Below, piece by piece: positions 1 to 53,045 of a stretch of 53,045 nucleotides of DNA. Source of the DNA: Xanthobacter autotrophicus. GTDB lineage: Bacteria > Pseudomonadota > Alphaproteobacteria > Rhizobiales > Xanthobacteraceae. The position numbers and the translations under genes are program-made. How positions within the stretch are numbered: position 1 is the first letter of the stretch; the number at the start of each line of letters is the position of its first letter. The notes beneath the pieces were generated by a model, which did no database searches, was not told the DNA's origin, and saw only the letters and a list, made by a program, of their open reading frames with translations. The stretch spans positions 1-53,045 of the forward strand of contig NZ_JAIVFN010000013.1 in NCBI RefSeq assembly GCF_030015065.1, read 5' to 3'.

Positions 1-488
1 GCGGGGGCGGGCTCGGGCGCCGGCAGGGGTGCGGCGGCTTCCGCAGCGAGAGCCGCGGCAACCGGAGTTGTGGGCGCAAGGGCGGCCGGTGCCGCGGGGG
101 CCTGAAGGCCCCGCCGTCCGGCGGGCCGCTGGAGACCGGGCGCCTCGCGGGTGGCCGCAAGCGCCGGCGCTGCTGCAACGGCAGCTTCTTCCGCCTCGGC
201 GGCGATTTGGTGCTCCACCACGATGTCGCTGTTGCCGCCCACGAGAAGCAGGTGCTCCACCTCGTCGCGGCGCACCAGCACGAGCCTGCGGCGCTGGTCC
301 ACCGCGACGCTGTCGAGGACCGCGAGCCGGGGGCCGGACCTGCCGTTTCTGAGCGGTGAACGCGACCGGCCGGTGAGGCGCCGCATCACCAGCACTGTCA
401 CGGCCAACAGCGCCCCGATCACAATGACGGCGATCGCGACGCGGATCGGAAGCGCGAGCTGGGAACCGAACAATTGCTGTAGCATCAT
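1..488 (-). CDS. fliO: FliO-like flagellar biosynthesis protein, partial (3' end outside window)
   Basis: The reading frame starts at a double ATG (488 or 485) and stays open to the left edge, so only the first 162 codons are visible. An N-terminal hydrophobic helix (about residues 12-34) is followed by an LAVLDSVAVDQRRRLVLVRR segment and VEHLLLVGG. This is the small beta-rich domain typical of the FliO family, which assists assembly of the flagellar type III export gate. After it comes a low-complexity Ala/Pro tail. The gene is divergent from cckA, an arrangement I recall from other Hyphomicrobiales. The family call rests on the short domain only; an uncharacterised FliO-like membrane protein is the alternative. 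Confidence 0.72.
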   Translation of the reverse strand, partial: MMLQQLFGSQLALPIRVAIAVIVIGALLAVTVLVMRRLTGRSRSPLRNGRSGPRLAVLDSVAVDQRRRLVLVRRDEVEHLLLVGGNSDIVVEHQIAAEAEEAAVAAAPALAATREAPGLQRPAGRRGLQAPAAPAALAPTTPVAAALAAEAAAPLPAPEPAP

Positions 489-871
489 GCCTCCGCTCTG
501 CTGTAGGGCGTTTCGTGTGCCTGTGGACCACGAGACTTTGCCAGGGGGAAATCCCCATGCCGACGACGACGGCCTCCGGCCCTTTGTCGTCCGCCCGATA
601 TGTTCGCCAGCCTCGGTACCCGCACGCGCAGATCGGCGCGCAGGCAGTGATCCTGAGGCTCAAGGCCTAAGGTTTTGTTGATAATCATGGCAGGAATGAA
701 GTCGCCGGCGATTTTGGCGGCACAATGCCGGTCCGGCCCGGCGGGTCGGGCAGGTGGGACGGCCCGGACGCCAGGTGGATAACGCATTATTTCGTCATGC
801 CTTTAGGGACGGATTCACCAAAAGAGCCGAATCAACCGGCTTGGGTCGGTTTTGAGGGCGCGCGGAGCAGG
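489..871. other. Divergent intergenic region between fliO-like gene and cckA
   Basis: This 383-bp spacer must hold both divergent promoters. It contains a short interrupted palindrome GGGGAAATCCCC at 545-556 and an AT-richer stretch around 670-700 and 780-830. I see no convincing full -35/-10 pair and no gene. An in-frame upstream extension of cckA to 725 exists but carries no family-like sequence. Confidence 0.4.
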
Positions 872-3427
872 ATGGCTGCAATGAGCGGTGAGCGACGGAC
901 CGAAAAGGGCGCCGGAGGGCAGGCCGGGCGCGGCCGCGGCGGCCGCGGCGGCGTGCAGGCCGCCGGCCGCATCACGCCTCTGGCGCTGGCCCTCCTGGCC
1001 GCGCTGGCCGGGGGCTTCGCCGCCGGGGTGGTGCTCGGCGAGGGGACGAATGCCCTGCTTTCGGCGCTCGTGGCGGCGCTCGCCGTGGTGGGCGCCTTCG
1101 AGCTGGTGCTCGCCGTGCGGCGGGCCCTGGCCGGCGGCGCACCGGAGGATCCCCTCGCCAGGGCGGCGCTGGCGGCGTCCGGCGACGCCATGGCGGTGGT
1201 GGAGGACGGCGAGCGGGTGGTGGAGTCGAACCCCGCTTATCTGCGCATGTGCCGCAGCGGCATCGACGCCCCGCCGGTGCCCGAGCGTTTCCTGGCCCGC
1301 ATTCCCGGCAGCCAGCCCATGGTGGGCGAGCTCCTGAACGCCGTCGCCGGCGCCACGGCGGCCACCAGCGCCGTCGCCTTCGCTACCGGGCCGGGCGGAC
1401 GCAGGCTGGAAGTGTCGGTGCATCCGCTCGGGTCCCCGCGCCGGGTATTGTGGACGCTGCGCATGGCCGAGGACCTGGCCGCCGCCGGGGCCGCGCCGGC
1501 CGTCGTCCCGACGATCGACAGCGCGCCCGCGCCGGCGGCCGGGCCGGTGCCGGGGGCGGACCTTGTCGCGGTGTGGGAGCGGGTTCCCGCCGGCCTGCTG
1601 CAGTTCTGCGGCGGGCGGGTGCTGGCGCCCAACCTCACCTTCTGCCGCATGCTCGGCTATGCGCTGGCCGATTGGGGGCCGGAGGGCCGCGACATCCGCG
1701 AGGTGGTCGCGCCGGCCGATCTGGCCCGGCTGGATCTTGCGCTGGCCTCGGGTGCGGAAGCGACCCTCAGCATCGCGCTCACCCGAAAGGATGGTGGGCA
1801 CCTGCCGGCGCTGGTGCGCCTCGCACCGGCGCAGCCGCCCGCCGAGGGCATGGTGGCGGCGGCCCTGCCGCTCGATGCACTCGCTGCTTTCATGCCCGCG
1901 CGCGAGGGCGGCTCCGGGCCGACGGCGGCGACCGGGGCCATGGCGGCCTCCCCGGACCTGTTCTTCCTCAACGCGCCGCTGGCGCTGGCGCTGGTGGACC
2001 CGGCGGGGCGCATCCGCGCCGCCAATGCCGCTTTCGACCGCCTGTTCGGCCGCGATGCGGCGGGCCGGCCCCTGGCGTCCCTGGTGGCGGACGCGGCCGG
2101 GGCGGAAGTCCTCCTCGCCGGGGCGCTGCAGCCGGGCGAGCCGCCGGCGCCGTGCGAGGTGACCCTCGCCGGGCCGGCCGGCCGCTCGGCGCGGCTCTAT
2201 GCGGCGGCGCTCGGGGCCGGCGGCGCGGGCGACATCGCCCTCGCCGCCATCGACACCACCGAGCAGAAGCAGCTGGAGGTGCAGTTCGCCGAATCGCAGA
2301 AGCTGCAGGCGGTGGGCCATCTCGCCGGTGGGGTGGCGCACGATTTCAACAACATGCTCACCGCCATCATCGGCTATTGCGACCTGCTGCTGGTGAAGCA
2401 CCGCCAGAGCGACCCGTCCTTCCCGGACATCATGCAGATCAAGCAGAACGCCAACCGCGCCGCCGGCCTGGTGCGGCAGCTGCTGGCCTTCTCGCGCCGG
2501 CAGACCCTGCGCCCGCAGGTGATCGAGCTGGCCGACGTGATCTCGGACGTCTCGGCCCTGCTGCGCCGCCTCATCGGCGAGCGCATCACGCTGGAGGTGC
2601 AGCACGCCCGCGAGCTGTGGCCGGTGAAGGTGGACGTCAACCAGTTCGAGCAGGTGATCATCAACCTCGCGGTGAATGCCCGCGACGCCATGCCCGACGG
2701 CGGCACGCTGACGGTGCGCACCGCCAACGTCCCGGCGGCGGCCTCCGCCTCCTACGGGCAGCGCCTGCCGGAAGGCGACTATGTGCTGGTGGAGGTGGCG
2801 GACACCGGCACCGGCATCCCGCCCGAGATCATGGGCAAGATCTTCGAGCCCTTCTTCTCCACCAAGGAGGTGGGAAAGGGCACCGGCCTCGGCCTTTCCA
2901 CGGTCTACGGCATCGTCGAGCAGACCGGCGGCACCATCCTCGCGGAGAGCGAGCTGGGCCGCGGCACCACATTCCGCGTGTTCCTGCCGCGCCACACCGG
3001 CGCGCCGGAGGAAGAGGCCCCGCGCCCCGCCGAGCCGGAGCCCAAGGTGGCCGACCTCACCGGGCAGGGGCGGGTGCTGCTGGTGGAGGACGAGGACGCG
3101 GTGCGCGCCTTCGCCAGCCGCGCGCTGGCCAATCGCGGCTATGAGGTGCTGTCGGCGGCGAGCGGCGTCGAGGCCCTCGAGGTGATGGAGCAGGCGGGGA
3201 GCGTGGATCTCGTCATTTCCGACGTGGTCATGCCGGAGATGGACGGCCCGACCCTGCTGCGGGAGCTGCGCGCGCGCGATCCCGCGCTCAAGGTCATCTT
3301 CATCTCGGGCTATGCCGAGGAAGCCTTCGCCCGCAACCTGCCGCCGAGCGAGCGCTTTTCGTTCCTGCCCAAGCCCTTTTCCCTCAAGCAGTTGGTGGCG
3401 GCGGTGAGCGAGACCTTACGCGCTTGA
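872..3427 (+). CDS. cckA: Hybrid sensor histidine kinase CckA
   Basis: This 851-residue inner-membrane hybrid kinase/phosphatase starts the phosphorelay that controls the cell-cycle regulator CtrA through ChpT. Two N-terminal membrane segments (about residues 34-82) precede PAS-like regions. A HisKA domain follows with the H-box [16 protein letters not shown] (His490), then a HATPase_c domain with [20 protein letters not shown] and [16 protein letters not shown]-terminal receiver domain carries the phospho-acceptor Asp784 in [12 protein letters not shown] and ends in the [11 protein letters not shown] signature typical of CckA. The start at 872 follows GGAGCAGG; ATG 881 is equally possible. 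A frame extension to 725 is open but looks non-coding. Confidence 0.93.
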
Positions 3428-3577
3428 CCTAAGTAGACGGGCGGTTGGGAATTGCGCATTGTCTTGGCCGTGCGGGCCTGCGCGGCGACCTAACCGGCCG
3501 CACCGCGGCTTATGCACCAACCCGCCCCGGCTCCTGACCGTATGGTCTTCAGGTGTCCGGGAACAAGGGAGGTCGTC

Positions 3578-5236
3578 ATGGCACTGTCCGGTCGTCGCCG
3601 GGAGCTCGCGGGGTGGTCGCGCCTCGCCGTGGCACTGGCATTCGGGTGGACCACGAGCATCTATCCGGCACTGGCGCAATCACCGCCTCCGGCGGATGCG
3701 GGTCCGCCGGCTGTCGTCGCTCCGCCACCGCCGAATACGCCGCCGCCCGTCGCGCCGCCCGTGGTGCCGCCGGACCCCGCGGCCGTCGCCCCGGATGCGG
3801 GCGCCGCCGTGCCGCCGCCGCCTCCGGCTGCGGCACAGGACGCGCAGCAGCGCTACACCCTCGCCGAGCTGGAGGCGCTGCTTGCGCCCTATGCGCTCTA
3901 TCCCGACCCGCTGCTGGCGCAGATGCTGCCGGCGACGGTCTATCCGCTGGAGCTGGTGCAGGCCCAGCGCTGGATCGAGCGCAACAGGAAGGCCGTGGGC
4001 AAGGGCGACTTCACCGGTGCCGACGCGCAGAAGTGGGACCCCTCGGTCAAGGCCATGGTCCGGTTTCCCTCGGTGGTCGCCAAGCTGAACGAGGACCTGG
4101 AATCGACCCAGGCCATCGGCTTCGCCTTCGTGACCCAGCCCGAGGACGTGGCGGCGGCCATCCAGGCCCTGCGCGCGAAGGCCGAGGCGACCGGCTCGTT
4201 GCAAAGCAACGACAAGCAGGTGGTGTCGCGGCGTGAGGAGAACGGGCGCAGCATCGTCTACATCACTCCGGCCGACCCGACCGTGATCTACGTTCCCCAG
4301 TACGACTATTCCACCATCTATACCGTCGCGGGGGTGGGGCTGCTGGCTTTCGGCGCGGGCATTCTGGTGGGCAATGCCTGGAACAATTCGTGGAACTGGG
4401 GCCGTGGCTGGGTCTATCCGCCGGTTTGGCCCGGCTATCCCGGCTGGCGTCCGCCGCCGCCGCGTCCTCCGGGCGGCTGGCCGGGTGGTCCGGGCGGCTG
4501 GCCCGGCGGTCCCGGCGGTCCCGGCGGCTGGCCGGGTGGACCGGGAGGTCCTGGTGGTCCCGGAGGGCCTGGCGGTCCGGGAGGTCCGGGAGGTCCTGGT
4601 GGTCCCGGCCACTGGGGCGGGCCTGGTCCCGGCGGCGGGCAGCCGTGGAAGCCGAATCCCGGCAAGCCGCTCCCCGGCAAGCCCGGTGGCCCTGGCGGCC
4701 CTGGCGGCCCTGGCAAGCCCGGTGGTCCGGGAGGTCCGGGTGGATTCGGCAAGCCCGGCGGTCCGGGTAGTCCGGGAGGTCCGGGCTTCCTGCCCGGCGG
4801 AGCGGGCGGGCCTGGCAAGCCGGGCGGTCCCGGCGGTCCCGGCGGTCCCGGCGGCCCGGGTGGATTGGGAAAACCGGGAGGTCCGGGTGGCCCCGGTGGG
4901 CCCGGCAAGCCGGGAGGCCCCGGCGCCAAGCCCGGAGGCCCGAGCGGCAAGCCGGGCGGACCCAGCGGGATGAAGAAGGGCCCGTCGGGCGGCGGTTCGC
5001 AGATGAAGAGAGGTGGCGGGGGCGGCAAGCCTTCGGTGCGTTCTCAGCAGGTCCGTCCGGGAGGCTATTCGGGGCGTCCGCAGATGCGTTCCGGCGGTGC
5101 CCCGCAGATGCGCGGCGGGCCCCAGATGCGCAGCGCCCCGCAGATGCGCGGCGGCCCCCAGATGCGCAGTGCCCCGCGCGGCGGCGGGCCTCAGATGCGC
5201 GGCGGCGGTGGCGGCGGCCGTGGCGGCCGCCGTTGA
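3578..5236 (+). CDS. DUF3300 domain protein with Gly/Pro-rich repeat tail
   Basis: The product is 552 residues. ATG 3578 lies 5 bases after AAGGGAGG, which decides the start. An N-terminal signal segment (about residues 10-30, ending ALAQ) suggests export. A Pro/Ala linker follows, then the DUF3300 domain (about 85-260) with [20 protein letters not shown] and [14 protein letters not shown] hydrophobic stretch (about 255-275) leads into more than 200 residues of GGP/GKPGGP repeats, then a QMR-containing repeat tail ([12 protein letters not shown]) rich in Gly and Arg. DUF3300 has no assigned reaction. A role at the envelope is inference. The repeats are codon-varied rather than perfect DNA repeats, which suggests selection on the protein. 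Confidence 0.82.
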
Positions 5237-5263
5237 TCGGGTGGGCTGAACCGCCCTTTGGAT

Positions 5264-5295
5264 ATCGGCCGGCGCGACTCATCGCGCCGGCCGAT
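5264..5295. terminator. Perfect 13-bp hairpin downstream of the DUF3300 gene
   Basis: The arms are ATCGGCCGGCGCG (5264-5276) and CGCGCCGGCCGAT (5283-5295), with loop ACTCAT. It sits 28 bases after the DUF3300 stop. There is no T-tract on either side, so it is a terminator-like or processing hairpin rather than a classic intrinsic terminator. Confidence 0.5.
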
Positions 5296-5336
5296 GCATG
5301 TGGGCGGTATTCCGGCCGATGCATGTGGGCGGTATT
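5287..5336. repeat. 25-bp perfect tandem duplication
   Basis: Two adjacent identical 25-base units occupy 5287-5311 and 5312-5336, each beginning CCGGCCGATGCATG. The first unit overlaps the right arm of the hairpin at 5264-5295, so the duplicated unit contains half of that stem. Confidence 0.9.
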
Positions 5337-5785
5337 CGGGACCGAACCGGGGTGCTGCACGGCATGACCCTTTCCCGAGAATCGCTCCATCACGCCTGAC
5401 ACCGCCCCGGCGCACAGGGAGTGCGGCTTGCCCCGCACAATGATCCAGCGGCCTTGTCCGGCTTTCCTTGGGTGATCGGCAGGAGTTCGCACTGCGCACG
5501 GCATTGTGTCGCACGGGCGCGGCTGCCGCTGATGCGGACCGGCCCGCTCTCCTGCACGGCATCCTGTGTTGACGGCGCGTCCCGCGACCTTTGCCGGCTG
5601 TCCGCGAGCAAACGGAAGCGGCACCGCAGAAGGCATCCCGCTCCCGTCCGCGCCCATGGCGGGGAGGCAAGCGCACCTTCGCCTAAGCGCGCACTTGCCT
5701 CCCATCTGGCGCTGCGATAAGGCTGCGGCGTCGTTTCGAATTCCTCTAGCCGAACGGCGCGGTAACGCTTCAGGCGCATCGCCCG

Positions 5786-5804
5786 ATTGTCTTGCTTGGA
5801 CAAT
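5786..5804. promoter_or_regulatory. Operator-like inverted repeat ATTGTC-N7-GACAAT upstream of nuoA
   Basis: Perfect 6-bp arms lie around a 7-base spacer, ending 45 bases before the nuoA start codon. The size and position fit a dimeric regulator site controlling the nuo operon. The regulator is unknown. Confidence 0.4.
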
Positions 5805-5849
5805 TTGCGCGCTTACAGCCCCGATCCTGCGCCCCGAGGTGCGAGCAAA

Positions 5850-6215
5850 ATGAACGCGTTGCTCATGGATTATCTGCCGGTGGTGATTTTCATCGGCGTG
5901 TCGCTGGTGATCGGGCTTGCCCTGCTCGTATCGCCGTTCCTCGTGGCCTATCAGAATCCGGATCCGGAGAAACTGTCGGCCTACGAATGCGGCTTCAATG
6001 CGTTCGACGATGCGCGCATGACCTTCGATGCGCGATTCTACCTCGTCGCCATCCTCTTCATCATCTTCGACCTGGAAGTGGCCTTCCTGTTCCCGTGGGC
6101 CGTCACGTTCGGCGGCCTCGGCGACCTCGGCTTCTGGTCGATGATGGTGTTCCTCGGTGTGCTCACCGTCGGCTTCATCTACGAATGGCGCAAGGGAGCT
6201 CTGGAATGGGACTGA
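5850..6215 (+). CDS. nuoA: NADH-quinone oxidoreductase subunit A
   Basis: This 121-residue membrane subunit of respiratory complex I lies near the quinone site at the junction of the peripheral and membrane arms. Three hydrophobic helices (about 10-30, 64-84, 91-111) flank the conserved loop containing [14 protein letters not shown]. Family members are about 120-140 residues. ATG 5850 follows GAGGTGCGAGCAAA. It is the first gene of the nuoA-N operon, and its 3' end overlaps nuoB by 10 bases, which suggests translational coupling. Confidence 0.96.
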
Positions 6216-6790
6216 CCCCTTCGGCCACCAAGCCCGAGATCGCACCCGCCCCCACGGGCATCGTCGATCCCTCCACCGGCCGCCCCGTGGGCGCGGATGA
6301 TCCCTTCTTCAAGGAGATCAATTCCGAGCTGGCGGACAAGGGCTTTATCCTCACCACCGCCGACGACCTCATCACCTGGGCGCGTACCGGCTCGCTCATG
6401 TGGATGACCTTCGGCCTTGCGTGCTGCGCCGTGGAGATGATGCAGGTCTCCATGCCGCGCTACGACGTGGAGCGCTTCGGCTTCGCCCCGCGCGCCTCGC
6501 CGCGCCAGTCGGACGTGATGATCGTCGCCGGCACGCTCACCAACAAGATGGCCCCGGCCCTGCGCAAGGTCTACGACCAGATGCCGGAGCCGCGCTACGT
6601 CATCTCCATGGGCTCCTGCGCCAATGGCGGCGGCTATTACCACTTCTCCTATGCGGTGGTGCGCGGCTGCGACCGCATCGTGCCGGTGGACATCTATGTG
6701 CCGGGCTGCCCGCCCACGGCGGAGGCGCTGCTCTACGGCGTGCTGCTGCTGCAGAAGAAAATCCGCCGCATCGGCACCATCGAGCGCTGA
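6206..6790 (+). CDS. nuoB: NADH-quinone oxidoreductase subunit B
   Basis: This 194-residue subunit holds the terminal [4Fe-4S] cluster N2, which passes electrons to ubiquinone. The cluster ligands are visible: the tandem Cys73-Cys74 ([11 protein letters not shown]), Cys138 (MGSCANGGG) and Cys168 ([14 protein letters not shown]). ATG 6206 overlaps the end of nuoA and is preceded by GGGAG. An N-terminal extension of about 35 residues rich in Pro and Thr precedes the conserved core, as in some other alphaproteobacterial homologues. Confidence 0.97.
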
Positions 6791-6805
6791 GCCGGGAGCA
6801 TTTCG

Positions 6806-7435
6806 ATGGACGAGACCCTGAACGACCTCGCGGCGCATGTCACGGCGGCCCTTCCCGGCACCGTGCTCGGCTCCACGGTGGCCCATGGCGAGCTGACGCT
6901 CTGGATCGAGCCGGCCCAGATCGTCAAGGCGGCGACCTTCCTGCGGGACGACCCCGCCTGCCTGTTCCACTGCATCGTGGATGTGTGCGGCGTGGACTAT
7001 CCGGCCCGCGAGAAGCGCTTCGACGTGGTCTACCACCTGCTGTCGCTGAAGCAGAACGTGCGCATCCGCCTGAAGGTGGAGACCGACGAGGACACCCCGG
7101 TGCCCTCCATCTGCTCCGTCTTCATGGGCGCCAACTGGTTCGAGCGGGAGGCCTACGACATGTACGGCATCCTGTTCACCGGACATCCGGAACTGCGCCG
7201 CCTTTTGACCGACTACGGCTTTGACGGCCATCCCCTGCGCAAGGACTTCCCGACCACGGGCTTCGTGGAGGTGCGCTACGACGACGAGCAGAAGCGCGTG
7301 GTCTACGAGCCGGTGCGCCTGCCGCAGGAATTCCGCAACTTCGACTTCCTCTCCCCGTGGGAGGGCGTGGACTACGTCCTTCCCGGTGACGAGAAGGCCT
7401 CGGGCCAGCCGCCCGTTCCCCCCAAGGCCGGCTGA
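6806..7435 (+). CDS. nuoC: NADH-quinone oxidoreductase subunit C
   Basis: This 209-residue protein matches the 30-kDa peripheral subunit of complex I. It has the conserved [23 protein letters not shown] segment in shortened form and the signature near residues 110-150 ending in [20 protein letters not shown]. It carries no cofactor and helps form the quinone chamber with NuoD and NuoB. It is encoded separately from nuoD here, not fused as in enterobacteria. ATG 6806 lies 7 bases after GGGAG. Confidence 0.96.
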
Positions 7436-7446
7436 GGGAGCGCCTT

Positions 7447-8655
7447 ATGGTTGACATCGCCGACGAGATGAAGCCGGCCGACAAGGTCCGCAACTTCCAG
7501 ATCAATTTCGGCCCGCAGCACCCGGCTGCGCATGGCGTGCTGCGCCTCGTGCTGGAGCTGGATGGCGAGGTGGTCGAGCGGGTGGACCCGCATATCGGCC
7601 TCCTGCACCGCGGCACCGAGAAGCTGATCGAGGCCAAGACCTATCTGCAGGCCGTGCCCTATTTCGACCGGCTCGACTATTGCGCGCCCATGAACCAGGA
7701 GCACGCCTTCTGCCTCGCGGCGGAAAAGCTGCTCGGCATCGAGGTGCCCAAGCGCGGCCAGCTGATCCGCGTGCTGTATTCCGAGATCGGGCGCCTGCTC
7801 TCCCACCTCCTCAACGTGACCACGTTCGCCATGGACGTGGGCGCGCTGACCCCGCCGCTGTGGGGCTTCGAGGAGCGCGAGAAGCTCATGATCTTCTATG
7901 AGCGCGCCTCGGGCAGCCGCATGCATGCGGCCTATTTCCGGCCCGGCGGCGTGCACCAGGACCTGCCGCGCGCGCTGGTGGAGGACATCGGCGCCTTCTG
8001 CGACCCGTTCCTGAAGCTGCTGGACGATCTCGACGGCCTCGTCACCGAGAACCGCATCTTCAAGCAGCGCACCGTGGACATCGGCGTGGTGTCGCTTGAG
8101 GACGCGCTGGCCTGGGGCTTTTCCGGCGTGATGGTGCGCGGCTCCGGCGCCGCCTGGGACCTGCGCCGCGCCCAGCCCTACGAGTGCTATTCCGAGCTCG
8201 ACTTCGACATCCCCATCGGCAAGCACGGCGACTGCTACGACCGCTACGTGGTGCGCATGGAAGAGATGCGCCAGTCCACGAAGATCATGAAGCAGTGCGT
8301 CGAACGCCTGCTGAAGGAGGCGGGGCCGGTCTCCACCGCCGACAACAAGATCGTGCCGCCCAAGCGGGGCGAGATGAAGCGCTCCATGGAAGCGCTCATC
8401 CACCACTTCAAGCTCTATACCGAGGGCTTCCACGTGCCGGAAGGCGACGTCTATGCCGCGGTCGAGGCGCCCAAGGGCGAGTTCGGCGTCTATCTGGTCT
8501 CCGACGGCACCAACAAGCCCTATCGCTGCAAGATCCGCGCGCCGGGTTTCGCCCACCTCCAGGCGATGGATTTCCTGTGCCGCGGCCACATGCTCGCCGA
8601 CGTGTCGGCGGTGCTGGGCTCGCTCGATATCGTGTTCGGCGAGGTGGACCGCTGA
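7447..8655 (+). CDS. nuoD: NADH-quinone oxidoreductase subunit D
   Basis: This 402-residue 49-kDa subunit forms much of the ubiquinone-binding cavity next to cluster N2. Conserved blocks are seen from the N-terminus: [26 protein letters not shown], the DRLDY segment, then a C-terminal block ending in [13 protein letters not shown]. Length fits the family (about 390-410). The start follows TGAGGGAGCGCCTT. The stop codon TGA overlaps a chance ATG in another frame. Confidence 0.97.
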
Positions 8656-8730
8656 TGGCCCGCCTTTCCGCCTCCCTCTGCCCGATGCCGGCGTGCGCTC
8701 CGCGCGCGGCTCGTTCCGGGATCTGACCCC

Positions 8731-9552
8731 ATGTCCGTCCGCCGCCTCGCCGCAGAGCAGCCCGAGAGCTTCGACTTCACGCCGGAGCTCGAGGCCATCG
8801 CCCAGAAGCTGATCGCGAAATATCCCGAGGGCCGCCAGGCCAGCGCCGTGGTGCCGCTGCTCTGGGAGACCCAGAAGGCAGCCGGCGGCTGGCTTCCCGA
8901 GCCCGCGATCCGCGCCGTGGCCGACCGCCTCGGCATGGCGCATATCCGCGTGCTGGAGGTCGCCACCTTCTACACCATGTTCAACCTGGAGCCGGTGGGG
9001 AAGTATTTCGTGCAGCTGTGCGGCACGACCCCCTGCATGCTGCGTGGCGCCGAAGCCATCCGGGATGTGTGCGAGAAGAAGATCGGCCACGAGCGGCACG
9101 TTTCCGCCGACGGCGTCTTCTCGTGGCTTGAGGTGGAGTGCCTCGGGGCCTGCACCAATGCGCCCATGGTGCAGATCAACGACGATTACTACGAGGACCT
9201 GACGCCCGAGAGCTTCGAGAAGCTCCTCGACGACCTTGCCGCCGGCCGTCCGGTGAAGGTGGGTCCGCAGAATGCGCGCCGCGGCTCCGAGCCCGAGGGC
9301 GGGCCGCGGGTGCTCACCGATCCCGCGCTCTACGCCTTCAAGACGACAGTGCCGGGCTTTGCCGGCGCCCCCGCCACCGAGACCCCGGACCTCCTCGCCG
9401 CCGGCCTCCCGCGCGCGGCGGCCGAGAGCCCGGTCGATCCCACCGCTGCCGTGTCGGCGGCTCAGGAGAAGGCGGCGGACGGCGCGGACACCCGCGAGAA
9501 GCGCGAGGCCGTCGCGGCCGAAGCCACCAAGCCGTCCGGCGCAGGGGAGTGA
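8731..9552 (+). CDS. nuoE: NADH-quinone oxidoreductase subunit E with C-terminal extension
   Basis: This 273-residue 24-kDa-type subunit of the NADH dehydrogenase module has a thioredoxin-like [2Fe-2S] domain. The ligands are Cys97 and Cys102 ([11 protein letters not shown]) and Cys137 and Cys141 ([10 protein letters not shown]). The conserved domain ends near residue 165. The remaining ~105 residues are Ala/Pro/Glu-rich and look disordered. Many homologues are only 160-220 residues, so the tail is long, though extended forms occur in this order. A 75-bp gap separates it from nuoD and its Shine-Dalgarno is weak. Confidence 0.95.
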
Positions 9553-9557
9553 CCGCC

Positions 9558-10859
9558 ATGCTCGCCGACAAGGACCGTATCTTTACGAACCTCTACGGTT
9601 TCCACGACTTCGGCCTCAAGGGCGCGCTCGCCCGCGGCAACTGGGACGGCACCAAGGCCATCCTGGAAAAGGGCCGGGACTGGATCATCAACGAGATGAA
9701 GGTCTCCGGCCTGCGCGGTCGCGGCGGCGCCGGCTTCTCCACGGGCATGAAGTGGTCCTTCATGCCCAAGCAGTCCGACGGGCGCCCGCATTATCTCGTG
9801 GTGAACGCCGACGAATCCGAGCCCGGGACCTGCAAGGACCGGGAGATCATGCGCAACGATCCGCACACGCTGATCGAAGGCTGCCTGATCGCCTCCTTCG
9901 CCATGGGCGCCCACGCCGCCTACATCTATGTGCGCGGCGAGTACATCTACGAGCGCGAACGCCTGCAGGCGGCCATCGACGAGGCCTATGAGGCCCGCCT
10001 GATCGGCAAGGACAATATCTACGATTACCCCTTCGACCTTTACGTGCACCATGGTGCCGGCGCCTATATCTGCGGCGAGGAGACGGCGCTGCTGGAGAGC
10101 CTCGAGGGCAAGAAGGGCATGCCGCGGCTGAAGCCGCCGTTCCCGGCCAATATGGGCCTTTATGGCTGCCCGACCACCGTGAACAACGTGGAGAGCATCG
10201 CGGTGGCCCCCACCATCCTGCGGCGCGGGGCGGCCTGGTTCTCCTCCATCGGCCGGCCGAACAACGTGGGCACCAAGCTGTTCAGCCTGGCCGGCCACGT
10301 GAACACGCCCTGCGTGGTGGAAGATGCCATGAGCATCCCGTTCCGGGAGCTGGTGGAAAAGCACGGCGGCGGCGTGCGCGGCGGCTGGGACAATCTGCTC
10401 GGCATCATCCCCGGTGGCGCCTCCTGCCCGGTGATCCCGGCGGAGCAGTGCGAAGACCTGATCATGGACTTCGACGGCACCCGCGCGGTGAAATCCTCCT
10501 TCGGCACGGCGGGCGTGCTGGTGATGGACAAGTCCACGGACATCATCAAGGCGATTGCCCGCATCTCCGCCTTCTTCAAGCACGAGAGCTGCGGCCAGTG
10601 CACGCCCTGCCGCGAGGGCACGGGCTGGATGTGGCGCGTGGTGAACCGCATGGCCGAAGGCCGCGCCCAGAAGCGCGAGATCGACATGCTGCTGGAAGTG
10701 ACGACCCAGATCGAGGGCCACACCATCTGCGCGCTCGGCGATGCCGCCGCGTGGCCGGTGCAGGGCCTCATCCGCCACTATCGTCACGTGATCGAGGCGC
10801 GCATCGACCAGTATGCCGCCAACCCGCATCCGGACCCGGTTCCGGTGGCGGCGGAGTGA
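9558..10859 (+). CDS. nuoF: NADH-quinone oxidoreductase subunit F
   Basis: This 433-residue catalytic subunit oxidises NADH using FMN and passes electrons into the Fe-S chain. The glycine-rich nucleotide motif [10 protein letters not shown] lies at 51-60. The cluster N3 ligands are Cys345, Cys348 and Cys351 ([12 protein letters not shown]) plus Cys391 (ICALGD). ATG 9558 follows AGGGGAGTGACCGCC, where GGGGAG is the ribosome site overlapping the nuoE end. A frame extension upstream is a shadow of nuoE. Length fits the family (about 420-445). Confidence 0.97.
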
Positions 10860-10977
10860 GAGCGTCCCGCGTGGCGCGCGCGTCGCGACAGGCGGGAAGG
10901 GGACTGACACGGGAGGCCAGGCGCGCTGCGTCGTGTCTCCCGCCGTGCACGGCGCGGCACAAGGCGAGGTGGAAGTG

Positions 10978-13056
10978 ATGGCGAAGATCGTCGTCGACGG
11001 CACAGAAGTCGATGTTCCGGCCGAATACACGCTGCTCCAGGCGTGCGAGGCGGCGGGCGTCGAGATTCCGCGCTTCTGCTTCCATGAGCGGCTGTCCATC
11101 GCCGGCAATTGCCGCATGTGCCTGGTGGAAGTGAAGGGCGGGCCGCCCAAGCCCACCGCGTCCTGCGCCATGGCGGTGAAGGACCTGCGCCCCGGCCCCA
11201 ATGGCGAGCCGCCGGTGGTGCTCACCAAGAGCCCCATGGTGAAGAAGGCGCGCGAAGGGGTGATGGAGTTCCTGCTCATCAACCACCCGCTGGACTGCCC
11301 GATCTGCGACCAGGGCGGCGAGTGCGACCTGCAGGATCAGGCCATGGCCTATGGCGCGGACACCTCGCGCTTCGCCGAGAACAAGCGCGCGGTCGAGGAC
11401 AAATATATCGGCCCGCTGGTGCGCACCTCCATGAACCGGTGCATCCAGTGCACCCGCTGCGTGCGCTTCTCCACGGAAGTCGCCGGCGTGCCGGACCTCG
11501 GCGCCATCGGCCGCGGCGAGGACATGGAGATCACCACCTATCTCGAGCACGCCATGCGCTCGGAGATGCAGGGCAACGTGGCGGACCTGTGCCCGGTGGG
11601 CGCGCTCACCCACAAGCCCTACCAGTTCCACGCCCGGCCGTGGGAGCTGATCAAGACCGAGTCCATCGACGTGATGGACGCGGTCGGCTCCAATATCCGC
11701 ATCGACACCCGCGGCCGTGAGGTGATGCGCATCCTGCCGCGCATCAACGACCTCGTGAACGAGGAGTGGATCTCCGACAAGTCCCGCTATGTGTGGGACG
11801 GCCTGAAGGTGCAGCGCCTCGACCGGCCCTATGTGCGCAAGGATGGCCGGCTGGTGGCCGCGTCCTGGTCCGAGGCGTTCGGCGCCATCGCCGCCAAGGT
11901 GAAGGCCGCGCCGGCGGCGAAGGTGGGCGCCATCGTCGGCGACCTCGCCAGCGTGGAGGAGGTGTTTGCCCTCAAGGCGCTCATGGGCAAGCTGGGTTCT
12001 GCCAACATCGACTGCCGCCAGGACGGGGCGGCGCTCGATCCGGCGCTCGGCCGCGCCACCTATGTGTTCAATCCCACCATCGCCGGCATCGACGAGGCGG
12101 ATGCCATCCTGCTGGTGGGCACGGATCCGCGCCACGAAGCCTCCGTCATCAATGCGCGCATCCGCAAGCGCTGGCGGCAGGGCGGGCTCAAGGTGGGCTT
12201 GGTCGGCGCCAAGGTGGACCTGACCTATCCCTATGAGTATCTCGGCGCCGGCCCGGACAGCCTCTCCGACCTCGCCGGCACCGGCGCCTTCGGCGACGTG
12301 CTGCGCAAGGCGGAGCGCCCGCTGGTCATCGTCGGTCAGGGCGCGCTGGCGCGGCCGGACGGCGCCGCGGTGCTGGCGCTGGCGGCCCGCGTGGCGGTGG
12401 CCTGCGGCGCGGTGAAGGACGGCTGGAACGGCTTCGCGGTGCTCCACACCGCCGCGGCCCGTGTCGGCGCCCTCGACGTGGGCGCGGTGCCCGGCGCGGG
12501 CGGGCTCGACGTGGCGGCCATGACCGCTCCCGGCGGCCTCGACGTCGCCTTCCTGATGGGCGCCGACGAGGTGGAGGTCGCCCCTGGCGCCTTCGTCGTC
12601 TATCTCGGCACCCATGGCGACAAGGGTGCCCACCGGGCCGATGTCATCCTGCCCGGCGCGGCCTATCCGGAAAAGTCCGGCCTCTACGTGAACACGGAAG
12701 GCCGGGTGCAGTTCGCCAACCGCGCCGCCTTCCCGCCCGGCGAGGCCCGCGAGGACTGGGCCATCCTGCGCGCCTTGTCGGAGGTGCTGGGCCGGACCCT
12801 GCCGTTCGACAACGTGCCGGCGCTCAGGGCGCAGCTCGTTGCTGCCTATCCCCATCTCGGCCATATCGACGAGGCGGCGGCGGCGGATCCGGCGGCGGTG
12901 GTGACGCTGGCCCAGGCGGGCGGCACTGTGGACAAGGCGGCGTTCGCGCTGCCCATCGAGGATTTCTTCCTCACCAACCCCATCGCCCGCGCCTCCGCGG
13001 TGATGGCCGAATGCTCCGCGCTTCGCCTCGGGGCGACGGCGCAGGCGGCGGAGTGA
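10978..13056 (+). CDS. nuoG: NADH-quinone oxidoreductase subunit G
   Basis: This 692-residue 75-kDa subunit carries several Fe-S clusters. The N-terminal ferredoxin-like [2Fe-2S] ligands are Cys34, Cys45, Cys48 and Cys63. The His-coordinated cluster has His103, Cys107, Cys110 and Cys116 ([14 protein letters not shown]). A [4Fe-4S] set has Cys155, Cys158, Cys161 and Cys205. The remainder is the molybdopterin-oxidoreductase-like domain that has lost its cofactor in complex I. ATG 10978 follows GAGGTGGAAGTG. It is separated from nuoF by 118 bases, the second-longest gap in the operon. Confidence 0.96.
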
Positions 13057-13111
13057 CGGGGATGGCGGCGTTGGTGATCGGGACGGCTGAAAGCGGCACG
13101 GGATCGAGGAC

Positions 13112-14131
13112 ATGAACTGGCAGGATACCCTTATCCAGGTGCTGATCATCCTCGGGCAGAGTCTCGCTCTGCTCGTGGCGCTCCTGATTTTCATCGCCTT
13201 CATCCTGCTCGCCGACCGCAAGATCTGGGCGGCGGTGCAGCTGCGGCGCGGGCCGAACGTGGTGGGGCCCTTCGGCCTCCTGCAGTCCTTCGCCGACCTG
13301 CTCAAGTTCGTGCTGAAGGAGCCGACCATTCCGGCGGGCTCCAACAAGGCCATTTTCCTGCTCGCCCCGCTGGTGACCTGCGTGCTCGCGCTCGCCGCCT
13401 GGGCGGTGGTGCCCATCGCGGACGGCTGGGTAATCGCCGACCTGAACGTGGGCGTGCTCTACATCTTCGCCATCTCGTCGCTGGGCGTGTACGGCATCAT
13501 CATGGGCGGCTGGGCCTCGAACTCGAAGTACCCGTTCCTGGCGTCCCTGCGGTCGGCGGCGCAGATGGTGTCCTACGAGGTCTCCATCGGCTTCGTGATC
13601 ATCACCGTGCTGATGTGCGCAGGTTCGCTGAACCTGACCGCCATCGTCGAGGCGCAGAACGGCCGGTTCGGGTTCCTGAACTGGTATTTCCTGCCGCTCC
13701 TGCCCATGTTCGTCATCTTCTTCGTCTCGGCGCTGGCCGAGACGAACCGCCCGCCCTTCGACCTCGTGGAAGCGGAATCGGAGCTGGTGGCGGGCTTCAT
13801 GACCGAATACGGCTCGACGCCCTACCTGCTGTTCATGCTCGGCGAGTACGTGGCCATCATGACCATGTGCGCCATGGCCACCATCCTGTTCCTCGGCGGC
13901 TGGCTCTCGCCGCTGCCGTTCCCGCCCTTCACCTGGGTGCCGGGGCTGGTGTGGTTCGTCATCAAGCTGTGCTTCATGTTCTTCCTCTTCGCCATGGCGA
14001 AGGCCATGGTGCCGCGCTATCGCTACGACCAGCTCATGCGGCTCGGCTGGAAGGTGTTCCTGCCGATCTCGCTCATTGCTGTGGTGGTGGTCGCGAGCGT
14101 CCTGCACTTCACCGGGATGGCGCCGCGATGA
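13112..14131 (+). CDS. nuoH: NADH-quinone oxidoreductase subunit H
   Basis: This 339-residue membrane subunit completes the quinone tunnel at the base of the peripheral arm. Eight hydrophobic helices are apparent. Conserved blocks include [16 protein letters not shown] (residues about 31-46), the [20 protein letters not shown] acidic loop (about 211-230) and the C-terminal [13 protein letters not shown]. It starts at 13112 after GGATCGAGGAC. Confidence 0.97.
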
Positions 14132-14174
14132 GCCAGCCCCGTCCCAATCCGCACCGCCTTCCGGGAGAGCGTCC

Positions 14175-14663
14175 ATGAAGCTCGATCAGGCCGCGCGCGG
14201 CCTCTTCATGACGGAGCTGGTTTCCGGCTTCTTCCTCGCCATGCGCTATTTCTTCAAGCCCAAGGCGACCTTGAACTATCCCTTCGAGAAGGGGCCGCTG
14301 TCGCCACGCTTCCGCGGCGAGCACGCGCTGCGCCGCTATCCCAACGGGGAAGAGCGCTGCATCGCCTGCAAGCTGTGCGAGGCCATCTGCCCGGCGCAGG
14401 CCATCACCATCGAGGCCGGCCCGCGCCGGAACGACGGCACGCGCCGCACCACCCGCTACGACATCGACATGGTGAAGTGCATCTATTGCGGCTTCTGCCA
14501 GGAAGCCTGCCCGGTGGATGCCATCGTCGAGGGACCGAACTTCGAGTTCGCCACCGAGACGCGTGAGGAACTCTATTACGACAAGGAAAAGCTGCTCGCC
14601 AACGGCGACCGGTGGGAGCGCGAGATCGCGCGCTCCATCGCGCTCGACGCGCCGTACCGCTGA
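14175..14663 (+). CDS. nuoI: NADH-quinone oxidoreductase subunit I
   Basis: This 162-residue ferredoxin-type subunit carries clusters N6a and N6b, linking NuoG to NuoB. Two CxxCxxCxxxCP motifs are present: Cys62/65/68/72 ([12 protein letters not shown]) and Cys102/105/108/112 ([12 protein letters not shown]). ATG 14175 lies 3 bases after GGGAGAGCGTCC-type sequence. An upstream frame extension overlaps nuoH and is not coding. Length fits the family (about 160-180). Confidence 0.97.
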
Positions 14664-14859
14664 GCACGCCTGCCGCCGCAGGCAAGGGACCGATGGTGCC
14701 GGCTTCCGGCCGGCAGTGGGGGACAGCCGAGCGTCGCGCGTCCTGCGCGACGACACGACAGTGGACTTTTGGGATGCGTCAAGGCAATCGACAGGCCGGC
14801 CGCCATAAGGGGCCGGACATGACCGGCGCGGGCGCGCCGCGGGGAGGGGGGCTTCGCGC
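14664..14859. other. 196-bp intra-operon spacer between nuoI and nuoJ
   Basis: This is the longest gap inside the nuo operon. It contains an 8-bp hairpin, CGTCGCGC (14732-14739) with GCGCGACG (14745-14752), but no T-tract. It could mark processing, partial attenuation or an internal promoter. No gene is supported. Confidence 0.4.
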
Positions 14860-15474
14860 ATGAGCGTCGCGGCAGCGTTTTTCTATCTCTTCGCCTTCGT
14901 GCTGGTGGCGTCCGCCTTCATGGTGATCTCCTCCCGCAACCCGGTGCAGTCCGTGCTGTTCCTCATCCTCGCCTTCGTGAACGCGGCGGGGCTGTTCATC
15001 CTGATCGGGGCCGAGTTCCTCGCCCTGATCCTGGTGGTGGTCTATGTGGGCGCGGTGGCGGTGCTCTTCCTCTTCGTCGTGATGATGCTCGACGTGGACT
15101 TCGTGGAGCTGCGCCAGGGCTTTCTGCAGTATCTGCCGGTGGGCGTGGTCGTGGGCCTCGTCTTCCTGGCCGAGCTGGTGCTGGTCGTGGGGGCGTGGGC
15201 GACCGGGCCCGGCGTCGCGTCGGCGGTCAAGTCGGCGCCGCCGTCGGTGGGCGACGTGGGCAATGTCCAGGCCATCGGGCATGTGCTCTACACGGACTAC
15301 ATCTACTTCTTTCAGGCGGCGGGCTTCGTGCTTCTCGTCGCCATGATCGGCGCCATCGTGCTCACGCTCCGCCACAAGGCGAACGTGAAGCGCCAGGACA
15401 TCTCGGCGCAGGTCGCGCGCACCGCCAAGACCGCCATGGACGTGGTCAAGGTGCGCCCCGGCCAGGGCCTTTGA
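14860..15474 (+). CDS. nuoJ: NADH-quinone oxidoreductase subunit J
   Basis: This 204-residue membrane subunit is part of the proton-translocating arm. Five hydrophobic helices are visible. The conserved third-helix region contains [19 protein letters not shown], where the Glu and Tyr lie near the axis thought to relay quinone chemistry to the pumps. ATG 14860 is preceded by a strong GGGGAGGGGGG site 8 bases upstream. Confidence 0.96.
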
Positions 15475-15485
15475 GGGGGATGGGC

Positions 15486-15794
15486 ATGGACATCGGTCTC
15501 TCCCACTATCTCACCGTCGCGGCGATCCTGTTCACGCTGGGGACGCTGGGCATCTTCCTCAACCGGAAGAACGTGATCGTCATCCTCATGTCGGTGGAGC
15601 TGATCCTGCTCGCCGTGAACATCAACCTGGTCTCGTTCTCCGCCTTTCTCGGGAACCTGACGGGCCAGATCTTCGCGCTGCTCGTCCTCACCGTCGCGGC
15701 GGCCGAGGCGGCCATCGGCCTCGCCATCCTCGTGGTGTTCTACCGCAACCGCGGTTCGATCGCCGTCGAGGACATCAACGCCATGAAGGGCTGA
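15486..15794 (+). CDS. nuoK: NADH-quinone oxidoreductase subunit K
   Basis: This 102-residue three-helix antiporter-like subunit of complex I matches the usual family length when started at ATG 15486. An in-frame ATG at 15480 lies directly against the GAGGGGG ribosome site, so 15486 has the better spacing. The conserved membrane Glu in [12 protein letters not shown] and the second one in [11 protein letters not shown] are present. Both are needed for proton transfer in the family. Confidence 0.96.
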
Positions 15795-15798
15795 GGCC

Positions 15799-17724
15799 AT
15801 GTATCAGGCGATCGTCTTCTTCCCCCTCCTCGGCTTCCTCATCGCGGGCCTGTTCGGCCGCGCCATCGGCGCGCGGGCGAGCGAGGTGGTGACCACCTCG
15901 CTGCTCTTCATCGCGTGCCTCCTGGCCTGGATCGCCTTCTTCAGCGTCGGCTTTGGTGACCACGACACGCGCGTGCAGGTGATGAAGTGGATCTATGTGG
16001 GCGACCTCAAGATCGACTGGGCCTTCCGCATCGACACCATGACCGTGATCATGCTGATCGTGGTCACCTCGGTGTCCTCGCTGGTGCACCTCTACTCCAT
16101 CGGCTACATGCACGAGGATCCGAGCCGGCCGCGCTTCTTCGCCTATCTGTCCCTGTTCACCTTCGCCATGCTCATGCTGGTGACCGCGGACAACCTGCTG
16201 CAGCTGTTCTTCGGCTGGGAAGGCGTGGGCCTCGCCTCCTATCTGCTCATCGGCTTCTGGTACGAGAAGCCATCGGCCAACGCCGCGGCCATGAAAGCCT
16301 TCGTGGTCAACCGCGTGGGTGACTTCGGCTTCATGCTCGGCATCTTCGCCGTGTTCGTGATGACCGGCTCGGTGACATTCGAGCAGGTGTTCGCCGCGGC
16401 CCCGTCGCTCGCCGGCAAGACCATCGACTTCCTCGGCCATCAGTGGGATGCGCCCACGGTCATCGCCCTGCTGCTGTTCGTCGGCGCCATGGGCAAGTCG
16501 GCCCAGTTCCTGCTGCACACCTGGCTGCCCGACGCCATGGAGGGCCCGACCCCGGTGTCCGCCCTCATCCACGCCGCCACCATGGTGACGGCCGGCGTGT
16601 TCATGGTGGCGCGCATGTCGCCCATCTTCGAACTGTCGCAGACCGCGCTCAACGTGGTGATGCTGGTGGGGGCGACCACCGCCTTCTTCGCCGCCACGGT
16701 CGGCCTGGTGCAGAACGACATCAAGAAGGTGATCGCCTATTCCACCTGCTCCCAGCTCGGCTACATGTTCGTGGCCATGGGGGCAGGGGCCTATTCCATC
16801 GGCATGTTTCACCTGGTGACGCACGCCTGTTTCAAGGCGCTCCTGTTCCTCGGCGCCGGCTCGGTCATCAACGCGATGCACCATGAGCAGGACATGCGGC
16901 ACATGGGCGGGCTCGCCAAGAAGATCCCCTTCACCTACGGCATGATGCTGATCGGGACCCTGGCCATCACCGGCTTCCCTTTCCTTGCGGGCTACTACTC
17001 CAAGGACGCCATCATCGAATCCGCGTGGGCCTCGCACAATTATTTCGCCCTCTACGGCTGGGTCATGACCGTGGCGGCGGCGGCGCTGACCTCCTTCTAT
17101 TCCTGGCGTCTGATCTTCCTCACCTTCCATGGCCACCCGCACGATCTCCACCACTATGAGGCGGCGCATGAATCGCCGCGGGTGATGACCATTCCGCTCG
17201 GCGTGCTGGCGGTGGGCTCGGTGATCGCGGGCTTTGCGCTCTACAACGTGTTCGTGGGCGAGGGCGTGCACCACTTCTTCCGCCACTCCATCTTCATGGG
17301 CGCGGAAAACCACATCCTCCACGCAATCCACGACATCCCGCTGTTGGCGAAATACCTGCCGACGCTCATGATGGTGCTCGGCTTCGTGATCGCCTACTGG
17401 TTCTACGTGGTCGATCGCACGGTCCCGGTGGCGCTGGCGAAGTCGCAGGACGCGCTCTACCAGTTCCTGCTCAACAAGTGGTACTTCGACGAGCTGTACG
17501 ACCGCATCTTCGTGAAGCCTGCCTTGTGGATCGGCCGGCTGCTGTGGAAGCGCGGCGACGGCACCATCATCGACGGTTTCGGTCCGGACGGCGTCTCCGC
17601 CCGCGTGCTCGACGTGACCGGCCGGGTGGTGCGGCTCCAGACCGGCTACCTCTACCATTACGCCTTCGTGATGCTCATCGGCGTCGCGGCTTTCATCACC
17701 TGGTTCATGTTCGCCGGAGTGTGA
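15799..17724 (+). CDS. nuoL: NADH-quinone oxidoreductase subunit L
   Basis: This 641-residue distal antiporter-like subunit translocates protons and has a long C-terminal amphipathic helix that runs along the membrane arm. Recognisable blocks are [20 protein letters not shown] with the conserved Glu, [24 protein letters not shown], and the [13 protein letters not shown] helix with its Lys. About 16 hydrophobic segments are seen. It starts 4 bases after the nuoK stop, a tight operon junction. Confidence 0.97.
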
Positions 17725-17726
17725 CG

Positions 17727-19238
17727 ATGACCGACTGGCCCATCCTCTCCGTCGTAACGTTCCTGCCGCTGGTCGGCGCGCTCTTCATCCTGGTGGTGCG
17801 GGGCGACGACGAGGTGTCCGCGCGCAACGCCCGCTGGGTGGCGCTGTGGACCACGCTCGTCACCTTCGTGGTGTCGCTGCTGCTGCTGCCGGGCTTCGAT
17901 CCGGCCGCGTCCGGCTTCCAGTTCGTGGAAAAGAAGGCCTGGCTCGGCGAGCTCGCCGCCTACCACATGGGCGTGGACGGCATCTCGCTGCCCTTCGTCC
18001 TGCTCACGACCTTCCTCATGCCCTTCTGCATCCTCGCCTCCTGGGAGAGCGTGCACAAGCGGGTGAAGGAATACATGATCGCGTTCCTGGTGCTCGAGAC
18101 CTTGATGATCGGCACCTTCTGCGCCCTCGACCTCGTCCTCTTCTACTTCTTCTTCGAGGGCGGCCTGATCCCGATGTTCCTCATCATCGGCATCTGGGGC
18201 GGTCAGCGGCGCATCTACGCGGCCTTCAAGTTCTTCCTCTACACGCTGGCCGGTTCCGTGCTGATGATGCTCGCCATCATGGCCATGTACTGGCAGTCTG
18301 GTACCACCGACGTGCCGACGCTGCTGACCCACGGCTTCCCGTCCGGGATGCAGACCTGGCTGTGGCTGGCCTTCTTCGCCTCCTTCGCGGTGAAGATGCC
18401 CATGTGGCCGGTGCATACCTGGCTGCCCGACGCCCATGTGGAGGCGCCCACCGCGGGCTCCGTCATCCTGGCCGGCGTTCTGCTGAAGATGGGCGGCTAC
18501 GGCTTCCTGCGCTATTCGCTGCCCATGTTCCCGGAAGCGAGCCATTATTTCGCGCCGCTGGTGTTCACCCTCTCGGTGGTCGCCATCATCTACACGTCGC
18601 TGGTGGCCCTCGTTCAGGAGGACATCAAGAAGCTGATCGCCTATTCGTCCATCGCCCACATGGGCTTCGTGACCATGGGCATCTTCGCCATGAACGAGCA
18701 GGGCCTGCAGGGGGCCATGTTCCTCATGATCTCCCACGGCTTCGTCTCCGGCGCGCTGTTCCTGTGCGTGGGCGTCATCTATGACCGCCTGCACACCCGC
18801 GAGATCGCGGCCTACGGCGGCCTCGTGCACCGCATGCCGCTCTACGCCACGGTGCTGATGATCTTCACCATGGCCAACGTGGGCCTGCCGGGCACCTCTG
18901 GCTTCATCGGCGAATTCCTGACCATGCTGGCGGCGTTCGAGCGCAACACCTGGATCGCCTTCTTCGCAGCGACCGGCGTGATCCTCTCGGCGGGCTATGC
19001 CCTGTGGCTCTATCTCAGGGTGGTCTTCGGGCCGCTTGAAAAGGAGAAGCTGAAAACCATGCTGGACCTCTCCCCCCGGGAGCAGGCGATCATGGTGCCG
19101 CTGGTGGTCATCACCATCCTCTTTGGCGTGTGGCCCGCGCCCATCCTCAACATGACATCCCATGCGGTGAACGCGGTCGTCGCGCGCACCGACCAAGTGG
19201 CCGGCGCGGTGAAGACCGCCCTGCTGCTGAGCTTTTAG
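17727..19238 (+). CDS. nuoM: NADH-quinone oxidoreductase subunit M
   Basis: This 503-residue antiporter-like subunit has 14 or so membrane helices. The key charged residues are visible in [18 protein letters not shown] (Glu), in [18 protein letters not shown] (the preceding Lys), and in [23 protein letters not shown] 17727 lies 2 bases after the nuoL stop and overlaps GGAGTGTGACG. Length fits the family (about 500). Confidence 0.97.
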
Positions 19239-19255
19239 ATCTCGAGGTCGCCTCA

Positions 19256-20686
19256 ATGACGCAGCTCCTGCCTCCCATCGGCGCGATCCTGCCCGAACTG
19301 GTGCTCGCCATCTCGGCGATCGTGCTGATCCTGATCGGCGCGGTCCGCGGGGAGGGGTCGGCGAACCTCGTCACCGGCCTCGCCATCGCCGTGCTCGCGG
19401 CGGTCGGCGTGCTGGTGCTGCTTCAGCCCGCGGGCGAAGTCACGGCCTTCCACGGCTCGCTCGTGGTGGATGCCTATGGCCGCTTCATGAAGCTGCTCGC
19501 GGTGCTCGGCGCCGTGGTGTCGCTGATCATGGCGGTGGACTGGCAGGCGCGGGAGAAGCAGGCGAAGTTCGAGTATGCGGTGCTCATCCTCATCGCGACC
19601 CTCGGCATGTGCATGCTGATTTCCGCGGGTGACCTGATCGCGCTCTATCTCGGCCTCGAGCTTATGAGCCTGCCGCTCTATGTGGTGGCGGCCATCAACC
19701 GGGATTCGGTCCGTTCCACCGAGGCGGGTCTGAAATATTTCGTCCTCGGCTCCCTGTCCTCGGGCATGCTGCTCTACGGCGCCTCGCTCATCTATGGCTT
19801 CACCGGCTCGGTGAACTTCCTCGAGATCGCGGCGGTGGCGAAGGAGCCCACCCTCGGGCTGATCTTCGGCCTCGTGTTCCTCATTGCGGGCATGTGCTTC
19901 AAGGTCTCGGCGGTGCCGTTCCACATGTGGACGCCGGACGTCTATGAGGGCGCGCCCACCCCCGTCACCGCCTTCTTCGCCTCCGCGCCGAAGGCGGCGG
20001 CCATGGCCATCTTCGTGCGCGTCGTCATCGAGGCGTTCCCCCATGTGACCCACCAGTGGCAGCAGATCGTCGCCTTCGTCTCGCTGGCCTCCATGGTGCT
20101 CGGCGCCTTCGCCGCCATCGGCCAGCGCAACATCAAGCGACTGCTGGCCTATTCGTCCATCGGCCACATGGGCTTCGCCCTCGTGGGCCTCGCCGCCGGC
20201 ACGGCGGAGGGCGTGCGCGGCGTGCTCCTGTACATGGCCATCTATGTGGTGATGACGCTGGGCACGTTTGCCTGCGTGCTCACCATGCGCCGCAAGGGCC
20301 AGGCGGTGGAGACCATCGAGGACCTCGCCGGCCTCGCCCGCCGCAGCCCGCTGATGGCGCTCATGCTCGGCGCGCTCATGTTCTCGCTCGCCGGCATCCC
20401 GCCGCTCGCGGGTTTCCTCGCCAAGTATTACGTGTTCGTGGCGGCGATCCAGGCCGGGCTCTACGGCCTCGCCGTGGTGGGCGTCCTCGCCTCGGTGGTG
20501 GGTGCGTTCTATTATCTGCGCGTCGTCAAGATCATCTATTTCGACGAGCCGGTGGACGCCTTCGATCCCATGCCGACGGAGCTGAAGGCGGTGCTGGCGG
20601 TGAGCGGGCTTTTCACCATCTTCTATTTCGTCTATCCCGCTCCTCTCATCGAGGCTGCGGGTGCCGCTGCCCGTTCGCTCTTCTGA
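19256..20686 (+). CDS. nuoN: NADH-quinone oxidoreductase subunit N
   Basis: This is the 476-residue last subunit of the operon and third antiporter-like channel. It carries [19 protein letters not shown] with the conserved Glu, the [22 protein letters not shown] signature in shortened form, and [19 protein letters not shown] 19256 follows GAGGTCGCCTCA. birA starts 4 bases after its stop, so birA probably shares the transcript. Confidence 0.97.
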
Positions 20687-20689
20687 ACG

Positions 20690-21457
20690 ATGGCTCATTA
20701 CGAATTCCAGGGTTCCACGGTTCCCATCGTCCGCTTCACCCAGATCGGCTCCACCAACGCCGAGGGGATGGCTCGCCTTGCCCGGAACGAGACGTTCCCG
20801 GTCTGGCTGGTGGCGGATATCCAGACGGCCGGCCGCGGCCGGCGGGGCCGCCCCTGGACGTCGGAGCTGGGCAACCTGTTTGCCACCCTGGTGCTGCCCA
20901 ATCCGGCGCCGGTCGCGAACCTCGCCCAGCTCTGTTTCGTGGCGGGCCTCGCGCTGCGCGACGCCGTGCTCGCGGCGGCGCCGCAGATCCGGCCCGACGC
21001 GCTGAAGCTCAAATGGCCCAACGACCTGCTGCTGGACGGCGGCAAGGTGGCGGGCATCCTGGTGGAAGGGGGGACCGATCCCTCCGGCCGGCCGGCGGCG
21101 GTGATCGGTTTCGGCGTCAACTGCCTGCACCATCCCGAGGACCTGCCCTATCGGGCGACCAGCCTTGAGGAATCCGGCGCGCCCACGGCGCCCGACCGGC
21201 TGCTGGAAGCGCTCGACCTTGCCATGGCGGTGCGGCTCAACCAGTGGAATGCGGGCGCCGGCTTTCCGGTCATCCGGACCGACTGGATGCGCCATGCCCT
21301 CGGCATGGGCGATCAGGTGAGCGTCCGGATCGGCGAGCGCGAGGTGGTGGGGCGGTTCGAGAATATAGATACGCGCGGCGCCATGATGCTGCGCCGCAAG
21401 GACGGCATCGCCGAGATCATCACCGCGGGCGATGTCTCCCTCGGCAAGTCGGATTGA
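20690..21457 (+). CDS. birA: Biotin--[acetyl-CoA-carboxylase] ligase
   Basis: This 255-residue enzyme activates biotin with ATP and attaches it to carboxylase carrier domains. The biotin/AMP loop GRGRRGRPW lies at about 48-56, followed by GNLFATLVL. The lysine motif KLKWPNDLLLDGGKVAGIL lies near 105-124. The N-terminal helix-turn-helix of the enterobacterial repressor type is absent, so this is a monofunctional (class I) ligase. It sits directly after nuoN, an arrangement I recall from other Hyphomicrobiales. Confidence 0.95.
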   Translation: MAHYEFQGSTVPIVRFTQIGSTNAEGMARLARNETFPVWLVADIQTAGRGRRGRPWTSELGNLFATLVLPNPAPVANLAQLCFVAGLALRDAVLAAAPQIRPDALKLKWPNDLLLDGGKVAGILVEGGTDPSGRPAAVIGFGVNCLHHPEDLPYRATSLEESGAPTAPDRLLEALDLAMAVRLNQWNAGAGFPVIRTDWMRHALGMGDQVSVRIGEREVVGRFENIDTRGAMMLRRKDGIAEIITAGDVSLGKSD

Positions 21458-21669
21458 GGGGCCGGGACACCCGGCGGGGGACGCCCGGCCGAGACGGCCC
21501 TTGCATTGCGGCGCGCGGGCCGCTTCATTGGGGTCGATCCTGATTGCCCGCCCCCGGCCGTAGCGGACCCTGCTCCGCCGGCCTCCTGATTTTCGGCCCG
21601 CCCGCCCGCGAGCCCGGCATCCGCCGGGCGCTTCCCGGCGCGGGCGCCGCGTTTGGAAGCGACCCTTTG

Positions 21670-23340
21670 ATGGCACCAACCGACGAACTGGTCTTCGCAC
21701 CCCTCGGCGGGGTTGGCGAGATCGGAATGAATCTCGGCCTGTACGGCTTCGGTCCCCGCAAGGCACGCACCTGGCTCATCGTCGATCTCGGCATGAGCTT
21801 CGCCGGCGAGGAGGCGCCCGGCGTCGATCTCGTCCTGCCCGACATCCGCTTCCTGGAGACCGAGCGGAAGAACATTGCGGGCCTCGTGCTCACCCATGGC
21901 CACGAGGACCATATCGGCGCCGTGCTGGACCTGTGGCCGCGCCTGAAATGCCCCATCTACACCACGGGCTTCACCGCCGGCCTGCTGGAGGCGAAGCGCG
22001 CCGGCGAGCCGGGGGCGCCATCCCAGCTGCCGATCACCGTGGTGCGGCGGGGCGCGCCGGTGGAGCTCGGACCGTTCTCGGTGGAGTTCATCCCCGTCGC
22101 CCATTCGATTCCGGACAGCCACGCCCTCGCCATCCGAACCAAGGCGGGGCTGGTGGTGCATACCGGCGATTGGAAGCTCGATCCCACCCCCGTCGTCGGC
22201 CTTCCCACCGACGTGGCCCGCCTCGCGGCGCTGGGCGACGAGGGCGTGCGCGCCATCATCTGCGATTCCACCAACGCCATCCGCGACGGCGTATCCCCCT
22301 CCGAGGCGGAGGTGGCAGCCTCGCTGCGGCAGATCGTCGGCAAGGCCAGGCACCGGGTGGCGTTCACCACCTTCTCGTCGAACGTGGCGCGCATCCGCGG
22401 CATCGCCGAGGCGGCGTACGCCAACGGGCGCGAGGTGGTGGTGGTGGGACGGGCACTGGAGCGCGTCATCGGCGTCGCCCGCGAGCAGGGCCTTCTGGAC
22501 GGCGTGCCGGCCTTTCGTTCGGCGGAGGCCTATGGCTACCTGCCGCGCGAGAAGGTGGTGGCCATCCTCACCGGAAGCCAGGGCGAGCCGCGCGCCGCGT
22601 TGCGCCGCATCGCCGACGACGATCATCCGGAGATCGCCCTGTCGCCCGGCGACCTCGTGGTGTTCTCCTCGCGCACCATTCCCGGCAACGAGAAGGTGGT
22701 GAACCACATCGTCAACGCCCTCATCAAAAGGGGCGTCGAGGTGCTGACCGACCGCCAGGCGCTGGTCCATGTGTCGGGCCACCCGCGCCGGGGCGAGCTC
22801 ACGGAAATGTACCGGCTGGTGCGCCCCCAGGTGGCGGTGCCGGTCCATGGCGAGGCGCTGCACCTCCACGAGCACGCGTTGCTCGCCAAGAGCCTCGGCG
22901 TGCCGGAGGTGGTCAATTGCTATGACGGGCACGTCATCCGCCTCGCCCCCGGCCCGGCCGAGCGGGTGGACGATGTGCCGTTCGGCCGCCTCTACAAGGA
23001 TGGCCGCCTGCTGATCGCCGACGGTGCCCGCTCCATCCCCGAGCGGCGCAAGCTCTCTTATGTGGGCGCGGTGTCGGTGGCCGTGGCGGTGGACCGGCAG
23101 GGCGGCCTTGCTGGCGACCCTTCGGTGGAGATCACCGGCATTCCCGAGCGCGGGGAGGGGGGCATCGACATGCTCGACCACGTGCTCGACACGGTGGTGG
23201 CGACGCTGGACGGCCTGCCCAAGGCCCGCCGCCGCGATCCCGACGCCCTGGCGGAGACGCTGGAGCGCGCGGTGCGCAGCGCGGTGAACGCGGTGTGGGG
23301 CAAGAAGCCGGTCTGCCACGTCCATATCCTGGAGGTGTGA
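21670..23340 (+). CDS. rnj: Ribonuclease J
   Basis: This 556-residue metallo-beta-lactamase/beta-CASP enzyme degrades and matures RNA from the 5' end. The zinc motif THGHEDHIG has His76, His78, Asp80 and His81. The first residues MAPTDELVFAPLGGVGEIGMN are family-typical. The beta-CASP region and the HVSGHPRRGEL motif (about 364-374) follow. The start at 21670 is chosen by homology of the N-terminus; the Shine-Dalgarno is weak. RNase J replaces much of the RNase E-independent 5' decay work in alphaproteobacteria. Confidence 0.95.
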   Translation: MAPTDELVFAPLGGVGEIGMNLGLYGFGPRKARTWLIVDLGMSFAGEEAPGVDLVLPDIRFLETERKNIAGLVLTHGHEDHIGAVLDLWPRLKCPIYTTGFTAGLLEAKRAGEPGAPSQLPITVVRRGAPVELGPFSVEFIPVAHSIPDSHALAIRTKAGLVVHTGDWKLDPTPVVGLPTDVARLAALGDEGVRAIICDSTNAIRDGVSPSEAEVAASLRQIVGKARHRVAFTTFSSNVARIRGIAEAAYANGREVVVVGRALERVIGVAREQGLLDGVPAFRSAEAYGYLPREKVVAILTGSQGEPRAALRRIADDDHPEIALSPGDLVVFSSRTIPGNEKVVNHIVNALIKRGVEVLTDRQALVHVSGHPRRGELTEMYRLVRPQVAVPVHGEALHLHEHALLAKSLGVPEVVNCYDGHVIRLAPGPAERVDDVPFGRLYKDGRLLIADGARSIPERRKLSYVGAVSVAVAVDRQGGLAGDPSVEITGIPERGEGGIDMLDHVLDTVVATLDGLPKARRRDPDALAETLERAVRSAVNAVWGKKPVCHVHILEV

Positions 23341-23430
23341 GCCGGCGTGCCGGCCTCGCCTTCGACCTCCGGCGTGTTCCGCGCCGGCCGTGCTTGCGGT
23401 ATGGATCGGTAGACCTGAGCGGAGGGAACC

Positions 23431-23835
23431 ATGATCGGACGTCTGAACCATGTGGCCATTGCGGTGCGCGACATCGCCGCCGCCTCTGCGCTTTATCGCG
23501 ACACGCTGGGCGCGGACGTCTCCGCCGCCGTGCCGCAGGAGGAGCACGGCGTGACCACGGTGTTCGTCACCCTGCCCAACACCAAGATCGAGTTCCTGGA
23601 GCCGCTGGGCGAGAACTCGCCCATCGCCAAGTTCCTGGAGCGTAATCCGGACGGCGGCATCCACCACATCTGCTACGAGGTGGACGACATCATCACCGCG
23701 CGCGACCAGCTCAAGGAAAAGGGCGCCCGGGTGCTGGGCTCCGGCGATCCCAAGATCGGCGCCCATGGCAAGCCGGTGCTGTTCCTGCATCCCAAGGATT
23801 TCAACGGCACCCTGGTGGAGCTGGAACAGGCCTGA
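23431..23835 (+). CDS. mce: Methylmalonyl-CoA epimerase
   Basis: This 134-residue vicinal-oxygen-chelate enzyme interconverts (S)- and (R)-methylmalonyl-CoA in propionyl-CoA metabolism. The metal ligands are visible in NHVAIAV (His7), GIHHICYEV (His78/79) and near the C-terminus LVELE. A good ribosome site GGAGGG lies 6 bases before ATG 23431. A separate mutase gene is not in this window. Confidence 0.94.
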   Translation: MIGRLNHVAIAVRDIAAASALYRDTLGADVSAAVPQEEHGVTTVFVTLPNTKIEFLEPLGENSPIAKFLERNPDGGIHHICYEVDDIITARDQLKEKGARVLGSGDPKIGAHGKPVLFLHPKDFNGTLVELEQA

Positions 23836-23939
23836 CCGGGCGGCGCGCTGCCGCCGGGCCGGCTGCCCGGGCGGCAGACCCGTTCCTCCGGATGATCCGG
23901 CCGTGCGTCCATTTCGCTCGAAAGCGCTTTAACTTAAGG

Positions 23940-23988
23940 AAAGAGAACGCGTTATCCGATCAGATCGTGGAGCGATCCGATCGGCGCG
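23940..23988 (+). repeat. Left copy of a 49-bp structured intergenic repeat
   Basis: The first 24 bases (AAAGAGAACGCGTT...) match the inverted copy at 24350-24373 in 23 of 24 positions. The last ten (GATCGGCGCG) match exactly. The 15-base middle differs but forms an equivalent hairpin (GATCG/CGATC). The element lies upstream of the DUF1467 start. Confidence 0.85.
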
Positions 23989-24022
23989 CGTACTTGCGGG
24001 AAACGCCAGCGAGGAACGTCTC

Positions 24023-24295
24023 GTGTCGATCGGTGCCGTTGTCGCCATCTATTTCATCGTCTGGTGGACCACCCTGTTCGCGGTGCTGCCCTGGGGCGTG
24101 CGCTCGCAGGCGGAGAGCCGGGACATCGTCCCCGGCACGGATCCGGGCGCTCCCGTTCGCCCTGCGCTGGTCAAGAAGGCGATCGCGACCACGCTGGTCG
24201 CCGCCGTGGTCACGGCGGGCATCGTGTGGCTCATGACCAGCGGCATCGTCTCGCTCGAAGACCTGCCGATGCCGTTCGACATCAAGGAAAATTGA
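24023..24295 (+). CDS. DUF1467 family small membrane protein
   Basis: This 90-residue protein starts at GTG 24023, 7 bases after GAGGAA. Two membrane helices (about 3-23 and 49-70) flank a cytoplasmic loop with the family motif FAVLPWGVRSQ. In Hyphomicrobiales and related orders this family often sits beside mce, as here. The function is unknown. The gene is flanked by two inverted copies of a 49-bp structured repeat (23940-23988 and 24325-24373). Confidence 0.9.
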   Translation: MSIGAVVAIYFIVWWTTLFAVLPWGVRSQAESRDIVPGTDPGAPVRPALVKKAIATTLVAAVVTAGIVWLMTSGIVSLEDLPMPFDIKEN

Positions 24296-24324
24296 ACGCT
24301 GTCCGATGCCGCCGGCCTAGAGCA

Positions 24325-24373
24325 CGCGCCGATCTGCTTGCATCGCAAGCTGATCGGACAACGCGTTCTCTTT
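24325..24373 (-). repeat. Right, inverted copy of the 49-bp structured repeat
   Basis: On the - strand this copy reads like the element at 23940-23988. Its middle hairpin is GCTTGC/GCAAGC, so the stem is kept while the sequence has changed. It lies 29 bases after the DUF1467 stop. Confidence 0.85.
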
Positions 24374-24380
24374 CTTGCGT

Positions 24381-24434
24381 TTAGAGGGCGATTCACCGAG
24401 CAAATTGGTTCAATTTGCTCGGATCGCGCTCTAA
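24381..24434. repeat. Long imperfect palindrome with perfect 12-bp core
   Basis: The core arms CCGAGCAAATTG (24396-24407) and CAATTTGCTCGG (24411-24422) flank a GTT loop. The outer arms TTAGAGGGCGAT and ATCGCGCTCTAA pair with one mismatch. This resembles intergenic palindromes common in rhizobial genomes and may act as a transcription terminator. It fills much of the 338-bp gap 24296-24633, where no gene is seen. Confidence 0.8.
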
Positions 24435-24633
24435 GGCGCCCGATGTCAGCACTTGCGGCAACGCGCGGGTCCTTGCGCGCGCCGATGGCCGCTCCGCCTG
24501 AAGGCGCGTTCGAGCACGCGGACCGGATATCGCGGCGGCGTTCCGGATGACCCGCGCGCAAAGCCTTTCGAGCAAGATCCGCCGCGTGAGACTTCTGCCG
24601 TCCTGGCCGGGCGCGCCGCCGCCTGCGGGGCTC

Positions 24634-26970
24634 TCAATGCAGCCGGATGCTGCCGGAAGGAGACGGGGCGGTGACGTTCGGCCCCTGCAGGGCGAGACGC
24701 AGGAAGCGTTCACTGGTGACCGCTCGGCCGAACAGGTAGCCCTGCCCGTAGCCGCATCCGCGCGCCTTCAGGAAGGTGCATTGCTCCGGGGCCTCGATGC
24801 CCTCGGCCACCACATCGAGGCCGAGCGCGCGGGCGATGGAGATGATGGCGGTGGCGATCTCCGCATCGGCGGCGCGGGGCAGATCGTGCACGAAGCTGCG
24901 GTCGATCTTCAGCTTCGAGATGGGAAAGCGCTTGAGATAGGCGAGGGACGAGTATCCGGTGCCGAAATCGTCGAGGGCGATGCGCACGCCGCTGTCGCGC
25001 ATGTCATGCAGCTTGCGCTCGGCCGCTGCGGCCGCCCCGAACAGCACATTCTCGGTGATCTCGACCTCCAGCCGCGCCGGGGCAAGTCCGGTGCGCCGAA
25101 GCACATCCTCCATATGCTCGCAAAGGCTGCCGCGCTGGAACTGACGCGGCGAGAGGTTCACGGCCATGAAGTCGAGGCTGGCGCCAGCCGCGATCCAGGA
25201 CGCCATCTGCTGGCACGCCTCCTCAAGCACCCAGTCGCCCAGGGGTTCGATGAGGCCGGTTTCCTCGGCGAGGGGAATGAAGCGATTGGGCGGGACGAGG
25301 CCGTGGGCCGGGCTCTGCCAGCGCACCAGAGCCTCGGCCCCGACGATGCGCCCGCTGGCGAGGTCCACCACCGGTTGGAAGTTGAGGCGGAATTCCTCGC
25401 GGGCGAGGCCGCGCCTGAGGTCGGCTTCCATTTCCATGCGGACGCGGGCGCTGCGGGTCAGGGCCTGGGTGTAGAAAGCATAGCTGCCACGCCCCTGGGC
25501 CTTCGCCTCGGCCAGCGCGGTATTGGCATGTTGCAGCAGCTGGGCGGCATCGTCGGCATCCTGCGGGTAGAGGCTGATGCCGACGCTCGCCCCCAGATAG
25601 ATCTCGCCGTCGCCGACGGGGAAGGGGCGCGCCAGCTCGTCCATCAGGCGGGTGGCGGCCATCGCCGCATCCTGGGGGTCGTCGATCTCCTCCAGGAGGA
25701 CGACGAACTCGTCGGCGCCGAAGTGCCCGATGGTGGCGTCGCCGACCAGCGCCGCCCGCACGCGCGCCGCGGCCAGTTTGAGCACCGTGTCGCCGGCCAT
25801 ATGGCCGAGGCTGTCATTCACCGTCTTGAAGCGGTCGATGTCGACAAAGAGCACCGCGCAGGTCTTGCCGGCCTGGCTCACCGCCAGATCGAGCACCGAG
25901 GCGAGCAGGGTTCGATTGGGCAGCTGGGTCAGGGGATCGTAATGGGCGATCCGGTCGAGCTCGAATTCCGAATGCTTGATCCGGGTGATGTCCTGGAAGG
26001 CGCCCACATAGTTCTGCGGGGTGCCCTTCTCGTCATAGACGGTGCTGATGTGGAGTTTCTGGAGAAAGATCTCGCCGTTCTTCCGGCGGTTCCAGATTTC
26101 GCCCTGCCAGCTTCCCGTGGCGATGAGCGTCGTCCACATGCTGCGGTAGAACTCCCGATCGTGCCGGCCCGAATGCATGATGCGCATGCTTTCGCCCTGG
26201 ATCTCGTCTTCAGCATAGCCGGTGATCTGCGAGAAGGCCGGGTTCACCGCGGAGATCACCGCATCGAGGTCGGTCACCACGAGGCCGTCGTGGGAGCTTG
26301 CGAACACGGCCGCGGCGAGGCGCAGGTGGCGCTCGCTCTGCTTTTCGGCCGTGACATCGGTGATCATGCCCACCACGCGGGTCGCCACGCCCTTGCTGTT
26401 CCGGGAGGCGAGGCCATACCACCGGAAGTCGCGGAAGGCTCCGTCCGGACGGCGCAGCCGGATGTCGAGATCGACGCTGCGCCCGCCCCCCCGGATGAGG
26501 TCCCTGCGGGCGGCGGCTACCTTGCGCCGGTCGCCGCCATGCCGCACCTGGCGCAAGGCCTGTCGCACCTCCATGGGGGTATCTGATCCGACGCCGAGCA
26601 TGTCCCGCGCCCGGGGGGAGAGATAGAGCCCGCCGCTGCGCACATCAATGTCGAACACGCCCTGATCCGAGCCCGTGACCGCAAGATGGAAGCGTTCCTC
26701 GCTCGCCCGCAGCGCCGCATTCTCGACCGGGCTGCCCTGCGCCGCGCGGCCGGGCTGGGTCGCGGCGCGTGCGCTGCGGATACGTCCCAGTGCGAGCGCC
26801 ACCGCCAGCAGCGCGAGGAGGCCGAGACCGAGAATCGCGGGCAGGGACCAGGTGCCGGCGCGCTCCATCGCCTGCCGCCATGGCTCGGTCGCTGCCGGGG
26901 CGGACTGCATGGCTGAAACCGCCAGACCCCCTGCGGCGATGGCGAGGAGCAGGACACCGCGCGCCTTCAT
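24634..26970 (-). CDS. PAS-GGDEF-EAL c-di-GMP signalling protein
   Basis: The product is 778 residues, with N-terminal membrane segments (about 6-22 and 43-62), two PAS domains (about 85-210 and 215-335), a GGDEF domain (about 340-500) and an EAL domain (about 515-765). The cyclase signature reads FGADEF at 417-422, so its second glycine is replaced by Ala419. The phosphodiesterase residues look intact: Glu546-Ala-Leu, Asn605, Glu637, Asp667-Asp668, Lys688 and Glu723. It probably hydrolyses c-di-GMP at the membrane under control of a PAS-sensed signal. Residual cyclase activity is possible. Confidence 0.93.
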   Translation of the reverse strand: MKARGVLLLAIAAGGLAVSAMQSAPAATEPWRQAMERAGTWSLPAILGLGLLALLAVALALGRIRSARAATQPGRAAQGSPVENAALRASEERFHLAVTGSDQGVFDIDVRSGGLYLSPRARDMLGVGSDTPMEVRQALRQVRHGGDRRKVAAARRDLIRGGGRSVDLDIRLRRPDGAFRDFRWYGLASRNSKGVATRVVGMITDVTAEKQSERHLRLAAAVFASSHDGLVVTDLDAVISAVNPAFSQITGYAEDEIQGESMRIMHSGRHDREFYRSMWTTLIATGSWQGEIWNRRKNGEIFLQKLHISTVYDEKGTPQNYVGAFQDITRIKHSEFELDRIAHYDPLTQLPNRTLLASVLDLAVSQAGKTCAVLFVDIDRFKTVNDSLGHMAGDTVLKLAAARVRAALVGDATIGHFGADEFVVLLEEIDDPQDAAMAATRLMDELARPFPVGDGEIYLGASVGISLYPQDADDAAQLLQHANTALAEAKAQGRGSYAFYTQALTRSARVRMEMEADLRRGLAREEFRLNFQPVVDLASGRIVGAEALVRWQSPAHGLVPPNRFIPLAEETGLIEPLGDWVLEEACQQMASWIAAGASLDFMAVNLSPRQFQRGSLCEHMEDVLRRTGLAPARLEVEITENVLFGAAAAAERKLHDMRDSGVRIALDDFGTGYSSLAYLKRFPISKLKIDRSFVHDLPRAADAEIATAIISIARALGLDVVAEGIEAPEQCTFLKARGCGYGQGYLFGRAVTSERFLRLALQGPNVTAPSPSGSIRLH

Positions 26971-27296
26971 GGTTCCATCGGTCTCGCGCTCCGCCCTGCG
27001 CTGGCCGCAGGAAGAACGGCCAAAGCAAGATCATGGCACTTTAATACCTCTATAGATTTGTCTATAGAGTTGTTCGACATGGAAAACAACGGCTAAGCTT
27101 GAATTCCGGCCATGCAGGCCTGCGGCACTTTTTCAACCGGGTTGCCGGGTCGAAGGCGATCAAGATCGTCTCCGGTGCGGGATTTACGGTCTCATTTTAC
27201 CAACGTGGCATATGGAACCTTGTGAGGGCGCCCATCATCCTCCATTTATGGGTCGTGCCCGCCGTCCTTGAAACGGCGCGGCTCGGAGATGTCCCC
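26971..27296. other. 326-bp divergent spacer between the c-di-GMP gene and the Fe-S carrier
   Basis: Both neighbours start outward from this region. It holds a 9-bp perfect inverted repeat with a 4-base loop (27048-27069). An open frame running into the + strand gene from 27099 has no Shine-Dalgarno or family-like sequence and is not called. Confidence 0.4.
27048..27069. promoter_or_regulatory. Inverted repeat CTCTATAGA-TTTG-TCTATAGAG
   Basis: This is a perfect 9-bp inverted repeat in an AT-rich patch, 78 bases upstream of the - strand c-di-GMP gene and 228 bases upstream of the + strand Fe-S gene. It could be an operator. As an RNA hairpin it would be weak. Confidence 0.4.
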
Positions 27297-27722
27297 ATGA
27301 GCGTTACTTCCGATACGTCTGCTGCTGCCCCCGCAAATGCACCGGCCAGGCGGAGCCTGCCGGCGGTCATCCGCATCACCGACACGGCCGCCGAGCGGCT
27401 GCGCGAGATCCTCGCCTCGGCGGAGCCGGGCACCGCGCTGCGTGTGAGCGTTGAAAACGGCGGCTGTGCCGGCATGTCCTACCGGATGGACTTCACCACC
27501 GAGGTCGCCCCCTTCGACACGGTCGTGGAGGACAAGGGCGTGAAGGTGGTGGTGGACGCAAAGGCCGTCCTGTTCCTGCTCGGCACCGAGATGGACTTCA
27601 AGACCGACAAGGTTTCCTCGCAGTTCGTCTTCAACAATCCCAACCAGACCTCGTCTTGCGGCTGCGGTGAATCCGTCGCCATCACGCCGGTGGCCGCGGC
27701 CGCGGTGGCGGGGCAGGGCTGA
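27297..27722 (+). CDS. A-type iron-sulfur cluster carrier (HesB/IscA/SufA family)
   Basis: The product is 141 residues. An N-terminal Ala/Pro stretch of about 25 residues precedes the HesB domain. The three cluster cysteines are present: one in GGCAGMSY and two in the C-terminal SCGCGES. VDAKAVLFLLGTEMDFK is typical of SufA/IscA proteins, which receive and pass on Fe-S clusters. Assignment to ErpA, IscA or SufA cannot be decided from sequence alone, so no symbol is given. The host also makes many Fe-S subunits for complex I nearby, but no link is shown. Confidence 0.92.
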   Translation: MSVTSDTSAAAPANAPARRSLPAVIRITDTAAERLREILASAEPGTALRVSVENGGCAGMSYRMDFTTEVAPFDTVVEDKGVKVVVDAKAVLFLLGTEMDFKTDKVSSQFVFNNPNQTSSCGCGESVAITPVAAAAVAGQG

Positions 27723-27848
27723 ACGCCGGCTTCATTCCCGGTTCAGCCGCCGTTCATCGACGTGGGGCCAAGGGAAGCGGGCGGCGAGCCGCCGGCGTGA
27801 GCGCGGGCGGTGATCGCCGCACCGGCTTCACAGCACAAAGGTGCCATC

Positions 27849-28310
27849 TTGACCCCACGTCCTCTCGCCGCCCTGCTGGCGAGCCCCATCTTCGGCGTTT
27901 TTGCCCGCCTGCTGCTCACCTTCATCTTCTGGGGCGCAGGCCTCGACAAGCTGATGAACTATCAGGCCACCCTGGAGGAAATGTCCTTCTTCGGCGTCGA
28001 GCCCGCCCGGCTGTTCGCGCCGGCAGTGATCGCGCTGCTTCTCGTCGGCTCGATCCTGGTGGTGGCTAACCGCGCGGCATGGCTGGGGTTCGGCATGCTG
28101 GGCGTGTTCACGGCGCTGACGATCCCCATCGCGCATCCCTTCTGGGCCATGGACGGCGAGCGGCGGCTGTTTGAATTCCACGTGGTGGTGGAACATGTCA
28201 GCCTCATCGGCGGACTTGTCGTGGGCGCGATCCTGTGCCGAAAGCTGGAACTGGAGCGCCTTGCACAGGGCTCGGCCCGCGCGCCGGCGGAAGGTGTGAA
28301 AGCCGTGTGA
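27849..28310 (+). CDS. DoxX-like membrane protein
   Basis: The product is about 153 residues from TTG 27849, which lies 5 bases after AAAGGTG. The other possible start is GTG 27810 (166 residues), with a poorer ribosome site. Four hydrophobic helices are visible. The first ends in FIFWGAGLDKLMNY, the DoxX/SURF4-like signature. A charged helix ends the protein. DoxX family members are small inner-membrane proteins linked in some bacteria to respiratory or redox functions. The specific role is unknown. Confidence 0.8.
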   Translation: MTPRPLAALLASPIFGVFARLLLTFIFWGAGLDKLMNYQATLEEMSFFGVEPARLFAPAVIALLLVGSILVVANRAAWLGFGMLGVFTALTIPIAHPFWAMDGERRLFEFHVVVEHVSLIGGLVVGAILCRKLELERLAQGSARAPAEGVKAV

Positions 28311-28389
28311 TGGCGAAAGGCGGCCGCGTTGCCCGCGGCTGCCTTCTTCCCTAAAGTCCCGCCCGGTCGGCATCACGCGCCCGGCCCGG

Positions 28390-28474
28390 GCGGACGTGGC
28401 GAAACCGGTAGACGCACGAGACTTAAAATCTTGCGCCGTAAGGCGTGCGGGTTCGAATCCCGCCGTCCGCACCA
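28390..28474 (+). tRNA. tRNA-Leu (anticodon UAA)
   Basis: This is an 85-base class II tRNA with acceptor stem GCGGACG/CGTCCGC, a long variable arm (GCGCCGTAAGGCG region), T-arm GGGTTCGAATCCC and an encoded CCA end. The anticodon loop CTTAAAA gives UAA. Its 3' end is the integration site of the phage-like element. The 17-base copy at 45976-45992 is the displaced end, and the gene itself stays intact. Confidence 0.97.
28458..28474. repeat. attL core, 17-bp direct repeat
   Basis: TCCCGCCGTCCGCACCA forms part of the T-arm, the acceptor stem and CCA of tRNA-Leu. It is identical to 45976-45992. The flanking bases differ on both sides, so 17 bases is the exact shared length. Confidence 0.95.
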
Positions 28475-28523
28475 TTTCAAAAAATTGTTTAAAATCAGAT
28501 ACTTAATCGTGGGTTTCGATTGA

Positions 28524-28557
28524 ATTCTGGGAAGAATTCGGGGAGAAATTCTGGGAA
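28524..28557 (+). repeat. Three arm-type repeats near attL, 12-bp period
   Basis: ATTCTGGGAA (28524), ATTCGGGGAG (28536) and ATTCTGGGAA (28548) recur at exactly 12-base steps, about 50 bases inside attL. Similar repeats lie inside attR. They are probably binding sites for the integrase arm domain or an excision factor. Confidence 0.65.
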
Positions 28558-28725
28558 ATTACGACATATTTTTGTAATTATTGCGTCGCACAATTTTGAT
28601 TGTTCTCTGTAACTGTGGTGTTGCGATTTGTGATGTTTCGCGCGAAACACCGCGCTTGGGATTAACGATTCCCCGGTATACGATTTTTGCAATGGTCGGC
28701 TGCTAAAAGCGCCGACAAAGAGAAA

Positions 28726-28748
28726 GGGCGCCGAACTAATCGGCGCCC
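28726..28748 (-). terminator. Hairpin terminator of the 38-aa gene
   Basis: The arms GGGCGCCGA (28726-28734) and TCGGCGCCC (28740-28748) flank loop ACTAA. On the - strand the hairpin is followed by TTTCTCTTT, giving an intrinsic terminator in that direction. Confidence 0.7.
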
Positions 28749-28822
28749 CTTCAGGGGGCATGTTAGGGCCTAGATTCCCGTCGCGGACCTAACCTTGCCG
28801 TCGCTCACGCGGGCTGCTTCCG

Positions 28823-28939
28823 TCAGCGACGGGGCAGTCCGCGGCAGTGCTCGCACACGCTCTCCCACCGACCAAAGCGCCGTCGCGTATAGTGCCGAAC
28901 GCGAACGGACTTGGGAAAGGTGCACTTCATACCGGACAT
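28823..28939 (-). CDS. Small Cys-containing basic protein, 38 aa
   Basis: ATG 28939 (or 28930) opens a 38-residue frame reading MSGMKCTFPKSVRV... with an Arg-rich centre (HYTRRRFGRW) and a CEHC pair near the end. The CxxC pair plus an earlier Cys suggests a small zinc-binding or nucleic-acid-binding protein. AAAGGCGG lies 6 bases upstream and a hairpin terminator follows. I do not recognise a named family. The shortness keeps confidence moderate. Confidence 0.55.
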   Translation of the reverse strand: MSGMKCTFPKSVRVRHYTRRRFGRWESVCEHCRGLPRR

Positions 28940-29246
28940 GGAAAACCGCCTTTCGACGCTAACTCCGGCATCCGGAGTCCTTCAGCACCCGGCCGAAGAT
29001 CGTAGGCAACTGTTAGACCGTTGGGTCTGCCGGGTGCCTCAAAGGAGGAAAGAGGTGATTCGCCTGTCCGAGAATGAAAATACCGCGAGATAGTTGCCGG
29101 GAAAAGTCCGCCGCTCTTTGCCGTGGGATAACCGGGGGAATGACGGGGATGATGAGGAATGTGATAAGAACAAATAGCGAACATATTCAAGCTGAAAAAA
29201 GGCGACACCGGGTGAGGGTGTCGCCTTGGCTCGGTAGACTCGTCAG
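28940..29246. other. 307-bp spacer inside the element
   Basis: It holds the terminator of the 186-aa gene (29199-29227). On the + strand there is a perfect-looking AAAGGAGG site (29040) before GTG 29055 that would encode only 12 residues. Nothing else is recognised. Confidence 0.4.
29199..29227 (-). terminator. Intrinsic terminator of the 186-aa gene
   Basis: The arms AAGGCGACACC (29199-29209) and GGTGTCGCCTT (29217-29227) form an 11-bp stem. On the - strand it is followed by TTTTTTCAG, a clear U-tract. It lies 20 bases past the stop at 29247. It is nearly identical in design to the hairpin at 29831-29858. Confidence 0.85.
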
Positions 29247-29807
29247 TTACAACAATTCCGGATACGTTGAGTATATGTTTTCCATGATTCTGTCTTTTAG
29301 AAGAAAATAAGCATCTTGCCGTCCGACCTGTCCACGAAGTGCGTGGCATATCATATCGTAATCAATGAGTTCATGTCTGATGTAGTTGCAGGTTATCCGC
29401 TTTAGAAATGACGATTCCGAATCTTGGTCGGCGACTTTTTCTATATTTCTCCGATTATAGTGCTGGATTGCAGTATCAATTAGTTCACTAAGATTGGTGC
29501 TCGGTATTTCAATCGGAATAGACGCCACAGCCTGAAGCAGGCTTTGGCGGTTGCGATTATGGCGCTCCAATGCGGACGATGAACGTTTGCTCCTTGAAGC
29601 GCGCGCTTTGGATAGCGCTTCGCGAACAAGCTCGGTTGCTTCGGCCTCTTCGATCCGGTCAAGTCTATAAAGGCGCATCTTCGGACCGGAGCGGTAATTT
29701 GGATTCGGCTTTAGCTGATCAGGGTCGCCAAGGAATTTTTGAACCATGGTGTCTGTCCAGCCACGCTCCTGCTTGAGCACGGACACTGGAATCAAAGGGA
29801 TGCTCAT
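29247..29807 (-). CDS. Uncharacterised element protein, 186 aa
   Basis: The N-terminus (MSIPLIPVSVLKQERGWTDT, then MVQKFLGDPD and MRLYRLDRIEEAE) looks like a small helix-turn-helix-type module that names a target and a variable residue set. The C-terminal half is helical and ends DRIMENIYSTYPELL. I do not recognise a named family. It is AT-richer than the host genes. It has its own terminator, so it is probably an independent transcription unit. A DNA-binding or accessory role is a guess. Confidence 0.7.
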   Translation of the reverse strand: MSIPLIPVSVLKQERGWTDTMVQKFLGDPDQLKPNPNYRSGPKMRLYRLDRIEEAEATELVREALSKARASRSKRSSSALERHNRNRQSLLQAVASIPIEIPSTNLSELIDTAIQHYNRRNIEKVADQDSESSFLKRITCNYIRHELIDYDMICHALRGQVGRQDAYFLLKDRIMENIYSTYPELL

Positions 29808-29830
29808 TGTACGACTCCCGTATTGTCAAG

Positions 29831-29858
29831 AAGGCGGCACCGGTGAGGGTGCCGCCTT
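29831..29858 (-). terminator. Hairpin after the 126-aa gene
   Basis: The arms AAGGCGGCACC (29831-29841) and GGTGCCGCCTT (29848-29858) form an 11-bp perfect stem, 12 bases beyond the stop at 29871. The - strand tail is CTTGAC, so the U-tract is weak. It closely resembles the terminator at 29199-29227. Confidence 0.65.
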
Positions 29859-29870
29859 TCTCAAGTCAGA

Positions 29871-30251
29871 CTAGGCAGTCGGCGGGATCGGCCGCGAAGA
29901 CGCCTTTACCCTGACCACGGGGCCGCCATCTTCGATGAACCGAACGTTGTTGACGGCATCGAAAACTTCCATGAGGCCCTCATGGAACCCGGCTGCGAAT
30001 TCGTCGGATGGCTCGTAGTCGCAGGAAAACGGGGTGCCTCTGAAGTCCGCTTCGTCGTAGTGAGCCTCGACAAACGCCGCCTTCAGGGCGGCAGAGTCGA
30101 TAGGACCGTGGAGCTTGGACATGACCAGAAGGTCGCGCCAGTCTTCCACCTTATTTGCCCACATGCGTCCGGCCTCAAGGCCGTCTGCGTGCTCTTGCTG
30201 TTCGTGCTTGGCCTTCAGATTGCGGAGACGGGCGATATTTTCAGAAGTCAT
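29871..30251 (-). CDS. Uncharacterised acidic element protein, 126 aa
   Basis: The N-terminal helix (MTSENIARLRNLKAKHEQQE) is followed by an acidic region with DWRDLLVMSKLHG, then EPSDEFAAGFHEGLMEVFDAV. There is no Cys-rich motif, signal peptide or membrane helix. It sits between two other unknown genes of the element and has a hairpin behind it. No family recognised. Confidence 0.65.
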   Translation of the reverse strand: MTSENIARLRNLKAKHEQQEHADGLEAGRMWANKVEDWRDLLVMSKLHGPIDSAALKAAFVEAHYDEADFRGTPFSCDYEPSDEFAAGFHEGLMEVFDAVNNVRFIEDGGPVVRVKASSRPIPPTA

Positions 30252-30318
30252 GATATAAACTCTTGTGCTTGTCGGCGGCTGTAGGAGGCGGCCGATGGGT
30301 TGAACTTCGCGGTTCCGG

Positions 30319-30342
30319 ACGGCGCGGCCTTGGTCGCGCCGT
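30319..30342 (-). terminator. GC-rich hairpin after the 165-aa gene
   Basis: The arms ACGGCGCGGCC (30319-30329) and GGTCGCGCCGT (30332-30342) pair with one G-U and a tight loop. It lies 22 bases past the stop at 30364. It is a terminator-like hairpin; on the - strand there is no clear U-tract, while on the + strand TTTCGCTTTG follows. Confidence 0.5.
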
Positions 30343-30363
30343 TTCGCTTTGTGGTGTCGGCGG

Positions 30364-30861
30364 TTATTCTCCTTTCACGGTTGTGGGCGCGAAGGCGTGG
30401 CGCGTTTCCTTGCTCAAGCGGGCTTCGATGCCCCGCAAGCGCACGATGTCGCGCAATGCTTGTTTCTTGGCCTGGGGATCGCTCAGGTCTGCCTCTTCAA
30501 GGCGCGCGATCTCCTTTGCGATCTCTTGCAACTTGAACTGGTTGATCAGCCCTGCCAGCGCCTTGGCGCTGTCGATCAGGGCGTCAACCATGCGCTCGGC
30601 ACGTCCGAGGGAGCCGCGATACTCGGTGCCCCAATCCTCGCGCCATTCCGGGTCTTCGTCGCGTGAGAGGTCGGGCATGTTGATGCCGACGCTATCGAGC
30701 GTTTCGGTGATGAATGACGTTTCACCGGCAAGGGGCTGCTCATCATAGAAGGTCGAAAACGCTCCGGGCTTGTAGCTCGTAGCCTGATCGGGGGCAGTTT
30801 TTGCCTCTTTGCGAAGTCGGGCGCGGTACGCCTTTTGGATTTCAGCTCGGGTGCGTGCCAT
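30364..30861 (-). CDS. Uncharacterised element protein, 165 aa
   Basis: The N-terminus is basic (MARTRAEIQKAYRARLRKEAK). A central acidic stretch (DLSRDEDPEWREDWG) leads to a long helical C-terminus with EIAKEIARLEEADLSD. An in-frame ATG 12 bases further upstream (30873) is possible. A 20-bp perfect palindrome (30892-30911) lies about 30 bases before the start, a good place for an operator. Function unknown. Confidence 0.65.
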   Translation of the reverse strand: MARTRAEIQKAYRARLRKEAKTAPDQATSYKPGAFSTFYDEQPLAGETSFITETLDSVGINMPDLSRDEDPEWREDWGTEYRGSLGRAERMVDALIDSAKALAGLINQFKLQEIAKEIARLEEADLSDPQAKKQALRDIVRLRGIEARLSKETRHAFAPTTVKGE

Positions 30862-30891
30862 GACGGTTCTCAATGTGGCGTCGAGTGAGGT

Positions 30892-30911
30892 AACGTCTAC
30901 ATGTAGACGTT
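30892..30911. promoter_or_regulatory. 20-bp perfect palindrome AACGTCTACATGTAGACGTT
   Basis: An uninterrupted 20-base palindrome lies between two - strand genes, just upstream of the 165-aa gene. It is the form expected of a dimeric repressor site. The motif CGTCGAGTGAGG abuts it at 30879-30890. Confidence 0.55.
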
Positions 30912-30933
30912 CAATGCGTCAATCCCTCGCCGC

Positions 30934-31275
30934 TTAGATGCCGAAGGCATCACGCCATCCTTCCATGTCGGCGCACATGCGTTCCCGCTCGCTTCTGCCG
31001 TCGAGGTCGTCGAGCGTGACACTGCGCTGTTCGGCGACGGCTTCGTCGATGGCGCCTTGCAGGTCGGCGACGAAATCGTCGTCCGGCTCCGATGCATCGT
31101 CGGGAGGTGACTCGGACACCTGGGGAGTAAGAGCTTTCGCGGCCTTCTGCCGCTGATAGTAACGGGCCGCTCGCTCGCGCCAGCGGCGCCGCCGTTCCTC
31201 TTCAGGAAGTGCGGCATTGCGCTTGCGGTCGTGCCTTTTCCAGCGTTCGCGCTGTTTCGTCGGATCAAGTGCCAT
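30934..31275 (-). CDS. Uncharacterised basic element protein, 113 aa
   Basis: From ATG 31275, MALDPTKQRERWKRHDRKRN begins a strongly basic N-terminal half (RRRRWRERAARYYQRQK) joined to an acidic C-terminal half (PPDDASEPDDDFVADLQ). This charge layout suggests nucleic-acid binding with an acidic interaction tail. An upstream in-frame extension to 31380 covers repeats and is unlikely to be coding. No family recognised. Confidence 0.6.
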   Translation of the reverse strand: MALDPTKQRERWKRHDRKRNAALPEEERRRRWRERAARYYQRQKAAKALTPQVSESPPDDASEPDDDFVADLQGAIDEAVAEQRSVTLDDLDGRSERERMCADMEGWRDAFGI

Positions 31276-31352
31276 TCTGCGCCTCTTCGTCGTGTTGGGC
31301 GCACCCCAATATAGCGTCGAGTGAGGCGGAGCGTTTCGGGAAAACGACAGGG

Positions 31353-31442
31353 GAGTGATTTTCTCACTCCCTTGTCTCACTCCACCTCACTCGACGTTCT
31401 CACTCCTCTTCACTCCGCCTCACTCATTGGCGGGGAGTGAGG
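31353..31442. repeat. Iteron-like CTCACTCC array
   Basis: Six direct copies of (C/T)TCACTC start at 31363, 31376, 31386, 31399, 31409 and 31419 (steps 13, 10, 13, 10, 10). Inverted copies (GAGTGA) lie at each end, near 31354 and 31435. The cluster lies between two - strand genes. The helical spacing suggests a row of protein-binding sites, such as iterons or a multi-site operator. Confidence 0.7.
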
Positions 31443-31628
31443 ATTGCAGGCGTGCCACCACGCGCGCGCCACGTCCGGAATGATGCCCCTGGGCCAAATA
31501 TCGGCGCGTTCGCCAAGCGCCAGAATGATCTCGTCCCGGTCAATCCGGCCGGTGCGGGGGTCTGGTTTCAGAAGAGAGAGAAATTCGACAAGGTTGTTAT
31601 AAGAAACATCGTCGATATACGCAGCCAT
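31410..31628 (-). CDS. Small uncharacterised element protein, 72 aa
   Basis: ATG 31628 follows GGAGGTGCCGAT, a strong ribosome site that decides the start. The sequence begins MAAYIDDVSYNNLVEFLSLL and includes DPRTGRIDRDEIILALGERAD and an ARAWWHAC segment. It is short and acidic with no known domain. Its 3' end overlaps the CTCACTCC array. Confidence 0.62.
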   Translation of the reverse strand: MAAYIDDVSYNNLVEFLSLLKPDPRTGRIDRDEIILALGERADIWPRGIIPDVARAWWHACNPHSPPMSEAE

Positions 31629-31780
31629 ATCGGCACCTCCATTGGATGCCGGAACATGACATGGAAACAAAACAAAGAACATAGAAAAGATGTAAGTCAG
31701 TTTTGACTGATCTTTACCGGGCGTGGATTCCTAATAGCCGGAAGAGTATTCATTCTCCGGAGAGTGAGAACGAAAAATAT

Positions 31781-31827
31781 CCAGCGCGAAGCGCTGGCGG
31801 GGATGCGAAGGGGGCGCAGCCCCCTTC
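31781..31827. terminator. Tandem hairpins CCAGCGC-GAA-GCGCTGG and GAAGGGGGC-GCA-GCCCCCTTC
   Basis: Perfect 7-bp (31781-31797) and 9-bp (31807-31827) stems lie 9 bases apart. The second is followed on the + strand by TTTCGT. They could terminate converging transcripts or be part of an origin-like structure. Confidence 0.55.
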
Positions 31828-31841
31828 TTTCGTCCCTACGG

Positions 31842-31952
31842 TTTTCATCCCCCAAAAACGTGGCCGGTCCAGCATAAGAATCTTACTTAGAGAATCAGAA
31901 TCTATACACGTATATATAAGGGGCCAGCGGCCACGTTTTTGGGGGATGAAAA
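31842..31952. repeat. 24-bp perfect inverted repeat with 63-bp AT-rich centre
   Basis: The arms at 31842-31865 (TTTTCATCCCCCAAAAACGT...) and 31929-31952 are exact reverse complements. The centre holds ACACGTATATATA. No target-site duplication flanks it, so a miniature transposon is not supported. Confidence 0.9.
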
Positions 31953-31958
31953 TGCCGC

Positions 31959-32528
31959 CTAGAACGTTCCCCATGCTTCCGGTCTGTCATTCTCACTCTC
32001 CGGATGTTCTCCAAACCAAGGCCCGCCTTCGGTTTCGAGAAGCCTCATCCAATCAAGCGCGGTTCGCCCTTCCTGTCGTGTCCAAGTCCGGCGTGTGCGC
32101 ACGCCCATGGCTGAAGCCATCTTCGCCTGGGATGGCGCCTTGCCGGTACGCGCGATGAAATCGAGATAGACGAACCGCGCCAGGGCGATCTCTTTCACGC
32201 GGGGCCGCAGGCGTGCGCGAAGGTGGTTTGTGCTTCCGGTCGGTGCTGGTGCCAGAAGCCAAACCTTTAGGGCGTCGATATCTCGCCGATAGCGGCTAGG
32301 ATCGAATGACGTGACCGCTGGCAGGCGTTCGGCCTTCAGTCGGCTCCGTCTGGCCTGTTCATTTCGAGCCTTTCTGGCGCGCTCCTGAACGATATTTTCG
32401 GCGCGGTTCGCAGCAATATGAGCGTCGCGCAGGCAACTGCGTCCGTAACGTCCAGAGCGGATGGCGTCGAAGAGAATTTTTTTAAGAAATTCGCGCGCTG
32501 CGGCGCGATCTCCGCTATAATCATCCAT
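31959..32528 (-). CDS. Uncharacterised basic element protein, 189 aa
   Basis: From ATG 32528 (an upstream in-frame ATG at 32543 is possible), MDDYSGDRAAAREFLKKILF begins an Arg-rich helical protein. The C-terminal part contains ARTGKAPSQAKMASAMGVRT, which reads like a helix-turn-helix, followed by a Trp-rich end (GPWFGEHPESENDRPEAWG). DNA binding is likely. A replication initiator or regulator is possible given the adjoining structured region, but no family is recognised. Confidence 0.65.
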   Translation of the reverse strand: MDDYSGDRAAAREFLKKILFDAIRSGRYGRSCLRDAHIAANRAENIVQERARKARNEQARRSRLKAERLPAVTSFDPSRYRRDIDALKVWLLAPAPTGSTNHLRARLRPRVKEIALARFVYLDFIARTGKAPSQAKMASAMGVRTRRTWTRQEGRTALDWMRLLETEGGPWFGEHPESENDRPEAWGTF

Positions 32529-32580
32529 GCAAGGCGGCCTCATCTCCGCGTTTGTTTCTGACTGACTGTGACTGACTTCA

Positions 32581-32620
32581 GCCCTCTGGTGTTTAGCGGC
32601 ACCAGAGGGCCTTTATTTTT
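32581..32620 (+). terminator. Strong intrinsic terminator on the + strand
   Basis: The arms GCCCTCTGGTG (32581-32591) and CACCAGAGGGC (32600-32610) are followed by CTTTATTTTT. The U-tract works only for + strand transcripts, although the neighbouring genes are all on the - strand. Confidence 0.8.
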
Positions 32621-32740
32621 GCGGGCTAGCCTATGCGCCTACATGCGACTAGTCCGCGCATACTATAGCGGGCGCCGCGCCCTAGCGCGTCGGCAATCGT
32701 AAGAATGTGGGCGACGGCGGAACGAAGGTATCGAGTGCCA

Positions 32741-34600
32741 TCAGGCGAGTGCTCCGTTGGGGCGACGCTGCCGGCGCATTTCCTCGATGATGGTGTCACG
32801 CACCATGCGTTGCATGCCGGTTGTCACCTGCTTGGCGAGGTCCGCGTTCTGCGCGTGCGAACCGCCGTTCGCGTTCACATGCACCGTAGGCGCGAAGTTG
32901 ATCGAGGGTGCGGGCTGGGCAGGGGCGATGTTGATAGAGGGCGCGCGGATACTCTTCAACACGTCATTCGGCACGATGCTGCCGGACCTGCCGGGCGAGA
33001 ACAATTCCGGTCCCTTCTCTCCGACGAGATAGGACTTCCCGGAGGCAACGTCGCCACCACCAGCACGGGCGCCGCCGAAGCCGGAGAAGAGCGCGCCGAC
33101 AAGGCCGGTCCCGGTGCTGCCTCCGAAGAGTCCAGCCAACGGCCCGCTACCCAAAAGCGCGGCCTGCAAGCTCGCCTCGATCAAGCGTTGAATGAGATTG
33201 TCCAGGGCGTCATTCACGGTCTGAGTCCCGGTGAGAAGTCCGGAAAGCGAAGACGTAAGCTCCTGCCCTGCGAAGTCTTGAAGCTCACGGGCCTGATTCA
33301 TCTTCACGCGTGCGTTTTCAAGATTTGATGCCGCCGTGGCATAGGCGCGGCTTTCCTCATCGATCCGCGCTTTAATCTCCGGAGAGACTTCAACACCGTC
33401 CCGTCGAGCCTGCGCCAGAAGGTCGGTTTCCTTCCGCAAGCGGGCGGCCTCAAAGGCGGACTTGCCGAGGGCGGCCTGTTCCGCCTCAAGCGCGGCGATC
33501 TCGTCGCGGACCTTCAGCACGTCCGCATCAAAGCGCACGCCCCCGGTGATGCCGATCTTTTTCGTCGTCACCGGGGGCGTGTATTTCGGGGGCGTCCAAA
33601 GCTCCTGCCCATCGGTCTTGAACCGCTCACCAGCGTTCAAGCGCTTCGCCAGTTCGGCGCGGGCGCGGTCCATCTCGTTTTCGATGGGCTTTACATCCGG
33701 ATTGCTGCCCCCAAGCCGGAAGTTTTTCCAGAAATCGAAACCGCCAACGCTGTTCATGAACTCCTGCACCTTCGTTGCGAAATCATCGAATGCGATTGCA
33801 GTCGAGACGATGCCGCCCTTCAGGCGCGTGCCAATGGTGTCTGAGAGCTTTTGAAAAGCTTTGTCGATCTCGGCACCCTTGGCGATAATATCCCGGTCCA
33901 GCACCACGCCAGCACCACGGGCGTCGGCCTGAAGCTGCTGAAGGCTCTTTGCGCTCGAGTCCAGGAACCGAACGAATTGCTCGCCACCAGTCCCGCCGAA
34001 CACCTCGTCTGCAATGCGGATGGCCGGCGCAGTCTCGAATTTCTTCAGACGTGCGATGATCTCGTCAAAGAGTGCGACGGGGTTTTTCAGCTTCTCTTTC
34101 AGTTCATCGGCGCTGTATCCGAGGCGCTGAAAAGCCTCCGCAGAACTGCCCTTCCCGGTGAGAACGAATTCGTCAGCACGAAGCTGCATTTCCTTCAGGC
34201 CGTCCGTCAGGGCGTCGATGCTCACGCCGCTTTGCTTCGCGGCGTAGTCGAGGGCCTGAAACTGTTCAACATCGATACCGGCGCGCTGCGCTTCACCCTT
34301 CAGTTCTGCGAGCGAGCGCGTCACGTCGCGGATGACGTTGGGGATCTCCGAGGCGCCACCAATGGCAAAACCGCCAAGCAAACCGCCTGCGAACGCGGCG
34401 CCGATGCCCTTGATGCTGCCTGAAACTTTCTCCGCAGCGGCGCCCATGCTGGTCTCTAGGCGTTGTTTGGCACGTTCCGCACGCTTTTCCAGCGTCCCAA
34501 GGTGCTGGTCGCCGGACTGGGCAGCACGGCGGAAGCCGCGCTCAAGTGTCGAAGTATCGACACCAAATCCAAGTTCGAGTTTAGCGTCGTTTTCAGCCAT
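32741..34600 (-). CDS. Phage tail tape measure protein
   Basis: This 619-residue protein would set tail length. A coiled-coil N-terminus (LGTLEKRAERAKQRLE) precedes a hydrophobic Gly/Ala segment (about 65-85). A long helical middle follows. The C-terminus has the typical GKSYLVGEKGPELFSPG motif of lambda-H-like proteins. From the usual ~0.15 nm per residue a tail near 90 nm would be predicted, an inference only. In most phages tail-tip genes follow; here short unknown genes follow instead. Confidence 0.9.
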   Translation of the reverse strand: MAENDAKLELGFGVDTSTLERGFRRAAQSGDQHLGTLEKRAERAKQRLETSMGAAAEKVSGSIKGIGAAFAGGLLGGFAIGGASEIPNVIRDVTRSLAELKGEAQRAGIDVEQFQALDYAAKQSGVSIDALTDGLKEMQLRADEFVLTGKGSSAEAFQRLGYSADELKEKLKNPVALFDEIIARLKKFETAPAIRIADEVFGGTGGEQFVRFLDSSAKSLQQLQADARGAGVVLDRDIIAKGAEIDKAFQKLSDTIGTRLKGGIVSTAIAFDDFATKVQEFMNSVGGFDFWKNFRLGGSNPDVKPIENEMDRARAELAKRLNAGERFKTDGQELWTPPKYTPPVTTKKIGITGGVRFDADVLKVRDEIAALEAEQAALGKSAFEAARLRKETDLLAQARRDGVEVSPEIKARIDEESRAYATAASNLENARVKMNQARELQDFAGQELTSSLSGLLTGTQTVNDALDNLIQRLIEASLQAALLGSGPLAGLFGGSTGTGLVGALFSGFGGARAGGGDVASGKSYLVGEKGPELFSPGRSGSIVPNDVLKSIRAPSINIAPAQPAPSINFAPTVHVNANGGSHAQNADLAKQVTTGMQRMVRDTIIEEMRRQRRPNGALA

Positions 34601-34607
34601 GGAAGCC

Positions 34608-36212
34608 TCACATATTCATGAATTTTGAGAAGTCGAAATTTGGATCATCGATCGCACGTCCCGGATTGTCCGAATCGAACGCGAGTTTTACCGCCATAGC
34701 TGCTGCGATGGCGCCGTCGATCTTGTCTTTTGATTTGCCCTTGTGGAACCGCTTGTAGCCGTCCATTGTCGGTACGGTCCGGATGTTCTCAAAATTCCAG
34801 CGTAGGACAGGATTGCCGCCGTGTTGGAATTGTCCCGCAACAATGGCGCGTTCCAGTTCGTGAATAGCGGGGCACATGCTGCCATTCGCCTGCGAAAACT
34901 GGAATACGGGAAGCCCCTTATTCATCAAAGCATTCAGCGTCGGATTGGCGCCCTTGGGATCAACGCCAATCTGTTGAACGTTCAGTTCGCCGCAAATCTC
35001 TTCCAGGCGCCGATGGAACACGGCATAGTCAATTGCCGAGCCGGGTGTGGTTTCTAGAAATCCAGCGTCTTTCCACTTCGTATAGCCTGCGGCCTCACGT
35101 TTGCTTAGCTGTTGTTCGGGGAGGAAAAACCAGGGCCGGACGATGTAGCCGCCCTCGCCGTCTTTCCAGCAAGCGACAATGCACGTCATATCATAGACCT
35201 GCGATAGGTCGATGCCCAGCCAACAGGGTTCGCTCTTCAGCCTATCGAAGTCGATTTCATCTGAGCCTAGGTCATAAACGCCCATGTCAACGAATGGCGT
35301 CTCGCTATATTGCTGCCAATTGTTCAGCCTGAATTGCAGGAAGCTGCGGCGAGAGCCGGGTGCGGTTTCAGCCTCCTTCGCATGTCGGCGCATGGCGTCG
35401 AGGGGCGGATAACCATAGGCAAGGCCGGGATTGACCGCGTGCCAAAGGGCTTCATCCCGCCAATCGTCGCCCTCTTCCATGGCGAAGATGATGGGCAGAA
35501 AGGCGGGGTCCTCGATCTCGCCACGCTGAACGGCGCAGGCATACTGCCAACGCTCAAAGCAGATGTTCTCAGTGCCAGCGCCGGCCGTGGTGGCGACCAC
35601 CAGAAGGCTGTTGTGCACCTTGTCCACGCCTGTTCGGATAGCCTCCCAAAGGTGCGGGCTTCGGTGCGCGTGCAACTCGTCCACCAGGGCGAACGACAAA
35701 GTCATACCGTGGGCGCCGCCGGCATCGCTGGAAACGGCCTCGTAGCGGCTGCGGCGCCTCGGGAACCTGATAGCGTTCTTATGGTCCGCAATGCGCAGGT
35801 GCTTGCGCCACTTGCGTTCTGCAGCAACGATCATCGCCGCTTCTTCAAATGCCTCGCGGGCCTGCTTTCGCGTAGAGGCGGCGGATACCAAGTGAGAGCC
35901 GGGGACTTCCTCGGGGCCACACAAATGCAGGAGCGCCAGGGCTGCGGAAATCGAGGTCTTCCGGTTGCCACGGGGCAAGCCAAGGAACACCTCTTTCACG
36001 ATCCGGGATCTGTCCGGGTGCCTCGGTCCTTCAATCGCCCGAACCATCCGTTCGGTAACTGGATTGAGGTCGAACCGGCCGGATGCTGCCTTGGGGTGCT
36101 TCCTGCGCCGCAGCCACTCCACCGCGCGCTCGCCATAGCCGAACGGGTCCGGGATGGGCGAGCCGTCGTCAATCCAGGTAGGGCGAAGCATCGTCGTCTT
36201 CATCGCCGGCAA
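34608..36212 (-). CDS. Terminase large subunit
   Basis: This 534-residue HK97-type packaging motor has an N-terminal ATPase domain with the Walker A-like GLPRGNRKTS (78-87) and Walker B FALVDELH (Asp177, Glu178). A C-terminal nuclease domain begins GIDLSQVYDMT near 335 and includes DKIDGAIAAAMAV. It cuts and pumps DNA into the prohead. It overlaps the small-terminase gene by 44 bases, and the tape measure gene follows 7 bases after its stop. Confidence 0.95.
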   Translation of the reverse strand: MPAMKTTMLRPTWIDDGSPIPDPFGYGERAVEWLRRRKHPKAASGRFDLNPVTERMVRAIEGPRHPDRSRIVKEVFLGLPRGNRKTSISAALALLHLCGPEEVPGSHLVSAASTRKQAREAFEEAAMIVAAERKWRKHLRIADHKNAIRFPRRRSRYEAVSSDAGGAHGMTLSFALVDELHAHRSPHLWEAIRTGVDKVHNSLLVVATTAGAGTENICFERWQYACAVQRGEIEDPAFLPIIFAMEEGDDWRDEALWHAVNPGLAYGYPPLDAMRRHAKEAETAPGSRRSFLQFRLNNWQQYSETPFVDMGVYDLGSDEIDFDRLKSEPCWLGIDLSQVYDMTCIVACWKDGEGGYIVRPWFFLPEQQLSKREAAGYTKWKDAGFLETTPGSAIDYAVFHRRLEEICGELNVQQIGVDPKGANPTLNALMNKGLPVFQFSQANGSMCPAIHELERAIVAGQFQHGGNPVLRWNFENIRTVPTMDGYKRFHKGKSKDKIDGAIAAAMAVKLAFDSDNPGRAIDDPNFDFSKFMNM

Positions 36213-36540
36213 GTACCGGCCGGCTGCGGCTCACAGGCGTAAGGCCAAGCTCCGCAGCGATCTGGCGCGCGCTCGCCAATGCCTTGTCCTGGGCACGGCA
36301 CAAGGCGAGGTCGAAGCTGATCTGCAACATGCCCTCGATCTCACGGGCACGGCCTTGCGCGATGCAATAATTTTCAAGCTGTCCGAGGTCGCTTTGAGTG
36401 AGAATGCGGCGCTCGATCAGCGGGCGAATGCAGCGCTTCCATTCTTTCTTGGCCTCCGGAGAGAGCCACACGGGCGGGGCAGGGGCTTTCACCAGGGCGC
36501 CGGCCGTGCTGTTGATCGTGCTCGGCTTCCGTCCCTTCAC
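36169..36540 (-). CDS. Terminase small subunit, P27 family
   Basis: The product is 123 residues, starting at GTG 36540, which overlaps the TGA of the head-closure gene. It begins MKGRKPSTINSTAGALVKAP and contains PEAKKEWKRCIRPLIERRIL and a DLGQLENYC segment, all typical of P27-type small terminases. These recognise phage DNA and load the large subunit. It lies next to terL as usual, but downstream of the connector genes. Confidence 0.92.
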   Translation of the reverse strand: MKGRKPSTINSTAGALVKAPAPPVWLSPEAKKEWKRCIRPLIERRILTQSDLGQLENYCIAQGRAREIEGMLQISFDLALCRAQDKALASARQIAAELGLTPVSRSRPVLAGDEDDDASPYLD

Positions 36541-36869
36541 GGTCCGATCCTCCGCACGTCAATCTGAAGCGCCTGCTTTCGACCGAGAACCTTGAGGCCG
36601 ATAATGTCGAAGATCTCGCCGCCCCAAATGACTCGATCCGTCATCTTCAGGCTGGGCGTGTATCGAATGCTGAAGCTGGCCTTGATCGTGATGCGGCTTC
36701 CGGTGTCGGCAGGCTCTTCCTCTTGCGTGTGCTCGATCAGTTCGGTGCGCACGTCAAAAATGGGCGTCCAGAGCGTGACGGTGTTGCCGAAATCGCCCAC
36801 GGCAGTAGCGGCGCGCTCCACCGTCAATTTCTCCAAAAGCGAGCCGGCGCGAACAGGCGCGTTCTTCAC
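36537..36869 (-). CDS. Phage head closure (head-tail adaptor) protein
   Basis: This 110-residue protein starts at GTG 36869 in a GTGA overlap with the DUF3168 gene. It has RAGSLLEKLTVERAATAVG, then TRITIKASF-like strands (RITIKASFSIRYTPSLKMTD) and WGGEIFDIIGLKVLGRKQAL. This is the beta-barrel pattern of the HK97 gp7/SPP1 gp16 family, which closes the portal and docks the tail. Confidence 0.85.
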   Translation of the reverse strand: MKNAPVRAGSLLEKLTVERAATAVGDFGNTVTLWTPIFDVRTELIEHTQEEEPADTGSRITIKASFSIRYTPSLKMTDRVIWGGEIFDIIGLKVLGRKQALQIDVRRIGP

Positions 36870-37294
36870 TGGGCAACCTCCTGCATGATCGCGTCGAGGG
36901 ACACGACACCGTGCGCGAGGTCCGCCTCTGTCGTGTCCCTGTCGCTGGTGACGCTCATGGAAAGGCCGTGCACGATCCAGCCGTCGCCCTTCCACGGCGC
37001 CCATGCGACACCGGAAAGAACCTTCGTAATGGTGTGCGTGATGCGGCGACACAGCACGGCGCTGCCCTCGCCGCGCGTCCACACGTCGAGGTCGATATAT
37101 GCGCGGTGGTGCCACACCTCGTAATGATCGGGCGGCACCGCGTCGCCGTTGCCGATAGCGACAAGGGGGCCGGCGCCGGTCTCGGTAAACGAGTCCAGCA
37201 CCCTTTCGGCTGGGCAAAGCGCGATGAAATCGGGGCTGGAAATGAGGCGCTGCCGGACCTTTTTCGTCAAACAAAGCACCGGATCGAGGCTCAT
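36866..37294 (-). CDS. DUF3168 tail completion protein
   Basis: This 142-residue protein has the DUF3168 pattern: KVRQRLISSPDFIALCP, then RAYIDLDVWTRGEGS and a C-terminal half with WAPWKGDGWIVHGL. Members are thought to be tail terminator or completion proteins of siphoviruses. ATG 37294 overlaps the end of the gp10-like gene by 4 bases. Confidence 0.88.
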   Translation of the reverse strand: MSLDPVLCLTKKVRQRLISSPDFIALCPAERVLDSFTETGAGPLVAIGNGDAVPPDHYEVWHHRAYIDLDVWTRGEGSAVLCRRITHTITKVLSGVAWAPWKGDGWIVHGLSMSVTSDRDTTEADLAHGVVSLDAIMQEVAQ

Positions 37295-37683
37295 TTCACA
37301 GCCCTCCGAAGCGCGGCCTTGTGGCGACGGCGGAACTTCGCCCTAAGCGTCCGGTAAGTGTTCCACCAGAACGGGCGCGCCCTCATCTTTTTGCTGCCGT
37401 GCTCGACGATGTGGCCGTAACGAGTCTTCGTGTCGCCGGCCGTGACGACATAAGTGTTCGCCGGGACAGTCTTCGCGCCACCGCGGGAATAGGCTGGCGT
37501 GCGCTGTCCTGGGCCGGTAACAACGATGCTTTTCCGCAGATCTCCAGAACGCCTGGGCACCTTTCGGCGCGCCTCACGGGCGAATTCCTTGGCGTTCGCC
37601 TCCTGTGACTTCAGCGCGCCTTCAAGAATAACGGGCTCTTTCGCCTCAAGGAACGCCCGAAACTGATCACTCATGCTCGCCAT
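37291..37683 (-). CDS. HK97 gp10-like tail component
   Basis: The product is 130 residues from ATG 37683 (or ATG 37674). The signature RKVPRRSGDLRKSIVV, followed by the YGHIVEHGSKKMRARPFWW block, is typical of the HK97 gp10 family. These proteins act at the head-tail joint. An upstream frame extension to 37845 is antisense-like noise. It begins just after the gp6-like stop. Confidence 0.9.
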   Translation of the reverse strand: MASMSDQFRAFLEAKEPVILEGALKSQEANAKEFAREARRKVPRRSGDLRKSIVVTGPGQRTPAYSRGGAKTVPANTYVVTAGDTKTRYGHIVEHGSKKMRARPFWWNTYRTLRAKFRRRHKAALRRAVK

Positions 37684-37684
37684 G

Positions 37685-37975
37685 TCAGTAGGTCCACCCG
37701 TCGCGGTAGGTCGAGATAAGATCCTCGACACCAAGCGGCAGCATGAACACCTGTCCGCCGAAAATCGTGGCTTCACGGTGCTGGTATAGGTGCGCGGCGT
37801 ACATGAGAATTGCTTCCTCGATAGGGGCCGGAACACTGCCATCAAACTTGTCGAAACCGCCGACCTTTTGCTTGATCATGTCGGTTGCGACGGCCAACTT
37901 CCGAGTCAAAATGGCGTCGTCTTCATCGCCAAGGTCGCGGATGTGTGCCTTAAGATCTTCCAGCGTCACGGCCAT
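37685..37975 (-). CDS. Head-tail connector protein (gp6-like)
   Basis: The product is 96 residues from ATG 37975. MAVTLEDLKAHIRDLGDEDD, KLAVATDMIKQ and IEEAILMYAAHLYQHREA are typical of the phage gp6-like connector family, which forms a ring under the portal. The upstream frame to 38101 covers palindromes and is not coding. It is the first gene of the connector-terminase block. Confidence 0.9.
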   Translation of the reverse strand: MAVTLEDLKAHIRDLGDEDDAILTRKLAVATDMIKQKVGGFDKFDGSVPAPIEEAILMYAAHLYQHREATIFGGQVFMLPLGVEDLISTYRDGWTY

Positions 37976-38069
37976 TCCTAAAACTCCAATTCCACTGAGA
38001 CTCGCGCAAGCCTGCCCGCGCCGGTCCCTAGTCAATAGTGAGAAGTTTTTCACCACCCCCGGGGTTACA

Positions 38070-38096
38070 CTATTGTACAATAAGTCAATATTGACT
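38070..38096. promoter_or_regulatory. Two adjacent 12-bp palindromes upstream of the connector gene
   Basis: TATTGTACAATA and GTCAATATTGAC are both perfect, 3 bases apart, in an AT-rich patch between the HNH-kinase gene and the connector gene. They are likely operator or promoter elements for the connector-terminase-tape measure transcript. Confidence 0.6.
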
Positions 38097-38110
38097 GACA
38101 TAATTCATCG

Positions 38111-39145
38111 TCACTCATCTTCACTTGGGATCACGTCTGATTCGTCGAGCGTGATGGTGTCGAGGTCCATGAGGGCGCGACTGATCGTTCGTGAGCGGAT
38201 ACGTTCGCCGGGATCAGAGAAGAGACCTTCAACGTCTTCGGTGTGGTGCATGTCCATCGGCTGGGCACGCTTGCGTATTGGTTTACGATCAATGTCCGAG
38301 CTTTGGTTCGCCTTGCGCCAGTCGAGGAACGATTGTGCTTTTCCCTTCACAGCCTCGGCATTCTTTGCGAACCACTCGCGTGCAAGCTCGATATGCTTGT
38401 CTCGACAGTGTGCGCGTCGAGGATCATTGGTGACGTTGGTGATGCACTCATCAAGAGTTGCCGGCATGACGATCATGCGGGCGTTCAGCTTACGGCACCA
38501 TGTGGCGCGTGCGGCTGGATCAGGGTCCGCAGTGATGAACCATGCACGCTTGTAGCTGTTGCGCTCACCAAGCATTCGCAAGGCTCTGTTCCTGATTTCC
38601 AGGGCCTCACGGGCGAAGCTGCCAGGGGCTTCATAGAGGGCCGTGCCTGCGAGCTTTGTCATGATGGTGGGCGTATCGATGACGATATCGTCGGGGCCGG
38701 CGCGTTCGGCCACATATGTGGATTTGCCGGAACCTGGGGCACCAGCAACGATGGTGACGGCGCAGGTGGGCGGACGGTCAATAAAGGGGTGTGCAAGCGG
38801 GTTACTACCGCTGCGGTGCTCTTCAGACTGCTTTCGGCTGGAATGGCACCGGACACAAAGCGGTTGCCAGTTCTCACGCTGCCAGAACAGGTTGCTGTCG
38901 CCGCGATGGGGGCGAATGTGATCCACCACAACGGCCTTGGCGCCGCAGGAGCACATGGGATGCTTCAGGAGGAAACCGGCGCGTGCTCGATCCCATTTCG
39001 TCGAATATCCACGCTGGCGAGCATTCGGGCGGTTCTGATCAGACTTAGCCTTACGGGCGCGGTCGCGAACGATCTGACATTCGCACTTCATCCCGTAAGG
39101 AACGATCTTGCCACATGAACAACGCCTGGGTGCCGCGAATGCCAT
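38111..39145 (-). CDS. HNH endonuclease fused to a P-loop kinase-like domain
   Basis: The product is 344 residues from ATG 39145 (ATG 39199 is possible). A Cys-rich N-terminus (Cys9, Cys11, Cys21, Cys23) is followed by an HNH domain with CSCGAK (65-70), DHIRPHRGD with His76, Asn92, and CVRCH (97-101). A P-loop domain follows: TIVAGAPGSGKST (131-143) and DIVIDTPTI, as in AAA-type polynucleotide kinases. HNH proteins near terminases aid packaging in HK97. A joined nuclease and kinase could cut and then phosphorylate DNA ends. The fusion is seen directly; its activity is inference. Confidence 0.85.
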   Translation of the reverse strand: MAFAAPRRCSCGKIVPYGMKCECQIVRDRARKAKSDQNRPNARQRGYSTKWDRARAGFLLKHPMCSCGAKAVVVDHIRPHRGDSNLFWQRENWQPLCVRCHSSRKQSEEHRSGSNPLAHPFIDRPPTCAVTIVAGAPGSGKSTYVAERAGPDDIVIDTPTIMTKLAGTALYEAPGSFAREALEIRNRALRMLGERNSYKRAWFITADPDPAARATWCRKLNARMIVMPATLDECITNVTNDPRRAHCRDKHIELAREWFAKNAEAVKGKAQSFLDWRKANQSSDIDRKPIRKRAQPMDMHHTEDVEGLFSDPGERIRSRTISRALMDLDTITLDESDVIPSEDE

Positions 39146-39269
39146 AGTATTCCTGTTGAAATGAAAAGATGTGGCCTTGTCACCTTGACCCTTTGACAAA
39201 CGTCATTCCGGGGGCAGGGAGGTGACTTTCCGCTATTCGACTAGCCACGTCGCCGTCATGGAGTGCCCC

Positions 39270-39839
39270 CTAAAGGTTTTTCAGCGCCTGAAGTCCGGCG
39301 CGGTCGAAAGTGGCGCTCAATGCCTCTTCGGCGCGCTCATCGTCTGTCGGTTCGTATCCGGGCTGGGTGCGACGCCAGACCTGCATTGCGTGTGCGATCT
39401 CGCGCGGCGTGGCGTTCCAGGTGGATTCGGGCGCCCAATGGAGCACACCAGTCGCAAAGCCGAAGAGTTCGGCGAGCGTCCGGTTGAATTTCATGGAAGG
39501 GCCGGACGCATTGGACGTGTTCGGCTTCTCATCCGGATCAATGCCGGTGAGGTGCAGCCCGAAAATGTAGAGGTCGAGGGCGACGTGTTCGACACGCTTG
39601 CGAAGGGGCTGGGGGCCGAAGGCAAACCACGCCAGGGCGTCCCTGCGCTCGTCCTCATCCTCGATCCCGTGGGTGAGCATGTCGGTGATGACGCTGACGT
39701 TGGATTTCAGCACCTTGCCGCAGAAATCCACGGGCTCGCCGTGGGCCTCGGAAATCTTCAGCGCGCATCGCAGCGTCGGTCGAAGCCGGACGGTGGTGCC
39801 GTCCAGCTTCAGAGTCGTGGTTTCGTCGAGAAAGCGCAT
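39270..39839 (-). CDS. Probable phage tail assembly chaperone-like protein, 189 aa
   Basis: The N-terminal half starts MRFLDETTTLKLDGTTVRLR and has LRPTLRCALKISEAHG, a pattern of tail assembly chaperones. The C-terminal half has LFGFATGVLHWAPESTWNAT followed by PREIAHAMQVWRR, resembling the short GTA-type chaperone in which a Trp-rich motif precedes a TPRE helix. Its start overlaps the stop of the preceding gene by one base. The assignment is tentative. Confidence 0.6.
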   Translation of the reverse strand: MRFLDETTTLKLDGTTVRLRPTLRCALKISEAHGEPVDFCGKVLKSNVSVITDMLTHGIEDEDERRDALAWFAFGPQPLRKRVEHVALDLYIFGLHLTGIDPDEKPNTSNASGPSMKFNRTLAELFGFATGVLHWAPESTWNATPREIAHAMQVWRRTQPGYEPTDDERAEEALSATFDRAGLQALKNL

Positions 39840-40225
39840 CAGGCAACCGGCCGGGCGACTGCATCGCCCTTCACCAGCACGGCGCCGGCTGCAATGCTGG
39901 TGCCGCTGTTCTTCGTGATGACGGCGCGCAGGTAGCGCTTGAAGCCGCGATAGCCGACCTTCACCACGCTGTCGGCCGCGAGGCTGGTCGGATAGGCGCC
40001 GTGAAGGTCCGCAGCGGCCACGTCCGTGAAGTCGCCGGGAACGTCCGTGTCACTTTCCTGAAGCTTCACGGTGAAGGCGCCAGCGCCGACGATGGCGCCG
40101 GTGTTCACCACCAGCACGGCGCTGTTGAAGCCGCGAAGGTCGAGGGCCGCGCCGGTCACGGTCGCGGCGAGCACGGCGGGGCTGATCGCCAGCACCGTGC
40201 CGATATTGTTCACGAGGTCACGCAT
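39839..40225 (-). CDS. Phage structural protein, 128 aa, function unknown
   Basis: The sequence is Ala/Val/Gly-rich with repeated beta strands (NSAVLVVNTGAIVGAGAFTV, KLQESDTDVPGDFTDVA) and ends GAVLVKGDAVARPVA. Such proteins often lie after the capsid gene in HK97-type phages and may be head decoration or tail-tube components. No specific family can be named. It follows the capsid gene after 13 bases. Confidence 0.7.
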   Translation of the reverse strand: MRDLVNNIGTVLAISPAVLAATVTGAALDLRGFNSAVLVVNTGAIVGAGAFTVKLQESDTDVPGDFTDVAAADLHGAYPTSLAADSVVKVGYRGFKRYLRAVITKNSGTSIAAGAVLVKGDAVARPVA

Positions 40226-40238
40226 GTTCTGAATCTCC

Positions 40239-41825
40239 TCAAACGTTCGGCTTGATGCGCAGCTTCTTGATGGCGGCAGGCTGGATCACGCCAGCGCCGA
40301 CGCGGACGGTTGCGTGAATGCGCGTCTCGCCGAATTCGGCCCGGACGTAGGGATTCACGAGCGTCGAAAGCGAGCCGCGATCAATGATCCGATAGGCCGT
40401 CGCGATGTCGCCGAAGAGAATCGGGAAAGCGTCGGCTTCCGGGTCCTGCATGTCGGGGACTTCCACCACACGCTGACCAAGGATGGTTTCCGGCTGGCCT
40501 TCCTGAAAGGACGGTTGCCACAGCGACAGGCCGTCCGCCGTCTGCCAGCTTCGGATTGTCGCCAGCGTGGTGCTGTTCATCAGCCAGATGCCACGCTGGC
40601 GATATGCGGCCGGAAGAGCGTATTTCAGCGCGACGAAATCATTCGGATCGAGAGCGTTCAGCCGTATGGAATCGAGCGCGGTCACGTTCGGGTCGGAGAG
40701 CAGCCCCATGGGCTGAAGCACGCCGTCACCATTGAGGAACGCGGCGCCTTCCTTCTTGCCGAAGTCCTCGGAGAGAGCGAGATTGACTTCGGCGAGCGCG
40801 GCGCCGGCCGAATCCGCGAGAAGCTGGTTGCTGATATCGACGTGCGTGGTTAGTTCGCGCACGGGGATTTCAAGCTGGCCGAAGCTGGGCTCGGAACCCT
40901 CGGAAGCCTGAAGCTCGCCCTTCCACTTGGCGTTGGTGATGCCGGTTCGCTTCGGATAGATGACGCTCGGCGAACTGGTGGGTCGCACGCTGGCGTACGC
41001 ACGGATCGGCGAGAATTCCACGAGGTTGCGGACGAACTCGGCGGACACCTCGGCGGGGGCGAAATAGCCGCCCATGGTGTCGGTCGAAACCTGAAGGGTC
41101 TTCAGTTCGTCGGCCGGCGCCGCATTGCCGAAGCGCAGATAGGTCGCGAACGCCTTCTGTTCGGCGGCCTTGGTCCCGTCGGCGCCCTTGCTGGTGATGA
41201 TGCCAGGGCGGCTCAGGCGGTTCTGAATCTGTGCATTGGTGGCCGCGATCTTGGCGAGGTCCGCCTTGATGCCGGAAATCTCGGTATCGTAACCGGCCAT
41301 CTTGGTTTCCAGGGCGGACAGGTCCACCGTGTTGGTATCGTCGTGTTCGGTATTCAAATCGTCCACTTCAGTTCCCTTTGCAGATTTCGTTTCGAGGATG
41401 CGAGCGCTCCCGTGCGACGGCACGGGGACAACCGAGATTTCAACGAGGTGAATCTTGGAGAAGACGCGGCCACCTTCAGGTCGGGCCTTCATTTCGTGCG
41501 GGGCAGGGCGGTTGAAACCCATGCTCAAGCCGGTGAGCTTGCCGGCCTTTACGGCGGCATGAACGCGCCGGGCAATCGAGTTGCTGGCAATATCCAGCAC
41601 GCCTTTCACGATCAGTCCGAGGTCGGTTTCCTCGGCTGAAACCCAAGTGCCGATGCGCTGCGCTGTGTCGTGCTGGTAGAGGATCGGAAGGCCGGTGAAG
41701 TCGCCGATAGCGCCCTTCTCGATCACGTCGCCTGCGCCATCGGGAAGGCCAAACACCCACGCGATGCCGGAGATTTCGCCCGTGGGCTGCGCCGAAAACG
41801 CGGCTTTGGTTTCAAGCCGGTTCAA
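40239..41825 (-). CDS. Fused HK97-type prohead protease and major capsid protein
   Basis: The product is 528 residues. Residues 1-150 form the prohead protease with His52 (LYQHDTAQ), Ser101 (LTGLSMGF) and Glu129 (VEISVVPVP) as the likely catalytic set. A linker/coiled-coil delta-like region (about 165-205) joins the capsid domain (about 215-528) with YFAPAEVSAEFVRNL, a VPMPxx-like strand region and IPVRELTTHVDISNQLL. The start overlaps the previous gene by 4 bases. In most HK97 phages these are two genes; here they form one frame with no stop, so cleavage would have to be autoproteolytic. Confidence 0.92.
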   Translation of the reverse strand: MNRLETKAAFSAQPTGEISGIAWVFGLPDGAGDVIEKGAIGDFTGLPILYQHDTAQRIGTWVSAEETDLGLIVKGVLDIASNSIARRVHAAVKAGKLTGLSMGFNRPAPHEMKARPEGGRVFSKIHLVEISVVPVPSHGSARILETKSAKGTEVDDLNTEHDDTNTVDLSALETKMAGYDTEISGIKADLAKIAATNAQIQNRLSRPGIITSKGADGTKAAEQKAFATYLRFGNAAPADELKTLQVSTDTMGGYFAPAEVSAEFVRNLVEFSPIRAYASVRPTSSPSVIYPKRTGITNAKWKGELQASEGSEPSFGQLEIPVRELTTHVDISNQLLADSAGAALAEVNLALSEDFGKKEGAAFLNGDGVLQPMGLLSDPNVTALDSIRLNALDPNDFVALKYALPAAYRQRGIWLMNSTTLATIRSWQTADGLSLWQPSFQEGQPETILGQRVVEVPDMQDPEADAFPILFGDIATAYRIIDRGSLSTLVNPYVRAEFGETRIHATVRVGAGVIQPAAIKKLRIKPNV

Positions 41826-42136
41826 GCAGCCGCCCAGCGAATCTTGTCGCCCTTGTTCGCGAGAATCACGCGATCGGCGCCCGCATAGACGCGGTACATC
41901 GGGGTGTCTGCGGCGGCGGGATTCAGCCCGACATAGACCTTGGCATCCACAGCCGCCTGAATCAGAAATGCGGACTGCGAGCGAAGCCGTTCATTGACGT
42001 CAGGGACGGTCGCAACGTTGACGGTCGTGGCTGGGGCCGGAAGGTCTTCAGACCAAACCGCATGGCCGAAAAGGTCGGTGTTTCCGCCGATGGTGGTAAT
42101 CGAGCCGTGAAGCACGGCAATACCTGAAAAAGCCAT
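41822..42136 (-). CDS. Small phage structural protein, 104 aa
   Basis: The sequence MAFSGIAVLHGSITTIGGNT, then DLPAPATTVNVATVPDVNER, looks like a compact beta-rich structural protein. It lies between the tail chaperone-like gene and the protease-capsid gene, overlapping the latter by 4 bases. A tail-tube or head decoration role is possible. No family recognised. Confidence 0.65.
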   Translation of the reverse strand: MAFSGIAVLHGSITTIGGNTDLFGHAVWSEDLPAPATTVNVATVPDVNERLRSQSAFLIQAAVDAKVYVGLNPAAADTPMYRVYAGADRVILANKGDKIRWAAA

Positions 42137-42141
42137 TCACA

Positions 42142-42489
42142 TTACTCCTGAGTATTGGTGTTCGTGGTGTCTTCGTCGGGTTCCGGCGTGCCGTCCCAAG
42201 CGGCCGCAAGGATCTCGACTGCGAGGGTGTGAACCGACCTCAACGATGCGCCGTCCAGGTAGACGGCAATGAGGTTTGCGGCTTGTTCGTGCGACGTGCC
42301 CGCGCCGATCAGACCGTGGCGCACGGTCTCGATAAGCTCGACGTGATGGAAACGGCCGCTGACGACACGCTGCGACAACTCGCCGATGCCGATATTCAAA
42401 AGCTTTTCGAGCCGCACAATTTGCGCACTTGAAAGATTGAATTCATATTCGCCGTCGCCAAGGAAGCGTTTAATCTTGGTCGATGTCAC
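42142..42489 (-). CDS. GTA-type tail assembly chaperone (Phage_TAC_11-like)
   Basis: The product is 115 residues. KIKRFLGDGEYEFNLSSAQI, LEKLLNIGIGELSQRVV and the HHVELIETVRHGLIGAG segment match the chaperone family found in gene transfer agents and related phages. These proteins help assemble the tail tube around the tape measure. It overlaps the 70-aa gene by 4 bases. Confidence 0.82.
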   Translation of the reverse strand: MTSTKIKRFLGDGEYEFNLSSAQIVRLEKLLNIGIGELSQRVVSGRFHHVELIETVRHGLIGAGTSHEQAANLIAVYLDGASLRSVHTLAVEILAAAWDGTPEPDEDTTNTNTQE

Positions 42490-42698
42490 GCGCCGACTCC
42501 GATCTTGTCCAGATCGAGGACGATCCGGCCATCATGCTGGCGCTCAGCGTGGGGGCCGAAATCGAAAATGCATTTCCGATTTGCGGGCGGCAGGGGCGCG
42601 CCAGAGGTCGCGACGCTCTTGAGCATGGCCATGGCCTGGGAGAATGGACCGTGTGCGGCGGCAAATGCCGCCGCAATCTCAGGCAGGTTTGTCAGCAT
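42486..42698 (-). CDS. Small element protein, 70 aa
   Basis: ATG 42698 overlaps the end of the portal gene by 20 bases, and the frame ends in an ATGA overlap with the tail chaperone gene, so it is translationally embedded in the structural operon. MLTNLPEIAAAFAAAHGPFS and GRIVLDLDKIGVGA are seen. No family recognised; possibly a minor tail or head component. Confidence 0.6.
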   Translation of the reverse strand: MLTNLPEIAAAFAAAHGPFSQAMAMLKSVATSGAPLPPANRKCIFDFGPHAERQHDGRIVLDLDKIGVGA

Positions 42699-43944
42699 TG
42701 TTCTGGTCCGGAATGGTGGAAGACGTTGTGTTGGGATTGATGAATTCGTCGCCACCTTCGTAGGGCGGAAGGTTTTCCTTGGCGCGGGCCTCATTGGGCG
42801 ACAGGACGCGCGAAGAAATGAGCTTGCTGTAAGCGTCGGCACGCGCCGCGATATCCATGCGGGTGAGGTCATCCGACAGGAATTCGGCGAAGTAGGTGTC
42901 GCGCTCATCCTCGCGGAAGAGCTTCATTGCCACCTCGTTTTCCCAACGTGCAAGCCACGGACGAAGGGAATACGTCAGAAACTCCGCACCCATCTCGCCA
43001 ACGTTCGCCCACGTCCCGCGCTCAAGGTCGAAGAGCATATGGGGCGGGACACGAAAGAGGCGTGCGATCTCAGTGACCGCGAACCGGCGCAGTTCCAGAT
43101 ATTGCGCGTCGGTCGAGGTAAAGTTGAACGGGGTGAAGCCGGAGCCGCCGGGCACCATGGCAATGTCGCCGTTCTTCCGTCCGCCGACTGCCGCCTTCCA
43201 CGCTTCCTTGAGGGCCTTAAGCTGATCGGCCTTCAATCCGGGATCAACAGTGACAACACCACTTGGCGCAGCGCGGTTGCGGAAGAGTGCAAGCCCGTGC
43301 TCTTCCAGGATCAGCGCCAATTCGATGGCGTGTTTGCCCTGCTGGATCGGCGAGGCGCCGATCAGACCGTCAAGCGACGGTCCCATGAGGTGAAAGATCT
43401 CATGGGGCTGATAGATGACTTCGCGATTGTCGCCGTGGCGGACCTTGTAGAGCGGCGCATAAGTGATTTCGTCGAGTTCAACGGTGACGGCGGTAGGCGG
43501 GATGCGCCACAACTCGACGAAGTCGCCGGAACGATTGATCAGCGCGAAGCCGTTTCCGTAGAGCAACGCGTCGCGCGTAAGCTGTTCCTTGAAATTCTGT
43601 GCTGAATAAACGTCCGAGGAACGATTGCGCAGGACATTGAAGAGCGGGTGTTCTGTTGCTCGATCCTTGGAGCCATCTTTGCCGCGCTTGTAAGTGATCA
43701 GTGGAAGCTGCCCAACGGCCTCCGCAATCGACTGAACGGCGCACCGGACGGCGGTGCAGTTCATTGCGGTGGCTTCGTTGACCGTAACCTGAAGCGTCCC
43801 ATTGTCCGGAAGCGTGGCGCCGATCAACTGCGAAAGCCACGCGGCATCGGTGCTGGTGGCCGGTGTCGGCGCCGGAAGAGACGGCGCGGCCTTTATTTCG
43901 GTCACCTGCTGGCGGGGGAAGCGCCAGAAATCGAGAATGCCCAT
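42679..43944 (-). CDS. HK97-type portal protein
   Basis: The product is 421 residues. Recognisable portal features are NCTAVRCAVQSIAEAVGQLP, the LLYGNGFALINRSGD segment, HEIFHLMGPSLDGLIGASPI and the FAVTEIARLFRVPPHMLFDL region with its ERGTWANVG loop. The portal forms the dodecameric ring through which DNA enters the head. It is the first structural gene after the integrase. There is no terminase gene upstream of it, unlike the usual order. Confidence 0.94.
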   Translation of the reverse strand: MGILDFWRFPRQQVTEIKAAPSLPAPTPATSTDAAWLSQLIGATLPDNGTLQVTVNEATAMNCTAVRCAVQSIAEAVGQLPLITYKRGKDGSKDRATEHPLFNVLRNRSSDVYSAQNFKEQLTRDALLYGNGFALINRSGDFVELWRIPPTAVTVELDEITYAPLYKVRHGDNREVIYQPHEIFHLMGPSLDGLIGASPIQQGKHAIELALILEEHGLALFRNRAAPSGVVTVDPGLKADQLKALKEAWKAAVGGRKNGDIAMVPGGSGFTPFNFTSTDAQYLELRRFAVTEIARLFRVPPHMLFDLERGTWANVGEMGAEFLTYSLRPWLARWENEVAMKLFREDERDTYFAEFLSDDLTRMDIAARADAYSKLISSRVLSPNEARAKENLPPYEGGDEFINPNTTSSTIPDQNNADKPA

Positions 43945-44053
43945 TCAGAAAGAACACGTCCTATTCGCTATACCCAATACGATAACACGAATCTCGCGTG
44001 GAATAGACCGTTTCGTCGAATTAATTGAGAAAAAATCGCAGATAGCGGAGTGA

Positions 44054-44088
44054 GATTGACGGAAGCCTAGAAAGCGCCGCCGTCAATC
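44054..44088. terminator. Hairpin between integrase and portal genes
   Basis: The arms GATTGACGG (44054-44062) and CCGTCAATC (44080-44088) flank a 17-base loop in the 180-bp gap past the integrase stop. There is no strong U-tract. It may weaken read-through from int into the structural operon. Confidence 0.45.
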
Positions 44089-44124
44089 TGTGCTGATCTT
44101 GAATATTCTGCCAAGCGTTCCTAT

Positions 44125-45867
44125 CTAGGCGACGGCCGATAGTCCGAGCGACTTGCGCAATGCGTCGAGGTCCAGCCCGTCGAAGTGCAGGCTTTCCACG
44201 GCTGCTTTCATCGCCTCGATAGAGACACCATGCACATAGACCGCGCCGGCCGATTGATCGGTGTGGCCGCAGATATAATCCGCCGTCCCCTTATCCACGC
44301 CTGATTTTCTAAGTCCCGTCTTGAACGTGTGGCGGAAGCTATAGAAGTCCTTCGTCGGATCGTTGATGTTCGCGTTCTTCAGATACGTCACATTGAACCG
44401 GCGCGGGATGAACCTGGGGAAATACTGGTTCAGCGTGGCGCTACCGTTTTTCTCCGCTTCGGCCTTCGCCTTCATCCCCTGCGCATACCAAATGGGGAAA
44501 AGGTGCGTCTCGCCGGCCTTCCGGAGCGCAGCCACACGGCGCTCTAGACCAAGCTCGATCAGGGTCGAATGCACCGGGACAAGGCGCCTCGATCCTCGGT
44601 TTTTCGTCTCTTCCTCGACGCTGAAGCACAACACGCCACGCTCATGGCGAACGCTATCGAGCTTCATTTGCGCGGCCTCGGACGGGCGCAGGCCGGAAAA
44701 CAGGCCGATCAGCATCGCCCATTGAGATTCGTCGAGGGTGCCGGCCGGCGCGAAGAGGGCAGGGGCGAAGAGCTTCGTGAGGTCACCAGGGGTGAAATCC
44801 TCGCGCGGCGCCTTGCCGGCCTTCTCTGCCGTCTCGACACGGATGCCAGTCGCCGGATTGTCCGGGATCAGGTCATTGCTCGCGCACCAGCCTAGAAGCG
44901 TCTTCAACCGCGACAGGTTCTTATCGTTCAGGGTCTTTGCGTCGAGGCAGGGAAAGGGTTCCTTGCGCGCCTTGTTCGCTGCGATAGCATCTAGGAGCGT
45001 CATTCCGGGAAAGCGCTTCGTGGCGCTGCTAGGCGTTTCTAGCAGGGTGTCTTTGAACCGCACCGCATGCCGGCGCGTAATGGTGTGCACCGGCATCGGC
45101 TCGCCCATGGCTTCCTCAAACTGCCGCACAACGGTTTCGTATTCGCGTGCCGTGGGGCCGCTTGGCCGGCGCTCAGCGAGGAAGCGGGGCAGGATTTCCG
45201 ACAAGGGTAGGAGGCTATCGGGTCCTAGGATGCGTGCGGAGGTCGCCGGCTGGGCTTCAGCGGCGGGGTTCACCGGTGTGAGGTCGGCAGGAATAGGCGG
45301 GTCCGGCTCGCCTTCGTCGCGCAACATCTCAGTCTCGATGGCGACAAGCTCAGCGCGTGCCAGGACGCGGACAGTCGCATTCCATCCGGAGGTGCCAGGA
45401 GCGTCCTGAAGATTGCCGCTCTTGCTCGCCCATTCCAGTGCCAGGGCGATGGGTGACGGTAGGGGATCGAAGATGCGGCCTGCCGCTAGGTCACGAAGCT
45501 GTGAGACGTAATCTTCGTCCGGGAAGCCAAGGCCGATGGCCGGTGAACCTGAGTCGCGAATTTCGGTGTCGAGGGCGAGCCGGCTTTGAAGATGACGGGT
45601 GCCGATCTCGGTGGGTGACAGGAGCCGCTTGGGGGAAGGTCGAGGCGCAGGGGCGGGCTTGCCGGTGAGCTTGGCCTTAGCAGCGTCGATGTCTTGATAG
45701 AAGCCATCCAGAACACTGGGCAGTCGTCTAACGGCCTGGGCATGATCCGCGCCTAGCGCCTGTGAAAACTCCTTCTTACCGAGGATCGGCTGTAGCTCTT
45801 TTGGCACGGCCAAGCGGGCGAAGTACCTGCCGCCCTTAGACTGTAAATTGCTACCGTGCCGAGCCAT
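44125..45867 (-). CDS. Tyrosine recombinase / phage integrase
   Basis: The product is 580 residues from ATG 45867, which follows GAGGAAACGGC. The N-terminus (MARHGSNLQSKGGRYFARLA) and the VPKELQPILGKKEFSQALG pattern match the DUF6538-type arm domain. The catalytic domain has GLFSGLRPSEAAQMKL (Arg), EETKNRGSRRLVPVH, FYSFRHTFKT, a GHTDQSAG box and the VYVHG nucleophile Tyr. The usual box II His is Tyr in FYSFRH. It is adjacent to attR and should mediate integration at tRNA-Leu. Arm-type repeats overlap its upstream region. Confidence 0.92.
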   Translation of the reverse strand: MARHGSNLQSKGGRYFARLAVPKELQPILGKKEFSQALGADHAQAVRRLPSVLDGFYQDIDAAKAKLTGKPAPAPRPSPKRLLSPTEIGTRHLQSRLALDTEIRDSGSPAIGLGFPDEDYVSQLRDLAAGRIFDPLPSPIALALEWASKSGNLQDAPGTSGWNATVRVLARAELVAIETEMLRDEGEPDPPIPADLTPVNPAAEAQPATSARILGPDSLLPLSEILPRFLAERRPSGPTAREYETVVRQFEEAMGEPMPVHTITRRHAVRFKDTLLETPSSATKRFPGMTLLDAIAANKARKEPFPCLDAKTLNDKNLSRLKTLLGWCASNDLIPDNPATGIRVETAEKAGKAPREDFTPGDLTKLFAPALFAPAGTLDESQWAMLIGLFSGLRPSEAAQMKLDSVRHERGVLCFSVEEETKNRGSRRLVPVHSTLIELGLERRVAALRKAGETHLFPIWYAQGMKAKAEAEKNGSATLNQYFPRFIPRRFNVTYLKNANINDPTKDFYSFRHTFKTGLRKSGVDKGTADYICGHTDQSAGAVYVHGVSIEAMKAAVESLHFDGLDLDALRKSLGLSAVA

Positions 45868-45879
45868 GCCGTTTCCTCG

Positions 45880-45914
45880 ATTCCGGGAAGGAATTCCGGG
45901 AAGAGATACGGGAA
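45880..45914 (+). repeat. Arm-type repeats near attR, upstream of int
   Basis: ATTCCGGGAA (45880), ATTCCGGGAA (45893) and a weaker ATACGGGAA (45906) lie between the integrase start and attR. They match the repeats inside attL in sequence and orientation. They could also allow the integrase to control its own gene. Confidence 0.65.
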
Positions 45915-45975
45915 AGAGTGAGCAATAGCAACGTTTCTGAAGGATTTCAGGGGCTTCTCGGGCGATCGATTTTCC

Positions 45976-45992
45976 TCCCGCCGTCCGCACCA
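45976..45992. repeat. attR core, 17-bp direct repeat
   Basis: This copy is identical to the tRNA-Leu 3' end at 28458-28474. Beyond it no further tRNA sequence is present, and the next gene is an ordinary host-type gene, so this is the right junction. Confidence 0.95.
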
Positions 45993-46078
45993 GATCGAAA
46001 TCCAATCAGGCCGACGACCGACGGCGCCGCAGCGCCATCGGGATGCGTGTCTGGCCGGTTGCAGGTCCCGTTCGAGGC

Positions 46079-46438
46079 TCAGGCGGCGCGGGCGAAGGGC
46101 GACTGGTCCTGGGGCTGGTCGGTCTGCGTCGCGTTCAGGAGCCGGCTCTGCACCAGTCCGGCCACTTCCACCATCTCGTTGCTCCACGCGAGCGCCGACT
46201 GCTGCAGGAAAGCCGCCTCGCGGCTGAACGCGACCGAGGGGTTCTGCTCCTTGGCGAGGTCGTTCATCAGCTGGACCTGTTCCTGCATCTGCCGGCCCAC
46301 GAACTGCTGCACGTGGGCGGAGGCGGCCAGCGGGCAATCGAAGAACAGGTTCTTCCATACTGCAAAAGGCCAGGCCACAGGCGGCGTGCCGGTGCTGAAG
46401 GCGCGCGCCAAGCCTTGAAAGACTGCGGAATCGTTCAT
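46079..46438 (-). CDS. Phasin-like small protein, 119 aa
   Basis: The product begins MNDSAVFQGLARAFSTGTPP and continues in amphipathic helices (QQFVGRQMQEQVQLMNDLAK, SALAWSNEMVEVAGLVQSRL), a pattern of phasins that coat polyhydroxyalkanoate granules. The C-terminus is polar. No PHA synthase lies nearby. The gene is the first host gene outside the element, which was inserted about 90 bases from its stop. Confidence 0.65.
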   Translation of the reverse strand: MNDSAVFQGLARAFSTGTPPVAWPFAVWKNLFFDCPLAASAHVQQFVGRQMQEQVQLMNDLAKEQNPSVAFSREAAFLQQSALAWSNEMVEVAGLVQSRLLNATQTDQPQDQSPFARAA

Positions 46439-46763
46439 GGTCAGGTCTCCCGTCGGGCGTTGGCCCCCCGATCCCGCTGCACCCCTTCGGGAGGCAGCAA
46501 TCGTGGCCACTATCAATGATCCTGCGCCAGCCAAGCCTTGCGCGAGGTCAAATGCCTTGCGAACGCGATGCGCGAAAATCACATTCCATAAGGCGCCCTC
46601 TTTGCGGGGCGTGATTCTATTGTCGCATTCCTTCGCCCCCATGCAAGCGGGACCGTTGGGTTCATCCGAATCGGGTGGCGAAAGGTGCGGTCGTCAACGC
46701 ATCGTGACGGCCCTTCCGGGTCGGGCGATGCTCGAGACCTCAAGGGTCCGGGGAGAGAGACGC
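46439..46763. other. Divergent spacer between phasin-like gene and 126-aa gene
   Basis: This 325-bp region carries both promoters. I see no long repeat or gene in it. The open frame from 46437 on the + strand has no Shine-Dalgarno until the real start at 46764. Confidence 0.4.
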
Positions 46764-47144
46764 ATGTCCCAGTTGCCGCACGGCTTCCGTCAGATCCGCA
46801 TGGAGCTTGCCCGCGAGAAGGGCCATCCGGAAGGCTCGCGCAATTTCGGCTACAGCTTCGTCGCGCCGCTGAACGAGGCGGGGCGCATCGACCCGGCCTT
46901 GTGGGCGAAGCATCGCGATGTGTGCCGCGTGGTCCGGTTCCGCCCCGACGAGGCGGACGAGGTGGGCCATCTGGTGCGCCGTCCCGGCGGAAGCTGGGCG
47001 TTCCGCTATGACATCCATGGCTCGGACGACGACGAGGCGGGCTACCGCTTCGGCGACGAGAGCTTCGCCGTGGGCGAATACATTTCCGTGCGGGAGGATG
47101 ACGAGATGCACACCTTCCGCGTGGTGTCCGCCGAGCCGGTCTGA
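46764..47144 (+). CDS. Conserved hypothetical protein, 126 aa
   Basis: ATG 46764 follows GGGGAGAGAGACGC. The protein begins MSQLPHGFRQIRMELAREKG and contains RNFGYSFVAPLNEAGRIDPA and SFAVGEYISVREDDEMHTFR. There is no membrane helix or known catalytic motif. I recall similar small soluble proteins in related genomes, but no function can be given. A GC-rich hairpin terminates it against the convergent eutC. Confidence 0.75.
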   Translation: MSQLPHGFRQIRMELAREKGHPEGSRNFGYSFVAPLNEAGRIDPALWAKHRDVCRVVRFRPDEADEVGHLVRRPGGSWAFRYDIHGSDDDEAGYRFGDESFAVGEYISVREDDEMHTFRVVSAEPV

Positions 47145-47150
47145 GCCCAG

Positions 47151-47177
47151 GGTGCCCCCCGCCCGGAGGGGGGCGCC
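47151..47177. terminator. GC-rich hairpin between convergent genes
   Basis: GGTGCCCCCC (47151-47160) pairs with GGGGGGCGCC (47168-47177) across a 7-base loop, with one G-U pair. Its position between the convergent 126-aa gene and eutC fits a bidirectional terminator, though no U-tract is present. Confidence 0.55.
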
Positions 47178-47214
47178 AGCCGCGCGCTGGAAGCCGCGTT
47201 CCAGGGGTCCCTCC

Positions 47215-47254
47215 CGGGACGTGCCACACGGGACGTGCCAAGCGGGACGTGCCA
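47215..47254. repeat. Three CGGGACGTGCCA repeats, 14-bp period
   Basis: Identical 12-base units start at 47215, 47229 and 47243 in the gap before the eutC stop. They may be a small tandem duplication or binding sites. Confidence 0.85.
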
Positions 47255-47288
47255 CGCAGCCGCGGGATCTGCCCGCCATAATCCAGGC

Positions 47289-48065
47289 TCAGGCCGCGCC
47301 CAGCCGGAGCGGCGGACGGCCCTCTTCGAGCAGGCGGTCGCTTTCGTCCTTCAGCTCCACGCCGGTCACGGCGCGCCGTAGCGCCTCCCGGATATGCCAG
47401 GCGAGCTTGAAGGCGGCGGCCTCGAAGCTCAGGCCGTCGGGGCGCACGTTGGAGATGCAGTTGCGCTCGGCGTCGGTGCGGCCGGCCTTGGGATCGAAGG
47501 TGAGGTAGAGGCCCAGGCTGTCCGGGGAAGACAGGCCCGGCCTCTCGCCCACCAGCAGCACGCAGGCCCGCGCTTTCAGGAGGGCGCCCACCTCGTCGCC
47601 CAGCGCCACCCGCGCGCCGGAGGCGATGACCACCGGCGCGAGGCTCCAGCCCTGCTCGGCGATGAAGGGCCTGAAGGCGGCGAGAAACGGGCGCGCCTGG
47701 GCGTGGATGGCGGCCGAGGACAGGCCGTCCGCCACCACGATCACGAGATCCACCGTCTCTCCCGCCGCCATGGCGAGCCGCGTGCGGCTCTCCTCCGAGA
47801 GGCGGCGGCCGAGGTCCGGACGGCGCAGATAGATATCCCGCGCCGGTGCCGCGCTGGACGCGCGCAGGGTGGCAAAGCCGAGGCCCCGCACCTGCGCCTC
47901 GACGGCATCCGCATCGAACGGCATATGGACCGCGTCGCGGGCCTGGGCATGGGCCAGGGCGAAGCGCAGCACTTCCCCGGTGGGCAGGCTCGCCCCGGTG
48001 CGGCCCAGCGCAATGCGCGCGGGAGTGTGGCGGGCGAGGCGGAGCCAGGGGTCGCGCTCGATCAT
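47289..48065 (-). CDS. eutC: Ethanolamine ammonia-lyase small subunit
   Basis: This 258-residue subunit, with EutB, splits ethanolamine to acetaldehyde and ammonia using adenosylcobalamin. Conserved segments are PARIALGRTGASLPTGEVLR, VIVVADGLSSAAIHAQARPF and NCISNVRPDGLSFEAAAFKL. The start overlaps the eutB stop by 4 bases, so the two are co-translated. Length fits the family (about 255-300). Confidence 0.95.
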   Translation of the reverse strand: MIERDPWLRLARHTPARIALGRTGASLPTGEVLRFALAHAQARDAVHMPFDADAVEAQVRGLGFATLRASSAAPARDIYLRRPDLGRRLSEESRTRLAMAAGETVDLVIVVADGLSSAAIHAQARPFLAAFRPFIAEQGWSLAPVVIASGARVALGDEVGALLKARACVLLVGERPGLSSPDSLGLYLTFDPKAGRTDAERNCISNVRPDGLSFEAAAFKLAWHIREALRRAVTGVELKDESDRLLEEGRPPLRLGAA

Positions 48066-49462
48066 GCGGCGCGCCCCGCCACGTAGCCGAGCAGCGGGTG
48101 GCGGGCATCCGCCGGCAGCAGGCGCCCGTCGGCGCCGGTGATGTCCATGCGTTCCAGCCAGGCCTCGAACTCCGGCGCGCGCTTCAGCCCCAGCGCCTCG
48201 CGGATGTAGAGGGCATCGTGGAACGATGTGGACTGATAGTTGAGCATCACGTCGTCGGCGCCTGGAATACCCATCACATAGGTCACGCCCGCCACGCCAA
48301 GAAGCGTGAGCAGGGTATCCATGTCGTCCTGGTCTGCCTCGGCGTGGTTGGTGTAGCAGACATCCACCCCCAGCGGCACGCCGAGCAGCTTGCCGCAGAA
48401 ATGGTCTTCCAGACCGGCGCGGATGATCTGCTTGCCGTCATAGAGATATTCCGGCCCGATGAAGCCGACCACGGTATTGACCAGCAAAGGATTGTAGGCG
48501 CGGGCCACGCCATAGGCGCGCGCCTCCAGCGTCTGCTGGTCCACGCCGTGGTGGGCGCCGGCGGACAGGGACGAACCCTGGCCGGTCTCGAAATACATGG
48601 CGTTCTGCCCCACCGTGCCGCGCTTCAGCGCGCGGGCGGCGTCTGTGCCCTCGGCCAGCACCTTCAGGTCGATGCCGAAGGAGCGGTTCGCCCCTTCCGT
48701 CCCGGCGATGGACTGGAAGACGAGGTCCACCGGCGCGCCGCGCTCCATCAGGCCGATGGAGGTGGTGACATGGGTCAGCACGCAGCTCTGGGTGGGGATC
48801 TCGAAGCGGGTGATGACCTCGTCCGTGAGCTTCAGCAGGCGCTCGATCACGGCCAGGCTGTCGGAGGCGGGATTGATGCCGATCACGGCGTCGCCGCAGC
48901 CGTAGAGCAGGCCGTCGAGGATGACGGCGGAGACGCCGGCCGCGTCGTCGGTGGGGTGGTTGGGCTGGAGGCGCACGGCCATGGTGCCGGGAAGGCCGAT
49001 GGTGTTGCGGAAGCGTGTGACCACCCGGCATTTCTTCGCCGCGAGGATGAGGTCCTGGTTGCGCATGATCTTGGAGACGGCGGCGGCCATCTCCGGGGTC
49101 AGGCCCGGCGCCAGGGCGGCGAGGATCTCCGGCGTTGCCTCATGGGAGAGCAGGAAGTCGCGGAAATCGCCCACCGTCATGGCAGAGACCGGCGCAAAGG
49201 CCGCGGCGTCGTGGCTGTCGAGGATGAGGCGGGTCACCTCGTCCGTCTCGTAGGGCACCAGGGCCTCGCTCAGGAACGCCTTCAGCGGCACCTCGGCAAG
49301 GCACATCCTGGCGGCCACGTTCTCCTCGGCGGTGGCGGCGGCGATGCCGGCCAGCATGTCCCCGGAGCGCGGCGGCGTCGCCTTGGCCATCAGGTCCTTC
49401 AGGTCCGCGAAGACGAAGGATTTGGCGCCAATGCGGTGCAGATAGGCCATGCCGGGCTCCAC
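48062..49462 (-). CDS. eutB: Ethanolamine ammonia-lyase large subunit
   Basis: The product is 466 residues from ATG 49462 (or ATG 49450). This TIM-barrel subunit carries the active site. Family blocks include KIMRNQDLILAAKKCRVVTR, NTIGLPGTMAVRLQPNHPTD, GVDVCYTNHAEADQDDMDTL and NYQSTSFHDALYIREALGL. No eutA reactivase, aldehyde dehydrogenase or microcompartment gene is in the window, so this is a cytosolic 'short' ethanolamine pathway. The gene is followed by eutC and preceded by a binding-protein gene. Confidence 0.96.
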   Translation of the reverse strand: MEPGMAYLHRIGAKSFVFADLKDLMAKATPPRSGDMLAGIAAATAEENVAARMCLAEVPLKAFLSEALVPYETDEVTRLILDSHDAAAFAPVSAMTVGDFRDFLLSHEATPEILAALAPGLTPEMAAAVSKIMRNQDLILAAKKCRVVTRFRNTIGLPGTMAVRLQPNHPTDDAAGVSAVILDGLLYGCGDAVIGINPASDSLAVIERLLKLTDEVITRFEIPTQSCVLTHVTTSIGLMERGAPVDLVFQSIAGTEGANRSFGIDLKVLAEGTDAARALKRGTVGQNAMYFETGQGSSLSAGAHHGVDQQTLEARAYGVARAYNPLLVNTVVGFIGPEYLYDGKQIIRAGLEDHFCGKLLGVPLGVDVCYTNHAEADQDDMDTLLTLLGVAGVTYVMGIPGADDVMLNYQSTSFHDALYIREALGLKRAPEFEAWLERMDITGADGRLLPADARHPLLGYVAGRAA

Positions 49463-49534
49463 GGTGGAGTGGGAGGGGATCTCTTCTCGTGCAACATATG
49501 TGCCCGCAGGGAAACCCGCCGGTGGCGGCGCGCC

Positions 49535-50419
49535 CTATTTCGGCACGCCGTTGATGACGAAGAGCGCGTTGAGGAACTGGTCCGGCGGGAACTTGCCGAA
49601 GCTCTTCGCATAGATGTCGCGGATGCGTTCGGTGCGGTAGAGGTCGGCCAGCGTCCCATCCACCATGAGGCGGAAGGCCTGGTCGCCGCGCGGCAGGGCG
49701 AGGGCGTAGGTCTCGAAGGTGAAATACTGGTCGGACAGGTTCAGGCGGTTGCCGAAGGGGCTGTTGGAGATCAGGTAGTTGAGGATACCGCGATCGCCGA
49801 AATAGGCGTCGAGTTTGCCGTCGGCGAGCTGCTTGAGCCCTTCGGGATGATCGGTCACCGTCACGATATCGGCCGCGATGCGCATCTGGCCGAGGGTGGA
49901 GCGCAAATTCTCCTCGGTGGTGGTGCCGCGCAGCACTCCGACCTTTTTGCCCTTGAGGTCCTCCAGGCCCTTCACCGGCGTGCCGCGGGTGACGACGCCC
50001 GCGCCGTCTAGGAAGGTGGGCAGGGAGAAATCCACCAGCGCGCGCCGCGACATGGTCATGGAGGTGGGCTCGCACAGGATGTCGATGCGCCCGTCGCGCA
50101 CCGCCTCGAACCGGTCCTCGGCGGTGACCTTCACGTATTCCACCTTGAGGGTCGCGACCTTCAGCGTCCGTTTCAGGCCCTCGGCGACCTCCCGGCAGAG
50201 ATCGACGATGTAGCCCGCGGGCTGGCCGTTGGATGCGGCGTAGGAATAAGGCGGGGCGAAATGGCGGTAGCCGATGCGGAACGGCTCGCCGTTCGCCACC
50301 CGGTCGAGGGTCTGTGCGCCGGCGGGGGCCGCCAGCGCAAATGCCAAGGCGGCGGCGACGGCCGACAGGCCCCCGGCGCGAAAGACTGCACCTGCTGATT
50401 TACCGGTTCCTGCCGCCAT
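49535..50419 (-). CDS. Family 3 extracellular solute-binding protein
   Basis: The product is 294 residues from ATG 50419, which follows GGAAACGGAC. A signal peptide (about 1-45, ending APAGAQT) is followed by the PF00497-type fold: FRIGYRHFAPPYSYAASNGQ, GYIVDLCREVAEGL, DGRIDILCEPTSMTMSRRA and LKGKKVGVLRGTTTEENL. It is a periplasmic polar amino-acid-type binding protein. No permease or ATPase gene adjoins it. It lies 72 bases upstream of eutB on the same strand, so ethanolamine or a related amine is a possible ligand, an inference. Confidence 0.9.
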   Translation of the reverse strand: MAAGTGKSAGAVFRAGGLSAVAAALAFALAAPAGAQTLDRVANGEPFRIGYRHFAPPYSYAASNGQPAGYIVDLCREVAEGLKRTLKVATLKVEYVKVTAEDRFEAVRDGRIDILCEPTSMTMSRRALVDFSLPTFLDGAGVVTRGTPVKGLEDLKGKKVGVLRGTTTEENLRSTLGQMRIAADIVTVTDHPEGLKQLADGKLDAYFGDRGILNYLISNSPFGNRLNLSDQYFTFETYALALPRGDQAFRLMVDGTLADLYRTERIRDIYAKSFGKFPPDQFLNALFVINGVPK

Positions 50420-50519
50420 GTCCGTTTCCCCCAAGCGTCCCACCCGCGGGCGCGATCTTGCCGCGCCCCGCGCCCGGCGCCAAGAGCCGCGTGGACGTTC
50501 GCCCCCGCTGCAGCCGTTG

Positions 50520-50561
50520 CCGGGCCGTGGTGCCGCATGCCGATGCGGCACCACGGCCCGG
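50520..50561. promoter_or_regulatory. 19-bp perfect hairpin between divergent transporter genes
   Basis: The arms at 50520-50538 (CCGGGCCGTGGTGCCGCAT) and 50543-50561 are exact reverse complements with a 4-base GCCG loop. It lies between the - strand binding-protein gene and the + strand ABC operon. It could be a regulator site or an RNA hairpin in either leader. Confidence 0.6.
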
Positions 50562-50671
50562 GGCCAGGAGCGAAAGTCGGCTTGGTCCGCCGCTCGATTC
50601 ATTATATCTCAGTGAATATAGGTTGAGCGCCGTCCGTTCAGGCGGCGCACGCATGCTCCGGGGGATTTTCG

Positions 50672-51667
50672 ATGAACGGATTGCTCAGCCGGCGCCGGCT
50701 TCTCGGCGCGCTCGCGGGATCGGCCGGAGCGCTGGCCTTGCCGGACCTGACCGCGTTGGCCGCGCCGGCGCAGGGGCTCGAGATTCTCGGCGCCCCGAAC
50801 GGATCGACCATCGTGCTCCTGCGCCTTCTCCAGTCCGGCGCCCTCGATTCCGTCGCCCCCGGCGCCTCCTTCCGGCTCTGGCGCGACACCGACGAACTGC
50901 GCGCCGCCATCGTCTCCGGCCGCACCAGCCTGTTCACCACCCCCACCCATGTGCCAGCGAACCTCGCCAATCGCGGCCTGCCGCTGAAACTGTTCGCGAT
51001 CCTGTCCATGGGCCACCTGTTCGTGGTCTCGGCGGACGAGAGCATCAAGTCGTTCAAGGACCTCGCGGGCAAGCCTCTGGTCGGCTTCTTCAAGAACGAC
51101 ATGCCGGATCTCGTCTTCCGCTCCATCGCCCGGGGCCATGGCATGGATCCGGACAAGGACATGACCATCACCTATGTGCGCACCCCCATGGAGGCGGCGC
51201 AGATGCTCGCCGCCGGGCGCGCCACCACCGCCATCCTCTCCGAGCCGCCGGCCACCGCCGCCATAATGATGGCGAAGAGGGAGGGCCGCACGCTCTATCG
51301 CGCCATCAGCCTGCAGGAGGACTGGAAGGCGCAGCACAGCGGCCTCGGCCTGCCCATGGCGGGCATCGCCGTGCACGAGCGGCTGATCGAGCAGAGCCCG
51401 GAGCTGATCGCTGCGCTGGCCGCCGGGCTGCCCGGCGCCCGCGACTGGGTGATGGCCAACAAGCCGGAAGCCGGGCAGCTCGCGGAGCAGAAGATGGACG
51501 TGAAGGCTCATATGTTCGCCAGCGCCCTCGACCACTTCAACGTGGTGGCCGAGCCTGCGGCGAGGCAGAAAGCGGGCCTCATCGCCTTCTACGAGACGCT
51601 GCTGTCCTTCGAGCCCGATGCCCTGGCCGGAAAGCTGCCACCCGACAGCTTCTATATGAGCTTCTGA
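50672..51667 (+). CDS. ABC transporter substrate-binding protein, NMT1/SsuA type
   Basis: The product is 331 residues. The N-terminus MNGLLSRRRLLGALAGSAGA resembles a Tat signal. The mature part has APNGSTIVLLRLL, KSFKDLAGKPLVGFFKNDMP and AGRATTAILSEPPATAA, a pattern of nitrate/sulfonate/taurine/thiamine-precursor binding proteins. It precedes a permease and an ATPase gene with close spacing. The substrate cannot be read from sequence. Confidence 0.9.
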   Translation: MNGLLSRRRLLGALAGSAGALALPDLTALAAPAQGLEILGAPNGSTIVLLRLLQSGALDSVAPGASFRLWRDTDELRAAIVSGRTSLFTTPTHVPANLANRGLPLKLFAILSMGHLFVVSADESIKSFKDLAGKPLVGFFKNDMPDLVFRSIARGHGMDPDKDMTITYVRTPMEAAQMLAAGRATTAILSEPPATAAIMMAKREGRTLYRAISLQEDWKAQHSGLGLPMAGIAVHERLIEQSPELIAALAAGLPGARDWVMANKPEAGQLAEQKMDVKAHMFASALDHFNVVAEPAARQKAGLIAFYETLLSFEPDALAGKLPPDSFYMSF

Positions 51668-51674
51668 GGCGGGC

Positions 51675-52523
51675 ATGGCCTGGGCCGACCGCAGCCGCCC
51701 CGTCGCGCGCCTTCGGGCGGGGATGCCGCCGCGCGCGGGCATGGCGCGCGGCAATGCCGTCGCGGTGGCGCTCTGGACTGCAGCGGGCCTCGGCCTTCTC
51801 GCCGGCGCGTGGCAGTGGGGTGCCACGGTTCTCGGCCCCTTCGTGCTGCCGAGCCTTCAGGAAACGGGGCAGGCCATGGTACGCCTCGCGGTGAGCGGGG
51901 CCGCGGGCCCGGCTCTGCTGGCCACCCTCGTCCATGCCCTCGGCGGATGCCTCGCGGGCGGGGCGGTGGGGCTGGTGCTGGGCATTGCCGGCGGGCTGGC
52001 GCTGCCGGTGGGGGCCATGTCCCGGCCGGTGTTCACGGCGCTGCTCGGCACCCCGCCCATCGCCTGGGTGGTGCTGGCGTTGCTGTGGTTCGGCCCCGGC
52101 GGCGCCGCGGCCAGCTTCACGGTGGCGATCACCGCCGCGCCCATCCTCTTCCTCGCCGCGCTCGAGGGCGTCGGCAGCCGGGATCCGGCGCTTGCCGAGA
52201 TGGCCCTTCTTTATCGCGCGCCCCCGCTCCAGCGCCTGACCGACCTCGTGTTGCCGGCGCTTGCCGACTTCCTGTTGCCGGCGCTGGCCACGGCGCTCGC
52301 CTTCTCTTTCAAGGTGGCGGTGATGGCGGAGGTGCTGAGCGGCGCCGACGGGGTCGGGGGCGGCCTCGCCACCGCACGCGCCCATTTCGACCTCGCGGCG
52401 ACCATGGCGTGGATCGTGCTCGCGGTGGCGGTGCTGCTCATCGCCGACGCGCTGCTGCTGGCGCCCCTGCGCGGCTGGCGGGCCGCGCGCGAAGGCCGGG
52501 CCGGCGTGCCCCCGCAGGCCTGA
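51675..52523 (+). CDS. ABC transporter permease (BPD type)
   Basis: The product is 282 residues with about six hydrophobic helices. The cytoplasmic coupling loop reads EMALLYRAPPLQRLTDLVLP, the EAA-like motif. It starts 7 bases after the binding-protein stop and ends 2 bases before the ATPase start. It belongs to the SsuC/TauC/NrtB permease family by context. Confidence 0.92.
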   Translation: MAWADRSRPVARLRAGMPPRAGMARGNAVAVALWTAAGLGLLAGAWQWGATVLGPFVLPSLQETGQAMVRLAVSGAAGPALLATLVHALGGCLAGGAVGLVLGIAGGLALPVGAMSRPVFTALLGTPPIAWVVLALLWFGPGGAAASFTVAITAAPILFLAALEGVGSRDPALAEMALLYRAPPLQRLTDLVLPALADFLLPALATALAFSFKVAVMAEVLSGADGVGGGLATARAHFDLAATMAWIVLAVAVLLIADALLLAPLRGWRAAREGRAGVPPQA

Positions 52524-52525
52524 GC

Positions 52526-53045
52526 ATGCTGGCGCTGGAAGGGCTTCATCTCGCCTTCGGCCCCGCGCCGGTGCTGGCGGGGATCGACTTGGTGGTCAAA
52601 GCGGGCGAGCTGGTGGTGCTGCTCGGCCCGTCCGGCTGCGGCAAAACCAGCCTCCTGCGCCTCGCCGCCGGCATCGAGGCAGTCCAGGGCGGGCATGTCG
52701 CCAACCGGTTCCGGCGCACCGCCATGGTGTTCCAGGAGCCGCGCCTGATGCCGTGGGCCGACGCGCGGGACAATGCCGCCTTCGGCCTCAAGGCGCTGGG
52801 CGCCGCGAAGGCGGAGCGCCGGGCGGCGGCAGAGGCGATCCTGCGGCGCCTCGGCTTTGCGGAGGCGGACCTCGCCAAGCGGCCGGCGCAGCTGTCCGGC
52901 GGCATGCAGCAGCGGGTCTCCATCGCCCGCGCCTTCGCGCTGAAGCCCGACCTCGTGCTCATGGACGAGCCCTTCTCCGCCCTCGATGTGGGCCTGCGCG
53001 GCGATCTCCAGGCGCTGCTGCGGGCCGAGGTGGAGGGGGCGGGGG
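52526..53045 (+). CDS. ABC transporter ATP-binding protein, partial
   Basis: The first 173 codons are visible, the 3' end lying beyond the window. The Walker A GPSGCGKTS, Q-loop VFQEPRLMPW, signature LSGGMQQRVSIARAF and Walker B LVLMDEPFSALD are all present. It powers the importer encoded by the two genes before it. The PRLMPW Q-loop context is typical of the nitrate/sulfonate/taurine subfamily. Confidence 0.95.
   Translation, partial: MLALEGLHLAFGPAPVLAGIDLVVKAGELVVLLGPSGCGKTSLLRLAAGIEAVQGGHVANRFRRTAMVFQEPRLMPWADARDNAAFGLKALGAAKAERRAAAEAILRRLGFAEADLAKRPAQLSGGMQQRVSIARAFALKPDLVLMDEPFSALDVGLRGDLQALLRAEVEGAG

Follow-up and report, generated by a model that had tools for sequence, protein, structure and literature searches.

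The window (the whole stretch of DNA analysed, 53,045 nucleotides, from a Xanthobacter-like bacterium) contains a compact phage-derived element with its own head genes and a tail tape measure, raising the question of what kind of element this is and how it could form a particle. The original prediction had left three options side by side, namely a satellite, a producer of gene transfer agent (GTA)-like particles and a rearranged defective prophage. An element with its own head and tail-length ruler, and apparently with neither tube nor tip, gives the appearance of parasitising other viruses; we consider it probable that this is a capsid-forming satellite with a tail ruler of its own and with tube and tip taken from a putative helper.

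The element occupies positions 28475-45992 (17,518 bp) and is delimited by 17-bp copies of the tRNA-Leu(taa) 3' end. This tRNA is the sole one in the window, and both copies of the att core read TCCCGCCGTCCGCACCA. GC content per kilobase is 0.51-0.64 inside the element and 0.63-0.77 outside it. The final ~770 bp are probably not genic, since ORFs 28495-28761 and 28927-29349 are non-coding according to the codon model. The boundary features are as follows:

28390..28474, plus strand: intact tRNA-Leu(taa), the attachment gene (ARAGORN; Rfam RF00005)
28458..28474: att core, 17 bp, tRNA 3' end (exact direct repeat with 45976-45992)
45976..45992: distal copy of the att core (exact direct repeat with 28458-28474)
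28475..29246: probably non-coding, AT-richer end (negative codon score of its ORFs; GC 0.51-0.60)

All genes of the element lie on the minus strand in open reading frames (ORF list). The first, absent from the original account, encodes a tyrosine integrase, so that integrase and flanking att repeats are both present. It is followed by the portal, a GTA-gp10-like chaperone, a protease-capsid fusion, a decoration-like protein and a second chaperone, and then by the HNH/ATPase gene, head-tail connectors, tail completion, head closure, the small and large terminase subunits (TerS and TerL), the tape measure and short genes of no assigned function. Capsid, protease, portal, connectors, TerS, TerL and HNH are thus all the element's own, and Pfam and PHROG matches bear out the earlier claim of packaging, capsid and tape measure genes on one strand. 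The portal does come first and the terminases do precede the tape measure, as had been described, but this order is not the anomaly it was taken for, being normal in the family to which the element belongs.

44125..45867, minus: tyrosine integrase with DUF6538 (PF00589, PF20172 and phrog_1 on 44125-46005; start from the codon model)
42679..43944, minus: portal (PF04860, E=4e-93)
42486..42698, minus: small protein of 70 aa, no assigned function (codon model; kept in C29 and G399; no family match in Pfam or PHROGs)
42142..42489, minus: tail assembly chaperone 1, GTA-gp10 family (PF11836, E=1.1e-19; AF2 pLDDT 85)
41822..42136, minus: u104, 104 aa, no assigned function (present in C29 and G399 only)
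40239..41825, minus: prohead protease fused to an HK97-fold major capsid protein (PF04586, PF05065)
39839..40225, minus: decoration/cement-like protein (Bbp16-like), beta sandwich (AF2 pLDDT 89; weak 8cjz and 3j4u matches)
39270..39839, minus: tail assembly chaperone 2, TAC6 (PF09550, E=2.5e-6; alignment)
38111..39199, minus: HNH endonuclease and P-loop ATPase fusion (phrog_4581, labelled terminase small subunit)
37685..38101, minus: head-tail adaptor Ad1 (phrog_40, E=2.5e-18; PF05135, E=3e-10)
37291..37674, minus: neck or HK97-gp10-like protein (PF04883 on 37291-37845; phrog_5)
36866..37294, minus: tail completion protein or tail terminator, PF11367 family (E=1.8e-7; no PHROG match)
36537..36869, minus: head closure protein (PF05521 on the longer ORF 36537-37274, which the codon model splits; phrog_25, E=4e-5)
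36169..36540, minus: terminase small subunit (phrog_83, E=4e-23; PF05119, E=1e-14)
34608..36212, minus: terminase large subunit (PF20441, PF03354)
32741..34600, minus: tail tape measure protein, 619 aa (phrog_10574, E=3.6e-112; PF10145, E=1.6e-6, slightly below the family cut-off)

PADLOC, run on 8 ORFs, saw no defence genes among them and gave just weak HNH-type matches to the HNH/ATPase gene.

Searches of the element's ORFs with Pfam and PHROGs (and with NCBIfam for ten ORFs) found no tail tube, hub, tip or fibre, the tail-tip profiles being weak in that, among 4 controls outside their build set, phi2LM21 alone matched. The same searches found no lysis, primase or repressor gene, and the complete set expected of a temperate siphophage (tail tube, tip, lysis, replication) is absent from the Pfam and PHROG matches. 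The earlier statement that lysis, replication, repressor, tail-tip and fibre genes are not recognisable therefore stands, and remote-homology checks likewise identified no tip, lysis or replication gene in the element. Two proteins were considered as the missing tube and rejected. The Pfam text describes the GTA-gp10-like protein as tail tube, but its AF2 model is alpha-helical with no tube barrel, and Foldseek returned nothing at E<=0.001 for it (best E 2.2). The AF2 model of the Bbp16-like protein has unrelated beta sandwiches as its top Foldseek matches, the phage decoration protein 8cjz ranking 17th, and its weak matches are to 8cjz and the cementing protein 3j4u. As the former is helical and the latter a decoration-like sandwich, neither resembles a tube. 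Downstream of the tape measure just 4.3 kb are left, with a longest ORF of 194 aa, and the short genes found there are:

31959..32528, minus: d189, basic 189-aa protein (homologues in G399 and G403; no significant family in Pfam, PHROGs or NCBIfam), possibly a DNA-binding regulator as judged by eye
31410..31628, minus: d72, 72 aa (found again downstream of the tape measure in relatives; labelled in 21/51 IMG/VR loci showing a tape measure)
30934..31380, minus: d113, up to 148 aa (also in the X. autotrophicus element; family matches at chance level only)
30364..30861, minus: d165, 165 aa (codon model; relatives in G142 and G332; labelled in 2/80 IMG/VR loci)
29871..30251, minus: protein of 126 aa, no assigned function (codon model; no Pfam or NCBIfam family, PHROG matches at E 0.12 and above only)
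29247..29807, minus: 186-aa protein of uncertain coding status with weak DUF2293 likeness (PF10056, E=0.048, below cut-off; codon score -1.2)

Whether this gene content is peculiar to one copy was addressed in surveys with TAC6 as the family marker. The same core order was sought elsewhere and found, both in other genomes of the bacterium's order and in 78 of the 80 IMG/VR loci kept, many of which are partial. All 47 IMG/VR loci that extend 3 kb or more beyond TerL have a tape measure, and none of the 23 with at least 2.5 kb downstream of the tape measure has a gene of at least 500 aa there; in ordinary prophages and phages a gene of at least 822 aa lies downstream of the tape measure (6/6 readable cases). 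Some relatives encode a tube-like protein (13/80) or a gpM-like minor tail protein (18/80), so that the borrowed set appears to vary, and some encode a likely HUH-type or Rep3 protein. A closed circular Paracoccus plasmid of 17,494 bp has the genes for head, chaperones, terminator and TerL, as well as a tape measure of 842 aa and a Rep3 protein, and no tail-tip gene was either annotated or matched by profiles in it. Two plasmids found via TerL alone differ: Methylorubrum pB146-3 is more loosely related, and on R. mucosa pTT14-8 an IS21 is present and no tape measure is labelled. The agreement among ten compared regions is partly by choice, since nine were chosen for TerL preceding the tape measure; the tenth (G193) has a different gene order. 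A scan of genome contigs gave one locus (L034), a close relative carried by X. autotrophicus DSM 432. When the chaperone alignment was searched against 385 genomes of the class, no match outside the window's genome was strong (6 other genomes, best E 1e-9). The element belongs to a widespread, hardly described family, and no account of such a head-and-ruler family was found in the literature searched.

Integration and size are equally consistent. Att repeats in tRNA genes bound 14 integrated members (9/9 in one set, the S. meliloti member and 4/9 loci in another), which measure 16,865-18,452 bp (mean 17,735, SD 504). In the latter nine-locus set an integrase is labelled in 5/9; the five loci without att are G211, where the stretch is cut at its integrase end, and G202, G326, the second locus of G142 and G368, where no integrase is labelled. 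In G403 a 31-bp tRNA repeat was taken as att in preference to a 36-bp one lying outside the tRNA. The sister genomes G406 and G401 have an empty tRNA-Leu site, the flanks lying 90 and 116 bp apart. Tape-measure length shows no trade-off with the length of the rest of the element. Ka/Ks relative to X. autotrophicus is 0-0.32 across 13 genes; one small gene has a value of 0.43. Together with the open frames, this agrees with the earlier argument against decay. For the tape measure Ka/Ks is 0.067 relative to a second copy in the same genome, on C29, a contig that stops just past the tape measure; the comparisons with C29 leave out HNH, and the rest of this copy was searched for and not found.

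The integrase and att repeats, the empty site in two sisters, the constant size, purifying selection and a closed circular plasmid with the same gene set thus favour the satellite among the options first proposed. Under this reading the integrase would excise the element at the tRNA-Leu repeat, the excised circle would then be copied, and the HK97-type head, portal and terminases would load the 17.5-kb DNA into a presumably small head. The element's own chaperones, tape measure and tail terminator would determine how long the tail becomes, and tube and tip would be supplied by the helper on which the element would depend, giving a particle with a satellite head and a chimeric tail.

Alternatively, a capsid-forming satellite might rely on tails made entirely by the helper, in which case its own tape measure and chaperones would act only to inhibit helper tail assembly or would be relics. 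This we regard as unlikely: cf-PICIs are described, in the available part of PMC10690885, as requiring helper tails only, and the head-bearing elements in G404, G407a and G347 have no tape measure label, but the tape measure is kept in 47/47 evaluable loci, alongside two chaperones and the terminator, and under the purifying selection noted above.

It is very improbable that the element is an autonomous siphophage of very small size, with genes for tube, tip, lysis and replication that have diverged beyond recognition. Several short genes without assigned function, and the tube-like and Rep-like proteins of some relatives, would suit such a phage; the 4.3 kb past the tape measure, with no ORF longer than 194 aa, and the want of any gene of at least 500 aa there in 23/23 evaluable relatives argue against it.

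Equally far-fetched is a GTA satellite, with its own head and ruler, that draws tube and tip from the resident GTA of its host rather than from a phage. A strong PF13550 match occurs in 14/14 genomes of the genus searched, mostly in a frame of ~1300 aa or more, and in G402 it is surrounded by a cluster (G402:C1:3496443-3517162) that we take, from gene order and PF13550, to be the Xanthobacter GTA-type cluster. The hub is present in 19/20 carriers and, in one sample of the order, in 16/17 carriers versus 221/340 non-carriers (Fisher p=0.008, uncorrected for ancestry), and chaperone 1 belongs to the GTA-gp10 family. G182, however, has the element without a hub, and the hub association may stem from ancestry; the idea that the tail comes from the resident GTA is a weak lead. 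We know of no described parasite of GTAs, and a literature search listed none. The element itself is not a GTA, as had been entertained: it shares an HK97-type head with the GTA-type cluster, which is separate in the genus and in which tube, distal and hub genes are present and no integrase is labelled, whereas the element is mobile, with an integrase, att repeats and sister genomes in which the site is empty. Decay or rearrangement of a prophage, although modules are missing in this copy, is scarcely credible given that many genomes share this content and size, and given purifying selection, exact att repeats, the closed plasmid form, the want of a long gene past the tape measure in the family (0/23) and the failure to find any complete relative that would reveal a deletion here.

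Alphaproteobacteria would gain a satellite type found both integrated and as closed plasmids. The compact family retains the measuring kit (chaperones, terminator and tape measure), while a recognisable tube is missing from most loci and hub or fibre genes were recognised in none. This allows a direct test of which components of a tail have to fit the head and which ones may come from elsewhere. Among known systems, cf-PICIs are defined by an AlpA-type regulator and a primase/replication module, and no such family was detected in the element's ORFs with Pfam and PHROGs. Compared by description, as far as the available accounts go, cf-PICIs resemble the element in integrase, att, own protease, capsid, portal, connectors, TerS, TerL and HNH, and in a small genome with no hub, fibre or lysis gene. 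The element differs in that it also encodes a tape measure, a tail terminator and a pair of tail chaperones, in family size (~17.7 kb versus a cf-PICI average of 14 kb quoted by PMC10803314) and in its alphaproteobacterial host, outside the main cf-PICI taxa of the available part of PMC10803314. The Streptomyces satellites MulchRoom and MiniFlayer also have their own terminases, portal, capsid and adaptor, and the accessible text of PMC10690885 reports a primase for neither; it mentions no tape measure or chaperone, and MulchRoom takes its tails from a helper whereas MiniFlayer has its own short fibres. The first satellites shown to carry a tape measure of their own were the Vibrio cholerae PLEs, in 2026; among these, PLE11 builds chimeric tails using its own TMP and TAC (PMC12987554, as excerpted). 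The element shares the tape measure and tail chaperone with PLE11, but chimeric tails were demonstrated experimentally there and are deduced from genes here; PLE11 virions hold ICP1 capsid proteins, whereas the element encodes its own head, and PLE11 carries a baseplate hub protein, of which no counterpart was found in the element. As putative tmp genes have also been mapped in some cf-PICIs (PMC12987554, Extended Data Fig. 10 legend), the element would extend an existing type of satellite.

The phage-derived element inserted at tRNA-Leu(taa) is delimited by an exact repeat of 17 bp and has a lower GC content than the sequence on either side of it.

Element, its ends and selected genes
28475-45992, all genes on the minus strand: the element, 17,518 bp
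28458-28474: 3' end of tRNA-Leu(taa), first copy of the repeat
45976-45992: second copy of the repeat
41822-42136, minus strand: 104-aa unknown protein (u104)
39270-39839, minus strand: second tail assembly chaperone (PF09550), the marker in our surveys
31959-32528, minus strand: 189-aa basic protein

In order of transcription, an integrase is followed by genes for a portal, a chaperone of the GTA-gp10 family (GTA, gene transfer agent), u104, a protease-capsid fusion, a decoration-like protein and the second chaperone, and then by those for an HNH/ATPase protein, an Ad1 adaptor, neck, tail completion (PF11367) and head closure proteins, TerS, TerL, a tape measure and short unknown genes; the last ~770 bp are non-coding by score. 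Families for tail tube, tip, fibre, lysis, primase and repressor functions were not found with Pfam or PHROGs, or with NCBIfam for ten ORFs. Gene content and search results agree with the original prediction of a compact phage-derived element; among the three readings offered there, we retain the satellite and set aside both a GTA-like particle producer and a rearranged defective prophage. The element is real and looks like a functional satellite. A strong hairpin of 13 pairs (32581-32610), between the tape measure and the 189-aa protein, possibly divides two transcripts; overall, the hairpin scan gave a count no higher than in shuffled sequences.

The element is mobile. Its site is empty in two genomes of the same genus (G406 and G401), where both flanks are present at 83-86% identity, separated by gaps of 90 and 116 bp, with an intact tRNA-Leu alongside. 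A search of 14 genomes, one of them that of the window, gave a right-flank match in every case; of the 13 other loci, only those of G406 and G401 have both full flanks. In G402 (L138 1364-1416) the left match is limited to the final 53 bp of tRNA-Leu and no tRNA was called; another element may occupy that site.

The element also belongs to a family of like elements. A second copy in the same genome (contig C29), whose integrase adjoins tRNA-Thr, has the same gene order; identity is 97% for the tape measure (518 residues) and 61% for TerL. The disparity between these values (G000:C29, L035+L036, 37577-39157; window 33047-34600) suggests a recent swap of the tape-measure region between co-resident satellites. 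The same gene set occurs in X. autotrophicus DSM 432 (L034/G399), in G403 and, with an integrase, in six genomes chosen for having TerL before the tape measure (G170, G142, G004, G182, G099 and G332). All nine members of a first set, a Sinorhizobium meliloti member and four of nine loci of a later set have direct repeats at a tRNA; the five repeat-less loci of the later set comprise a G211 stretch truncated at its integrase end and four without an integrase label. The 14 att-bounded members measure 16,865 to 18,452 bp (mean 17,735, SD 504), and tRNA-Leu, Thr, Gln, Ser and Val serve as attachment genes. Ka/Ks ranges from 0 to 0.32 against X. autotrophicus (13 genes) and from 0.067 to 0.43 against C29 (seven valid comparisons, u104 highest, an eighth being left out).

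Related remnants and modules were also seen. Integrase-like fragments, recognised by eye and with matches in C29 and G403, lie at G399:C4 145073-145701, just beyond the distal att copy (145784), and are perhaps traces of a previous occupant of this tRNA-Thr site. The window's genome carries a third head-plus-tape-measure module (G000:C35 3159-14429). Further head-bearing elements (G404:C1:4783252-4791812, G407:C34:215216-224073 and G407:C35:33964-45582) lie beside large putative primases, judged by size and mutual likeness; two are without a tape measure label, and the third combines a tape measure with a neck and a small protein resembling a chaperone.

Of 377 genomes in the order surveyed with the marker, 19 matched at E<=1e-15, including the genome that holds the window; in the class sample, matches elsewhere were weak only. 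At E<=0.01 the marker matched seven plasmid records, which place family members in Paracoccus, a different order, and none of 50,697 phage records. Relatives are encoded at 142 IMG/VR loci; among the best 80 of these, many of them partial, TerL is present in 58, a tape measure in 51 and an integrase in 32, and the core order is kept in 78. The exceptions are L191, with a ParA-type gene at the integrase place and a permuted order, and L216, whose sequence ends before the portal.

Judged from their gene content, family members that lack a tail tip appear to be complete. Plasmid NZ_CP157016.1 of Paracoccus marcusii, circular and closed at 17,494 bp, makes the strongest individual case; it encodes portal, both chaperones, protease-capsid, connectors, terminator, TerS, TerL, a Rep3 replication protein and an 842-aa tape measure that spans the record start; its annotation contains no tail-tip gene and none matched in our search. 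Within the best 80 of the 142 IMG/VR loci, 47 of the 58 with TerL extend at least 3 kb beyond it, and all 47 have a tape measure; a same-strand gene of at least 500 aa follows the tape measure in none of the 23 loci with at least 2.5 kb there. Such a gene, of 822-1551 aa, follows it in all six readable ordinary prophages and phages (G198, G126, G323, G149, G077 and phi2LM21; G217 was left out as its sequence ends too early to judge). Siphophage hub/tip profiles and one tube profile matched none of the same 80 loci, the tip profiles being weak (among four controls not used in building, only phi2LM21 matched) and the tube profile matching three of four such controls. A second plasmid form, Methylorubrum populi pMPOP02, has a MipZ/ParA gene, an annotated tail tube gene and one like gpM, and also bears an inserted Tn3. 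Loci in which a ParA/MipZ-type gene replaces the integrase (L191 5781-6407; NC_010721.1 16532-17161) look like plasmid-living forms of the same element.

Tube-like genes are present in 13 of the best 80 IMG/VR loci (12 of the 79 with capsid and second chaperone), and gpM-like genes in 18 of the 80; the number of tail parts carried therefore varies among relatives. Examples are a 177-aa tube-like gene on C35 (PF08813, below cut-off) and the gpM-like gene of G399 (PF05939, 1.8e-17). Because Pfam describes PF11836 as tail tube, the GTA-gp10-family protein was modelled; the predicted short hairpin and five helices, with no beta barrel, argue against a tube. The Bbp16-like protein is a predicted beta sandwich, for which the top Foldseek matches were unrelated sandwiches (prophage protein YomS ranked 11, decoration protein 8cjz 17) and a sequence profile gave two matches in all, both weak (8cjz and cementing protein 3j4u). 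In L234 (17635-20352, S. meliloti Ak57 pSymB) the tape measure carries a fused VanY-type peptidase domain (PF02557); its tabulation as a predicted glycopeptide-resistance gene looks wrong, since this is a phage tail gene. A gene between portal and chaperone in L177 (1191-1844) shows weak similarity to lambda tail assembly protein I (PF06805, E=0.037), and those in L214 (2842-3483) and L225 (3987-4463) are similar by eye. An H-x-H motif protein, the motif alone being weak evidence, follows the tape measure in G182 and in seven of the 12 IMG/VR loci inspected; of five scanned, that of L156 matched a G2P-type replication protein (1.9e-5, just under the Pfam cut-off) and four had no match. None was found among the called genes of the window's element.

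After excision, the head genes would probably build a small capsid for the terminases to fill, as the gene content suggests. The chaperones would load the element's own tape measure, another virus would supply tube and tip, and terminator and neck would connect tail to head; this chimeric tail we infer as probable by analogy with PLE11. A resident GTA is a weak lead as tail source. A strong match to the hub family PF13550 (E 4e-43 or better, frames of 587-1502 aa) occurs in all 14 genomes of the genus, surrounded in G402 by a cluster that, from its gene order, we take to be of GTA type. The hub is present in 19 of 20 carriers searched (G182 is without it) and in 237 of 357 genomes of the order sample, at 16/17 marker-positive versus 221/340 others within that sample (groups of 17 and 340 counted by hand; Fisher p=0.008, kinship ignored).

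Literature on capsid-forming islands, tape measures, Alphaproteobacteria, GTAs and chimeric tails, covered in part, yielded no account of this satellite family, and a prior description is possible. PMC10803314 names the main taxa of cf-PICIs, the capsid-forming satellite class, without including Alphaproteobacteria, and gives their average size as 14 kb. The legend of Extended Data Fig. 10 in PMC12987554 marks putative tmp genes in some cf-PICIs, and PLE11, a Vibrio cholerae PLE satellite treated in the same article, is an experimental precedent for a chimeric tail.
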